Positions 1-64,000 of a stretch of 64,000 bases of DNA are shown in pieces. Both the position numbers and the translations under genes were made by a program. The stretch lies in NCBI GenBank assembly GCA_030710605.1, contig CP092863.1, positions 64,603,572 to 64,667,571 on the forward strand, written 5' to 3'. The DNA comes from Cordylochernes scorpioides. Lineage: Eukaryota > Arthropoda > Arachnida > Pseudoscorpiones > Chernetidae. The notes below the pieces were generated by a model. The model was not told where the DNA came from and did no database searches. It saw only the letters and a list, made by a program, of their open reading frames with translations. The first letter of the stretch is position 1; each line of letters opens with the position of its first letter.

Positions 1-120
1 TGTTTATTTTTGATTTGGCTACTGTTTCTATTTCTTTAAAAGTAAAATTATTATTACGTGTTGATAATAGCCCAGCTCTTATCAAAGCATACCAAATATA
101 AATTGCCAAAATGAGTCTAT
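1..120 (-). pseudogene. LINE-R 3'-coding fragment at window edge
   Basis: Degenerate piece of the C-terminal region of the RNase H LINE that is well preserved at 22532-23848. The same stretch lies in arm 2 near 40560-40640, so the inverted duplication continues past the left edge of the window. Confidence 0.7.
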
Positions 121-220
121 ACCATTAGATAACCAACACTTTTAAAAAAATAAATAAATAAACTTAAATTGTGCTTCCATAAATAGAAATTCAAATTAGA
201 TTTCGCTAAAAAAAGTTGTT

Positions 221-640
221 GCTTCTTATCCCCTTGTGTAAAGATTACACAAATTCCATGAGTTCATGCTCCTAGAGCTGTTTTATGATAAGCAGCAGCC
301 TCTCCCAAAGATCCTGTTTAGTACATCTAATACAAGCCAAAATGTGTTCTGGAGCTGCAGGTGCCAAGCTACATTTTGGGCAAGTGGGGTAGATTTTGTT
401 GTTATTTTCTATCTTCCTATGGCCTGTTCTAAATCTTGTTAGTGTTGTTTGATGCTGTCTGAGGTTCAGAGCTCCTCCTGGGTTCACTCCACAGCTGTGC
501 TTAGGTGGGATCCTCCAGTTCTTGTTTATTTTTGATTTGGCTACTGTTTCTATTTCTTTGAAAGTAAAATTATTATTCCGTGCCAATTCCGTGTTGATAA
601 TAACCCTGCTCTTATCAAAGCACATCAAATATAAATTGCC
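221..640 (-). pseudogene. LINE-R C-terminal fragment (pseudogene)
   Basis: Minus-strand remnant of the LINE-R ORF2 C-terminus, with the conserved IPPKHS, TRFRTGH, CPKCS and PEHILACIRC motifs downstream of RNase H. It ends in the LINE-R tail (GGGGATAAG) near 225. Small deletions and substitutions relative to 23400-23813 show it is dead. Mirrored in arm 2 at 40040-40420. Confidence 0.8.
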
Positions 641-861
641 AAAATGAGTTTATACCATTAGAACACCAACACTTTAAAAAAAATAATAAATCAACTTAAA
701 TTGTGCTTCCATAAATAGAAATTCAAATAAGTTTTGCTAAAATAATGTAATTATCAATAAAGAAATATGACCACTATGTAAGTTATCAACAAAGACTTAG
801 TTGAAAGAAAAAGATTTAATATTAAAAATGGAAGACATATTACAGATTGTGTTACAAAACA

Positions 862-1016
862 ATTCTTAACCTGCAACCCCAAAACACTTTATTGATTGTA
901 TTGACTCATCCATTGGTGAATTCTACTCATCCCTAGCAGACACCATCAACAAGCTTTACAACCTTGATACCTCAATATGATTGAGTGGAGATAAGAAAGA
1001 AGAAGAAGAAGAACAG
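862..1016 (+). repeat. LINE-T 3' tail copy
   Basis: Short LINE 3' end. It reads CIDSSI..YSSLADTINKLYNLD up to a stop codon, followed by GAGTGGAGATAAGAAAGAAG and a GAA-rich tail. Counterpart in arm 2 at about 39655-39815. Confidence 0.65.
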
Positions 1017-1267
1017 TAATATATTAAAAAAAGGCATCTCCTTATCTGGTAACTGATAAACTAAAATAAAGGTAAAAACTATGCACTATCTCTCGACCGT
1101 TTATGCTAACTAGCAAATTGGGTCAGTAACAAAGCCGCAACACCAGCTAAGGCAAATCCAGACTCCCTCCTGGAGACCATGGTTTTTGGCTAATGGCCCT
1201 CATCCGTGCACAACAGACTTTGATTTCAAGAAAGTTCACGAAATCTTCAGAATCTACCAAATAAATG

Positions 1268-1462
1268 AAAAGGCACAATTTGGATTATGGATTATAAACA
1301 CAAGATAAAAAGACCAAGTTCAAATAAATAGTGTGTGACATTTCAGTAGTAGCATTGTTATCATCTTCAGATCATTCAGCATTTTTGTCTGAAGATGGTA
1401 ACAACACAGAAACGTCACACACTATTTATTTATTTGGATTTGGTGTTATTACCTTGTGTTCA
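1268..1462 (+). repeat. Fb-H foldback (hammerhead-like family)
   Basis: Two inverted halves beginning with an AAGGCACAATTTGGATTA motif and meeting at a GTGTGACRTTTC / GAAACGTCACAC centre. The right half shows CTGAAGATGGTAACAACAC followed by GAAACGTC. The same copy lies in arm 2 at 39205-39405. The 75-codon ORF running through it is not a gene. Confidence 0.6.
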
Positions 1463-1684
1463 CCAAATAAGTGTTTAGCTAGCAGTGTAGCTAGGCCACG
1501 TTTAGTCCAGTTGGGCATTTGTAATTTGCCAATGCTCTGTGTTACAGCTTGTCACTGACTTGATTCAGCTAGTTTGCAGTAACAGTCAATAGATGGTGAA
1601 TAATTTTTGATTCTCTTTTGGTTGAACCTTTCATTTTTATAGATCAATATCCTCCTGTTGAAATTGACATTAAAATAACAGTAA

Positions 1685-2118
1685 CAACAGTTGACTGCTA
1701 CAATCCGAGTTAGAATCCCGCATTAGGCCTTTTTTTTTTTTTTTGATAAAAAAAAAAGAAAATGCTTCAATGGCCCCGAATCTTGTAAAAGTTCAACCAC
1801 ACCAGCAGGGGCAAGTAACTAAACGGGGCTCTGACACATTTCTAAGTGCAAAAGTCAAACTGCTTTTCACACGTGTAGATATTTTATACATATAAAATGA
1901 GAGAAGAATTTGAAAATAAGATTTTCAATGACCCATTGTTGTAAGACATTCTGAAGGAAGGAAAGATATAGGGTTAGAAAGATGCAGTCTGGAAAGGGTT
2001 AACCCATCGCTTGAATAGAAATCAAATAGTGGAAATAAGATGTGAGAGATGTGGTGTACTTACAGTAAAAGCTGTCGCCTACTTCTACCCACCATAATTA
2101 TTATGGCCTGTACCACAT
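1685..2118 (+). repeat. SINE-A copy, interrupted
   Basis: tRNA-like head followed by the SINE-A body. About 160 bp of unrelated sequence (roughly 1888-2050) interrupts the body, which resumes at 'gtggtgtacttacagtaaaagc'-like sequence. It meets the next SINE-A tail to tail. Arm 2 equivalent: 38085-38530. Confidence 0.65.
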
Positions 2119-2437
2119 GTTTTTTTTTTTTATTGCTTATCCCTAGTACACGTGGTACAGGCCATGATAATCATGGTGGCTAGTTAGCGATTGCTTTTAC
2201 TATAAGCGCACCACATGTCTACACATGTGAAAAGCAGTTCGACTTTGCACTTACAAATGTGCCAGAGCCCCGTTTGGTTACTTGCACTCGCTGGTGGGGT
2301 TGGACTTTTGCAAGAATCGGGGGCCATTGGAGCATTTTTTTTTTTTTAAACAGAAAAAAATGTCCAATGCGGGAATCGAACCCAGATCCTAGTGGTCAAA
2401 AACCAAACGGTTTAACCAGCCTTCCACCGACCCCCAT
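2119..2437 (-). repeat. SINE-A, full-length copy
   Basis: About 320 bp. On the minus strand it has a tRNA-like head with a perfect B-box-type motif (GGTTCGATTCCC) and a weak A box, an A-rich linker, a unique body, and the tail CTAGGGATAAGC with poly(A). This is the unoccupied version of the site where arm 2 carries a Gypsy element (34225-37872). Confidence 0.8.
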
Positions 2438-2508
2438 AACTAGGGTTAAGCAAAAAAAAAAAAACAGGTTAGTTTTGTATATCACAGATAGATGACTCTG
2501 TGGTGCAG

Positions 2509-2569
2509 TCGGGATGACATCTCCGCCATCGACATCAACATGGGATGTCCCAAGGAGTTCTCTATCAAG
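2509..2569 (+). CDS. DUS2: DUS2 exon 5, arm 1 copy
   Basis: 61-bp exon with acceptor gtgcag and donor gtaaga. It completes a split Val codon and encodes RDDISAIDINMGCPKEFSIK, containing the NMGCPK motif that holds the catalytic cysteine of tRNA dihydrouridine synthases. The nucleotide sequence matches the arm 2 copy (33985-34045), but it lies on the opposite strand to exons 1-4, so it cannot splice to them as assembled. Confidence 0.9.
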
Positions 2570-2975
2570 GTAAGACATCGAGTTCTTGATTCCTCAGCAA
2601 CCTTAAGACACCTTCCACCATATCCTGCTTCATATGTCAACATTTCTGTAACCCCAGTGATACACACAACTCCTATTAGAAAGACCCTCTCCTATAAAAA
2701 AAAACATGGATACTCCTTGTTGGCCGGAATAAATCATGTGACCTTCGACAGTGGGTGAAATCGGGTGGTGGCCACCTTGGAGCGCATGCGCATAAAAAAA
2801 AGATATAATCACCGACGCGTAGGTGCGCCCAGCTAGTTCATAAGTTCATTTGGCTTTGCCCTAGTTCTTTTTTCCTTTTCCTGGTTGTCCTTATGACTGA
2901 ATAAAGTCTAGTTGATTTTCTGTCTCTGAGCTGATTGTACATGAGAGGACAAGAACTCTAACACTCCTGATAAAG

Positions 2976-3560
2976 CACAATTCAGATTATAGATACAAGA
3001 AAATAAGCCCTAATCCAAATAATTTAATATTGTATGACGTTTCACTAACAGCATTGTTACCATCATCAGACAAAAGAATAAATGAGAAAAAAATATTGCA
3101 GCATATTCATAACTTGATAACAAGTACTATTTAAGAGGGGGTCGGTGGAAGACTGGTTAAACTGTTTGGTTTTTGACCACTACGACCCGGGTTCGATTCC
3201 CGCCTTGGACACTTTTTTCTGTTTGAAAAAAAAAATGCTCCAATGGCCCCCGATTCTTGCAAAAGTCCAACCCCACCAGTGAGTGCAAGTAACCAAACGG
3301 GGCTCTGGCACATTTGTAAGTGCAAAGTCGAACTGCTTTTCACATGTGTAGACATGTGGTGCGCTTACAGTAAAAGCAGTCGCTAACTACCCACCATGAT
3401 TATCATGGCTTTGAGATAAGAAAGAAGAAGAAGACTATTTAAGAACATGCTGTGATGTTTTTTCTCATTCAGTACTTTTGTCTGATGATGGTAACAACAC
3501 TGTTACCAAAACATCACACACTATTAAATTATTTGGATTAGATCTTATTTTCTTGTACGG
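2976..3560 (+). repeat. Fb-H foldback split by a SINE-A
   Basis: The left half (about 2976-3130) and right half (about 3430-3560) are inverted copies with the CTGATGATGGTAAC core. A SINE-A sits between them at about 3135-3430. Same arrangement in arm 2 at 32990-33580. Confidence 0.6.
3135..3430 (+). repeat. SINE-A with LINE-T-type tail
   Basis: Normal SINE-A head and body, but after CCATGATTATCATGGC the expected GGGATAAGC tail is replaced by GAGATAAGAAAGAAGAAG, the tail of the LINE-T/SINE-F group. Mirrored in arm 2 at 33120-33420. Confidence 0.65.
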
Positions 3561-3689
3561 ATACTCCTGTTAAATAAATCAAAAATCCATCCAGGAATAA
3601 GTCTCTTTATCAGTTTTTACATAAACTCAAGCTTTTAGGTTTATCAGCTCTTTGACGGGAGTAACACAATAACTACATTTATTCAATGA

Positions 3690-3840
3690 TAAGGCACAAT
3701 TTGGATAATGATTATAAACACAAGGTAATAAGACCAAATTCAAATAAATAATGTGTGACATCTCAGTAGCCTTTTTTACCGAAACGTCACATACTATTTA
3801 TTTATTTGGAGATTTGGTCTTATTACCTTGTATTTAAATT
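3690..3840 (+). repeat. Fb-H foldback, internally deleted
   Basis: Terminal inverted arms are recognisable, but most of the central core is lost. Arm 2 copy at 32715-32862. From here to about 4385 I see only intron-like sequence with no recognisable gene. Confidence 0.5.
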
Positions 3841-4387
3841 TTTTTAAGAAAAAAGGCAGATTATGAAACTAAAAGTTGCTGATTGGCTTGCTGCACTATC
3901 TGTCAAAATAAATATCAACTAATCAGGAATAAGTATTTGACCAATTCTGGAATACATTAAAATCAACAATTAGTTGTGAGATGTAATTGACAATTAAAAA
4001 TAGTTTATTGACAAAGAGAGTTTACAGAGTTTAAAACAGTGTAGGAAATATGTACACCAGACGAGGCCTTCTCTGAAGGGACGTACAGATCTCAGGAGCC
4101 CTCCATAAGTTTAGAGAGTCCCAGGCCGCAGTTCATGTTGCCTGCATGCTCAACCTGTGTGAGATGTAAATGCATTGCCATTTGGAAAGGATGGACATAT
4201 TGGTAGCATGATTGTTTTGTGTTATGAACGAGAGCACCTGAGACACAGCAGCGCGTGGGGTGCACACAGGTGCTGCATGGCTTCAGTGTTCTCCCGTCAA
4301 ATTTAACAACTCGCTTGCATTGAAAGCATCTTCATTTACTCTAATTCAAATAGAATTAAATCTGATTCATATATTTTATCCAACATA

Positions 4388-4596
4388 TGTAGACTCAATA
4401 ATAGTCCAACCCCACCAGCGAGTGCAAGTAACCAAACAGGGCTCTGGCACATTTGTAAGTGCAAAGTCAAACTGCTTTTCACATGTGTAGACATGTGGTG
4501 CGCTTACAATAAAAGCAGTCGATAACTACCCACAATGATTATCATGGCCTGTACTACGTGTACTAGGGATAAGCAAAAAAAAAAAAAAAACACTCA
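4388..4596 (+). repeat. SINE-A, 5'-truncated
   Basis: Starts inside the body (CCAACCCCACCAGCGAGTGC) and ends with a GGGATAAGC-poly(A) tail. Confidence 0.7.
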
Positions 4597-4649
4597 ATAA
4601 TTATATATTTGCTCTGTCGGAGATATATTAAAGCTATTGTTCTCCAATA

Positions 4650-4817
4650 CAGTAGAACCTCCCTTGAGCAGACACCTCTCTACAAAAGACAGTTTTCATT
4701 TGCAAAATTACCATTTTTACAATTTAGCAACTCTCCGGTAAGAGGACAGCTCTCCCTAAAGGACACTTTGACTCTGTAATTAGGTGTTGTCCTTTACAGG
4801 GAGGTTTTATTGTATTT
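4650..4817. mobile_element. MITE-P1 (pogo/Tigger-like, non-autonomous)
   Basis: About 165-bp palindromic element with ends CAGTAGAACCTCCCTTG and GGGAGGTTTTATTGTA; there is no coding capacity. A CAGTNRAACCTC terminus next to TA is typical of pogo-like elements (family knowledge). Arm 2 counterpart: 31944-32108. Confidence 0.6.
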
Positions 4818-5006
4818 TCAGTATTCTATTTTATTCTACACGACAATATTTCAAAAGATAACAAGATTCATTAGAAACATTTAGTTGCACAATCAGATGT
4901 CTTTTTCTTATTTATTCCATCTGATCCCAGTACAATTTCACTTTTGTACTATTTTTTTCAGAAATTTAGTTCTGAAGATCATTTATTGGTTGGAAGTAGA
5001 TTCAGA

Positions 5007-5170
5007 GAAAAACACATCAACCTATTGTTTATTTAACTCCTGATGTTTCAATGACTTCCTATCATTCTCTCAGTGGAATGAATGATGTTCCCCTGAGGAG
5101 AATGACAGGAAATCACTGAAATGTTGGGAGTTGAAACATACTATAGGTTGATGTGGCTGTGTTTTTTTAC
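5007..5170. repeat. Fb-L foldback
   Basis: Long hairpin with arms ACATCAACCTATTGTTTATT / ACTATAGGTTGATGTG. The centre carries CTGAGGAGAATGACAGG and CTGAAATGTTGG, a second variant of the CTGANGA ... GAAAYGTY arrangement seen in Fb-H. Arm 2 copy: 31465-31630. Confidence 0.5.
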
Positions 5171-5252
5171 CTGAATTAGTTAACTTAGTTATTGTGTTAC
5201 CCTCATCAGTGAATATTTTCAGATTGTGTCTCTTATCATTAATATTAATATG

Positions 5253-5493
5253 TATCTCAGAAGAAGGCTAAGTGACACTCACTCCTCACTTTCTTACTGC
5301 TACTCTTTTTGTGTTGTTTTTCTTGCTTCCCTCTTTCTCTTTCTTATTTTTTTTTTCTTGTTTTTTTTTTTCCTTTTCTTCTGTATATATCGTTATTTCC
5401 TTTGTCTCACTGCCTTGTTCTTATGCATACCTCTGGTGAATCCTGTATAGGGTCAGTGACCCTGAATAAAGGCTTTTTTGTTGTTGAAAAAAA
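5253..5493 (+). mobile_element. 5'-truncated LINE 3' end, arm 1 only
   Basis: Pyrimidine-rich 3' region with an AATAAA signal and the end GAATAAAGGCTTTTTTG, then poly(A). The 9-bp TSD ATTAATATG lies at 5244-5252 and again at 7405-7413, beyond a Helentron nested in the poly(A). The site is empty in arm 2 (near 30790-30800). A related 3' end occurs at 30869-31438. Confidence 0.7.
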
Positions 5494-7393
5494 CAATGGT
5501 TGCCTGTAAAGTCGGTTTTACGGGCGAAGATTTTACGTGACAACGGTAGAATATTTATTGATATGAATATAATTAAATTGCACAATAGGAACAAGGAATT
5601 GAATGAAAATAAGAATTGCACAAATTTTAACTATAGAAATATATTTTGTTTACTAAAACATTGTACATGTAAACTTAAACTTAACTAATTCCTATTTGAG
5701 TGATTTTGTTGAGGATAGGACGATGATAGGAGAAATATGAAATGAAAGGAAGTGTTTCTGCTGTAATGTGTCTTGCGAAAGTCAAGTCGATAGTTGTTCC
5801 TTTTAACGTAGTTGACTTAGAAACGTTTGATACGCAATCAAGATTATACGTATTTTTCATGAAATTAAGAAACGAGTTGTCAGGCTTTACGTTTTTGTTA
5901 AAATCACCACACAGAAGAATCGGTATACTAGAATCAATTTGCACGAACGGTGGCACGTACTGGCTGTTGTGAATGTACGGACCGAGTCCTTGCCATAGTA
6001 ACATTCCAATATCCTGCATACTAGCTCCTGGATGAATATATACAGCACCGAGTATAAACTTGAAGCTAGTATTAGCGGCGAAGCAAGTAACTTCAGTCAT
6101 GCACATGTCACCCTTGGTTTTAATGACACGAGTTACGTCTGTAATCGCAACTTGGAACACTTCCGCCGTAGATGTCGATGATAATTTACGATAGATCGCC
6201 ACTCCACCAGCCGCGTTGGTATCTGAGTTAGGTCGATTATTTTCCCTGGATACGCACTCATAACCCTTGATTGGAGTTGGTTCACAAGTGTCGCGCATCC
6301 ACGTTTCAGTCAATACTAAATAGTCTGATCGTGGTATCACTGTATCTGTTTCAATGTCCGCGGCATGGGCACTTAAACTTTGACAGTTGATGTTCGTTAC
6401 AATAAGTTGTCCAGCGTCGGTTGCGTCGTCACAGAATTTTACGGCTTGTTTGGTAATTGTGTCTAGAGTGTGTCCACGAAGTCGTAGGTATTCATTGCCA
6501 ACATCTCGAGTAGTCTGTGAGTCGTTTCCATCTCGGCCATGTTTGAAAACCAATGGAGAGTCCTTTTCTGTTATGATGTACAATCCGTCGATACTTGTGA
6601 CGCGGCTCATGGCTACATATACCAATTGCTGTGGTTGTTTTGAGGAGTACTTGTAAACAATTGTAGTAAACGTCCCACCCTGGGCCTTGTGGATCGTAAT
6701 TGCACAAGCAGGCACGCAAGGAAATTGTTTTCGCTTGCACTTCACTGTTTTTGTCAACGAAATGTTTACCACTTTCTTGTGCACTGGCACCCAATCGACG
6801 GATAAGGTGTTTGTAATTGTAAATGATGAAGTTGAAAATTAAAACATTTATTCAGATCGAAGGTTCAAATTGTTGCTAAATAAATTTGAAACTATTTAAA
6901 ATTTGTAAAATAATAATTAATTAATTAATTAATTAATTTTAAACTAATAATTTACTTAACACTATCAACATTTATCAATAGTATGACATAACCTATAAAC
7001 TCAGTTTCTCAACTTTTGTGTCAATCTAACAATTAATCAATCAATCATAGTTTACGATAATGAAATATCAGTGTACAATTATTTACCTTTATTGTTGTAG
7101 TTGTTGTAAATGACGAATCTAAGCACTCCACATTTTCACTACAGACACAGCTGACGATACTTTAACCACACGTGTGAACTTGTATTATGACGCTTTCTTG
7201 TTTTTCCAACGCCAAGAACGTTCGAGAAAGACAGAGACAAGCATGCGCCGATTCAATGCGCCTAATTCTCTAGCGCTGCGCATGCAGCTGCGCGCGCAGC
7301 ACTCTCGTTCGGTGACTCATCGTTACGTTACCGGGCGTTACACTTTTTCATAAGTGACTCCCAGCCGCAACCTAATTTAAGATGTTGTCACAT
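5494..7393 (-). mobile_element. Helentron derivative 1 (keeps 3' half)
   Basis: Rolling-circle element on the minus strand. Its 5' end near 7390 (ATGTGACAACATCTTAAATT) and 3' end near 5494 (TTACAGGCAACCAT) match the termini of the second copy at 20831-22499. Short inverted motifs GTGACAAC / GTTGTCAC lie near the two ends. It is inserted within an A/T homopolymer. Only the end of the Rep/helicase gene plus a C-terminal endonuclease survives; the N-terminal part is deleted. Confidence 0.75.
5681..6790 (-). pseudogene. Helentron helicase C-terminus fused to AP-type endonuclease
   Basis: 369-codon open frame. Residues about 20-90 are the C-terminal end of a Pif1-like SF1 helicase (AITIHKAQGGTF, then QLVYVAMSRVTSIDGLYI, motifs V/VI). 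Residues about 130-360 are an endonuclease/exonuclease/phosphatase-type domain (NINCQS, LTETWM, GGVAIY, ILLCGDFNKN, TTIDLTFA, SYHRPI). This helicase-endonuclease fusion is characteristic of Helentrons (Helitron2 group) and would act in nicking and unwinding during rolling-circle transposition. The upstream Rep and most of the helicase are missing, so this copy cannot be autonomous. The start shown is only the edge of the open frame at the deletion junction. Confidence 0.85.
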
Positions 7394-7411
7394 AAAAAAA
7401 AAAAATTAATA

Positions 7412-7572
7412 TGTTCAATTCTCAACCTGCAACCCCAAGACATATTATTGACTGTATTGACTCATCCATTGATGAGCTCTACTCTTCCCCAGCAGACACC
7501 ATCAAAAGTCTCAAGCTTTACAAGCTTGATACCTTAGTGTGATTGAGTGGAGATAAGAAAGAAGAAGATTAA
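7412..7572 (+). repeat. LINE-T 3' tail copy
   Basis: Contains HIIDCIDSSIDELYSSPADT in one frame, a stop codon, then TTGAGTGGAGATAAGAAAGAAG. The frame suggests the C-terminus of a LINE ORF2. Arm 2 copy at 30632-30795. Confidence 0.65.
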
Positions 7573-7747
7573 TATGTTGATTTCTAAAAGTTTTATCAAG
7601 GACACATTAGAAGTACTTAATAATCCCACAAGTAATATTCAGTGAACATTGCTCCTCATTATTATTACCTCCTTTTTTGACCAATTACTGGGGCTGGTCT
7701 GAGCAATGCTTCCATTCTAATGAAGAGATGCTAAAATTTGGATCACC

Positions 7748-7970
7748 TATGATAAAGCACAATTTGGATTATAGATTATAGATACAAGAAAATAAGACCT
7801 AATCCAAATAATTTAATTGTGTGTGACGTTTCAGCAACAGCATTGTTACCATCATCAGACAAAAGAATAATTTGTCATTTATTCTTTTGTCTGATGATGG
7901 TAAAAACGCTTTTACTGAAATGTCGCACACAATTTATTTGGATTAGGTCTTATTACCTTGTACCTTAAAG
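7748..7970 (-). repeat. Fb-H foldback with best-preserved hammerhead-like core
   Basis: The left half holds, on the minus strand (7826-7859), CTGATGA, a GGTAAC/GTTGCT stem-loop, GAAAC and GTC in hammerhead order. The right half on the plus strand has a decayed version. Termini resemble GATAAAGCACAATTTGGATT. Arm 2 counterpart: 30240-30455. Confidence 0.6.
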
Positions 7971-8253
7971 CTTGAGTTAATAAAAACTGATAAGAAACTT
8001 ATCCTAGGTTGGATCTTTGATTTATTTAATTGTGAGCACAAGGAGATTACTATCTATTATGTAGAATCCTGGTTTCCTCTCTGGTCATTCGTCAGTTGAT
8101 GGATTAAATCAGAACTTGCTGTTTATTTGATTTTACAAAAGTGTGCTCTATGTACCTCATCAGGTAGGTTATTTTCCTATAGTTGGTACACCCAGCTGGT
8201 GGTAGCAATATTTGTATTAATATTATAAGTTTGCCTTTTGCTTCACAAACATA

Positions 8254-10056
<1,803 letters not shown>

Positions 10057-10193
10057 TGTGCTGTTCTCTCTCCTCCTACCTAGATACAGTCATAGCTAAA
10101 CCCACCCATCTTAACACTTTTTGTCTTAACCATAGCATTATTATCCACTTCACTTACACTCCAGCTGCACTATCTGGTATAGATTTTTTCCTA

Positions 10194-10380
10194 TACAGTA
10201 GAACCTCCCTATAAAGGACAACACCTAATTTCAGAACCAAAGTGTCCTTTAAGGAGAAGTGTTCTCTTACCGGAGAGTTGCGCTAAATAAAAAAATGGTA
10301 ATTTTGCAAATGAAAACTGTCCTTTATAGAGAGGTGTCCTCTAGTGCGGGTGCCCTCTCATGGAGGTAGTTCTACTGTAC
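10194..10380. mobile_element. MITE-P1
   Basis: Ends TACAGTAGAACCTCCCT and TAGTTCTACTGTA. Arm 2 counterpart: 29173-29362. Confidence 0.6.
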
Positions 10381-10427
10381 TAAAGTTTACTACAACTCAG
10401 AAGAAATATATTTTGATGGATCTGTGT

Positions 10428-10964
10428 ACAGTAGAACCTCCAGGTAAAGAACAATGCCTAGTTGCCGAGTCAATATGTCTATTTGGGAGAGGTGTCCTCT
10501 TTCCAGAGAATTTAAAAGCACGAATGTTTCTTTTATACCTAATACAAACTTCTACTGCCCTTACTGCGATGAAAAAAGATATTGGGAGGGCTTGGCTCAT
10601 CAGTGGTGAACCCTCCCAGCGGTTTCGCCAATTTAATCCACCAGACCGCTTCTCAGAGCTCTAATACTGTATTGGACGATTCTGATTATATACGCAGCAC
10701 TGAAGGATGGAATCTCAGAAATGGTTTTCAAGAAAACTATGGACAGTAAGGGCAGTAGAAGTAGGTATTATGTATAAAAGAAACATTCGTGCTTTTAAAT
10801 CCTTTCATTTTATATGTATAGATGGCGCGTTATTGCTATGTGTTAATCTTTCCAGAGACTTGTTAAATATCAAAAATGGTCGTTTCGGGTGATGAAAACT
10901 TTTCTTTGTAGAGAGATGTCTTCTAGCAGGAGTGTTGTTCTCTCATGGGGGTTCTACTGTATTT
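10428..10964. mobile_element. MITE-P1 with nested Fb-G foldback
   Basis: P1 ends lie at about 10428 (ACAGTAGAACCTCC) and 10964 (GGGGTTCTACTGTA). The interior is split by an Fb-G element at about 10510-10850, whose arms contain TTCTACTGCCCTTACTG and CAGTAAGGGCAGTAGAAG around a GAGGGTTCACCACTGATGAG-type centre (reverse strand). TTTCCAGAGA flanks both sides of the insert. Mirrored in arm 2 at 28586-29121. Confidence 0.55.
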
Positions 10965-11134
10965 CCACACTGAAAGGAAGAGGAAAAAAAAAAGACAATT
11001 TTGTGTTGGTCAAAATACCTAGTAGACAAACTTTCACTTTATTCTGTTCCATGTTACTTCATATATCATACGATGAACAATTGTTTGCACTGTTTACAAT
11101 AACTTTTAGTCAGCCTGCCACTGAGAAGTTCTCC

Positions 11135-11245
11135 CAGTCTTAATGACAAATGCAGACACATTCTACTTCACCCAGTCATGAGTATCAAGCTCTACAAGCT
11201 TGATATCCTAATATGATTGAGTGGAGATAAGAAAGAAGAAGACAA
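11135..11245 (+). repeat. LINE-T/SINE-F tail fragment
   Basis: Ends ATGATTGAGTGGAGATAAG followed by AAAGAAGAAG. The preceding 170 bp (from 10965) show no recognised feature. Confidence 0.5.
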
Positions 11246-11290
11246 CAACTTTATATATATTTGCATTTTATTAAAAAAAATTAAATATAT

Positions 11291-11470
11291 ACAGTTAAAC
11301 CTGTCTATAGTGCCCCCTCTTGGGACTCACCAAAATAGGGTGTTATAGAGAGGGGGTGCTATAGACAGGTCACTTTTAATGTAAATCGCATCGTACTACG
11401 TATTTAAAATCAGGCGCTACAGAAGGGAGGCGCTATTTAGAGGGGGCGCTATAGACAGGTTTAACTGTAT
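11291..11470. mobile_element. MITE-P2 (pogo/Tigger-like)
   Basis: Palindromic, about 180 bp, ends CAGTTAAACCTGTCTATAG and CTATAGACAGGTTTAACTG, flanked by TATA. No ORF. Arm 2 copy: 28078-28260. Confidence 0.65.
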
Positions 11471-11474
11471 ATAT

Positions 11475-11800
11475 ATATTTTTTTCTTTTCCCTAGTATAC
11501 GCGGTACAGGCCATGATAATCATGGTGGATAGAAGTTGGTGACTGGTTTTACTATAAATGCACCACATGTCTACACATGTGAAAAGCAGTTTGACTTTGC
11601 ACTTACAATTGTTCCAGAGCCCCATTTGATTACTCGCATTCGCTGGTGGTGTTGGATTTTTGCAAGAATCAGGGGCAATTGGAGCATTTTTTTTTTTTTT
11701 TTCAAATTAGAAAAAAGTGCCCAATGCGAGATTCGATCATGGGTCATAGCAGTTGAAAACCAACAATTTAGACCACCCCCTTCTACCGACCCTCCAAAAA
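11475..11800 (-). repeat. SINE-A copy
   Basis: Complete but diverged minus-strand SINE-A; its B box is mutated. Arm 2 counterpart 27755-28068. Confidence 0.75.
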
Positions 11801-12081
11801 AAAATTAAAATATGCCCCACATAATTGTTCAAGCATGTTATATCTTGCTTTGTTGCCCCACACTTAGGTGACAAAGTTGTCCTAAAAGTGCATTAGAGTG
11901 AAAAAGGTTAAAGACTCTGAAACTGGTACAGAGTTGACTAATCTAACGACTAAGGTGACCTAGAATTTTGACAGTTACAGCACCTGATGTTTTTCTCAAA
12001 TGTAATTACTGATACCATGGTTTCTTATTAAGATGAAAACAACAGACTTCCAGGGTCAAGTTTATTTTTAATTCAAATCTC

Positions 12082-12405
12082 TACCTTTTTTTTTTTTTTG
12101 CTTATCCCTAGTACACGTGGTACAGGCCATGATAATCATGGTGGGTAGAAGTTAGCGACTGCTTTTACTGTAAGTGCACCACATGTCTACACATGTGAAA
12201 AGCAGTTCGACTTTGCACTTACAAATGTGCCAGAGCCCCGTTTGGTTACTTGCACTCGCTGGTGGGGTTGGACTTTTAAAGAATCGGGGGCCATTGGGGC
12301 TTTTTTTTTTTTTAACAGAAAAAAGTGTTCAATGTGGGAATCGAACCCGGGTCGTAGTGGTCGAAAACCAAACGGTTTAACCAGCTTTCCACCGACCCCC
12401 TAATC
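12082..12405 (-). repeat. SINE-A, full length
   Basis: Intact B-box motif GGTTCGATTCCC and GGGATAAGC tail. Arm 2 counterpart 27148-27465. Confidence 0.8.
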
Positions 12406-12651
12406 TCTACCTTTCAGGCATCATAGCCTTTCTACGGGAGAATGACCCAAAGTTAGAGATTTGAATTGTTATATAAAGGTTATTCAAAAATCAATAAAAA
12501 ATTCAACAACATGTATAGCTTTTTATTGGAAAAGCAAGCTTTCGAGCAGCAAAGCTCTTCTGCTGGCTTAACAATGGCAAGTGGAGAAATAAAAATATAC
12601 GTTTTTTTTTTTTTGCCTATTCCTAGTACACGCGGTACAGGCCATGATGAT

Positions 12652-12858
12652 TGTTGTGTATTTGCATACTTGGGATATTTGCAGAAATGCAAATAGCCTC
12701 TTTGCATACTCGATTCTGACTTAATGTATAAATAGCGCTACAAGTTGTTAGCAGTCAGTCAGTCAGTCAGTCCATATTGTAGAAGTTAGTGTTCTAATAA
12801 ATTCTAAGAGAATGTAGTGGCCTGGTATTGGAGCAACCCACACAGAGGCAACACAACA
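12652..12858 (+). mobile_element. Solo LTR inside a SINE-A tail
   Basis: 207 bp starting TGTTGTGTATTTGCATAC and ending GGCAACACAACA, flanked by ATGAT / ATAAT (5-bp TSD with one change). Internal landmarks in promoter order: octamer-like ATTTGCAT copies, a TATAAATA box near 12730 and AATAAA near 12800. The host sequence is the CCATGATAATCATGG stretch of SINE-A. Arm 2 carries it at 26709-26906, slightly shorter. Confidence 0.65.
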
Positions 12859-12897
12859 ATAATCATGGTGGGTAGTTAGTGACTGCAAAAAAAAAAT

Positions 12898-12968
12898 GCG
12901 ACGGCCGGGAATGGAACCCGAGTCAACTGCTTGGAAGGCAGCTATGCTAACCATTATACCACCGTCGC
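12898..12968 (-). tRNA. tRNA-Gly(UCC)-like gene, arm 1 copy
   Basis: 71-nt cloverleaf. Acceptor stem GCGACGG/CCGTCGC pairs perfectly, the anticodon loop CTTCCAA gives UCC, and the discriminator is A. A T run follows the 3' end. The T-loop reads TTCCATT, with C where a purine is normally conserved (position 57). It is joined directly to the 3' part of a SINE-A body, so it may be a SINE head rather than a host tRNA gene. Confidence 0.6.
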
Positions 12969-13009
12969 TTAAAAATATATGTGAAATCATAGGGTGCTTC
13001 TCCTGTCAA

Positions 13010-13140
13010 AATAAATGTCAAAACTAGACACCATCTATTGATCGTCGCCACAAATTAGCGGCCTCGGGTTGGTGATAAAGCCACAACACCAGCTTAATAG
13101 ATTCCATCTAGTTTTGGTATTTAATTTCCTCCTGTAAAAA
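13010..13140. repeat. Uncharacterised interspersed repeat
   Basis: An ACACCATCTATTGATCGTCG / GCCTCGGGTTGGTGATAAAG-containing segment. Related pieces occur near 1080-1180, 26450-26570, 39480-39600 and 42830-43210. No coding potential; family unknown. Confidence 0.4.
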
Positions 13141-13244
13141 AATGTCCACCAAGGTATAAATTGTTGAATTTTTTAATTGATTTTTTTTCTCTGAAAACCT
13201 TTGGGGTGTCGAATTAAAGAAGTTATACTGTTTTTAACAAAAAG

Positions 13245-13537
13245 AAAATAAGACTGAGTGAAGTAGAATGCGTCTGCCTTTGTCATTAAGACTGAGAGCA
13301 CTACTCAGTGGCAGGCTGACTGACTTAGCTCCAAAAGAAATGACCGCCTTTGACATGAGGAACAGATGCCATGTGCAGCTGCTCCTAACATGGAGTACAG
13401 ACTCATCCTGTATCCCTGGATCAGGAGCCCTTACAGGGTACTATCAGCCGGGCCAGCTGAGCCCAGGTTTTTTAGTGAGCTTGTTACTGCTCCCCCTCCT
13501 ACTTTTTCATCCGGGCTTGGGACCGGCAAAGACGGAG
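13245..13537 (-). repeat. SINE-F/LINE-T-associated retroposon, 3' part
   Basis: Minus-strand copy of the repeat with CCCAGGTTTTTTAGTGAGC and CGCTCCTAACATGGAGTAC landmarks. It is split by the insertion at 13538-14177 and resumes at 14178. Its unsplit partner in arm 2 is 26035-26315. Confidence 0.65.
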
Positions 13538-14177
13538 CATTACCTTATGTGGATGAGCATTATCTACTTATATAATTGCCTTATTCTGCCTGTGTGAAGT
13601 TCACGGATAGATTTTGGTCAAAATGGATAAAATAAAAAAAGTGTCAAGGGATGGGAATCGAACCCACGACCTTCCGCTTACCGGGCAGATGCCATGACCA
13701 CTAGGCTACCCTGGACATATTTTTCCGTTCATAAATTATATAAAATTAAATATTAAAACTATATATTCAAATTATTCTACTTAGCTCACGAACAGCGCCC
13801 TCTATCAAGGTTATAAATACGTTTAAAATCGAAATCTTTTCAAAATTTTATTAATAATAGTTCGCTTACTAATTAGAATACTTGATCTAAATTGAAATAT
13901 TTATAGACGCTCGCTCGATTTGAAGATTTATATCGTAACTAATCTGACTGTAAAGTTTGGAGCGGGACGTTTCACAAGAGTGACATCCACGGCGCCAATT
14001 TATAATTGTAATGAATAGTGTTTGGATAAAACATTTAATCGGGTAAACCCGGGCGTTGCCCGGGTCATTCATCTAGTCATATATATAAATGAGATGGGGA
14101 CCAATATACCCTTTCCCTTTATGGGTAGAGGACTCTCTCCTCAACAGAGTTGCTGGGGCCTTCATTATTGCCGGGCT
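13538..14177 (-). mobile_element. 640-bp retroposon-like insertion, arm 1 only
   Basis: Flanked by a 17-bp duplication (13521-13537 and 14178-14194, one mismatch) and absent from arm 2. On the minus strand it contains the Rt-C terminus GACCCGGGCAACGCCCGGG near 14065 and, further on, a tRNA-Thr-like sequence (13642-13717). No protein is recognised. Confidence 0.65.
13642..13717 (-). tRNA. tRNA-Thr(GGU)-like sequence within a retroposon
   Basis: Good A box (TAGCCTAGTGG) and perfect B box (GGTTCGATTCC). The acceptor stem TGTCCAG/CTTGACA has one mismatch, and the anticodon loop CCGGTAA reads GGU with C instead of U at position 33. Its place inside a TSD-flanked insert, and the changed U33, suggest a SINE-type promoter head rather than a functional tRNA. 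Confidence 0.5.
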
Positions 14178-14189
14178 GACCGGCAAAGG

Positions 14190-14312
14190 CGGAGTTGAAA
14201 ATAAGACTAAATCCAAATAAATAGTTTATGACGTTTCGTTAACAGTGTTGTTGATTAGGTCTTATTTTCTTGTAGCTATAATCCAAATTATGCTCTATCA
14301 TAGTATTAATAT
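14190..14312. repeat. Fb-H fragment
   Basis: Reduced foldback with TTTATGACGTTTCGTTAACA and the terminal GATTAGGTCTTATTTTCTTG motif. Arm 2 copy at about 25920-26030. Confidence 0.45.
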
Positions 14313-14384
14313 CTTATAACAGATGATGTGCATCATAGTATTGTGTATGTAATGGTAGGACATCTGTCTGTGGGTTGTTTCCAG

Positions 14385-14542
14385 GTAGAATCCACTCTGC
14401 AGCTGGCACGTATCATCCAGGACACCGGAGTTGCTGCGCTGGCTGTTCATGGTCGCACCATCTCTGAACGGCCTCAGCACTCCAACCGCAATTCCTACAT
14501 TAGCCATCTGACGCAGAACCTTTCCTTGCCCATCATTGCCAA
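14385..14542 (+). CDS. DUS2: DUS2 exon 7, arm 1 copy
   Basis: 158 bp, 52 codons plus two bases (AA) that join the C of exon 8 to restore an Asn codon. Acceptor tttccag, donor gtaatcc. It encodes VESTLQLARIIQ ... AVHGRTISERPQH ... LSLPIIA, covering the VHGR motif of the Dus flavin/phosphate-binding barrel. It differs from arm 2 (25677-25834) by one visible residue (D versus E after IIQ). Confidence 0.93.
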
Positions 14543-14596
14543 GTAATCCTTCCTTTGTTGCCTTCAACTTTCTCTCTCAAAGTTTATTTACAACAA

Positions 14597-15466
14597 GCCC
14601 TTAACTGTATTAGGTCATCCATTGATGAGCTCTACACATCCCCAGTAGACACCATCAACAAGCTCTATAAGCTTGATATCCTGATATGATTGAGTGGAGA
14701 ATAGAAAGAATAACCAAACCTGTAATTGACTGTGTTGACTCATCCATTGATGAGCTCTACTCATCCCCAGCAGACACCATCAACAAGCTCTATAAGCTTG
14801 ATATCCTGATATGATTGAGTGGAGAAAAGAAAGAATAACCAAACCTGTAATTGACTGTGTTGACTCATCCATTGATGATCTCTACTCATCCCCAGCAGAC
14901 ACCATCAACAAGCTCTATAAGCTTGATATCCTGATATGATTGAGTGGAGAAAAGAAAGAATAACCAAACCTGTAATTGGCTGTATTAGGTCATCCATTGA
15001 TGAGCTCTACTCATCCCCAGCAGACACCATCAACAAGCTCTATAAGCTTGATATCCTGATATGATTGAGTGGAGAAAAGAAAGAATAACCAAACCTGTAA
15101 TTGACTGTATTGACTCATCCATTGATGAGCTCTACTCATCCCCAGTAGACACCATCAACAAGCTCTATAAGCTTGATATCCTGATATGATTGAGTGGAGA
15201 AAAGAAAGAATAACCAAACCTGTAATTGACTGTGTTGACTCATCCATTGATGATCTCTACTCATCCCCAGCAGACACCATCAACAAGCTCTATAAGCTTG
15301 ATATCCTGATATGATTGAGTGGAGAAAAGAAAGAATAACCAAACCTGTAATTGGCTGTATTAGGTCATCCATTGATGAGCTCTACTCATCCCCAGTAGAC
15401 ACCATCAACAAGCTCTATAAGCTTGATATCCTGATATGATTGAGTGGAGAAAAGAAAGAAGAAGAG
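14597..15466 (+). repeat. Tandem array of LINE-T tails, 7 units
   Basis: Head-to-tail units of about 125 bp, each containing CATCCATTGATGAGCTCTAC, a CCAGCAGACACCATCAACAA stretch and ATGATTGAGTGGAGA, joined by AAAGAAAGAATAACCAAACC. Only the last unit ends in the free GAAGAAGAG tail. The corresponding arm 2 array has 8 units (24635-25618). Confidence 0.85.
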
Positions 15467-15784
15467 AAGACGTTCAGGATTCCCTTGTCTCATAGATAAA
15501 AAAGAGAAAAGCCAAACATCAGAACAGCAGTTTTATTTTGATAAGATAACAACCCTATTTACATAGAATAGTGATTGACTTAACATTCTGTTAGTAGAAA
15601 TATATTTGTGTGTGTGCATTCATTTTGTGTTGTTCACAAAAACATCTTCACTGAAATTGATTTCAAAATGTTTTTTCTAAATATTATCCATCACTATATA
15701 GCTCCTAATTTTCCCTATTTTACAGGTAATTTGGATTCAAAATAATCTACTATCTTTTGAGGTTATTTATTAGATGAAACTCCA

Positions 15785-16088
15785 TCTTTGCCGACCCCAA
15801 GTTTGGAAGAAAAAGGAGGAGGGGGAGCAGTAACAACTCACTAAAAAACCTGGGATCAGCTGGCCCGGCTGATTGTACCCTGTAAGGGCTCCTGATCCAA
15901 GGATACAGAATGAGCAGCGTTTGTACTCCATGTTAGGAGTGGCTGCACATGGCGTCTGTACCTCATGTCAGGGGCGGCCATTTATTTTGGAGCTAAGTCG
16001 GCCTGCCACTGAGTAGTGCTCTCATTCTTAATGACAAAGGCAGATGCATTCTACTTCACCCAGTATGGAGATAAGAAAGAAGAAGAAA
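15785..16088 (+). repeat. SINE-F copy, 3' end shortened
   Basis: Plus-strand copy running from the CCGACCCCAAG end to GGAGATAAGAAAGAAG, with the usual LINE-T-like stretch deleted just before the tail. Arm 2 counterpart 24010-24308. The 300 bp before it (15467-15784) hold nothing recognised. Confidence 0.6.
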
Positions 16089-16317
16089 ATGTTTACATCG
16101 AGCAATGATCTTCCACAAACAATAAGGACCAAGCCAGTTAGGCATAAATTATTACAAAGCAATAATGCCCCATCTATATATAGTAAATGAAAACATTACA
16201 ATTTACAATTGAAGTTTATTTTTCAAGGGCGGTCACTTCTTGGGGGTGGTCATTCAAGAGAGACTCTACAGTAATTCACCGGAATCTTGTCTTAAACCAG
16301 TTTTTTTTTAAATAATT

Positions 16318-16615
16318 TTTTATTATTATCCCTAGTACATGTGGTACAGACCATGATAATCATGGTGGGTAGAAGTTGGAGATTGCTTTTACTGTAAGCG
16401 CACCACATGTTTACACATGTGAAAAGCAGTTCGACTTGTTCACTTACAAATATACCAGAGCCCGGTTTGGTTACTTGCACTCACTGGTGAGGTTGGACTT
16501 TTGCAAGAATCAGGGGCCATTGGGACATTTTTTTTTTTACTTAGAAAAAAGTGTCCAATGCAGGATTTGATCCCTGGTCGTAGCGGTTGAAAACCAACGG
16601 TTTAGATCATCCTTC
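16318..16615 (-). repeat. SINE-A copy
   Basis: Minus-strand SINE-A with a mutated B box, flanked on both sides by duplicates of an ATATATAACAAATGAAAACA-type segment (16178-16250 and 16619-16690). Arm 2 counterpart 19690-19990 has the same flanking duplication. Confidence 0.7.
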
Positions 16616-16798
16616 CACCATCTATATATAACAAATGAAAACATTACAATTTACAATTGAAGTTTATTTTTGTTTTACATGGGTGGTCACTCCTGGGAGG
16701 TGGTCACTCATGAGAAACTAACAGTAATTCATCCGAATCTTGTCCTAAAACAGATTCCACTGTCTAATAACAAAAAACCAACAAGAGGTGTGTTCCAG

Positions 16799-16964
16799 CG
16801 GAGGCTCCGCAGAGATCAAGACCTACCAGGACATTGAGAAGTTCCGTCAGGAGACTGGAGCCAGTTCTGTCATGTTGGCCAGAGCGGCGGAGAAGAACTG
16901 CTCCATATTCTGTTCTGAGAGACAGGATGACCTGGACACTCTTATCACCAAATACCTCAGGCTG
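16799..16964 (+). CDS. DUS2: DUS2 exon 8, arm 1 copy
   Basis: 166 bp, acceptor ttccag, donor gtgggt. The first base completes Asn from exon 7, giving the ANGG junction typical of Dus proteins. It encodes GGSAEIKTYQDIEKFRQETG, then SSVMLARAAEKNCSIF, then the C-terminal end of the barrel (ITKYLRL). Arm 2 (19342-19507) differs at FCSERQ versus FCPERQ. Confidence 0.93.
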
Positions 16965-17099
16965 GTGGGTGCATCCTTCCTAACCCCATATTTGTCCTAT
17001 AGGATACCATCCCGTCTGAAAGAGATTTTGTCAGATCATGGTACCAATGCTGCAATAGCAATGTATTGACAACGACTGTTTAACTACAGTATGACCTCT

Positions 17100-17325
17100 T
17101 CAATTCAACATCTATAAACACAAGTTAATAAGACCAAATCCACATAAATAAATAGTGTGCAACGTTTCAGTAACAGCATTGTTACTATCATCAGACAAAA
17201 TATAAATGCAAGAATCGGGGGCCATTGGAGAAATTTTTTTTTAAATCAGAAAAAAGTGTCCAATGCGGGAATCGAAACCAGGTGGTAGCAGTCGAAAACC
17301 AATGGTTTAGACCAACTGACCTCTC
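17100..17325 (-). repeat. Fb-H half followed by SINE-A fragment
   Basis: 17100-17205 is one half of Fb-H; its minus-strand core at 17161-17194 has CTGATGA, a perfect AGTAAC/GTTACT stem, GAAAC and GTT. 17211-17325 is the head half of a minus-strand SINE-A. The same junction is the last arm 2 sequence before the gap (18995-19195). Confidence 0.6.
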
Positions 17326-17381
17326 TTTATATATTCTATCCAAGTAGTGCTATCTCCTATACTAAATAGCTAGGTGTGCAG

Positions 17382-17504
17382 GCCATCAAGTATGATAACT
17401 GCGCGGCCAACACCAAATATTGCATCCAGCAGATGTTGGGTTCCCTACAGGACTCTGGGAAAGGACGGAGGTTGCTGGCATCTTGGGACCTTCCTTCTAT
17501 CTGG
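17382..17504 (+). CDS. DUS2: DUS2 exon 9, present only in arm 1
   Basis: 123 bp, 41 codons, phase 0; acceptor gtgcag, donor gtgagt. It begins AIKYDNCAANTKYCIQQML and ends AGILGPSFYL, matching the helical region that follows the Dus2 barrel. Arm 2 runs into the gap just before where this exon should lie. No later exon (the double-stranded-RNA-binding domain region of animal DUS2) is found before 18894. Confidence 0.88.
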
Positions 17505-17524
17505 TGAGTGAATTATTTCCTTTC

Positions 17525-17665
17525 TTCTGTAACAGCATTGTTACCATCTTCAGAAAAAAGTGCTGAAACCACATTCAGTACTTTGTCTGAAAATGTTAAC
17601 AACACTGTTACTGAAATGTCATACACTATTTATGTATTTGAATTTGTTCTTATTACCTTTTACCT
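17525..17665 (+). repeat. Fb-H right half
   Basis: Contains TTTGTCTGAAAATGTTAAC, GTTACTGAAATGTCATACAC and the TCTTATTACCTTTTACC terminus. The decayed core has AAAA in place of the CTGANGA end. Confidence 0.5.
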
Positions 17666-17894
17666 CTATATATTATTATAAATCTTTATTTATTAATAAA
17701 CCAGGCATGGTATTGAAATATTTGCACCTAATACAGAAGAAACAAAACAACAAACAAATTAGAACTTAGAATTAAATACAAATTTACATGTATTTTTCTA
17801 CAGAGTTCATAAAATTTATATAGACAAAGTAGCTGAGGTAAAAGAGTTAGATCATTTAAATCAAGGAACAAACGATGTCTCACTTCTTCATTGT

Positions 17895-18345
17895 TATAAA
17901 TCTTGATAAAGAACAATTTGGATTATAGATTATCGATACATTAGAACCTTCTCTGTAAAGGGCACCTAATTGCAGAGCCAAAATGTCCTTTAGAGAGAGG
18001 TGTCCTCTTACCAGAGAGTTGCTAAATAGTAAAAATGGTCATTTTGGCAATAGAAAGGTAGAAGAGATATAGCCACGTTTGAAGTGTAAAAGGGAGATCA
18101 AGAGGAAAGTGGTGAGAAAGGTGTCCTCTAGCATGAGTGTCCTCTCATGGAGGTTCTACTGTACAAGAAAATAAGACCTAATCCAAATAAATGAATAGTG
18201 TGTGATGTTTCGGTAACAGCGTTGTTACCATCTTCAGACAAAGGAATAATTTGTCATTTATTCTTTTGTCTGAAGATAGTAACAACGCTGTTGCGCCAAA
18301 ATGTCACACTCTATTTATTTGGATTTGGCCTTATTACCTTGTATC
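17895..18345 (+). repeat. Fb-H foldback with nested MITE-P1
   Basis: The foldback ends resemble GATAAAGAACAATTTGGATT and GATTTGGCCTTATTACCTTG. A MITE-P1 (about 17938-18167, ends TTAGAACCTTC and GGTTCTACTGTA) interrupts the left arm, so P1 was active after Fb-H spread. Confidence 0.55.
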
Positions 18346-18357
18346 TATTATAAATCT

Positions 18358-18728
18358 TATTAACTTTGCCTTTGCCGGTCCCAAGCCCGGATGAAAAAGG
18401 AGGAGGGGGAGAAGTAACAAGCTCACTAAAAAACCTGGGCTCAGCTGGCCCGGCTGATAGTACCCTGTAAGGGCTCCTAATCCAGGGATACAGGATGAGC
18501 AGCGTTTGTACTCCATGTTAGGAGCGGCTGCACATGGCGTCTGTTCCTCATGTCAGAGGTGGCCATTTCTTTTGGAGCTAAGTCGACCAGCCACTGAGTA
18601 GTGCTCCCAGTCTTAATGACAAAGGCAGACACATTCTACTTTACTCAATCATGATGGTTGTCAAGTCTCAAACTTGATACCCTAATATGATTGAGTGGAG
18701 ATAAAAAGAAGAAGAAGAAGAAGAAGAT
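18358..18728 (+). repeat. SINE-F, long copy
   Basis: Starts TTTGCCTTTGCCGGTCCCAA and ends with ATGATTGAGTGGAGATAAA plus (GAA)n. This is one of the two most complete copies in the window (the other is 41950-42322). No intact ORF and no convincing tRNA head. Confidence 0.65.
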
Positions 18729-18742
18729 AAATCTTATTTTAT

Positions 18743-18894
18743 TTAAAAAGGCAAATTTTTTACTTTAGATATATTTCTGGTGCCACAAAGCCAGTAATCA
18801 AAACCCAAGTTATCTGTGTTCTTCAATAGCTTCAGATCATCCAAGTAACTGTATAGAGTACAATTCCAGAGAGTTCTTAACAAACCATTGTAAA
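18743..18894 (-). CDS. Unassigned open segment at gap edge
   Basis: An open minus-strand frame of about 50 codons runs from the gap to TAA at 18743-18745; an AATAAA signal overlaps the stop. It reads ... SYLDDLKLLKNTDNLGFDYW ... SKVKNLPF. I do not recognise it. It could be the last exon of another gene, an uncharacterised repeat, or chance; the gap removes its upstream part. Confidence 0.25.
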
Positions 18895-18994
18895 NNNNNN
18901 NNNNNNNNNNNNNNNNNNNNNNNNNNNNNNNNNNNNNNNNNNNNNNNNNNNNNNNNNNNNNNNNNNNNNNNNNNNNNNNNNNNNNNNNNNNNNN
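18895..18994. other. Assembly gap, exactly 100 N
   Basis: A run of 100 N is the usual placeholder for a gap of unknown size in scaffolded assemblies. It sits at the centre of the large inverted duplication. Confidence 0.97.
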
Positions 18995-19195
18995 AACCAT
19001 TGGTTTTCGACTGCTACCACCTGGTTTCGATTCCCGCATTGGACACTTTTTTCTGATAAAAAAAAAAAAAAATACTCCAATAGCCCCCGATTCTTGCATT
19101 TATTCTTTTGTCTGATGATAGTAACAATGCTGTTACTGAAATGTTGCACACTATTTATTTATCTGGATTTGGTCTTATTAACTTGTGTTTATAGA
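18995..19195 (+). repeat. SINE-A head fragment and Fb-H half (arm 2 start)
   Basis: Mirror image of 17100-17325: SINE-A head to about 19096, then an Fb-H half with TTTGTCTGATGATAGTAAC and CTGTTACTGAAATGTTGC. First sequence of arm 2 after the gap. Confidence 0.6.
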
Positions 19196-19341
19196 TGTTG
19201 AATTGAAGAGGTCATACTGTAGTTAAACAGTCATTGTCAATACATTGCTATTGCAGCATTGGTACCATGATCTGACAAAATCTCTTTCAGACGGGATGGT
19301 ATCCTATAGGACAAATATGGGGTTAGGAAGGTTTCACCCAC

Positions 19342-19507
19342 CAGCCTGAGGTACTTGGTGATAAGAGTGTCCAGGTCATCCTGTCTTTCAGGACAGAATA
19401 TGGAGCAGTTCTTCTCCGCCGCTCTGGCCAACATGACAGAGCTGGCTCCAGTCTCCTGACGGAACTTCTCAATGTCCTGGTAGGTCTTGATCTCTGCGGA
19501 GCCTCCG
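19342..19507 (-). CDS. DUS2: DUS2 exon 8, arm 2 copy
   Basis: 166 bp with acceptor ttccag and donor gtgggt; co-linear with exons 1-7 on the minus strand. Encodes the same segment as 16799-16964 with Pro for Ser in FCPERQ. The gene then runs into the gap. Confidence 0.93.
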
Positions 19508-19689
19508 CTGGAACACACCTCTTGTTGGTTTTTTTTGTTATTAGACAGTGGAATCTGTTTTAGGACAAGATTCGGATGAATTACTGTTAGTTTCTCATGA
19601 GTGACCACCTCCCAGGAGTGACCACCCATGTAAAACAAAAATAAACTTCAATTGTAAATTGTAATGTTTTCATTTGTTATATATAGATG

Positions 19690-19990
19690 GCGGAGGAAGG
19701 ATGGTCCGTTGGTTTTCAACCGCTACGACCAGGGATCGAATCCTGCATTGGACACATTTTTCTAATTAAAAAAAAAATGTTCAAATGGCCCCTGATTCTT
19801 GCAAAATTCCAAACCTACCAGCGAGTACAAGTAACCAAACAGGGCACTGGTACATTTTTAAGTGCAAAGTCGAACTGCTTTTCACATGTGTAGATATCTG
19901 GTGCACTTACAGTAAAAGCAGTCACCAACTTCTGCCCACCATGATTATTATGGCCTGTACCACGTGTACTTGGGACAATAAAAAAAAAAT
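19690..19990 (+). repeat. SINE-A copy
   Basis: Plus-strand equivalent of 16318-16615, ending in TTGGGACAATAAAAAAAA. Confidence 0.65.
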
Positions 19991-20194
19991 TGTAAAAATT
20001 GGTTTAAGACAAGATTCGGGTGAATTACTGTGGAGTTTCTCATGTGTGATCACCTCCAAGGAGCAACCACCCTTGGAAAACAAAAATAAACTTCAATTGT
20101 AAATTGTAATATTTTCATTTGTTATATATAGATGGCACATTATTGCTTTGTAATGATTTATACCTAACTGGCCTTGTACTTATTGTTTGGATAA

Positions 20195-20560
20195 GAGCAA
20201 TGCTCAATGCAAATATTATATGTAATTCTACTGTCATAAAAGATTATGTCCATAGTTTGCTTAAATACCATTTCTAAGATTCCATCCTTCAGTGTAGTAT
20301 ATAAAAGTAGAATGATCCAATACAGTATTAGAGCTATAAAGAAGCAATCTGGTATATTAAATTGGCGAAACTGCTGAGGAGGGTTCACCACTGATGATCC
20401 AAGCCCTTCCAATATATTTTCATCGCAGTAAGGACAGTAGAAGTGTGATTTATGTGTAGAAGAAACTTTTAATGCTTTAAGGTTTTCTTTTCTCTTATAA
20501 ATACAAAAAGGGTGCCAAGTAATAAAATCACTTTTAAACCTCAACAATGAGTGATTTTTG
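20195..20560 (-). repeat. Fb-G relative
   Basis: Contains the Fb-G centre GAGGGTTCACCACTGATGAT between TTCTACTGTCATAAAAGAT- and CAGTAAGGACAGTAGAAG-type arms that have diverged. A 127-codon minus frame here is not a gene. About 20190-24010 as a whole has no counterpart in arm 1. Confidence 0.45.
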
Positions 20561-20830
20561 GTGAAAGAATAAATAAGTACTTTGGCTCTTTAGTTTTGGT
20601 ATCTCCCTACCCGTTGTTCACGGTGGATCAAGGACACTTATTGGCAATATAGTTTTATTTGTGAAAAGAAACATTCATGTCTTGAATGTTTTCAAACATT
20701 TGTTAAGTCTATTTAAACTATTGCTATCCATATGACATTTCAATAACAACACTGAAATGTCAGGTATCAATTACTCAGTGAGATTTGTCCTTTTGTCACC
20801 CTGATTCTTATCTATAATCCTTTTTTTTTT

Positions 20831-22499
20831 GACGTGACAACGTCTTAAATTAGGTTGCGGCTGGGAGTCACTTATGAAAAAGTGCAACGCCCGGTAACAT
20901 TACGATGAGTCATCGAACGAGAGTGCTGCGCGCGCAGCGCTAGAGAATTAGGCGCATTGAATCGGCGCATGCTTGTCTCTGTCTTTGTCTTTCTCGAACG
21001 TTCTTGGCGTTGGAAAAACAAGAAAGCGTCATAATACAAGTTCACACGTGTGGTTAAAGTATCGTCAGCTGTGTCTGTAGTGAAAATGTGGAGTGCTTAG
21101 ATTCGTCATTTACAACAACTACAACAATAAAGGTAAATAATTGTACACTGATTTTTCATTATCGTAAACTATGATTGATTGATTAATTGTTAGATTGACA
21201 CAAAAGTTGAGAAACTGAGTTTATAGGTTATGTCATACTATTGATAAATGTTGATAGTGTTAAGTAAATTATTAGTTTAAAATTAATTAATTAATTAATT
21301 ATTATTTTACAAATTTTAAATAGTTTCAAATTTATTTAGCAAAAATTTGAACCTTCGATCTGAATAAGTGTTTTGATTTTCAAATTGATTCTTTAAAATT
21401 AAAAATTCATCCATTCAATTTCAAATGTTCAACAGGAATCACCACTCTCAAAACAATGGAAACGGTGCCTTCAACTTCCAGTACTTCAATGGAGACGGAG
21501 GATATCGTGCCGTCAACGTCTGCAGTACCTTTCGTTGTTCCACACACCACCTCTACCGCCAGAACGAATGCTCAGCGACAACGTGAGTACAGACTACGAA
21601 AAGCATTGACCAGAACTCCTGAACAAGTAAGAGCCTTTGCAAAAGCGGCTGCGGAGAGGCAACGCAGGTTCAAGCTACGTAAATCTGCTAACATAGCCCT
21701 CACCAGCGGTACGTCAGAGTCACCTGCTTCAACGTCTTGTTCTGTGGTGGAGAGAACAAGCGTTCCTGTCGTGGCGGAGAGAACGAGCGTTCCCCTAACT
21801 AACGCTCAACGGCAACGTGCATTCCGACAACGTAGAGCAGCATCTTCTCGGACTGATGTACAACCGACTACTTCTTCAAGCCAAACAGCAATACAACTGG
21901 AACAATCCACCTGGTATACCAAATGGTCATCGTCAATACGGAGATTTCAATCTACTTTCCTGGACAACGATTTTGGCCATGCTTGCTCGGTTTGTGACAG
22001 ATTGTGGTTCAAGAATGACCTTAAAACCATCACTGCACTACAACTGAAGGTAATCTCGGATTGGTACGTTAAGGAAAATCGGCAGCTACGCAAGGAGGAT
22101 TATACAAAGTCTTGCAACACCTGTAGACAATCACTGAATAAGCGTAAGCTTCCTACTCTCGCAAAGGTCAACGGCTTCTCATATCCTGACATACCTCCAG
22201 GTCTACCGCCTCTGGATCCTATCAGTGAACGTTTGGTCTCACCGCGCCTTCCATTTATGCAAGTCCTATCATCGTCCTATCCTCAACAAAATCACTCAAA
22301 TAGGAATTAGTTAAGTTTAAGTTTACATGTACAATGTTTTAGTAAACAAAATATATTTCTATAGTTAAAATTTGTGCAATTCTTATTTTCATTCAATTCC
22401 TTGTTCCTATTGTGCAATTTAATTATATTCATATCAATAAATATTCTACCGTTGTCACGTAAAATCTTCGCCCGTAAAACCGACTTTACAGGCAACCAT
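20831..22499 (+). mobile_element. Helentron derivative 2 (keeps 5' half), arm 2 only
   Basis: Starts GACGTGACAACGTCTTAAAT and ends CTTTACAGGCAACCAT, flanked by T runs. It shares about 580 bp of 5' leader and about 230 bp of 3' end with derivative 1 (5494-7393), but keeps the N-terminal reading frame instead of the C-terminal one. The inner junction near 22265-22285 is at a TCCTATCATCGTCCTATCC stretch that derivative 1 also has. Confidence 0.75.
21456..22310 (+). pseudogene. Helentron N-terminal ORF fragment (DUF6570-like)
   Basis: 284 codons from a good ATG. Residues about 28-80 carry arginine-rich repeats of the NAQRQREYRLRK / AAAERQRRFKLRKS type, repeated again near residue 113. From about 160 on there is a cysteine-containing region, CSVCDRLWF and CNTCR, followed by LAKVNGFSYPDIPPGLPPLD and ERLVSPRLPF, the signature I associate with the N-terminal domain of Helitron-like replicases. 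The frame is then joined by deletion to the 3' end of the element, so Rep, helicase and endonuclease are all missing. Confidence 0.7.
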
Positions 22500-22531
22500 T
22501 TTTTTTTGCTTATACCTAGTACACATGGTAC
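22500..22531 (-). repeat. SINE-A tail, left part of interrupted copy
   Basis: Poly(T) plus GCTTATACCTAGTACACATG is the reverse-strand SINE-A tail. The rest of the copy resumes at 23849-23915 after a LINE insertion. Confidence 0.65.
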
Positions 22532-23848
22532 TGCAACCACACTAAAATTAACTTACACATCTCTAATTAGACCTATCCTGGAATATGGATATCAAATCTA
22601 TGGTACAGCATCTGAAACAAATCTAAAATCACTGGAAAGGATACAACTAAGTGCAGCTAGAATTATTACAGGTCTTCGAAATACCTGCCCTAATGAAATT
22701 GTACTTTATGAGGCAGACATTATGCCCTTAAAGGATAGAAGAAGCTACAATCTGCCAAAATATATAAACAAAATCAAGAGTTATGGAAACAAACACAGAA
22801 CTTCCAAGTACATACTTAATTGGGAATCCAATTTAAGACTCAAAAAAGAAGGCCCTCTACACCTGGCCAAAAGAAATGAATTTTTAAAATATAAAGTGGA
22901 AAAAAATTATTTAGCAGAAAAAATTTCTCCATGCAAACCACTACAAAATGTTATTTTTAATGCCACTTTAAATGAACCCACCAACAAACAATACCAAAAT
23001 CCAGAATACTTAAAACAATTATCATTAGAAATAATTAATAACATTCCTAAAAATGCAATAACTATCTATACCGATGGTAGCAGAGACGAGCTAGGACACA
23101 CTGGCAGTGGCTGTCTCATCAAAACCACAAATGGCATTGAGAAAATGAACAGAAGAAACCCAGATTTTTGCTCAGTCTTCAGATCAGAACTTATAGCCAT
23201 CTATGAAGCCTTAAAATCCATCAGAAATACTAATTATCAAGATATCTGGATTCTTACTGATAGTAGAAGTGCCATACAACACTTGAGTCACACAGGGGAA
23301 CTTAGAGACAAAGTAAGCAGGAACATAATTGGTTATCTCCAAAAACTCTCAAAAACCTCAAAAATTCACCTTCAATGGATACCCTCACACGTTGGCATTG
23401 AAGGCAATGAAGCTGCTGATGTGCTAGCGAAAAAAGGCACAAAAGAACCCTTGCCACAGAAAAATAAACTTACTTTTAAAGAAATAGAAACAATAGCCAA
23501 AACAAAAATAAACAAGAACTGGAGGATCCCACCTAAGCACAGTTGGTACAGTGGAGTGAACCCAGGAGGAGCTCTGAACATCAGAAATAGACAGTATCAA
23601 ACAACACTAACAAGATTTAGAACAGGCCATCTCAAGCCATTGAAGATAGAAAATAATAACAAAATTTATCCCACTTGCCCAAAATGTAGTTTGGTACCTG
23701 CAGCTCCAGAACACATTTTGGCTTGCATTAGATGCACTAAACAGGACCTTTGGGAGAGGCCGCTGCTCATCATAAAACAGCTCGAGGAGCATGAACTCAT
23801 GGAATTCGTGTAATCTTTACACAAGGGGATAAGAAACAACAACAAACA
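22532..23848 (+). mobile_element. LINE-R, 5'-truncated insertion with TSD
   Basis: Non-LTR retrotransposon piece flanked by an 11-bp TSD, ACACATGGTAC (22521-22531 and 23849-23859), inside a SINE-A. It ends ACAAGGGGATAAGAAACAAC followed by (AAC)n. 5' truncation with a target-site duplication is the hallmark of target-primed reverse transcription. Confidence 0.9.
22535..23813 (+). pseudogene. LINE-R ORF2 C-terminus: RT thumb and RNase H
   Basis: About 425 codons open from the truncation point to a stop at 23811-23813. The first 60 residues match the post-catalytic RT region (SLIRPILEYGYQIYG, LERIQLSAARIITG). The RNase H domain follows with its four acidic signatures: IYTDGSRDELGHTG, FRSELIAIYEAL, ILTDSRSAIQ and SHVGIEGNEAADVLAK. 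A C-terminal cysteine motif (CPKCS ... PEHILACIRC) completes the protein. RNase H at this place is typical of the I/Jockey-related LINE groups. The RT catalytic centre is absent because of the truncation, but no internal stop or frameshift is seen, so insertion was recent. Confidence 0.85.
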
Positions 23849-23915
23849 ACACATGGTACAGGCCATGATAATCATGGTGGGTAGAAGTAGGCAACTGCTT
23901 TTACTGTAAGAGCCA
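23849..23915 (-). repeat. SINE-A tail, right part of interrupted copy
   Basis: Continues the SINE-A from 22531: ACATGGTACAGGCCATGATA and onward to TTTTACTGTAAGAGCC. Confidence 0.65.
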
Positions 23916-24009
23916 AATTATACCTAATACAACATGTAAACTACATTATTTTTTTCACAGGATTCAAGATATGTAAAAATTTGTAGCAACTAAATGTCTT
24001 CTTTCTTAT

Positions 24010-24308
24010 GTCAGAAACATGACTGGGTGAAGTAGAATGTGTCTGCTTTCGTCATTAAGACTGGGAGCACTACTCAATGGCAGGCTGACTTAGCTCCAAA
24101 AGAAATGGCCGCCTCTGACATGAGGAACAGACACCATGTGCAGCCGCTCCTAACATGAAGTACAGACTCATCCTGTATCCCTGGATTAGGAGCCCTTACA
24201 AGACACTATCAGCCGGGCTAACTGAACCCAGGTTTTTTAGCGAGCTTGTTACTGCTCCCCCTCCTCCTCTTTCTTCCGAGCTTGGGGTCGGCAAAGGCTG
24301 AGTTTCAC
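24010..24308 (-). repeat. SINE-F copy
   Basis: Minus-strand copy; arm 1 counterpart 15785-16088. Between 24310 and 24630 I see no feature beyond sequence shared with arm 1 15467-15784. Confidence 0.6.
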
Positions 24309-24634
24309 CTAATAAATAACCTTGAAAGATGGTAGGTTCATTTTAATCCAAATTACCTGAAAGATTGGGAAAAGTAGAGGTTATATAGTGATGGACAAAA
24401 TTAAGAATAAATAATTTGGAATCAATTTCAGTGAAGAAGTTTTTGTGAACAACAAAATATTTATACAGATGTCAAATATATTTCTACTAACAGAATGTTA
24501 ATTCAATCAGCTCTTCTGTCCTATATGTAAATAGGGTTGTTATTTTATCAATATAAAACTGATGTTCTGATGTTTGGCTTTTTCTTTTTTCTTTTTATCT
24601 ATAAGACAAGGAAATACTGAACGTCTTCTCTTCT

Positions 24635-25618
24635 TCTTTCTTTTCTCCACTCAATCATATCAGGATATCAAGCTTATAGGGCTTGTTGATGGTGTCTGCT
24701 GGGGATGAGTAGAGCTCATCAATGGATGAGTCAATACAGTCAATTACAGGTTTGGTTATTCTTTCTTTTCTCCACTCAATCATATCAGGATATCAAGCTT
24801 ATAGAGCTTGTTGATGGTGTCTGCTGGGGATGAGTAGAGATCATCAATGGATGAGTCAATACAGTCAATTACAGGTTTGGTTATTCTTTCTTTTCTCCAC
24901 TCAATCATATCAGGATATCAAGCATGTAGAGCTTGTTGATTGTGTCTGCTGGGGATGAGTAGAGCTCATCAATGGATGACCCAATACAGTCAATTACAGG
25001 TTTGGTTATTCTTTTTTTTCTCCACTCAATCATATCAGGATATCAAGCTTATAGAGCTTGTTGATGGTGTCTACTGGGGATGTGTAGAGCTCATCAATGG
25101 ATGAGTCAATACAGTCAATTACAGGTTTGGTTATTCTTTCTTTTCTCCACTCAATCATATCAGGATATCAAGCATGTAGAGCTTGTTGATTGTGTCTGCT
25201 GGGGATGAGTAGAGCTCATCAATGGATGAGTCAATACAGTCAATTACAGGTTTGGTTATTCTTTCTTTTCTCCACTCAATCATATCAGGATATCAAGTTT
25301 ATAGAGCTTGTTGATGGTGTCTGCTGGGGATGAGTAGAGATCATCAATGGATGAGTCAACACAGTCAATTACAGGTTTGGTTATTCTTTCTTTTCTCCAC
25401 TCAATCATATCAGGATATCAAGCATGTAGAGCTTGTTGATTGTGTCTGCTGGGGATGAGTAGAGCTCATCAATGGATGACCCAATACAGTCAATTACAGG
25501 TTTGGTTATTCTTTTTTTTCTCCACTCAATCATATCAGGATATCAAGCTTATAGAGCTTGTTTATGGTGTCTACTGGGGATGTGTAGAGCTCATTAATGG
25601 ATGACCTAATACAGTTAA
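24635..25618 (-). repeat. Tandem array of LINE-T tails, 8 units
   Basis: Minus-strand version of the array at 14597-15466, with one more unit. Three units share a diagnostic AAGCATGTAGAGC/TTGATTGTGTC variant and alternate with ordinary units, suggesting a two-unit (about 250 bp) duplication step. Confidence 0.85.
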
Positions 25619-25676
25619 GTGCTTGTTGTAAATAAACTTTGAGAGAGAAAGTTGAAGGCAACAAAGGAAGGATTAC

Positions 25677-25834
25677 TTGGCAATGATGGGCAAGGAGAGG
25701 TTCTGCGTCAGATGGCTAATGTAGGAATTGCGGTTGGAGTGCTGAGGCCGTTCAGAGATGGTGCGGCCATGAACAGCCAGCGCAGCAACTCCGGTTTCCT
25801 GGATGATACGTGCCAGCTGCAGAGTGGATTCTAC
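25677..25834 (-). CDS. DUS2: DUS2 exon 7, arm 2 copy
   Basis: 158 bp, acceptor tttccag and donor gtaatcc, same phase as in arm 1 (14385-14542). Encodes Glu for Asp after ARIIQ. Co-linear with exons 6 and 8 of the minus-strand gene. Confidence 0.93.
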
Positions 25835-26034
25835 CTGGAAACAACCCACAGACAGATGTCCTACCATATTACATACACAATACTATGATGCACATCATCT
25901 GTTATAAGATATTAAAACAATGATAAAGCATAATTTGAATTATAGATTATAGCTACAAGAAAATAAGACCTAATCAACAACACTGTTAACGAAACATCAT
26001 AAACTCTTTATTTGGGTCTAGTCTTATATTCAAC

Positions 26035-26315
26035 TCTGCCTTTGCCAGTCCCAAGCACAGATGAAAAAGGAGGAGGGGGAGCAGTAACAAGCTTGCTAAT
26101 AAAACCTGGGCTCAGCTGGCCATGCTGATAGTACCCTGTAAGGGCTCCTAATTCAGGGATACAGGATGAGTCTGTACTCCATGTTAGGAGTGGCTGCACA
26201 TGGCGTCTGTTCCTCATGTCAGAGGCGGCCATTTCTTTTGGAGCTAAGTCGGCCTGCCACTTAGTAGTGCTCCCAGTCTTGATGACAAAGGCAGATGCAT
26301 TCTACTTCACTCAGT
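26035..26315 (-). repeat. SINE-F copy, uninterrupted partner of arm 1
   Basis: Continuous across the position where arm 1 has its 640-bp insertion, so it preserves the empty target site. Confidence 0.65.
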
Positions 26316-26599
26316 CTTATTTTCTTTTTGTTAAAAACAGTATAACTTCTTTAATTCGACACCCCAAAGGTTTTCAGAGAAAAAAAATCAATTAAAAAAT
26401 TCAACAATTTATACCTTGGTGGACATTTTTTTACAGGAGGAAATTAAATACCAAAACTAGATGGAATCTATTAAGCTGGTGTTGTGGCTTTATCACCAAC
26501 CCGAGGCCGCTAATTTGTGGCGACGGTCAATAGATGGTGTCTAGTTTTGACATTTATTTTGACAGGAGAAGCACCCTATGATTTCACATATATTTTTAA

Positions 26600-26670
26600 G
26601 CGACGGTGGTATAATGGTTAGCATAACTGCCTTCCAAGCAGTTGACCCGGGTTCCATTCCCGGCCGTCGC
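26600..26670 (+). tRNA. tRNA-Gly(UCC)-like gene, arm 2 copy
   Basis: Same 71-nt cloverleaf as 12898-12968, with a perfect anticodon stem (ACTGC/GCAGT) and a restored T-stem (CCCGG/CCGGG). The T-loop again reads TTCCATT. A T run follows directly and would terminate Pol III. It is then joined to the 3' part of SINE-A (GCAGTCACTAACTACCCACC). Confidence 0.65.
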
Positions 26671-26708
26671 ATTTTTTTTTGCAGTCACTAACTACCCACC
26701 ATGATTAT

Positions 26709-26906
26709 TGTTGTGTTGCCTCTGTGTGGGTTGCTCAATACCAGGCCACTACATTCTCTTAGAATTTATTAGAACACTAACTTCTACAATATGGACTGAC
26801 TAACTGCTAACAACTTGTAGCGCTATTTATACATTAAGTCAGAATCGAGTATGCAAAGAGGATATTTGCATTTCTGCAAATATCCCAAGTATGCAAATAC
26901 ACAACA
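26709..26906 (-). mobile_element. Solo LTR, arm 2 copy
   Basis: 198 bp, flanked by ATTAT / ATCAT; shared with arm 1 at 12652-12858, where a CAGT run is longer. Since both arms have it, insertion predates their separation. No internal retrotransposon sequence remains. Confidence 0.6.
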
Positions 26907-27147
26907 ATCATCATGGCCTGTACCGCGTGTACTAGGAATAGGCAAAAAAAAACGTATATTTTTATTTCTCCACTTGCCATTGTTAAGCCAGCAGAAGAGC
27001 TTTGCTGCTCGAAAGCTTGCTTTTCCAATAAAAAGCTATACATGTTGTTGAATTTTTTATTGATTTTTGAATAACCTTTAACAATTCAAATCTCTAACTT
27101 TGGGTCATTCTCCCGTAGAAAGGCTATGATGCCTGAAAGGTAGAGAT

Positions 27148-27465
27148 TAGGGGGTCGGTGGAAAGCTGGTTAAACCGTTTGGTTTTCGACCACTACAACC
27201 CGGGTTCGATTCCCACATTGAACACTTTTTTCTGTTTAAAAAAAAAAATGCCCCAATGGCCCCTGATTCTTTAAAAGTCCAACCCCACCAGCGAGTGCAA
27301 GTAACCAAACGGGGCTCTGGCACATTTGTAAGTGCAAAGTCGAACTGCTTTTCACATGTGTAGACATGTGGTGCACTTACAGTAAAAGCAGTCGCTAACT
27401 TCTACCCACCATGATTATTATGGCCTGTACCACGTGTACTAGGGATAAGCAAAAAAAAAAAAAAG
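27148..27465 (+). repeat. SINE-A, full length
   Basis: Complete plus-strand copy, from GGGGGTCGGTGGAAAGCTGG to GGGATAAGC-poly(A). Confidence 0.8.
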
Positions 27466-27754
27466 GTAGAGATTTGAATTAAAATAAACTTGACCCTGGA
27501 AGTCTGTTGTTTTCATCTTAATAAGAAACCATGGTATCAGTAATTACATTTGAGAAAAAAATCAGGTGCTGTAACTGTCAAAATTCTAGGTCACCTTAGT
27601 CGTTAGATTAGTCAACTCTGTACCAGTTTCAGAGTCTTTAACCTTTTTCACTCTGATGCACTTTTAGGACAACTTTGTCACCTAAGTGTGGGCCAACAAA
27701 GCAAGATATAACATGCTTGAACAATTATGTGGGGCATATTTTAATTTTTTTTTG

Positions 27755-28068
27755 GAGGGTCGGTAGAAGGGGGTGGTCTAAATTGTTGGTTTTCAACTGC
27801 TACGACCCATGATCGAATCTCGCATTGGGCACTTTTTTCTAATTTGAAAAAAAAAAAAAAATGCTCCAATTGCCCCTGATTCTTGCAAAAATCCAACACT
27901 ACCAGCGAATGCGAGTAATCAAATGGGGCTCTGGAACAATTGTAAGTGCAAAGTCAAACTGCTTCTCACATGTGTAGACATGTGGTGCACTTACAGTAAA
28001 ACCAGTCACCAACTTCTATCCACCATGATTATCATGGCCTGTACCGTGTATACTAGGGAAAAGAAAAA
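27755..28068 (+). repeat. SINE-A copy
   Basis: Plus-strand counterpart of 11475-11800, with a damaged B box. Confidence 0.7.
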
Positions 28069-28077
28069 AATATATAT

Positions 28078-28260
28078 ACAGTTAAACCTGTCTATAGCGC
28101 CCCCTCTAAATAGCACCTCCCTTCTGTAGCGCCTGATTTTAAATACGTAGTACGATGCGATTTACATTAAAAGTGACCTGTCTATAGCACCCCCTCTCTA
28201 TAGCACCCTAATTTGGTGAGTCCCAAGAGGGGGCACTATAGACAGGTTTAACTGTATATA
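28078..28260. mobile_element. MITE-P2
   Basis: Counterpart of 11291-11470, ends CAGTTAAACCTGTCTATAGC and GACAGGTTTAACTG. Confidence 0.65.
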
Positions 28261-28302
28261 TTTAATTTTTTTTAATAAAATGCAAATATATATAAAGTTG
28301 TT

Positions 28303-28410
28303 GTCTTCTTCTTTCTTATCTCCACTCAATCATATTAGGATATCAAGCTTGTAGAGCTTGATACTCATGACTGGGTGAAGTAGAATGTGTCTGCATTTGT
28401 CATTAAGACT
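28303..28410 (-). repeat. LINE-T/SINE-F tail fragment
   Basis: CTTCTTTCTTATCTCCACTC start and a CTGGGTGAAGTAGAATGTG segment; counterpart of 11135-11245. Confidence 0.5.
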
Positions 28411-28585
28411 GGGAGAACTTCTCAGTGGCAGGCTGACTAAAAGTTATTGTAAACAGTGCAAACAATTGTTCATCGTATGATATATGAAGTAACATGGAAC
28501 AGAATAAAGTGAAAGTTTGTCTACTAGGTATTTTGACCAACACAAAATTGTCTTTTTTTTTTCCTCTTCCTTTCAGTGTGGAAAT

Positions 28586-29121
28586 ACAGTAGAACCCCCA
28601 TGAGAGAACAACACTCCTGCTAGAAGACATCTCTCTACAAAGAAAAGTTTTCATCACCCGAAACGACCATTTTTGATATTTAACAAGTCTCTGGAAAGAT
28701 TAACACATAGCAATAACGCGCCATCTATACATATAAAATGAAAGGATTTAAAAGCACGAATGTTTCTTTTATACATAATACATACTTCTACTGCCCTTAC
28801 TGTCCATAGTTTTCTTGAAAACCATTTCTGAGATTCCATCCTTCAGTGCTGCGTATATAAGCAGAATCGTCCAATACAGTATTAGAGTTCTGAGAAGCGG
28901 TCTGGTGGATTAAATTGGCGAAACCGCTGGGAGGGTTCACCACTGATGAGCCAAGCCCTCCTAATATCTTTTTTCATCGCAGTAAGGGCAGTAGAAGTTT
29001 GTATTAGGTATAAAAGAAACATTCGTGCTTTTAAATTCTCTGGAAAGAGGACACCTCTCCCAAATAGACATATTGACTCGGCAACTAGGCATTGTTCTTT
29101 ACCTGGAGGTTCTACTGTACA
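28586..29121. mobile_element. MITE-P1 with nested Fb-G
   Basis: Mirror of 10428-10964, with the Fb-G at about 28700-29040. Nesting is shared by both arms, so it is older than their split. Confidence 0.55.
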
Positions 29122-29172
29122 CAGATCCATCAAAATATATTTCTGTGCTTTCCGAGTTGTAGTAAACTTTAG

Positions 29173-29362
29173 TACAGTAGAACTACCTCCATGAGAGGGC
29201 ACCCGAACTAGAGGACACCTCTCTATAAAGGACAGTTTTCATTTTCAAAATTACCATTTTTATCATTTAGGGCAACTCTCCGTTAAGAGGACACCTCTCC
29301 TTAAAGGACACTTTGGTTCTGAAATTAGGTGTTGTCCTTTATAGGGAGGTTCTACTGTATAG
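29173..29362. mobile_element. MITE-P1
   Basis: Ends TACAGTAGAACTACCTCC and AGGGAGGTTCTACTGTA; mirror of 10194-10380. Confidence 0.6.
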
Positions 29363-29504
29363 GAAAAAATCTATACCAGATAGTGCAGCTGGAGTGTAAG
29401 TGAAGTGGATAATAATGCTATGGTTAAGACAAAAGTGTTAAGATGGGTGGGTTTAGCTATGACTGTATCTAGGTAGGAGGAGAGAGAACAGCACAAAATT
29501 TTTA

Positions 29505-30007
<503 letters not shown>

Positions 30008-30239
30008 TTAATACAAGTATTGCTACCATCAGCTAACAACTTCAGGAAAATAACCTATCTGATGAGGTACATAGAGCACACTTTTGTAAAATCAATGCAA
30101 GTTCTGATTTAATCCATCAAGTGACCAATGACCAGAGAGGAAACCAGGAGTCTACATAATAGATCTTGTACTCACAATTAAATAAATCCAACCTAGGATA
30201 AGTTTCTTTATCAGTTTTTATTAACTCAAGCTTTAAGGT

Positions 30240-30455
30240 ACAAGGTAATAAGACCTAATCCAAATAAATTGTGAGTGACATTTCAGTAAAAGCGTTTTTA
30301 CCATCATCAGACAAAAGAATAAATGACAAATTATTCTTTTGACTGACGATGATAACAATGCTGTTGCCAAAACGTCACAAACTATTAAATTATTTTAATT
30401 AGGTCTTATATTCTTGTATCTATAATCTATAATCCAAATTGTGCTTTATCATAGG
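30240..30455 (+). repeat. Fb-H foldback
   Basis: Both halves are present and decayed: GACTGACGATGATAACAATG then TTGCCAAAACGTC. Mirror of 7748-7970. Confidence 0.5.
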
Positions 30456-30631
30456 TGATCCAAACTTTAGCATCTCTTCATTAGAATGGAAGCATTGCTC
30501 AGACCAGCCCCAGTAATTGGTCAAAAAAGGAGGTAATAATAATGAGGAGCAATGTTCACTGAATATTACTTGTGGGATTATTAAGTACTTCTAATGTGTC
30601 CTTGATAAAACTTTTAGAAATCAACATATTA

Positions 30632-30795
30632 TTCTTCTTCTTTCTTATCTCCACTCAATCATATCAGGGTATCAAGCTTGTAAAGCTTGAGACTTTTGAT
30701 GGTGTCTGCTGGGGAAGAGTAGAGCTCATCAATGGATGAGTCAATACAGTCAATAATATGTCTTGGGGTTGCAGGTTGAGAATTGAGCATATTAA
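30632..30795 (-). repeat. LINE-T 3' tail copy
   Basis: Mirror of 7412-7572; next to the empty site for the arm 1 LINE/Helentron insertion. Confidence 0.6.
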
Positions 30796-30868
30796 TATTA
30801 ATGATAAGAGACACAATCTGAAAATATTCACCGATGAGAGTAACACAATAACTAAGTTAACTAATTCA

Positions 30869-31438
30869 CTTCACATTATATTCTTTATTATCCAACTTTA
30901 TAGACAATAGTTCAGTAGCTCTGAATCTATATAACTTCCATAAAAATGCTGAAAAAAAGAAAGACTTAACCGAACATCCAAACATACCAAAAAATTCTAT
31001 TTGATGAGAAAGACAGAACCAACATCCAATTATTTGTTTAGGGCAGATACGATAAGTTAACCCCCACACTGATAAAACGGTGTTTACCTTACAACCCTGA
31101 ACACTCGGATTTTCCTGGAAAATCTCTTGAAGATTTCTTGAAAAAGCCATGGTCCACTGCAGAAGAACTTAAATTGACTTGTTCCATATGTAAATATCTG
31201 CTTTCTTTCCTCTCTTCGCTCTCCACTTCTCCCAACCATATTTCCAAATTTTTTTTTTTATTATTATTTTTTTAAAATTCTTCTTATTTCTTTATTCTTT
31301 CTTATAATCTGTATATATTTACCATATGTATATATTCTTTCACCATTTTTATTTCCCACTTTCTCCGTTTTGTAACCCCAAGGAGAATCCTCTGTAAGAC
31401 CTGTGTGTCTTAATAAAGGCTTTTGTGTGTGTGTGTGT
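30869..31438 (+). mobile_element. 5'-truncated LINE 3' end, arm 2 only
   Basis: 570 bp between 13-bp TSDs GTTAACTAATTCA (30856-30868, 31439-31451). The 3' end has TTAATAAAGGCTTTTGTG followed by (GT)n instead of poly(A). The matching arm 1 position (about 5175-5185) is empty. The 94-codon reverse frame inside is not convincing as a gene. Confidence 0.75.
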
Positions 31439-31464
31439 GTTAACTAATTCAGATTAAAAAAAAA

Positions 31465-31630
31465 AACACAGCCACATCAACCAATAGTTTATTTCAACTC
31501 CCAACATTTCAGTGAATTCCTGTCATTCTCCTCAGGTGAACATCATTCATTCCACTGAAGAGAATGCCAGGAAGTCATTGAAACATCAGGAGTTAAATAA
31601 ACAATAGGTTGATGTGTTTTTCTCTGAATC
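31465..31630. repeat. Fb-L foldback
   Basis: Mirror of 5007-5170, arms ACATCAACCAATAGTTTATT / ACAATAGGTTGATGTG. Confidence 0.5.
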
Positions 31631-31856
31631 TACTTCCAACCAATAAATGATCTTCAGAACTAAATTTCTGAAAAAAATAGAACAAAAGTGAAATTGTACT
31701 GAGACCTGGTGAATAAATTAAGAAAAAGGCATCTCTTGATTGTACAACTAAATGTTTCTAATGACTCGTGTCATCTGTTGAAATATTGTCATGTTTTTAT
31801 TAACTCAAGCTCAAGTTTTCTATGAAAAATAGAAATTTCGGCCAGTTAGTTTAATA

Positions 31857-32108
31857 TACAGTTAAACCTGTCTATAGCGCCCCCTCTAAATAGCGCTTTC
31901 CTCTCTATAGTGCCCGATAGATAGATAAATAGAAAAGTGAAAGTACAGTAAAACCTCCCTGTAAAGGACACCTAATTGCATAGCCAAAGTGTCCTTTAGG
32001 GAGAGGTGTCCTCTTACCAGAGAGCTGCTAAATTGTAAAAATGGTAATTTTTCAAATGAAAACTGTCTTTAGTAGAGAGGTGTCTGCTAAAGGGAGGTTC
32101 TACTGTAT
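31857..32108. mobile_element. MITE-P2 half next to MITE-P1
   Basis: 31857-31912 is one end of P2 (CAGTTAAACCTGTCTATAGC) with the rest missing; 31944-32108 is a P1 with both ends. Confidence 0.55.
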
Positions 32109-32714
32109 TGGAGAACAATAGCTTTAATATATCTCTGACAAGAGAGCAAATATGTAATTATTTGATTGTACATATGTTGGATAAAATATTTGAATCATAT
32201 TTGAATTAGAGTAAATGAAGACTCTTTAAAAGCAAGCGATTGTTAAATTTGACGGGAGAACACTGAAGCCTTGCATGCACCTCACGCGCAGTTGCACTTC
32301 GGATGCCCTTGTTCATTACACAAAACAATCATGCTACCAATATGTCCATCCTTTCCAAATGGCAATGCATTTACATCTCACACAGGTTGAGCATGCAGGC
32401 AACATGAACTGCGGCCTGGGACTGTCTAAACCTATGGAGGACTCCTGAGATCTGTACGTCCCTTCAGTGAAGGCCTCGTCTGGTGTACATATTTCCTACA
32501 CTGTTTTAAACTTTGTGAACTCTCTTTGTCAATAAACTATTTTTAATTGTTAATTACATATCACAATATTAACTAATTGTTGATTTTAATGTATTCCAGA
32601 ATTGGTCAAATACCTATTCCTGATTAGTTCATATTTATTGTGACAAATAGTGCAGCAAGCCAATCAGCAACTTTTAGTTTCATAATATGCCTTTTTTCTT
32701 TAAAAAAATTTAAA

Positions 32715-32862
32715 TACAAGGTAATAAGACCAAATCTCCAAATAAATAAATAGTATGTGACGTTTCGGTAAAAAAGGCTGTTACTGAGATGTCACACATT
32801 ATTTATTTGGATTTGGTCTTATTACCTTGTGTTTATAATCTATTATCCAAATTGTGCCTTAT
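32715..32862. repeat. Fb-H, internally deleted
   Basis: Mirror of 3690-3840. From 32110 to 32710 only arm-shared intron sequence is seen. Confidence 0.5.
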
Positions 32863-32989
32863 CATTGAATAAATGTAGTTATTGTGTTACTACCGTCAAA
32901 GAGCTGATAAACCTAAAAGCTTGAGTTTATGTAAAAACTGATAAAGAGACTTATTCCTGGATGGATTTTTGATTTATTTAACAGGAGTA

Positions 32990-33580
32990 TCCGTACAAGA
33001 AAATAAGATCTAATCCAAATAATTTAATAGTGTGTGATGTTTTGGTAACAGTGTTGTTACCATCATCAGACAAAAGTACTGAATGAGAAAAAACATCACA
33101 GCATGTTCTTAAATAGTCTTCTTCTTCTTTCTTATCTCAAAGCCATGATAATCATGGTGGGTAGTTAGCGACTGCTTTTACTGTAAGCGCACCACATGTC
33201 TACACATGTGAAAAGCAGTTCGACTTTGCACTTACAAATGTGCCAGAGCCCCGTTTGGTTACTTGCACTCACTGGTGGGGTTGGACTTTTGCAAGAATCG
33301 GGGGCCATTGGAGCATTTTTTTTTTTTTAACATAAAAAAGTGTCCAATGCGGGAATCGAACCCGGGTCGTAGTGGTCAAAAACCAAACAGTTTAACCAGC
33401 CTTCCACTGACCCCCTCTTAAATAGTACTTGTTATCAAGTTATGAATATGCTGCAATATTTTTTTCTCATTTATACTTTTGTCTGATGATGGTAACAATG
33501 CTGTTAGTGAAACGTCATACAATATTAAATTATTTGGATTAGGGCTTATTTTCTTGTATCTATAATCTGAATTGTGCTTT
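32990..33580. repeat. Fb-H split by SINE-A
   Basis: Mirror of 2976-3560. The right half at 33483-33516 retains CTGATGA, GAAAC and GTC, but its stem is partly mismatched. The SINE-A (minus, about 33120-33420) has the LINE-T-type tail. Confidence 0.55.
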
Positions 33581-33984
33581 ATCAGGAGTGTTAGAGTTCT
33601 TGTCCTCTCATGTACAATCAGCTCAGAGACAGAAAATCAACTAGACTTTATTCAGTCATAAGGACAACCAGGAAAAGGAAAAAATAACTAGGGCAAAGCC
33701 AAATGAACTTATGAACTAGCTGGGCGCACCTACGCCTCGGTGATTATATCTTTTTTTTATGCGCATGCGCGCCAAGATGGCCATCACGTGATTTCTCCCG
33801 CTGGCGAAGGTCACATGATTTATTCCGGCCAACAAGGAGTATCCATGTTTTTTTTTATAGGAGAGGGTCTTTCTAATAGGAGTTGTGTGTATCACTGGGG
33901 GATTACAGAAATGTTGACATATGAAGCAGGATATGGTGGAAGGTGTCATGAGGTTGCTGAGTTATCAAGAACTCGATATCTTAC

Positions 33985-34045
33985 CTTGATAGAGAACTCC
34001 TTGGGACATCCCATGTTGATGTCGATGGCGGAGATGTCATCCCGA
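33985..34045 (-). CDS. DUS2: DUS2 exon 5, arm 2 copy
   Basis: 61 bp with acceptor gtgcag and donor gtaaga, on the same strand as exons 1-4. The first base finishes the Val codon begun by GT at the end of exon 4. Contains the NMGCPK active-site motif. Confidence 0.93.
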
Positions 34046-34115
34046 CTGCACCACAGAGTCATCTATCTGTGATATCCAAAACTGACCTGTTTTTTTTTTT
34101 GCTTAACCCTAGTTA

Positions 34116-34224
34116 TGGGGGTCGGTGGAAGGCTGGTTAAACCGTTTGGTTTTCGACCACTACGACCCGGGTTCGATTCCCGCATTGGACACTTTTTTCT
34201 GTTTAAAAAAAAAAAAAAATGCTC
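34116..34224 (+). repeat. SINE-A head, left part of copy split by Gypsy
   Basis: Has the tRNA-like head with perfect B box and the A-rich linker; the body continues at 37873-38080 after the LTR retrotransposon. TGCTC at 34220-34224 is the TSD. Confidence 0.75.
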
Positions 34225-34399
34225 TGTGACGTAATTGTAAATATTTAGATGTAAATATGTAAATATGGTTTTGCATATAGACAGCACGAGTTAGGATATA
34301 TATAGAGATAATTGGAAGCTGTCAGTTAGTTAGGAAAGTTCCGTTCTTAAATAAAGAAGTGTTCACCATCGTAGCCCGATTCCTTGAAGAAACTAAACA
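34225..34399 (+). repeat. Gypsy 5' LTR
   Basis: Starts TGTGACGTAATTG, ends GAAGAAACTAAACA. Contains TATATATAGAG and a TTAAATAAAGAAG polyadenylation-type signal near its end. Confidence 0.9.
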
Positions 34400-34510
34400 T
34401 GGTGGCAGCGTAAAAGCGGTATAAGCGTAAAAGCAGTAAAAGCGTAAAAGCAATTTTCAAAATTATAAAGTTCAAATATAAGAATTTTTTTTTTTAAGAA
34501 AAGGAAAAAA

Positions 34511-34927
34511 ATGGCTAATTATATACAAGTAGCTGCTCCAGAAGGATTCAATTTCGGCAAACCTAATGAATGGCCAATATGGTTCAAAAGATTTCAAAGA
34601 TACAGAATTGCTTCAGAACTTTCAGAGAAAAGTGAAAATGAGCAAGTAAATGCTCTGATTTTCATAATGGGCGATAAAGCAGAAGAAATCTTGATCTTAT
34701 TTAATTTAAGTGAAGCGCAAATTAATGACTATAAACTAGTGGTGTCCAAATTTCAGGACTATTTCATAGGAAAAAGAAACGTTATTTATGAAAGAGCAAA
34801 ATTCAATAGAAGAAGCCAAGGGGAGACGGAACCTGTAGAGGAATTCATAACCAATCTCTATGTGCTGGCAGAAACCTGCAGCTATGGTATCTTAAAAGAA
34901 GAGATGATCACAGGGATCGCTTGGTAG
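34511..34927 (+). pseudogene. Gypsy gag N-terminal part, frameshifted
   Basis: 138 codons from ATG, starting MANYIQVAAPEGFNFGKPNE, with the retrotransposon-capsid motif WPIWFKRFQRY. The frame breaks near 34905-34920, where two extra bases shift it out of register; the continuing capsid, zinc-knuckle and pol frame is the next ORF. Intact relatives encode one gag-pol polyprotein. Confidence 0.85.
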
Positions 34928-36957
34928 TTGGAGTGAAAAACTTTAATCTTTCTGAGAAATTACAGTTGGAATCGGAACTTACCTTGGAGAAGGCAATCCA
35001 GATAGTGCGCCAATCAGAAAGTGTAAAAAATCAACAAAAAGAAATTAGGCAAGACACTGAAGATCGGAACGTAGATGCGATTGACAGGAAAGGAAGCAGA
35101 AATGGCACAAATGTTCGCAAAACAAGAATGAAAGGTACAAAAACGTACAATTCTAATTTTCCAAAGAATCCTCAAGGTTGTTCTTCTTATGAGAAACGTA
35201 AATGTATCCGATGTGGATACTACCCAGGACATTCGAAAGAACAATGTCCTGCTAGGGATGCTATTTGCAACAAGTGCAGAAAGAAAGGTCATTTTGCCAA
35301 GGTTTGTCACACTAAAACCGTACAAGAAGTATCAAGCTCCCAAAATTATGCATTCATTGGAATAGTGGGAATGCAGGAGAATGCGGAAGATAAGTGGTGT
35401 GAAGTGATAAAGGTGAATGACCAGCCCATAAAATTCAAAATCGATACAGGAGCAGAGGTTTCGGTTATGCCAGAAGGGATATACTTGCAACATTTTGGAT
35501 ACCTCAAGACGGAGAAGGCCGATAAGAATCTTTTTGCTGTTTCCAAGAAGATAGAGGTCAATGGAATGTTCCAGGCTTTTTTGGAATCAAAAAGGCAGAA
35601 GTGCGAAGAGACCATCTACATCGTTAAAGGGGTTGCCCGACCTTTACTAAGCTGTAGGGCTAGCGAGATCCTAGGTCTCGTTAGGAGGATAAATATTGTC
35701 GAAGATCATGCTCCTACCAAGCTAGACCCAATGCTCAAGTTTCCTAAGTTATTTAATGGACTGGGAAAAATAGACATTCCATACGAAATAAAGTTGAAAG
35801 AAGGGGCAAAACCTTATTCGATATATACACCAAGAAGAGTACCTATACCTCTAATGAAAGAACTTCAAATGGAACTGGAGAGAATGACGGCAAATGGCGT
35901 AATTGAAAAGGTTGAGGGTTCTTCGGAATGGTGTTCACCCATGGTTCTCGTTGCAAAACCTTCGGGAAAATTAAGAGTATGTGTCGATCTCTCGATACTC
36001 AATAAAAATATTCTAAGGGAAATACACCCAATCCCGGTGGTAGAACATACGCTAGCTCAGTTGAAAGGAGCTAAAGTATTCACAAAGTTGGATGCCAATA
36101 GTGGATTCTGGCAAATACCACTGTCTTCAGAGTCGTCAGCACTTACCACATTTATCACTCCATTTGGGAGATTTCGGTTTAAGAGGTTACCTTTCGGTAT
36201 CTCTTCCGCTCCGGAAATTTTTCAGAAAAGAATGGGTCAAATATTGGGAGGACTGGAAGGAACTCTGTGCCATATGGATGACATAATGGTTTATGGTTCA
36301 TGCCAAGAAGAACATGATAAAAGACTCGAAACAGTATTAACAAGAATTTCTAAATCAGGACTTACCTTGAACAAGGATAAATGCAAATTTGCAGTTACAA
36401 CTATTAAGTTTTTAGGTCATCAAATTGGTCCTAACGGGATTCAAGTAGACCCCAAAAGAAAACGAGCTATACTGGAGTTTCCCAAACCGAGATCTGTCAA
36501 GGAACTAAAACAATTTTTAGGAATGGTAAATTTTTCAGCTAGATTTGTCCCCAACTTAGCGGAGATAGCGCATCCAATGAACAAGTTACTGTCAAAGAAA
36601 GAAGAATGGATTTGGGGAGATGATCAAGATCGGGCATTTGACCAGATAAAGAAAAATCTCACTTCTGCGCCAGGGTTAGCCTTGTATGATCCTTCTTTGC
36701 CTATCACAGTATCAGCCGATGCTTCATCTTTTGGGCTAGGCGCAGTAATATGGCAAACCAAAGACGGACTGAGACAAGTCATCGCATATGCTTCTAGAAC
36801 GCTCTCTGAAACAGAAAAGCGTTATGCCCAAATCGAAAAAGAGGCGCTGGCTATCACCTGGGCTTGTGAGAAATTCAAGCAATACATCCAAGGCCTGGTG
36901 ATCACTCTTGAAACTGACCACAAACCACTAGTACCGATCTTTACTTCCAAAAACATC
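34921..36957 (+). pseudogene. Gypsy gag-pol: zinc knuckles, protease, RT, RNase H
   Basis: Open frame continuing from gag. Order: two zinc knuckles near residues 95-132 (second CNKCRKKGHFAKVC is CX2CX4HX4C), aspartic protease (KIDTGAEVSVMP, about 172), reverse transcriptase (KLRVCVDLSILNKN, FTKLDANSGFWQIPL, LPFGISSAPEIFQK, catalytic CHMDDIMVYG near 454) and RNase H (VSADASSFGLGAVIW, QIEKEALAITWACEKF, ETDHKPLV). True pol homology ends at about 36957; the frame runs on to 37065 through an inverted segment. The RT matches the gag-pol polyproteins often annotated K02A2.6-like (Mag-type). RT and RNase H look intact; integrase is not. Confidence 0.88.
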
Positions 36958-37054
36958 GATGATCCGGTCACATCCGTAGGAGCATCTGAGGTGTGTGTGT
37001 TGGCCTCTGGGCAATTTATATATGGCTCCTCGTCTGGCTCGAAGTGTGGAGGCC
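36958..37054 (-). repeat. 97-bp exact inverted copy of the element's own 3' region
   Basis: Reverse complement of about 37499-37595 in the same element; I find no mismatch. It sits exactly where pol should continue from RNase H into the integrase zinc-binding and core domains. Confidence 0.9.
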
Positions 37055-37675
37055 CCGCAGAGTAACGGCTTCATAGAATCTTTCGTAAAAATTGTTAAAG
37101 AAAGAATTAGCAAGTCAAAGGATCCATATCTGGCTTTGCTGGCATATCGAGCTACACCACTTGCGAATGGCTTCAGCCCAGCAGAACTTAGCATGGGACG
37201 GCGGGTTCGCACCACTATTCCAACACCAGCGAAACAACACCAACCACCCAATTTAAAGAATTGGAAAAATCATGAAGCTATTCAGAGGAAAAAACAAAAA
37301 TACTACTATGATCGAGCAAAAGGAGTACGAGAACTGCCTCCATTGGATGTGAATGATCGAGTTTGGCTGACGGACCTTAAGACTCCCGGAGTCATCATTT
37401 CCAAAGCAGATACTCCTAGATCTTATGTGGTTGACACACCGAGGGGAAGTGTTAGAAGAAATCGCTTCCATCTACTTCCTACTGGTCAGAGGTCTCCAGG
37501 GCCTCCACACTTCGAGCCAGACGAGGAGCCATATATAAATTGCCCAGAGGCCAACACACACACCTCAGATGCTCCTACGGATGTGACCGGATCATCAACA
37601 TCTCCTAAAGAGGCATTTTATAGGACTCGCTCTGGAAGAACAGTTCGTCCGCCCAGACGTTTTGGAGATGATTAG
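37055..37675 (+). pseudogene. Gypsy integrase C-terminal remnant
   Basis: Picks up at PQSNGFIESFVKIVKERI, the helix carrying the catalytic Glu, then the C-terminal DNA-binding part (DVNDRVWLTDLKTPGVI, RSYVVDTPRGSVRRNRFHL) and a basic tail (RTRSGRTVRPPRRFGDD). The HHCC zinc domain and both catalytic Asp residues are deleted. It is in another frame from the RT, so it would not be translated as a fusion. Confidence 0.85.
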
Positions 37676-37697
37676 AACTAATCTCTAAGAGGGGAGA

Positions 37698-37872
37698 TGT
37701 GACGTAATTGTAAATATTTAGATGTAAATATGTAAATATGGTTTTGCATATAGACAGCACGAGTTAGGATATATATAGAGATAATTGGAAGCTGTCAGTT
37801 AGTTAGGAAAGTTCCGTTCTTAAATAAAGAAGTGTTCACCATCGTAGCCCGATTCCTTGAAGAAACTAAACA
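37698..37872 (+). repeat. Gypsy 3' LTR
   Basis: 175 bp, no difference seen from the 5' LTR; preceded by the polypurine tract and followed by TSD TGCTC. Confidence 0.9.
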
Positions 37873-38080
37873 TGCTCCAATGGCCCCCGATTCTTGCAAA
37901 AGTCCAACCCCACCAGCGAGTGCAAGTAACCAAACGGGGCTCTGGCACATTTGTAAGTGCAAAGTCTAACTGCTTTTCACATGTGTAGACATGTGGTGCG
38001 CTTATAGTAAAAGCAATCGCTAACTAGCCACCATGATTATCATGGCCTGTACCACGTGTACTAGGGATAAGCAAAAAAAA
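37873..38080 (+). repeat. SINE-A body, right part of copy split by Gypsy
   Basis: Begins with the duplicated TGCTC and continues CAATGGCCCCCGATTCTTGC to the GGGATAAGC-poly(A) tail. Confidence 0.75.
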
Positions 38081-38084
38081 AAAA

Positions 38085-38530
38085 AAAAACATGTGGTACA
38101 GGCCATAATAATTATGGTGGGTAGAAGTAGGCGACAGCTTTTACTGTAAGTACACCACATCTCTCACATCTTATTTCCACTATTTGATTTCTATTCAAGC
38201 GATGGGTTAACCCTTTCCAGACTGCGCATCTTTCTAACCCTATATCTTTCCTTCCTTCAGAATGTCTTACAACAATGGGTCATTGAAAATCTTATTTTCA
38301 AATTCTTCTCTCATTTTATATGTATAAAATATCTACACGTGTGAAAAGCAGTTTGACTTTTGCACTTAGAAATGTGTCAGAGCCCCGTTTAGTTACTTGC
38401 CCTTGCTGGTGTAGTTGAACTTTTACAAGATTCGGGGCCATTGAAGCATTTTCTTTTTTATCAAAAAAAAAAAAGCCTAATGCGGGAATCAAACTCGGAT
38501 TGTAGCAGTCAACTGTTGTTACTGTTATTT
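38085..38530 (-). repeat. SINE-A copy, interrupted
   Basis: Mirror of 1685-2118, including the roughly 160-bp internal foreign segment (about 38160-38325). Confidence 0.65.
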
Positions 38531-38565
38531 TGATGTCAATTTCAACAGGAGGATATCAACATATA

Positions 38566-39020
38566 TAGTCACGACCGTCTTTCCTCCTCAATTCCTCATG
38601 TCACGGATGAGCGCGCATCATCATTATGATCATTATCATTATCTAATGATAATAATAATAATTATTATTATTATAATTATTTTATTATTTTATTATTAAT
38701 ATACATAGTCACGACCGTCTTTCCTCAATTCATCAATTCCTCATGTCACGGATGCGCGCGCATCATCATTATGATCATTATCTTCTATAGAAGCTTCTAT
38801 CTTTATAATTATGTATATTTACAAAAAGTCAATTCGCTCGCGCCTCTAGCGGTGAAAATGAGGGGTAATACCAGCTGACCTAATGTACATGTAAAGTTTG
38901 GAGCGGGACGTTTCACAAGAGTGACATCCACGGCTCCAATTTATTATTGTAACAAATAGTATTGGAATAAAAACATTCAATCGGGTAAAACACGGGCGTT
39001 GCCCGGGTCATTCGTCTATT
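38566..39020 (+). mobile_element. Composite insertion, arm 2 only
   Basis: Two near-repeats of TAGTCACGACCGTCTTTCCT (near 38575 and 38705) around AT-rich sequence, then an Rt-C terminus (GGGCGTTGCCCGGGTCATTC) near 39000 preceded by the GGAGCGGGACGTTTCACAAG block also found at 13956-13976. Arm 1 goes straight across this point near 1640. No protein recognised. Confidence 0.5.
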
Positions 39021-39204
39021 TGATCTATAAAAATGAAAGGTTCAACCAAAAGAGAATCAAAAATTATTCACCATCTATTGACTGTTACTGCAAACTAGCT
39101 GAATCAAGTCAGTGACAAGCTGTAACACAGAGCTTTGGCAAATTACAAATGCCCAACTGGACTAAATGTGGCCTAGCTACACTGCTAGCTAAACACTTAT
39201 TTGG

Positions 39205-39405
39205 TGAACACAAGGTAATAACACAAAATCCAAATAAATAAATAGTGTGTGAAGTTTCTGTGTTGTTACCATCTTCAGACAAAAATGCTGAATGATCTGA
39301 AGATGATAACAATGCTACTACTGAAATGTCACACACTATTTATTTGAACTTGGTCTTTTTATCTTGTGTTTATAATCCATAATCCAAATTGTGCCTTTTC
39401 ATTTA
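39205..39405 (-). repeat. Fb-H foldback
   Basis: Mirror of 1268-1462. Confidence 0.55.
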
Positions 39406-39654
39406 TTTGGTAGATTCTGAAGATTTCGTGAACTTTCTTGAAATCAAAGTCTGTTGTGCACGGATGAGGGCCATTAGCCAAAAACCATGGTCTCCAGGAG
39501 GGAGTCTGGATTTGCCTTAGCTGGTGTTGCGGCTTTGTTACTGACCCAATTTGCTAGTTAGCATAAACGGTCGAGAGATGGTGCATAGTTTTTACCTCTA
39601 TTTTAGTTTATCAGTTACCAGATAAGGAGATGCCTTTTTTTAATATATTGCTGT

Positions 39655-39815
39655 TCTTCTTCTTCTTCTTTCTTATCTCCACTCAATCATATTGAGGTAT
39701 CAAGGTTGTAAAGCTTGTTGATGGTGTCTGCTAGGGATGAGTAGAATTCACCAATGGATGAGTCAATACAATCAATAAAGTGTTTTGGGGTTACAGGTTG
39801 AGAATTGTTTTGTAA
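39655..39815 (-). repeat. LINE-T 3' tail copy
   Basis: Mirror of 862-1016, reading from (CTT)n and CTTATCTCCACTCAATCATA. Confidence 0.6.
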
Positions 39816-40039
39816 CACAATCTGTAAAATGTCTTCCATTTTTAATATTAAATCTTTTTCTTTCAACTAAGTCTTTGTTGATAACTTACATAGTAGTCAT
39901 ATTTCTTTATTGATAATTACATTATTTTAGCAAAACTTATTTGAATTTCTATTTATGGAAGCACAATTTAAGTTGATTTATTTTTTTTTTTAAAGTGTTG
40001 GTGTTCTAATGGTATAAACTCATTTTGGCAATTTAGATT

Positions 40040-40425
40040 TGATGTGCTTTGATAAGAGCAGGGTTATTATTAACACGGAATTGGCACGGAATAATAATTT
40101 TACTTTCAAAGAAATAGAAACAGTAGCCAAATCAAAAATAAACAAGAACTGGAGGATCCCACCTAAGCACAGCTGTGGAGTGGACCCAGGAGGAGCTCTG
40201 AACCTCAGACAGCATCAAACAACACTAACAACAACAACAACAACAACACTACCCCACTTGCCCAAAATGTAGCTTGGCACCTGCAGCTCCAGAACACATT
40301 TTGGCTTGTATTAGATGTACTAAACAGGATCTTTGGGAGAGGCTGCTGCTTATCATAAAACAGCTCTAGGAGCATGAACTCATGGAATTTGTGTAATCTT
40401 TACACAAGGGGATAAGAAGCAACAA
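40040..40425 (+). pseudogene. LINE-R C-terminal fragment
   Basis: Plus-strand mirror of 221-640. A CAA repeat has replaced the TRFRTGH stretch near 40230, so this copy has diverged from arm 1. Confidence 0.75.
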
Positions 40426-40574
40426 CTTTTTTTAGCGAAATCTAATTTGAATTTCTATTTATGGAAGCACAATTTAAGTTGATTTATTTATTTTTTTAAA
40501 AGTGTTGGTTATCTAATGGTATAGACTCATTTTGGCAATTTATATTTGGTATGCTTTGATAAGAGCTGGGCTAT

Positions 40575-40945
40575 TATCAACACGTAATAATAATTTTACT
40601 TTTAAAGAAATAGAAACAGTAGCCAAATAAAAAATAAACAAGAACTGGAGGATCCCACCTAAGCACAGCTGTGGAGTGGACCCAGGAGTGAACCTCAGAC
40701 AGCATCAAACATCACTAACAAGATTTAGAACAGGCCATCTCAAGCCATTGAAGATAGAAAATAAAAACAAAAACTACCTCACTTGCCCAAACAATAGCTT
40801 GGTGCCTACAGCTCCAGAACACATTTTGGCTTGCATTAGATGTATTAAACAGCACCTTTGGGAGAGGCCGCTGCTTATAAAACAGCTCAAGGAGCATGGA
40901 ATTTGTGTCATCTTTGCACGAGGGGATAAGAAACAACAACAACAA
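40575..40945 (+). pseudogene. LINE-R C-terminal fragment, second tandem copy
   Basis: A second degenerate LINE-R 3' end directly downstream of the first, ending ACGAGGGGATAAGAAACAAC and (AAC)n. The two together look like two separate truncated insertions or a duplication. This is the last segment I can pair with arm 1. Confidence 0.75.
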
Positions 40946-41061
40946 AAATAAAAAAACAGGGTTTTAAAATACATATTAGTATTTTGTAATCAGAATATTT
41001 GGCCCAGAATATTGTAAAAGCTTTTTCATGAAGTATTCAAAATGGGACAAAGGGGACTTAC

Positions 41062-41105
41062 ACAAACTTGGCCACTTGGAGAGCTCTCTCAGGGTCACAG
41101 GTGCC
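41062..41105 (-). CDS. DUS2: DUS2 exon 4
   Basis: 44-bp exon found by phase and homology. Acceptor tgtctag, donor gtaagt. Encodes GTCDPERALQVAKFV, with the last Val split by the intron (GT | T of exon 5). Matches the loop-helix segment before the Dus NMGCPK strand. Single copy in the window. Confidence 0.85.
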
Positions 41106-41148
41106 CTAGACACAGCACATTGTAGAGTATGGAAATATGAGACCAACA

Positions 41149-41417
41149 CCTATCCCCCGATTTACACGGTACTTGTTTTACACGTTTTCGCTTTTACACA
41201 GTTTTCCAAATAAGTTTTTTTTTTTTGTTTTTATCGCACTATACTAAAATGTGATATTCTACTCTATACTACCTATGTTGAAAAGAATATTGGGAGGCTC
41301 TGACTCATGAGGGGGCGAACACTTATTCAGATTTGACAGTTTAATATACACCTATCCCTCGATTTACACGTTTTTCTCAGGAACGTATCTACCGTGTAAA
41401 TCGGGGGATAGGTGTAT
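41149..41417. mobile_element. Short palindromic MITE and a half copy
   Basis: 41346-41417 is a hairpin with arms ACACCTATCCCTCGATTTAC / GTAAATCGGGGGATAGGTGT; a half copy starts at 41149. The half copy lies about 40 bp from exon 4's acceptor, in the intron. Confidence 0.55.
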
Positions 41418-41504
41418 TTTCTTCCACACACACAAAATTTTAACAGAATTAATTTTTTTTTTTTTTAATCAAAATTAAATTGAATATACACAAAATAATT
41501 TGAA

Positions 41505-41825
41505 ATGCAAGGTAATAAGGTCAAATCCAAATAGTGTGTGACATTTCGGTAATAGCCTTGTTACCATCTTCAGACAAAAGTACTGAATGCCTATTTATTT
41601 ATTTGGAAATTGTCTTATTACCTTGTGTTTCTAATATATAATCCAAGTTGTACCTAATCAAATATAATAGAGCACAATTTGGATTATAGATTAGAAACAC
41701 AAGGTAATAAGACCATTTCCAAATAAATAAATAGTGTGACATTTCAGTACCAATGCTGTTGCAGAAACGTCACAAACTATTTATTTGTATTTGGTCTTAT
41801 TACCTCAAGTTTCTGTACCTAATCA
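41505..41825. repeat. Two Fb-H foldbacks in tandem
   Basis: First at about 41505-41660, second at about 41680-41825. The first, read on the minus strand, has CTGAAGA, a GGTAAC/ATTACC stem and GAAATGTC. The second lacks the central CTGANGA. Confidence 0.55.
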
Positions 41826-41949
41826 AAGGAATTTGAAAAAATGATAATTTAAAATTAAGCTTTTCAAAGGTGACTAACTTTACAAAACAAAATTGATATA
41901 AGGCATAACCTCTAATTCAACCAACTGTAATTTAAAACATAATTCTCTC

Positions 41950-42322
41950 TAACTCCGCCTTTACCGGTCCCAAGCCTGGATAAAAAAGGAGGAGGGGGAG
42001 CAGTAACAAGCTCACTAAAAAACCTGGGCTCAGCTGGCCCGGCTGATAGTACCTTGTAAGGACTCCTAATCCAGGGATACAGGATGAGCAGCGTTTGTAC
42101 TCCATGTTAGGAGCAGCTGCACATGGCATCTGTTCCTCATGTCAGAGGCGGCCATTTCTTTTGGGGCTAAGTCGGCCTGCCACTGAGTAGTGCTCCCAGT
42201 CTTAATGACAAAGGCAGACACATTCTACTTCACCCAGTCATGATGATTGTCAAACAGACACCATCAAGGGTCACAACTTGATATACTAATATGATTGAGT
42301 GGAGATAAGAAAGAAGAAGATA
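41950..42322 (+). repeat. SINE-F, long copy
   Basis: Runs from CTCCGCCTTTACCGGTCCCA to ATGATTGAGTGGAGATAAG and AAAGAAGAAG. Confidence 0.65.
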
Positions 42323-42422
42323 ATTCTCTCTCAACCAAGTTACCTACTTTAACTTGACTCTAGCGCTAATTCAACAGAAAACACCTTTCCCTTTGTGTGT
42401 TGAATTAAAGAGGTTGGATTGT

Positions 42423-42603
42423 ACAGTTAAACCTGTCTATAGCGCCCCCTCTTGGCACTCACCAAAATAGGCTGCTATAGAGAGGGGGTGCTATAGACAG
42501 GTCACTTTTAATGTAAAATGTTTACATTTTAATTTTTAAAATTGGGTGCTATAGAGAGGAAGGTGCTATTTAGAGGGGGTGTAATAGACAGGTTTAACTG
42601 TAT
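42423..42603. mobile_element. MITE-P2
   Basis: Ends ACAGTTAAACCTGTCTATAG and ATAGACAGGTTTAACTGTAT. Confidence 0.65.
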
Positions 42604-42916
42604 ATGAAATTTAAAAATTTTATTTGCCGCTGCCAAACTTAAATAAATGGGGATCTAAATTTTTCCAGGAGGAAATTGACCTTTGCCTTTATAGATCAAT
42701 TTCCTGCTGGTGAAATTTTCATCTATATTTTGCCCATAGATTTGGTCTAGCCACTTTGATAGCTAAACACCTCTTTTGCAGATTGTGAAGATATCATTTG
42801 ATCTCTTGTGGATCTCGTGGAATAATGCTGCCCTGGACTGATAAGGGCCATTAGCCCAAAACCATGGTCTCGAGGTGGACGCTTTTAAGTTTTTCAAAGT
42901 TGGTGTTGTGGCTTTG

Positions 42917-43135
42917 TCTTCTTTCTTATCTCCACTCAATCATATCAGGGTATCAAGCTTGTAGAGTTTGTTGATGGTGTCTGCTGGGGATGTTTCTTCT
43001 TATTTCTTATCTCCACTCAATAATATTAGGGTATCAAGCTTGTAGAGCTTGTTGATGGTGTCTGCTGGGGATGTGTCTTCTTATTTCTTATCTCCACTCA
43101 ATAATATTAGGGTATCAAGCTTGTAAAGGCTTGTG
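42917..43135 (-). repeat. Three tandem LINE-T tails
   Basis: Three successive copies of CTTATCTCCACTCAATMATA followed by CAAGCTTGTAGAG, about 75-80 bp apart: a shorter-unit version of the 125-bp arrays in the arms. Confidence 0.6.
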
Positions 43136-43257
43136 GCTTTGTAACCGACCCGAGGCCACTAGTTTGCGGCGATAATCAATAGATGGTGTCTAGTTTGATG
43201 TTTGTTTCGATGAGAGATCTTTGCTTTTATAAATGTGGATCAATGTATGTTACTCAC

Positions 43258-43349
43258 CAGCTGTAGGACCAGCTTGTCCCTCTCCTCAGCACAAGTCCGG
43301 AATACCACCACTCCTTTCTCATCCAGGTAATCCACAGTTCCAAGGATTT
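43258..43349 (-). CDS. DUS2: DUS2 exon 3
   Basis: 92 bp; acceptor ccgcag, donor gtgagt. It completes a Glu codon with the last G of exon 2 and encodes ILGTVDYLDEKGVVVFRTC, then AEERDKLVLQL. VVFRTC is a conserved strand of Dus2 proteins. Confidence 0.92.
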
Positions 43350-43449
43350 CTGCGGACCCACAGTGTTACCATACACTCTGTGTAATTGCTACTTCTAATA
43401 TTGGAGTTCCTAAAGGTAGCGGCAAACCTTTGTGAATTTATTTTTTTTT

Positions 43450-43745
43450 GGCTTATCCCTAGTACACATGGTACGTGCCATGATAATCATAGTGGGTAGA
43501 AGATGACTACTTTTACTGTAAGTGCACCACATGTCTACACATGTGAAAAGCAGTTCGACTTTGCACTTACAAATGTACCAGAGCTCTGTTTGGTTACTTG
43601 CACTCGCTGGTGGGGTTGGACTTTTACAAGAATCAGGGGCCATTGGAGCATTTTTTTTTAAATCAGAAAAAAGTGCCCAATGCAGAAATCAAACCTGGGT
43701 TGTAGAGGTCGTAAACCAATGGTTTAGACCATCCTTCCACCGACA
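43450..43745 (-). repeat. SINE-A copy
   Basis: Minus-strand copy with mutated B box; located in the intron just upstream of exon 3. Confidence 0.75.
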
Positions 43746-43889
43746 GTGTTGACCCCCACACACAGTATAGGTGTAGCTGCTAGTTCTAATATTGGAGTTC
43801 TTGAAGCAGAAAACTTTTGAACAATATTGGGCCATAAATAAATTACATTTTTAAATATCAATCGCCATTTATCATTCAAATTTGTAATA

Positions 43890-44056
43890 CAGTAGAACTT
43901 CCCTGGCAACACCTAATTTCAGAGCAAAAGTGTTTTAAGGAAGTCTTTTTACTGGAAAGTTTCTAAATAGTAAAAATGGTAAATTTGCATATGTAAACTG
44001 TCCTTTGTAGAGAGGTATCCTCTAGCACGAGTGTCCTCTCATGGAGGTTCTACTGT
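43890..44056. mobile_element. MITE-P1
   Basis: Ends TACAGTAGAACTTCCCTGG and ATGGAGGTTCTACTGTA. Confidence 0.6.
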
Positions 44057-44102
44057 AATTATTTTTAGCAATGATAAGGCAAAAAAAATGTGTATTATAG
44101 AT

Positions 44103-45965
44103 TACTAGCGGACGTACCCGGCTTCGCCCGGGTTTTACCCGAGTAAATGTTTGTCTAACGAATTTCTCGATTAGCCTTGGAATTGTATCATCATTCTTGT
44201 CTCAAATAAAGTGCCATGTCGATAAATGATAAAACTAACTTTGACTTGTGCGCAAAATTCCCACGCTCTACGGGCGGAGATCAGAGCTTGGTTAAGTGGA
44301 TTCGTCAGTGTAGAGGACAAAACGTTCCGTCGGCGGTTTCATGTTCAAGTCTTTCACGCAGTCTCTTGGGATTAAAGGATTTGCTTCAAGCGAGGGGTGG
44401 CTCTCAAATCATTAAAAAAAAACGACATGGGATATCATTTAATGCTGTCTAAAGGGGGTTAAGAGAGCAGTCTCTTTCAAATGAAAAATGCTTTAATTAA
44501 GCATACGTTTAAAGTATAATATATGAGAGAGGCAAACTTAGAGGTTGTTGACGCTGCAAATTCCCCAGAGAGAGTGTTTTTGTTGCATCATGCTGTGACT
44601 CACACGATGACCCAAGGTCATCAGGGGTGGAGCAGCAAACCTAAGCCTATCTCCGTCTCAATGGTGGCGCTGCTTGCGAGTTAAATTTACAAATCTGCAA
44701 ATAACTCTAAGGATATTCAAGAAATTATTTTTCAAAAACCTTACCGGGGATATACCTAATAATATCCCAAAATTTCACGGCGATTGGATGTATGGTTTTT
44801 GAATCTATAGAGTACACACAGACAGACAGACATTCATTTTTATATATATACTAGAGGATGTACCGGGCTTCGCCCGGGTTTTACCCGAGTAAAGGTTTGT
44901 CTAACGAATCTCTCGATAAAGTGAACATTTTTTCCCGGTCCCTTGAAAAATACTCGATAAGTTGAATAAAATCAATATTAATTGGTTCCCTAGGTAATTG
45001 GAAGTTAAAGGAATAGTATCTTGCTTTGGAATTGTATCATTATTCTTGTCTCAAATAAATTGCCGTGTCATCCTGAATTTTGTCTTTCCTAATTTTCTAC
45101 ATTACAAAATCATCGTATCATCATGATAATATTTAGAGCAGATTGTTGAATTATAACAGATAAATTAGAATATTTATCTTGATTATTTTTAGGCGAAAAG
45201 TTATTTCAAAAATTTTATTTGCTAGAAACCTTCCCAGTACTATACTAAATAACTTCCCAAAGTTTCATGGCGTTCCAATGAGTGGTTTGGTCAGGCATAA
45301 CAATTCTCTATAAACTTATAAAAAAAATAATAGATATATTTTGATAATTTGAAACTCGGAAATTTGAATCTCTCGATAAAGTGATCATTTTTTCCCGGTC
45401 CCTGTGTGCCGTGGCATTCTGAATTTTGTCTTTCCTAATTTTCTACATTACAAAATCATTGTTTTATCTAGTAAACATTTTTTCCCGGTGCCTTTAAAAA
45501 TACACGATAAGTTGAATAAAATCATGGTCGTTTACGGAAGATGGACGAAGTTCCCGGAGGTCATCTTGAGCAAGCCCCCGCGAGGCTTTTTTTCTTGTCT
45601 ACTTGGCACAGCTGTCACCAACTCTGCCCCCGCGCGCCAGGACATCTTGACCCCTCTGATTGGTCGGTGGGTACTTGGACTGTCCATCCGGCCGGCCGCC
45701 GGACGATTACATTCTCTCGACAGGGGGTGGGGCAGACCTAAGCCTATTTCCGTCACAAGGTGGCGCTGCTTGCGAGCTAAAGCTACAAATCTGCAAATAA
45801 CTCTAAGGATATTCAAGATATTCAAGAAATTATTTTTCGAAAACCTTTCCGGGGATATACCTAATAATATCACAAAATTTCACGGCGATTGGATGTATGG
45901 TTTTTGAATCTATAGAGTACACACACACACACACACAGACATTCATTTATATATATATATATAGA
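44103..45965 (+). mobile_element. Two Rt-C repeats in tandem
   Basis: Each unit starts CTAG(C/A)GGA(C/T)GTACC with CGGCTTCGCCCGGGTTTTAC and ends near GGATGTATGGTTTTTGAATC, an ACACACAGACAGACAG-type run and TATATATATA. Units are about 44103-44850 and 44852-45965. The second holds an open frame of 167 codons (45404-45907) and the first one of 78 codons; neither matches a protein I know. Such ends are widespread in arthropod repeats, but I cannot assign the class. Confidence 0.5.
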
Positions 45966-46094
45966 CTAGACGTATGACCCGGCTTCGCCCGAGAATTCCC
46001 CCGATGGCTATTTCTTTTTTTCATTTGAAAAACTTTTTTTTACGCGGAGTAATCCGGAATGGAATGAATACCCAAATATGGCCATTTTTTATAA

Positions 46095-46164
46095 GAATCG
46101 GTGGTTCAGTGGTAGAATGCTCGCCTGCCACGCAGACGGCTCGGGTTCGATTCCCGGCCGATGC
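46095..46164 (+). tRNA. tRNA-Gly(GCC)-like, left copy
   Basis: 70-nt cloverleaf with anticodon loop TGCCACG, A box TGGTTCAGTGG and perfect B box GGTTCGATTCC. The acceptor stem has one mismatch (GAATCGG against CCGATGC), and the anticodon stem is weakened. Followed by a T run. Likely a retroposon module or pseudogene. Confidence 0.55.
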
Positions 46165-46467
46165 ATTTTTTTTTTAATTTTTAAAACTCATTTATATTAT
46201 ATATAATATAAATATATATTATAATATCAACTATATTAATTAAATCAAATACCTAAACACTAATATAATACAATTTTTGCCATCACACACACTTTTTTCC
46301 TGTAGTTTATGTGTTACTTCTGTATTGCTATTCTATGGCACTTCTAATATTTATTATTGATGCACTTTCAGTATGAAGGAAATTGCAATCGGGGGAATTC
46401 TCGGGCGAAGCCGGGTCATACGACTAGTATATTATATAAATGAGTTTTAAAAATTGAAAAAAAAAAT

Positions 46468-46537
46468 GCATCGGCCGGGAATCAAACCTGGGCCGCCCGC
46501 GTGGCAGGCGAGCATTCTACCACTGAACCACCGATGC
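46468..46537 (-). tRNA. tRNA-Gly(GCC)-like, right copy
   Basis: Acceptor (GCATCGG/CCGATGC) and anticodon arms are perfect. The T-arm has an A:C mismatch and loop TTTGATT, losing the conserved C56. It is complementary in damage to the left copy, whose T-arm is intact. Confidence 0.6.
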
Positions 46538-46784
46538 GTATAAAAAATGGCCATATTTGGGTATTCATTCCATTCCGGATTACTCCGCGTAAAAAAAAAA
46601 GTTCTTCAAATGAAAAAAAGAAATAGCCAAAAATACTAATCAAAATGTAGCCGAAAATTTTCCTCAGGTTTATAAAAAGCGACATGCAAAATTTGGTACC
46701 AATTGGTTCAGTAGTTTTTGAGTTTATCGCGAAACAGACAGACAGACATTGACTTTTTATATATATAGAGATAGATAGATAAAA

Positions 46785-46895
46785 AAACAAGGTAATAAGA
46801 CCAAATCCAAATAAATAGTGTGACTTTTCTATAACAGTGTTGCTATTGAAACATTACATACTATTTATTTATTTGGATTTTGTCTTATTACCTTA
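46785..46895. repeat. Fb-H, minimal
   Basis: Reduced foldback: CAAGGTAATAAGACCAAATC / GATTTTGTCTTATTACCTT around a TAACAGTGTTGCTA centre with no CTGANGA. Confidence 0.5.
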
Positions 46896-46949
46896 TTTTT
46901 AGTAATGTCTTTTTTTTTTACATATCAAATATTATCTCCACAGACCTTA

Positions 46950-47060
46950 CTGTGCAATGATTAAAGTTATTGAATTAGAGGGCTTGGCTTATCAGTAGTG
47001 AACCCTCTCGGATGTTTCACCAAATTAATCTCCAGACCACTCTACTATTGTATTGGAATA
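46950..47060 (+). repeat. Fb-G-related fragment
   Basis: Contains GGCTTATCAGTAGTGAACCC, the reverse-strand Fb-G centre; arms not clear. Confidence 0.4.
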
Positions 47061-47130
47061 TACCCTGTATTTACTAAGGAAGGCAATTTAGAGGTGTTTA
47101 GGGAACCTGTGGACATAATTGTATATACAT

Positions 47131-47455
47131 ACAGTAGAATCTCCCTGTAAAGGACAACACCTAATTGCAGAGCCAAACTGTCTTTTAGGAAGAGGTGTCT
47201 TCTTACCGGAGAGTTGATAAATAGTAAAAATGGTAATTTTATAAATGAAAACTGTACTTTTTATAGAGGTGTCCTCTCATGGAGGTTCTACTGTATATAT
47301 ATACAGTATATACTCTCTACAAAGGACAGTTTTCATTTTGAAAAAGTACCATTTTTACTATTTCGTAACTCTCCTGTAAGAGGACACCGCTCTATAAAGG
47401 ACAATTTGGCTCTGCAATTAGGTGTTGTCCTTTACAGGGAGATTCTACTGTATAT
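47131..47455. mobile_element. Two adjacent MITE-P1 copies
   Basis: 47131-47296 and 47297-47455, each with ACAGTAGAATCTCC / TTCTACTGTATA-type ends, head to head around TATATATATACAGTATATAC. Confidence 0.6.
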
Positions 47456-47749
47456 ATATTAATGCAAAACATTTTAGCACAGTACACAATGGATACACCT
47501 CTTTTATAACAGCAACCATGTTATATTTCTAGATTCCCAAGCTTAAAGTCCCCTTTGTTTTAACCACGACTACAACACTAAATCTTGGTCGTAAATGGAA
47601 TTTTTATAGTTCTTTTATTATTATTATCTCTAGTACATGAGGTACAGGCATGATAATCATGTTTCTTTAGTACCAATTTCACCATCATAATGCACTCATT
47701 CCGTGTTAAAAAGGTCTGATTTACATATTAGGTTTCTCTTGGCACTGGT

Positions 47750-47957
47750 TTACACTCATGGACAAAACTTAAGGAAGTTGTACCTTTCAGCATGTATATC
47801 AGGATTCAGACAATAACTCAGAAATATATTACAGTGACCTTTATTAAATACATACCAGATAACCAAGTGTGACAAAATTACCTCTGCCTCTTTAATAGAT
47901 GACCAGGGATGTCAAAGACATTCCACTTCCTTAAGTTTTGTACCCATGAGCGTAATC
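47750..47957. mobile_element. MITE with CTCATGG termini
   Basis: About 205 bp, imperfect terminal inverted repeats TTTACACTCATGGACAAAAC / GTTTTGTACCCATGAGCGTAA extending through AAGGAAGT. No ORF. TA-rich ends suggest a Tc1/mariner-type parent (inference). Confidence 0.55.
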
Positions 47958-48014
47958 ACAAAAAATGGCTATTGGATAATAAAAATGCAATTGAATTTCC
48001 AGGTTAAAATCAAT

Positions 48015-48332
48015 ACAGTAGAACTACCTCTCTGTAAAGGACAACACCTAATTGCAGAGCCAAATTGTCCTTTAGGGAGAGGTGTCCTCTTACCAAAGAG
48101 TTGCTAAAGAGTAAAAATGGTAATTTTTCAAATGGAAACTGTCTTTTGTAGAGAGGTATCGGCTAGCGAGGTGTCCTCCAAAGGGAGGTTCTACTGTACC
48201 TTACAACGAGCCAGAGCTGTTGTAGTTACAGTAGAACCTCCATGAGAGGATACTCGCGCTAGAGGACACCTCTCTATAAAGGACATTTTGGCTTTGCAAT
48301 TAGGTGTCCTTTACAGGGAGGTTCTACTGTAT
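48015..48332. mobile_element. MITE-P1 copies
   Basis: 48015-48200 is complete; 48229-48332 is a shorter derivative that keeps both ends but has lost the centre. Confidence 0.6.
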
Positions 48333-48466
48333 TTTTACACACTGTTGGGATTGGATTAGGGCAATAATTGGAAGTTTTTTTTTAATTGTGTAAACCAGGG
48401 GGAGGGTTTAGAGGTGTGGTAGGAATTTGAGAATAGAAACAATGGTTTTACTGATATCTTACTCAC

Positions 48467-48512
48467 CATTCTGTACTCTCCGGCACTTGAGCAGTCTATA
48501 ATCTATCAGCTC
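48467..48512 (-). CDS. DUS2: DUS2 exon 2
   Basis: 46 bp, acceptor ggtgcag and donor gtgagt. Encodes ELIDYRLLKCRRVQN plus one base of the next codon; ELID is a conserved Dus2 motif right after the first barrel strand. Joins exon 1 in phase 0. Confidence 0.92.
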
Positions 48513-48719
48513 CTGCACCAAACACACAGTGTGAACCTGGGTAGTCAAGTGTTGTGCAAGGAAAGATACCATATCTCAACACACACATTTTTTGACATTT
48601 TATGACATTTTTTTTCTCAACAACAAATGGTGCGCTAGTGCATCATATTATAAATGTTCTAATAAAAGAAACAATTTAATATTTGCTGAAGAGCGATTGC
48701 TTGAAGCATATTATATATT

Positions 48720-49010
48720 TATAATTGTATGTAATTCTACTGTCCTCGAAGCTTATGTCCATAGTTCTTCTAAAATACCCATTCCAAGAGTCTAGTAACA
48801 GTATCACTATAAAAGGAAGTTCCAAAAATGCAATATAACAGCGGTATGGTAGATTAAACTGGCGAAACCGCTGGGAGGGTTCACCACTGACGAGCCAGGC
48901 CCTCCCATTAATTTTTCCATTGCAGTAAAGGCAGTAGAAATTGTTTCATTTTAAAAAGAATCTTACGCGTTTAAAATAGTTTTGAATTTTGATCAATTTT
49001 TGTCATTACT
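48720..49010 (-). repeat. Fb-G relative
   Basis: Has TGGCGAAACCGCTGGGAGGG and a TTCACCACTGACGAGCC centre flanked by TTCTACTGTCCTCGAAG- and TTGCAGTAAAGGCAGTAG-type arms. Confidence 0.45.
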
Positions 49011-49111
49011 GTAATGAGAAAAATAATGGAAAAGGCTTGGTTATGATCATTGGTGAACATTTATAAAACCTTTTAGTAAGGAGAGACACAGTTTAATTTT
49101 TTTTTTTATTC

Positions 49112-49265
49112 AAAAAAATACAAGAAAATAAGACCTAATCCAAATAATTTTATTCTTTTGTCTGATGATGGTAACAATACTGTTACCGAAACGCCACACA
49201 CTATTTATTTATTTGGATTAGGTCTTATTTTCTTCTATAATTTATAATCCAAATTGTGCTTTATT
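49112..49265 (+). repeat. Fb-H with intact helix-II-like stem
   Basis: 49162-49195: CTGATGA, T, perfect GGTAAC/GTTACC stem, GAAAC, then GCC where other copies have GTC. The left half is truncated. Confidence 0.6.
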
Positions 49266-49671
49266 ATTATTTGACATATAAATGGTCCTAATGCCTTGCG
49301 GATCAACAATTGCATTACTTCTGTCAAAATCCATGTACCAAATGTACCATTTATTCAAAAACAACAACAAAAAGCCTTTTATTAAGGTCCATTGCCCTGT
49401 ATGGATTCGCCACACAACAACAAAATAATACAGTAATTTTTTCCTCCCTTTCCCCTTGTGCACGTGAGTCTTTGTTTGAAATGGGATTTATTTACACATC
49501 TGTTCTAAAACTTTCCTCACTACCTCTTTTGTGTATGAATCTATTTACAATTGATCTGTAGAAATTATAGAGTTCTATTGATATATTTTTATTTTCTGAA
49601 ATAGTTCTCAGCGTCTTCAGTGGGTTGCTAAGTCTCCAGAAGTAACATTTACTCTCAGTATTATAAAAAGG

Positions 49672-49825
49672 CACAATTTGGATTATAGATTAAAAACACA
49701 AGGTAATAAGACCAAATCTAAATAAATAAATAGTGTTTAATGTTTCGATTAACAGCATTGTTACCGAAACGTCACACACTATTTATTTATTTGGATTTGG
49801 TCTTATTACCTTGTGTTTCAGTATT
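49672..49825. repeat. Fb-H, centre shortened
   Basis: Both arms present; the right half reads TTGTTACCGAAACGTCACAC, while the CTGANGA side is lost. Confidence 0.55.
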
Positions 49826-49881
49826 ATAATTTATTATATATTTAGTTCTTTTAATAGCTTTTTAGATTTTATTTTTATTTT

Positions 49882-50188
49882 TTTACTTATCCCTAGTACA
49901 TGTGGTACAGGCCATGATAATCATGGTAGGTAGAAGTAGGCAGTGCTTTTACTGTAAATACACCACATGTCTACACACGTGAAAAGCAGTTTGATTTTTG
50001 CACTTACAAATGTGCCAGAGCCCCGTTTGGTTACTTGCACTCGCTGGTGGGGTTGGACTTTTGCAAGAATCGGGGGCCATTGGAGCATTTTTTTTTTTAA
50101 ATCAGAAAAATTTCCCAATGCGGTAATCGAACCCGAGTTGTAGCGGTCGAAAACCAAAGGTTTAGACCATCTTTCCAATAACCCCCAG
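49882..50188 (-). repeat. SINE-A copy
   Basis: Minus strand, GCTCCAATGGCCCCCGATTC body intact, B box mutated. A short head fragment lies again at 50470-50520. Confidence 0.75.
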
Positions 50189-50277
50189 ATTTTATTTAAT
50201 TTTTTAAAATTAAAAACAAAGTTTTTATAATATATATATTGATGAGACAGGGATGTAATACTCAGAAAGTTTATTTG

Positions 50278-50465
50278 GTGCAGTGCTGGACTTATGGTCC
50301 AGTCCAGGAAGGTCATGATGTTAGGGGTCTCGTTGGGCTGGTTATAGGAGGGGACAGAATTGTTTAACATGTCCTGCCTTAGTTACAGCTCCATCCCCTC
50401 CTACAACCGGCCTGACAAGACCCTGAACATCATGACTTTCCTGGACTGGACCATGAGCCTAGCAC
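50278..50465. other. Coding-like inverted repeat, origin unknown
   Basis: Two arms of about 80 bp (50278-50360 reverse, 50378-50462 forward) differ at many third positions yet read the same peptide: SVPSYNQPNETPNIMTFLDW on the minus strand and SIPSYNRPDKTLNIMTFLDW on the plus. I do not recognise the family. Could be pieces of an exon or of a retroelement ORF. Confidence 0.35.
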
Positions 50466-50639
50466 TGCGAGTCGTAGTGGTCAAAAAACAACGGTTTTGA
50501 CCATCCTTCCACTGACCCCCAGATTTTATTTAATTTTTAAAAATAATAAAAACTTTAAAATTATGGGCTTTTTTTTTTTAAATTATAAACAAGGTTTTTA
50601 TAATATGATGCATTACCATGGCATCTGTTATAGGAAATT

Positions 50640-50760
50640 GAAACTAGCGAAACCACTGGGAGGGTTCACCATTGATGAGCCAGTACCTTCCATTAATTTA
50701 TCATTACAGTAAGGACAGGAGAAAATTGTTTTATTTTAAAAAGAATCATACATGTCAGAA
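50640..50760. repeat. Fb-G fragment
   Basis: GCGAAACCACTGGGAGGG then TTCACCATTGATGAGCC, and a TTACAGTAAGGACAGGAG arm. The following stretch (50760-51210) shows only AT-rich intron sequence. Confidence 0.4.
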
Positions 50761-51161
50761 ATAGTTTAAATTTCTTCAAACATGATTTTTGTTTCTTTGT
50801 TATATATGTACATAGTTTTTTTTTTACAATTTATTTTTCAATTTTATAACCTTAGCTTCTGATTTGTTACTAAGTATTTTCTATGTTTGTTAAATTAAGA
50901 GGTAAAGTTAGGTAAAAGTTAGCTTCTGATTATGTTCTGGTTAGATGACCTTGTATGCCATTTAATTCAAAAAACTTGACACATGAAAATGTGCAGAATG
51001 CATTGGATTTTAGATGAAAGAAATGAGTTGTCCCTGCTTCTACTTATCCCTTAGTTACTCCATCTAGTTTTATGTATACTAGTCTATTTAAGTGTATCGC
51101 ACAAACTTCACCATCTGGATTCGGTCTTGGTTTTCTTTTGAAATTGTGCGCATATAAATTA

Positions 51162-51359
<198 letters not shown>

Positions 51360-51737
51360 CTAATAAATCTAATATTAATGTCTTGTCGTAGGCTTAAATG
51401 TTCTAAGAAACATATTTTTTTAATTAAAGGGAATGAAAAGTGAAATAAATTCTGAAGAGTAGACTACAAACGTGTTAAACCTCATGTTTACAAATAATCT
51501 GCAATTTAGCGCCGCCTAGCGTTTTTTAATAAATATTTATTTAAAAAAATATTATTTAAAAAAAAATCTAATATGAAGTGTAAATAATAATCATAAAATT
51601 CTTTACACACACTCTCTTTAAATATTTTATTACTATATATATTTCCATAATATATATTACTTTTAATTCAAAATTATTTTTAAGCAAAAAAAAAAAAATC
51701 CTCAAAATCCACAAAAAGGTCTCATAACTCAAACTAA

Positions 51738-52007
51738 TAATGCGTCAAAAAGTAACTATTCCCCAGGGAGTTATCTCCCTGAAACCTGAAATATATATAT
51801 ATATGGTATAAAAGGTGGGGAAATGAACACACTACGAGTTTGAAGAGGAACCAGGGCAACCAGGGAGAGAGAGACCAACCGGCACAGCTGAGCGGCCGTT
51901 TGTGTCGCACACAATCACCAACTGTCTTGAAAGTCCCAAGGTGTTAACTGACGGACCCCAGTGGTCGTCCCTTGGAATCTCGCTGGACTTTACAATTTAT
52001 AATTACA
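51738..52007 (+). promoter_or_regulatory. TATA-box segment; possible solo LTR or divergent promoter
   Basis: A clear GGTATAAAAGG box at 51805-51815 stands 450 bp upstream of DUS2, pointing away from it, followed by an unusually GC-rich stretch for this window (to about 51995). ACTAA occurs on both sides (51733-51737, 52008-52012), which would fit a 5-bp TSD of a 270-bp solo LTR, though the ends (TAATG...TTACA) are not the standard TG...CA. Alternatively, this is the start of a neighbouring non-coding or unrecognised transcript. Confidence 0.3.
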
Positions 52008-52012
52008 ACTAA

Positions 52013-52894
52013 GAGAGGAAAAAAGCTGCTAAGTAGCAAAACATGTAAAATAATAATCTGCTGATTAATTTTTAAATATCTGTTTTGCCATTTCTAAATG
52101 AGATTCATATAAACATTACATTTCAATTAATATTAAACAATTTATTGGATGAGTAATTATAAAATGAATTTATACATTGATATATTTTAATAAATGACTC
52201 AAATTAAAACAATATACCACACATATAAATCCATTTTCCCAATCCTGCCGCCTTCCTAATATTACTGAGATAATTGAATTTTCGCTTTAAAATATTTTCC
52301 ATCTATGAACCAGTTTTAATAATACAAAATAATTGGGCTCTCTACAAGAGTTGTGAACTCATACTATGTTGATTGTTCAGAATTCCAATAGCACATGCAA
52401 ACCCTAAATCACCTGTCAGAATGGAGATAGAGGAGCCAGGTGTAGATGAGTTCCACTTGCTCAAGCAGTGATGAGCCATACCACTATCAAGAGTTGCACT
52501 TGGATATATGAAGATGTTAGGACACATTGTGACCTTTGCATTTTAGTATGCCACGATTCACCCAAAATCCACCTAACCTAATCATGGCCCACCCCCCTCT
52601 AAGCCAGTTTCTGAAATGGACTAAGACACCCCTTCCTTGTGGTTGAACCATCTGATTTATGGTGGCTGACTTGATCCCACCAGTACCAAGCTTACTCAAG
52701 CATACTGAAAACCTATGAAAAATCCACAGAAAAATGGTGACTGATATCATCATCTTTAGGCTGAACACCAGCTCCACCACGAGCCCTAAACTTTCCCAAG
52801 CTGACCCCAAGATGTCCAGGTCCCCATGTTTATTTTATATTTTGAAATATTTTCAATACTTTCTATATATGATTCACTAGCGCGCCATCTGTTA
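52013..52894. other. No recognised feature
   Basis: AT-rich to 52340, then a more balanced stretch (52340-52830) with open frames of 61 and 97 codons on the minus strand. The composition suggests a decayed coding or retroposed sequence, but I cannot name it. Confidence 0.4.
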
Positions 52895-53116
52895 TCAAAA
52901 TTCAAAACTAATTTGAAGGCGTAAGATTCTTTTTGATATTGAACAATTTCTACTGCCCTTACTGCAATGGAAATATTTAAACTGGCGAAACCGCTGAGAG
53001 GGTTCACCACTGATGAGCCAGGCCCTCTCATTAAATATTTCCATTGCAGTAAGGGCAGTAGAAATTGTTTAATATCAAAAAGAATCTAACGCCTTTAAAA
53101 TAGTTTTGAATTTTGA
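52895..53116. repeat. Fb-G, best-preserved foldback
   Basis: Nearly perfect 86-bp arms (52895-52980 and 53031-53116) containing CAAAATTCAAAACTA, ATTCTTTTTGATATT and TACTGCCCTTACTGCAATGG, around a 50-bp centre with TGGCGAAACCGCTGAGAGGG and CACTGATGAGCCAGGCCCTC. The whole single strand would fold into a long hairpin. No ORF. Confidence 0.7.
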
Positions 53117-54058
53117 CTTTTTATATATATTTATTTCGGCATTTATCTTTAATATTTATTTTTATTTGTGTACATTGAAAGTTTTTATTAGTCTGAATAA
53201 AATCTGTTTAGCTGAAAAAGAGTGGTTAATTCCCCCTTTATCACTTTTTTTTCTGGATGGTACTGCTTTTGGTCTCTACATGTGCCATAGAAGAATAAAT
53301 TTGAGGTTGGCAGCAGCCACTGGCGACCACCTTTTTTAACTTGTAGAGATCAGAAAACAATTTAAAGTAACAGCAATGATAAAATAAACCATCTCATTCT
53401 TTGAATATAACAAGAGGAAGGCAACACACAAAATCATCATTACTTAACAATATCAAAGGGCACTTTATCATCTTATATAATCTTTAGCATGATATCAAAT
53501 TAGCGAAGAAAATAAACAATCAAAATCAGATTAAGGGACCAACAAAATATGTAAATGTTAATATACATACTTAAAATATTTTGTCATTACAAATATACTA
53601 GCGCTGCAGCCTACTAAAGAGGAATCGGCTATAAATAAAAGAAGTTATACTATTCATAAACCCTCTTATAATTATTTCATGGCCATAGTGGAATTTAAGC
53701 TATTTTTAGGCAGCAATTTTTAATTTGGTTTACTTCTACTCTCTATTTTATCCTGAAATCGAGCGCCACTCTCAATAAGACACCTGCAATGGAGGCCAAG
53801 AAACAGTTTATTCACAACCACTCAAAATACCTTACAGGAGAATCGCTTTTATCCTTTCTATCAAAGCTCAATAATGGAAAGATCGTTGCTACATTACTCA
53901 CTGTCCATGGTGGTCACATTCTGGTGAATCTCGCATACTTGCATATTGACCTTGATCCAAATCTGACCTAAATGCCTGTGTTGTCTTGTCTTAAATTTGA
54001 AAAAGAAAGACAATACAAGGTCCCGATGGCTTAACCTGAACTATAAGCTCCTAGCTTT
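53117..54058. other. No recognised gene
   Basis: AT-rich sequence. A 60-codon frame at 53789-53971 (MEAKKQFIHNHSKYLTGESL...) has no family signature I know and no obvious upstream exon; I would not annotate it as a gene. Confidence 0.4.
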
Positions 54059-54063
54059 ACAGT

Positions 54064-54284
54064 TGTTGAAGTTTGAGATTGATTCAAGGAATAAAAAGAT
54101 TATTTATTAAACAAAGTAACTTAAAACAAGATGTTAAAGTAGCAACATTTTAAAGGCAAAAAGATATAGGAAGGCGAGAGACAAAGACTGAATATATTGA
54201 CGTCGACTGCAGCGCCGCCGCGGCCGTTGATTGGTCGATCCTCCAATGCTCCATGATTGGTCGATTTTGATCGCTATTCCAACA
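54064..54284 (-). repeat. Copia 3' LTR
   Basis: Starts (minus strand) TGTTGGAATAGCGATC; contains a GC-rich GCGGCCGCGGCGGCGC stretch. Nearly identical to 58295-58515. Confidence 0.88.
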
Positions 54285-54684
54285 CTCCCTCTCGATCCAA
54301 AATGTTCAGTAGACCTCTTAAGTAGTGGAATTTGTTTCGTGGAAGAGGTTTAGTCATTATATCAGCTAGCTGTTCTGAGCTGCAAACATGATGCACTTTA
54401 AGTTCACCTTCTTCATGTTTGGATCTAATGAAGTGGTAGCGAACATCAATATGTTTCGTTCGTTTGTGGAATACTGGATTTTCAACAAGTTTTATTGCTG
54501 CTTGGTTGTCGATATAAAGTTCAGTTTCTTTAGTAATATCACAGCCGATGCCCTGTAGAAGTCTTCTGATCCAAATCAATTCCTTAGCAGCACTGCAGGC
54601 AGCGATGTATTCACTTTCGGTGGTTGAAAGTGCGATAATTGGTTGTCGTTGGCTTGCCCAAGAAACAGTTCCTCCGTTCATCAT
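54274..54684 (-). pseudogene. Copia RNase H
   Basis: 136-codon frame holding the C-terminal RNase H: SWASQRQPIIALSTTESEYI, AACSAAKELIW, ELYIDNQAAIKL and KRTKHIDVRYHFIR. It continues the RT frame after a frameshift near 54770 and ends just inside the 3' LTR. Confidence 0.88.
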
Positions 54685-54739
54685 GAAGGCATAACCAGTC
54701 GTACTTTTTCTAGAGTCAACATCACGAGCAAAATCACTA

Positions 54740-55888
54740 TCAGAGTAGCCAACAAGTTGGTCTTCTCCAGGTGAAGAGAATTCCCATGTGTGGAGTGCCT
54801 TTCAGATAACGGAAAATATTCTTCACTGTTGTACAATGTGCAGGTCCTGGATATTCTAGGAATTTACTCACTTGTGAAACTGCATAAGTGATATCTGGAC
54901 GTGAAACACATGATGCAAACATAAGGGATCCAACAGCTTCTCGAAAAGGGAATTTAGGCATCTTTTCCTTTTGTTCTGGAGTAGGACAGTCCTTCTTTGT
55001 TAAGATGACAGAAGGATCCATAGGCACCGAAGCAGGAATACAGTCAGCCATATTAAATTTACTCAAAATTTTGTCAATATATGATGACTGGTGAATGAAA
55101 ATACTTGCCCTATCTTCTGACTGCTCTATTTGTAGCCCAACAAAAAAGTTAACACTTCCAGATGTAATTTCAAATGCGTGTTCTAACTCATCCATTATAA
55201 TAGCTATTGCCTCTTTATCTTTAGATAGAATAATTCCATCATCAACATAGAGAGCTAAGATAACATTTGAATCATTGTGTGTTCCAATGAAAATGCACGG
55301 GTCGGCGTCTGATGTTTTGAAATTATGGCTATTCAAAAAATTGGTAAATTTCTTATTCCAATTTCTAGAAGATTGTTTAAGACCATACAGACTTTTATGT
55401 AATCTATAGCAGCTATTATCATCTCTCTTGTAGCCTTCTGGTTGTTCAAGATAAACAAGTTCCTCTAATTCGCCATTGAGAAAAGCTGTCTTTACATCGA
55501 ATTGCTTAAGAAACATTCTTTCAGAAGCAGCGTGTGATAAAAGAATGCGTAACGAATCATACCTGACTACTGGGCTAAACGTATCGAAATAGTCAACATT
55601 TTTGATTTGAGAATAGCCTTTTGCAACTAATCTGGCTTTGAACCGTTGAATTGTACCATCGGACTCCGTTTTAATTTTATAAACCCATTTACAACCGATA
55701 GGTTTATGACCATCTGCCAAACGTTCTAAAGTCCATGTTTTATTTTCATTTAATGCATCAATCTCTTCATCCATGGCTAATTTCCATCTTTCTGAATCTG
55801 AACTCGCCATTGCATCCACATAGTTACTGGGTTCATCAGCGAGCGCAAAGTTACATTGGCTATTTGAAACTTTAGAGCGTGTTATCAT
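54740..55888 (-). pseudogene. Copia reverse transcriptase
   Basis: 382 codons. RT motifs: HKPIGCKWVYKIKTESDG, RFKARLVAKGYSQ, FDVKTAFLNGELEELVYLEQ, YRLHKSLYGLKQSSRNWNKK and the catalytic ALYVDDGII. It ends out of frame shortly after RYLKGTPHMGILF. Would copy the element's RNA inside virus-like particles. Confidence 0.9.
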
Positions 55889-56121
55889 TGGATATGCGAA
55901 CTGATATCGGATACTGGCGGCATTTCCTGCACTGGAATGTTTGCTGTCGCAACTGGTGATTCATCCGGAGCGCTGTTAATCTGAAATATTATTTCTTTTG
56001 GTTTGGTAGATTCTCTATCTGAATGTGGAGTAGTTTTCTCATCGAATGTGACATCTTTAGAAATTCTTATTTTTTCTAGTTTTCCAATCCCATAATCTAA
56101 AATTTTTGCTTGTATTCTCAT
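55885..56121 (-). pseudogene. Copia integrase-RT linker, shifted frame
   Basis: 78 codons linking integrase to RT. It picks up the conserved ISKDVTFDEK motif that should follow the integrase C-terminus; a frameshift near 56100 separates it from the ORF above, and a further stop follows before the RT ORF. Confidence 0.75.
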
Positions 56122-57898
56122 AACCTAAAAACATAAGTTTTATCGATTTATTATCCCACTTTTTACGGTTTTCTTTGGGAATATGCATATAAGCATTACA
56201 GCCAAATATTTTATAGTTAGCTACATTAGGCTTTGTGCCAAAGAAAAGTTCATAAGGTGTCGTTCCAGGGGTTTGCTTAGTCGCACTTCTATTTAGAATA
56301 TAAGTTGCTGTGTTACATGCCTCAGCCCAAAAAAATCCTGGAAGATTTCGTGAATTTAGCATGGACCTGGCTGCTTCCACAATCGTACGATTGTCTCTTT
56401 CTATACGTCCTATCTGTTCGTGCACATAAGGTGCAGTGAACTCGTGAATTATCCCAAATCTTTTACATAAATCTGCAAAATTATCGCTTTTGAATTCTAG
56501 CGCATTATCAGTCCTAAGAACTTTTATCTTATTTCCAGTTTGAGTATAGATTAGAGTAGCATATTCTTTGAATATATCTAGCACATCTGATTTGTTTTTA
56601 ATAAAATAAATATGGCGATAACCACTAAAGTAATCTTTAAATAAGCAGAAATACAGATATTTACTTAATGATTGAGTCTGCATTGGGCCACAAATATCAG
56701 CATAAATAAACTCACCTAGCTGGTAGTTTTTGCCATCTGAGGGATAGCACGACTTTCTATGGGCTTTTCCAAGTTGGCATCCTTCACAGAAGAAAAATTC
56801 TCCCTCTAAATCTTGAGGCTGCAGACCATCCACCAATCCTTTGGTCGCCATCTCTCGAAGTGTAGCAACTGGAAGATGCGCAAGTCTCTCGTGCCACAAC
56901 TGAAGCTTGTTCTCGCTGGTGATGTAGCCTTGTGATGATGACGTAACCTTGAAGAGCATCCTGTAGAGGTCGTCATGACGCACTCCTACGGCTTTTAGGT
57001 CATTATCCATGAAGATCTGTAGCTTGTCATGTTTGATAATGACGTTGAATCCTCTTCTTGTGGACGTAGAAAGGCTATACAAATTTTTCTTTAGTTGCGG
57101 CGAGTAGAGCACATTTCTTATGTACGTATTGTACCATCCACCGTCAACGTAGGCTTGAATCTCGATGTCTCCCATGCCTTCTGCAAGTAGTGTCGAGTTG
57201 TCTCCCAAGTAGATTGGATGATCACTGGTGAACGGCGTGTAGGTCTTGAACCACTCTCGTCGAAATGTCATGCTGCAGCTTGCACCGCTGTCAGCATACC
57301 AAATATCATTGGGCTCTACTTGATTATCGCACAAAATAAGTCCATAATCACTTGAACTTCCTTTTGAATCATGAAGATTTTTGGATTTATTTTTCTCATT
57401 AGCTAATCTTTTTCTACATTCGCGGCTCCAATGTCCAATTTTGTGACAATAGTGGCATTTAGTGTTCTTCTTGGCATCTTGAAAAGAACGTTGTGTATCT
57501 TTAGGCTTCGTTCGTGCTTGTCTGTGTAATAAGGCCTCATCTTGTTTAGAAGAACCGCTTTGTTGATTCCTTGTTTCTTCAATCAAAAGTCTTGCAGTTA
57601 AATTGTTAAGAGTTTGAGCTTTCGGATCTAACGATTCCCACGCTGCAACAAAGTAGCGCATACTCGAAGGCAAAGTATTTAAAATTTTTGCTACCTTTTG
57701 ATCTTCCGTTATGGTTCCGCCCATTTGTGAAATTTGTGCAGAAATATTTTCAATTTTTGCTATGTAATCACTTATTGTTTCCGATGTCAATCGTGCATCG
57801 AAGAATTGTTGCCAAAGTAGGCCAATAGTAAATTCGGATTTTTGTTCATGAATAGCAAGTAATTTCTGCCACATTTGTGAAGCGGAAGTACAGTTCAT
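56057..57898 (-). pseudogene. Copia gag C-terminus, protease and integrase
   Basis: 613 codons. UBN2-type gag end (NCTSASQMWQKLLAIHEQKS, ILNTLPSSMRYF), zinc knuckle CHYCHKIGHWSREC (CX2CX4HX4C, about 150), protease WYADSGASCSMT (about 200), GAG-pre-integrase region LWHERLAHL ... CEGCQLGKAHR (HHCC), then the integrase core with D,D,E at ADICGPM, RTDNALEF and GRIERDNRTIVEAARSML. Frame is open except at its ends. In frame with the upstream gag piece but separated by a stop. Confidence 0.9.
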
Positions 57899-57904
57899 CA
57901 GGGG

Positions 57905-58177
57905 CTAAAGAAACCTTAATTCGATTGCCTGTGATAATAACATCCTTGCCTTAACGTCCTTTGATTTCCAATTCTGTAGTGAACTTTCAGAGTTACTGTC
58001 GGAGGAAACAACATTCGGCTTTATTTCTAAGCCTTCCAATAATTCTAGTAATTTTTGTTGTTCCAAAAGAAGCCTGAATTGGAATTTCCATAGTGAAAAG
58101 TTTTCACCATTAAAAACTTTAATCCTTGAAAGACAATCTTCGCTCATCTTCTTTGTCTTGGAATCGGCCAACGACAA
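57905..58177 (-). pseudogene. Copia gag N-terminus, ends at in-frame TAG
   Basis: 90 codons from ATG at 58177; includes RIKVFNGENFSLWKFQFRLL, the usual Copia gag opening. A TAG at 57905-57907 interrupts the same frame that continues at 57898, so this is a nonsense change, not a frameshift. Confidence 0.85.
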
Positions 58178-58263
58178 AAAGAAACTAGGGTTATGGTTGG
58201 CGGTTGACGCCTAAACTTCGAGCAAAACAAAGGCTTACTCACTGCTGGCGGTTAATCCTTTTA

Positions 58264-58294
58264 GGCGCAGTGGTAGCGTGCTGGGCCCATAACC
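58264..58294 (-). promoter_or_regulatory. Copia primer-binding site matching initiator tRNA-Met 5' half
   Basis: Directly inside the 5' LTR. The plus strand reads GGCGCAGTGG-T-AGCGTG-CTGGGCCCATAACC, i.e. the tRNA-iMet sequence itself from the D-arm through the CAU anticodon. The minus (element) strand is therefore complementary to it. Drosophila copia is known to prime with a 5' half of tRNA-iMet; here the match is about twice as long as the usual 15 nt. Confidence 0.8.
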
Positions 58295-58515
58295 AGTTGA
58301 AGTTTGAGATTGAATCAAGGTATAAAAAGATTATTTATTAAACAAAGTAACTTAAAACAAGATGTTAAAGTAGCAACATTTTAAAGGCAAAAAGATATAG
58401 GAAGGCGAGAGACAAAGACTGAATATATTGACGTCGACTGCAGCGCCGCCGCGGCCGTTGATTGGTCGATCCTCCAATGCTCCATGATTGGTCGATTTTG
58501 ATCGCTATTCCAACA
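58295..58515 (-). repeat. Copia 5' LTR
   Basis: 221 bp; differs from the 3' LTR at its inner terminal base and at two positions in the GATTGAATCAAGGTATAAAA stretch. Confidence 0.88.
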
Positions 58516-58568
58516 ACAGTAATGCTGGAAACTGACTTGAAAATTATGAATTGATAAATCAATACCTT

Positions 58569-58909
58569 TGTTGCAGGGATCAGTAGAAATTGAGTCACAA
58601 CGTTGGATGGCGAGGCCTAAGTTAGAAAACAGTGATGAATAATTTAATACTTATTGAAAGAAATATTTATTTAAAAATCACACAAATTAATATTAATACA
58701 AATATTATTCAAAACAATTATTAAAATTTATGAGAGATAGTTCTTTTTCAGGCCTGTCAAAACCAAACGTTAGCGTCGAGACAGTTTGTTTACCGGAATT
58801 GCGAGGGTAATCCTTTTTCTGCTCGCGCATGCGCGGGGGGGGGGGGGGGGGGGGGAGCGGGGCAGTGTTGCCAGCGTCGGTTGGTCCAAAAGTACCTATT
58901 TTTGCGTCA
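58569..58909 (-). repeat. Pao/BEL 3' LTR (left edge uncertain)
   Basis: The right edge is placed at GCGTCA|CTCTCCCACC, where the minus strand has a purine tract followed by TGACGC. The left edge is a guess at TGTTGCAGGG; the 5' LTR lies outside the window, so ends and TSD cannot be confirmed. Contains a 21-G homopolymer at 58835-58855. Confidence 0.45.
58835..58855 (+). repeat. Poly(G) run of 21
   Basis: Homopolymer inside the presumed BEL LTR. Could form G-quadruplexes and is prone to assembly error. Confidence 0.9.
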
Positions 58910-59057
58910 CTCTCCCACCTTGACCTTTAGAACTTTGCTATAAGGTCAATATTAATTTAAAAAACAAAGAAGGAATTATCTCAAATCTAACAGAATGTTT
59001 TATGATTAAATTTTCTCTCAAACTTCAATTAAACCTAATCGGTAACTTGACTCTTCT

Positions 59058-59420
59058 TCAAGAACGCGTGTAAACTTTCCCTACTTTTACTGGAGTAGTT
59101 TTCTCTCGCACTGACGCGGACTCCACACCGGATGTTTTCTCCCTGACGATCTCATCCTCCGCTGGCTTAAGCTCCCCGTCGCCTTGCTCTACGTCCTCAG
59201 ATGGTACTTCAAGTGGGAACAATCGTTGCACTGCACGCTTCATGAATCCAGACTTAGTCTTAACTTCCACAAGTCTTCGCACATTGTCAGTTCCAGGAAA
59301 CACCTTCGTAATCTTTCCCATAGGCCAGTTTATTTGCTTCCTGTTTTCAACCTCCACAAAGACGATATCTCCAACTTTTAACTGTCGTTGTTTCTTGCGA
59401 TTGTCGTGATGCACCAACAA
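59058..59420 (-). pseudogene. Pao/BEL DUF5641 C-terminal domain
   Basis: 120 codons: LKVGDIVFVEVENRKQINWP, GKITKVFPGTDNVRRLVEVK, MKRAVQRLFPLE; the standard C-terminal chromo-like domain following BEL integrases. In the same frame as the integrase ORF, separated by a TGA near 59490. Confidence 0.85.
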
Positions 59421-59492
59421 TCCTAGGTACTCGCTTCTGAACCTGAATTCTTTCAGGAGTCGTTTGCGTTTCTCATAGCTCTTCCCAAAGTT

Positions 59493-60227
59493 TCACCTGA
59501 ATTCATTTAGATCAATCTCTCCTTCAGTTCTTGGTTCTCGAAGGAACATCTCTGGGGTTAATGGCACAAGGTCATCATTGTCCTCAGCAATGTAGGTGAG
59601 TGGTCGCGCGTTGATAACTCGTTCACAGTTTTCGAGGATCGTCACCATTTCTTCGTAGTTGACAACACGTTTTCCCAGCAATCTTCGAAGCAGCTTTTTG
59701 GTGAGTCCAACAATTCTCTCGATCCAACCTCCCCACCACGGTGCTGCCGGAGGATTGAGCTTCCATTTCACTCCAAAATTAACTCGATAAAGCTCATTCC
59801 GGAGTCCAACTAGATTCGTCCCATTATCTGAGTAGATGACTGCAGGGCAACCTCGTCTTGCTACGAACCTCTCTACTGCTCCCACCAATGCTTCCGTCGA
59901 TAAGGAAGTCACCAGTTCGAGGTGGACCGCACGGTATACGCCACAGGTGAAGATGACGAACCAAACCTTCTGTCCATCTTCCAGATATAAAGGTCCTCCG
60001 AGGTCAATTCCTGTCACCTCAAAAACCACAACATCTCGTACGCGATGTTGAGGCAACGATGCTTCTGGTACGTCGACTCGCTTGGTTTCAAATCGTCGAC
60101 AGCGAGGACATTTATGAATTACATGACGAACTAGTTGTCGAGCTTTTGGAATCCAGAACTTCTCTCTTAGTACTGATCGCAGCGTCTGGGCTCCACAGTG
60201 GTACATTTTCTCGTGGACTGATTTCAC
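59493..60227 (-). pseudogene. Pao/BEL integrase
   Basis: 244 codons: zinc domain (VHEKMYHCGAQTLRSVLREKF ... CPRCRRF trimmed here), integrase core with D at VTGIDLGGPL, D at VIYSDNGTNLVG and E at WWGGWIERIVGLTKKLLRR. The open frame begins within pol after a single-base frameshift near 60225. Ends at TGA after LNEFR. Confidence 0.88.
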
Positions 60228-60229
60228 AA

Positions 60230-62118
60230 TTAGCTCTGTGACCGGATGTTGGGATCAAAATTGGCAATCGGAACAGTTCATCGTCATTTCGATTCACTAT
60301 CCTCGTTTTCACTCTCCATAATCCTTCTTTATCTTGGAACGCGTGTAGCTGCTTCATCTTGGGATCTTCCTCACCGATCGATTCACTCTGTATTATTTTA
60401 ACTAGGGACTTTTCAGCACTGTCTAGCTCCTCTTGTGAGATGATATCTCCTTTGTATTCAGAGGGCTTGAAACGTAGCATCCACGCGATTACTCTCAGTA
60501 TTTGTGTTAGAGTCACTTCACGTTTTCCCTCGTATAGATTCAGATACCATGGATTCTCCTCGGGCTTTTTGGCTACAAATCCAGCCACCACAGTCTTCCT
60601 CCTCTCTTCTTCAATGGCTTCCAGATCATACTGTACTTTTGATACTGGCCAGTCTTCTTTCTTTTCCTGAAGCCATTTTGGTCCCTCCCACCATCCGGAT
60701 TTTGTGAATTTCGATGGGGATTCACCACGGGATGGGAGATCTGCTGGATTGTGTTCCCCTGCGACATGGTTCCAATCTTCACTCTTCGTAAGTGTGATCT
60801 CCTTGACACGGTTGGAAACGAACTGAGCCCAATTCTCTTGTTGTTGTATCCAGTATAGGGCAGGACTGGAGTCTGTCCAACATTGAATCTTCTCCGGACT
60901 TTCTTCTAAATTTTCCAGAACATGCACCAACAGTCGTGCTCCAATCAAACAGGCTAATAGTTCCAGTCGTGGAATCGTGATCCTCTTAATAGTTGCCAGT
61001 CGATTTCTTGCTTCAACGAATCGCACTACTATGACTGACGCATTCTCTATTCGCATGAAGATCACCGTTGCGTACGCTATAGCTGAAGCGTCACAAAACA
61101 CGTGCAATGTTGTTCTTCCTTTGATAGGTAAGATCCATCGAGGTATCTTGATCTGATCCAATTCTAAAGCTTGCTTCCTCCATTTTATGAACTCGACCCA
61201 TCTGTCTTCGTTCAGCGGTTCATCCCATGATTTATTCTCCTTCCAAGCATCTTGAACCATCTTCTTAATCTTGATTGTAGCTGGACAGGTAAATTGAATC
61301 GGATCAAAAATGCGATGGCAGGCTGACAAGATACTTCTCTTTGTGATTGATTTTTCTTCATCTATATTTTTCAATGACTGCACATTAATGGCAATAGTGT
61401 CAGTCTGAAGGTGCCATTTCGTACCCAAAATAGAGGTTGGATCTTGTTCTGTGATTCCAGGTTCATTCCACATCCAGTCTCGTAACTCAAATTTGGCTTG
61501 CATCATGATGTCGGAGGATTCCTTGATAATTTTTTTGACATCGTTTGTAGATGACAAACTAAGAATGCAGTTGTCGACGTAAAAACTTCGGGCAAGAAGT
61601 TCTGCGCACCTATTATCTTGAAACTGCGGCAGGCTCAAATGATACTTAATGGTTGCAGCTAGCAGAAAAGGACTTGAGGTAAGGCCAAAGACTACTCGAC
61701 AATGCCTGTAAAATTTTAGTGTCTTCTGGTCCTTTTTCCACCAAAGGAACCGAAGGTATTCACGATCTTCTTCTCGAACCTGAATCTGGAGAAATGCTTT
61801 TCGTATGTCTGCAATGATGCCATACTTTCCAAGTCTAAACCGCAAGAGCAAATCAGGAATGAGCTCAATCAGGTTGTCTCCTTTTTCCAGACATTGATTT
61901 AATGATAGGAGCCCCTTTTTCTTGCAACTTGCGTCGAATACTGGACGAATAGGAGTGGTGTGACTATCCTTGAACACTGGGCGATGAGGAAGATAACTGC
62001 ACTCCTCCCATTTATCCTCAACTTCCTCGATGAATGTCTCTTTTTCCCACTCCTCAAAAATAGTATCATACTTCTCATACAGCATCTTGCCCTGGACATT
62101 CCTTGTTGTAGTCAGCAA
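60230..62118 (-). pseudogene. Pao/BEL reverse transcriptase and RNase H
   Basis: About 630 homologous codons. RT: PVFKDSHTTPIRPVFDASCK, ADIRKAFLQIQVREEDREYL, VVFGLTSSPFLLAATIKYHL and the active-site SFYVDNCILS, with Asn where most RTs have the second catalytic Asp. RNase H: TTLHVFCDASAIAYATVIF, RLELLACLIGARLL, CWTDSSPALYWI, VAGEHNPADLPSRG. The last 35 codons of the open frame (to 60112) are read out of frame. Confidence 0.88.
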
Positions 62119-62133
62119 TCTATTTTCTGTAGT

Positions 62134-63432
62134 TCAGCGATTGACCGGAACTGGTGAATGTCCAGCTATCCATGGTAGTGACAAGATGTACCTTCCGCTT
62201 TCGTCTCGTTTCACAGTCTCCTTGAAATGAGTGTTGGATGCTTCGATTAAATCTTTCCTAGATTTTGTTTCTGCTGCATCCATGATACCAAGCACATCTA
62301 ATTTCCATAAATCCTGAACGTCGAAACTGTTAACGTGAAATGAAGTCACGATCAGGCATGAATCTTCCATGTCTTTCCCTATTGCTGGTCCCATTACTGT
62401 CCACCCCAGCTTGGTTTCTGTCGCCACAACTCCATTTTGCAATATTTGCATTCTGCCTGTCAGAATGCTGCTAAGCAAGTCTGAACCAATCAACATGTGG
62501 ATTGATATCTCTTCTCCTTGGCATATGTCAGTCAAGTTGATCCCTCGAGTTTTTAACTCATTGAGTATAGTATGATCCTGTACTTGACTGATGTGTCCGC
62601 AAATTACTTCCTGATCCAAGAATTTGAGATCATCCATGTATTCGTTGTTGAGGCTGGAAACGTTTACTTTGTACCCATTGTTCTTCTTTTGACGAATTTC
62701 TCCGCCTCCAAACAGATTGTGAGTAAGTGTAACTTGCTGCACTCTCTTTAGGCCCAGTGCGTCCACCATTCTCTTTGAAATATAGGACCGCTGGGATCCA
62801 CAGTCAAGCAACACTCGAACATTATGCTTCCCCTTTGGTCCGCTTATCTTGACTATCAGAGTTTGTAGATAGACTCCTCCTACGGTAGCGTTGTTTAAAG
62901 TTGTTGACGTGAATTGATTGGCGGTCTCTTGCTTTGTTGCAGGACTTTCCCCTGAAACCTTTAGTTCCGCTTTTTGGAGATGAGAAGTCTTCTGGGCTTC
63001 CAAAGTAGGACACATAATGGGGTAATGCTTCCCTCCGCAGACAGGACAACGTGGCTTAATCCGGCATTTCTTGAATCCGTGGCCAGGAAGCAGGCACCAA
63101 AAACAAACATTCTTCCCTTTAGCCTTATCTTTCTTCTCTGGTAGATGCATCCGCTGTCCACTGTAGCATTCTTGACTCGGGTGACCATTCCCACAAAAGA
63201 TGCAGTTGTTTAGCATCTGAGTGGTGTTGGCAAGGTCAGAAGCCGTCGGCATTTTACTTCCAGTATTCTTCTTAGAAATAGATTTCCTGTTTGATCGATC
63301 ATCCTTCGCATCTTGATTGTTGTCGATCTTGAACGCTGCTTTGGCCATATTCACTCGACTCTCGCCCTTTACTTCTGTCTTCAAAAACGTCATGAGTTGT
63401 GTCAACTTATCCTGTACTCCTCTTCCGCTCAC
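62134..63432 (-). pseudogene. Pao/BEL zinc knuckles and DUF1758 aspartic protease
   Basis: 432 codons. Zinc-binding cluster near residues 77-145 (CIFCGNGHPSQEC, CFWCLLPGHGFKKC, CPVCGGKHYPIMC), then the protease with RVLLDCGSQRSYI (DCG in place of the usual DTG/DSG), LIGSDLL and ETKLGWTVMG. It ends at a TGA beyond SPVPVNR, after which the RT region continues in the same frame. The apparent start is a GTG inside the polyprotein. Confidence 0.88.
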
Positions 63433-63444
63433 CGTATATTGACT

Positions 63445-63975
63445 TCATTCCCATACTCTAAGGGTGTCCTCTGGTAGCGCTGATTCGACGAGTGGGTACA
63501 GCATAGCCGCAAACTTGTCACGAGCGACGCCCAATGTTTCTAATGCTCGCAGTTTTGTCTCCAGTCTATCGTAAAGCTTCACTACAGACATCTTACCTTC
63601 GGCTCTCACATTCTGAAGCACATTCTGAAGCAGGTCACGTACATAAATCTCAACAAGCATTTCATCCTCTCCAAAACGTGATTTGATATACTCGATGACT
63701 TTAGGGTAGTTGTCGGCACTCGGTGGAAAACTTTCGACTGCTTCTCTTACCTCGGAGTTCTCGGCGGTGGCTTGAAAGAGATACTGAAACTTAGTTTCTG
63801 GAGGCATCTGTGGATCCCGGTCAATCGTGCTGAACTGACTCCAGAATGTAATCCATTCTCTTGGTTCTCCCCCAAACTTCTTGAACTCCAGCTTCGGTAG
63901 TTGATAGTTCATTGCTGCTGTGCCGCTGATTGTTATAACGTCATCCTTTACCGCAAGAGCCTCGTAATCAGTCAT
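63445..63975 (-). pseudogene. Pao/BEL gag (DUF1759)
   Basis: 176 codons from ATG at 63975; an in-frame stop 21 bp upstream supports this start. LPKLEFKKFGGEPREWITFW, FQYLFQATAENSEVREAVES and LYDRLETKLRALETLG are typical of DUF1759 gag. Ends in TGA after LRVWE; the same frame continues at 63432. Confidence 0.87.
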
Positions 63976-64000
63976 AATGTTACTGAAATTATCTTCCTAC

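Follow-up and report, generated by a model that had tools for sequence, protein, structure and literature searches.

Genuine chromosomal palindromes, such as the ampliconic palindromes of the mammalian Y chromosome, have long inverted arms of high identity. Duplications can also be false. False heterotype duplications are recognised by half read depth, discordant read pairs, k-mers present in single copy and gaps that separate the copies within the same scaffold, and these gaps are described as a hallmark of false duplications (PMC9516828); haplotypic duplication has also been described, together with its removal by purge_dups (PMC7203741). PMC9516828 also names palindromic chimeric reads of 7–17 kb as a separate error, and the word "inverted" is absent from its main text.

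The window analysed here is a stretch of 64,000 nucleotides (C1:64603572–64667571) from the genome assembly of the pseudoscorpion Cordylochernes scorpioides, and it contains an inverted match centred near a run of N. The pieces of the scaffold around this match follow each other in the order P, M, H, Q, R, with four separating gaps of exactly 100 N each. Long inverted arms and high identity are features shared with the palindromes of the Y chromosome; unlike in these palindromes, a gap occupies the centre, assembly gaps bound the left arm on both sides, and another piece, located elsewhere, continues the left arm directly. The locus resembles false heterotype duplication in that both alleles would be retained in one haploid assembly as apparent paralogues with gaps between them, and a gene, here DUS2, is split and duplicated (PMC9516828, PMC7203741). 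The copies are separated by 100-N gaps at P/M, M/H, H/Q and Q/R, they behave as whole contigs, with P+Q and the reverse complement (rc) of H joined to R closing without an indel at the cut, and their divergence is allele-like, comprising 1.83% substitutions, insertions carried by only one of the copies, and two residue changes in the DUS2 blocks. Unlike in the false heterotype duplications as described in PMC9516828, pieces of two cut sequences are interleaved here and two of the pieces are inverted, which gives the locus the look of a palindrome. Judging from the sequence, the arrangement is almost certainly an assembly artefact, composed of two unpurged and mis-ordered haplotypes of one locus, and not a biological palindrome.

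Materials and Methods

Negative window coordinates denote positions to the left of the window, and C1 coordinates equal window coordinates plus 64603571. The inverted match was mapped by self-BLASTN of the 64-kb window and then with flanking DNA added, initially 70 kb on the left and 30 kb on the right, with further extension later; the surroundings inspected amounted to roughly 250 kb around the locus. The H–Q chain uses 40 collinear blocks, chaining having excluded 941 of the 981 HSPs, mostly repeat cross-matches. Copy number was assessed with seven DNA probes searched against the whole genome (2.62 Gb, 24 sequences), with at most 40 candidates scored per probe. DUS2 exons were located by tblastn, for which human DUS2 served as the probe. 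The domains of transposable elements inside the window were assigned with Pfam, and class names outside the window were assigned by eye. A search of a phage collection with a piece of the arm returned no match.

Results

Inverted Match between Contigs H and Q

The window contains a single run of exactly 100 N (18895–18994). Self-BLASTN of the window indicated that positions 1–17307, the left arm (plus strand), are collinear with the reverse complement of positions 18995–40640, the right arm (minus strand); the matches include 9580–13537 against 29974–26034 (97.3%), 2335–4402 against 34217–32157 (95.2%) and 1–1647 against 40640–39020 (97.1%). Kilobase-long matches at such identity far exceed chance, and the inverted duplication around exactly 100 N, noticed in the first-pass annotation, is real in the sequence. 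Its extent, put there at about 20 kb, proved to be much greater. A second 100-N gap was found in the flanking DNA at −71300..−71201 (the M/H gap, C1:64532271–64532370) and, because 100-N gaps bound both of its ends, the left contig H comprises positions −71200..18894, or 90,095 bp, of which 1–18894 lie in the window. H is collinear with contig Q (18995..131631, in-window part 18995–64000) in reverse complement up to its final base, with −71200 matching Q 104599, so the homology of the right arm runs on to that position. Position 40640, taken previously as the outer end, is merely the partner of window base 1; arms ending there are ruled out by the match continuing beyond the window, in the fetched flanks. 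Nor is the gap the exact centre of the repeat, since the last 1,587 bp of H (17308–18894), which carry the DUS2 exon 17382–17483, have no counterpart in Q. In a search of the genome, the partner of H 17308–18000 was placed at C1:64509312–64510125 (minus strand, 94–98% identity), and the allele of most of this tail of H is the minus strand of the terminal part of contig P (C1:64508999–64510125).

The arm-to-arm identity, whose computation had been proposed with the first description of the repeat, corresponds to 1,055 mismatches in 57,761 aligned columns, i.e., 1.83% substitutions, with 236 gap openings; the remainder of H consists of insertions absent from Q or of unaligned stretches. The substitutions are distributed unevenly, with 3.16% in H 17307..1647, 2.09% in H 1647..−19264, 0.75% in H −19264..−66826 and 6.1% over the 4 kb at the outer end, which are rich in repeats, and this unevenness (0.75% to 6.1%) counts against the haplotype explanation.

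Contig Pieces and Joins

The earlier description of the locus mentioned one gap; that gap, at 18895–18994, does contain exactly 100 N, but the arrangement comprises four such gaps and no fewer than five pieces of contig. Contig P ends at C1:64510125 and is followed by the P/M gap (C1:64510126–64510225), and Q ends at 131631, followed by the Q/R gap (131632–131731). The final base of P matches H 17308 and the first base of Q (18995) matches H 17307. A scripted join of P and Q gives a single unbroken alignment to rc(H) (query 1096–2549, join at 1326/1327), with 38 bases before the join and 63 bases after it identical and the nearest indel about 40 bp away. Because P and Q close without loss of sequence, M and H are extra between them, and the sequence composed of P and Q loses nothing at the H/Q gap. 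On the other side, R begins with sequence matching Q from 104600, precisely where the match of H stops (104599), and rc(H)+R aligns to Q without an indel at the join, with identity over the 48 bases printed on its left and the 60 printed on its right.

Contig M (22,045 bp) lies between the gaps 64510126–64510225 and 64532271–64532370. Its positions 1–1069 match P 64508822–64507384 in reverse complement at about 90% identity, and positions 18441–22045 match approximately 64.470–64.474 Mb, also in reverse complement, at 96.5%; this latter sequence, lying further left, is taken to belong to P. M is approximately 16 kb shorter than its apparent partner interval of about 38 kb (64.470–64.509 Mb), of which about 24 kb, like 2,277 bp of M itself, lie outside the sequence compared. 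When rc(M)+rc(H) was aligned to P across the join, the identity was 86.5% with 24 gap bases, and the M–H join thus has weaker support than the P–Q and H–R joins.

Among the scored candidates, six of the seven DNA probes occur twice at this locus, each time in two different pieces; the seventh probe, a piece of M, is a dispersed repeat and is uninformative on copy number. For one probe, the second copy covers the first 351 of 601 bases, and for the probe of the DUS2 terminal exon it covers 192 of 321 bases. Among the scored candidates, five of the six two-copy probes also have shorter matches to repeat families elsewhere in the genome, the terminal-exon probe being free of them. A piece of Q beyond the end of H, picked as a single-copy control, was itself present in two copies, the second one in direct orientation, and it was this copy that led to contig R; none of the stretches probed provided a single-copy contrast in its stead.

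Transposon and Repeat Differences

Along the H–Q chain, many large insertions are confined to one of the two copies. A mariner-type element at 8253..9579 (plus strand) is found in H; it has terminal inverted repeats of 43 bp (90.7% identity) at a TA site, its sequence contains the Pfam domains HTH_48 and Transposase_1, and the corresponding site in Q is empty. An LTR element present in Q and absent from H (34218..37867, plus strand, boundaries approximate), which we take to be Gypsy-like, contains the Pfam domains RVT_1 and RT_RNaseH and has 177-bp end repeats (34225–34401 and 37698–37874) that are 100% identical. Q also carries a Copia-type LTR element (54064..58515, minus strand) with 220-bp LTRs of 99.1% identity and the target duplication ACAGT, where the H site is empty. 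Three further LTR elements are present in H only, including an element of 6.15 kb (−62035..−55886) with 100% identical LTRs and the target duplication ACATAT, and two related 5.2-kb elements with LTRs 96.5% and 99.4% identical; for one of the latter pair Q has a nearly clean empty site, and at the position of the other Q holds 559 different bases. A 125-bp tandem array comprises 6.9 copies in H (14604..15460) and 7.9 copies in Q (24634–25615), which is an allelic length difference. Empty and filled transposon sites, together with the difference in array length, are typical of alleles, and the allele-specific insertions are mostly young.

DUS2 Gene

DUS2 is a tRNA-modifying enzyme, tRNA-dihydrouridine(20) synthase; the name is supported by the Pfam domain Dus (PF01207) in the frame 9568–9873 and by matches of the same exon to DUS2 structures in the PDB. 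The tblastn search revealed eight exon blocks matching human DUS2 in H, ordered on the plus strand from −17419 to 17483, three of them left of the window (at −17419, −14260 and −2725) and five within it (2513–2569, 9625–9738, 14385–14540, 16788–16961 and 17382–17483). Q contains seven blocks, ordered on the minus strand from 51311 to 19345 (51311–51213, 48515–48468, 43350–43258, 34041–33985, 29929–29816, 25834–25679 and 19518–19345), and the eighth block of this copy is located in P (C1:64510049–64509948, minus strand). The block at −14260/48515 is weak alone (E 2.0) and was retained because it is conserved and stands in the right order; another three tblastn matches, weaker still (E 2.2–3.4), were discarded as chance. 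Over the seven blocks common to H and Q, 11 of 741 nucleotides and two residues differ, and in the eighth block 7 of 102 nucleotides distinguish H from P, with every residue unchanged.

A search of the genome with the C-terminal peptide of human DUS2 revealed no credible DUS2 exon (best E 2.05). The terminal exon in M (C1:64517893, plus strand) gave a weak local tblastn match (E 0.35) and was then read; its one partner among the scored candidates lies left of the P end, at C1:64494999–64495190 on the minus strand (98% identity). The DUS2 exons located are the eight blocks and the terminal exon, with none located between them. Three further sites in the genome give Dus-family matches, and the tested DUS2-specific stretches were found, among the scored candidates of the genome search, only in the pieces described here. 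The P/Q break falls inside a DUS2 intron, and the scaffold scatters the exons over P, M, H and Q, splitting and disordering the gene. When the pieces are regrouped as P+Q (A) and rc(M)+rc(H)+R (B), the located exons stand in order and on one strand in each.

Discussion

P–Q and rc(H)–R rejoin without loss, and the two sequences A and B, cut and interleaved in the scaffold, account for what was seen; the natural reading is that they stem from a heterozygous individual. We infer that A and B represent two haplotypes of one diploid individual and that M was joined to H; the cutting step of the scaffolder is the probable origin of the breaks. The sequenced individual would have carried two diverged alleles, which the assembler would have built separately, as A and B. 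Scaffolding or misjoin breaking may then have cut A at P/Q, inside the DUS2 intron, and B at rc(M)/rc(H) and rc(H)/R, after which the pieces would have been strung together in the order P-M-H-Q-R, M (22 kb) and H (90 kb) being reversed and 100-N placeholders separating all of them. H, a putative haplotype B contig, would thus stand inverted (minus orientation) before Q, a putative haplotype A contig in plus orientation, and their head-to-head junction at 18895–18994 therefore mimics a palindrome. The suggestion of the first-pass annotation that haplotigs of one locus are joined in opposite orientation gains support from the gap-bounded ends and from the closure of the flanks without a missing base. 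The artefact is of a known kind, and its arrangement is unusual but traceable.

A true large inverted duplication of 90–110 kb inserted in the DUS2 locus would explain the long, collinear inverted arms and their high identity, and the same annotation had asked that such a palindrome be excluded. Its centre, however, is a 100-N gap and not continuous sequence, all examined breakpoints coincide with such gaps, and P rejoins Q exactly without M and H, with no base lost at either P/Q or H/R. A single inverted copy should read H, M, whereas the scaffold has M, H; R, an additional copy, stands in direct and not in inverted orientation and extends H base for base; and both copies of DUS2 would be broken, yet their exon blocks are nearly unchanged. 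Since assembly gaps bound the copies and the flanks rejoin losslessly, a true palindrome is rejected; with contig ends serving as duplication breakpoints, it is exceedingly improbable even without reads.

The variable identity (0.75–6% substitutions) and the numerous transposon differences would fit old paralogous segmental duplications, in which the assembly would have shuffled the contigs of two loci that are not allelic. A and B have a common gene order and much common transposon context, though, and among the scored candidates the tested DUS2 stretches have only these two copies. In the approximately 250 kb inspected, a single interval of the scaffold contains both copies, linked by gaps alone, and no second genomic context for A or B was seen, which leaves paralogy very unlikely. 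There is an even slighter chance of a rearranged duplication of the DUS2 region, about 110 kb in size and on one chromosome, in which some pieces are inverted and one continues directly, and whose two copies differ by about 2% and have gained different transposons.

With two interleaved haplotypes as by far the most probable explanation, approximately 275 kb of C1 (64.470–64.747 Mb) would hold unpurged copies that split DUS2. Such interleaved copies create false signals of inversion and of copy number, which is a warning for this assembly, and the four breakpoints can be used to correct it. Biologically, on present evidence, there is no palindrome at this locus, and the empty and filled sites of the paired alleles point to transposons that have recently been active in this species.

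Extent and divergence of the two copies

On contig R, which begins at window coordinate 131732, two copies persist to at least 144000, the rightmost base examined, and the unpurged stretch of scaffold C1 is therefore probably longer still. A comparison of contigs H and Q, read as haplotypes B and A, respectively, indicated that substitutions amount to 0.75% in the outer part (H -19264..-66826; negative coordinates lie left of the window) and are more frequent, at 2–3%, in the inner part (H 17307..-19264); perhaps this step reflects different coalescence times along the haplotypes. To the right of the window, Q carries an array of about nine copies of an ~800-bp repeat (~66838–74425; mutual identity 97–99%), which is mostly missing from H, where a related stretch lies near -27813..-27002.

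Putative tRNA genes and allele-specific transposons

The tRNA scan, which covered the 64-kb window, found putative genes, which may be genuine or carried by transposons, in introns of DUS2, the tRNA-dihydrouridine(20) synthase gene. A putative tRNA-Gly(tcc) is common to both copies (H, 12897–12968, minus strand; Q, 26600–26671, plus strand), a putative tRNA-Thr (13641–13716, minus strand) lies within an H-only insertion (13532–14177), and two putative tRNA-Gly(gcc) genes on Q (46095–46165, plus strand; 46467–46537, minus strand) are convergent, with ~300 bp between them.

The H/Q comparison also revealed transposon insertions present in one copy only, both in the window (8253–9579, 34218–37867 and 54064–58515) and left of it (-62035..-55886, -51553..-46361 and -44812..-39627). 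Five LTR elements among the allele-specific insertions have an LTR-to-LTR identity of 96.5–100%, and several insertions face clean empty sites on the opposite copy, which together suggests that several transposon families have recently been active.
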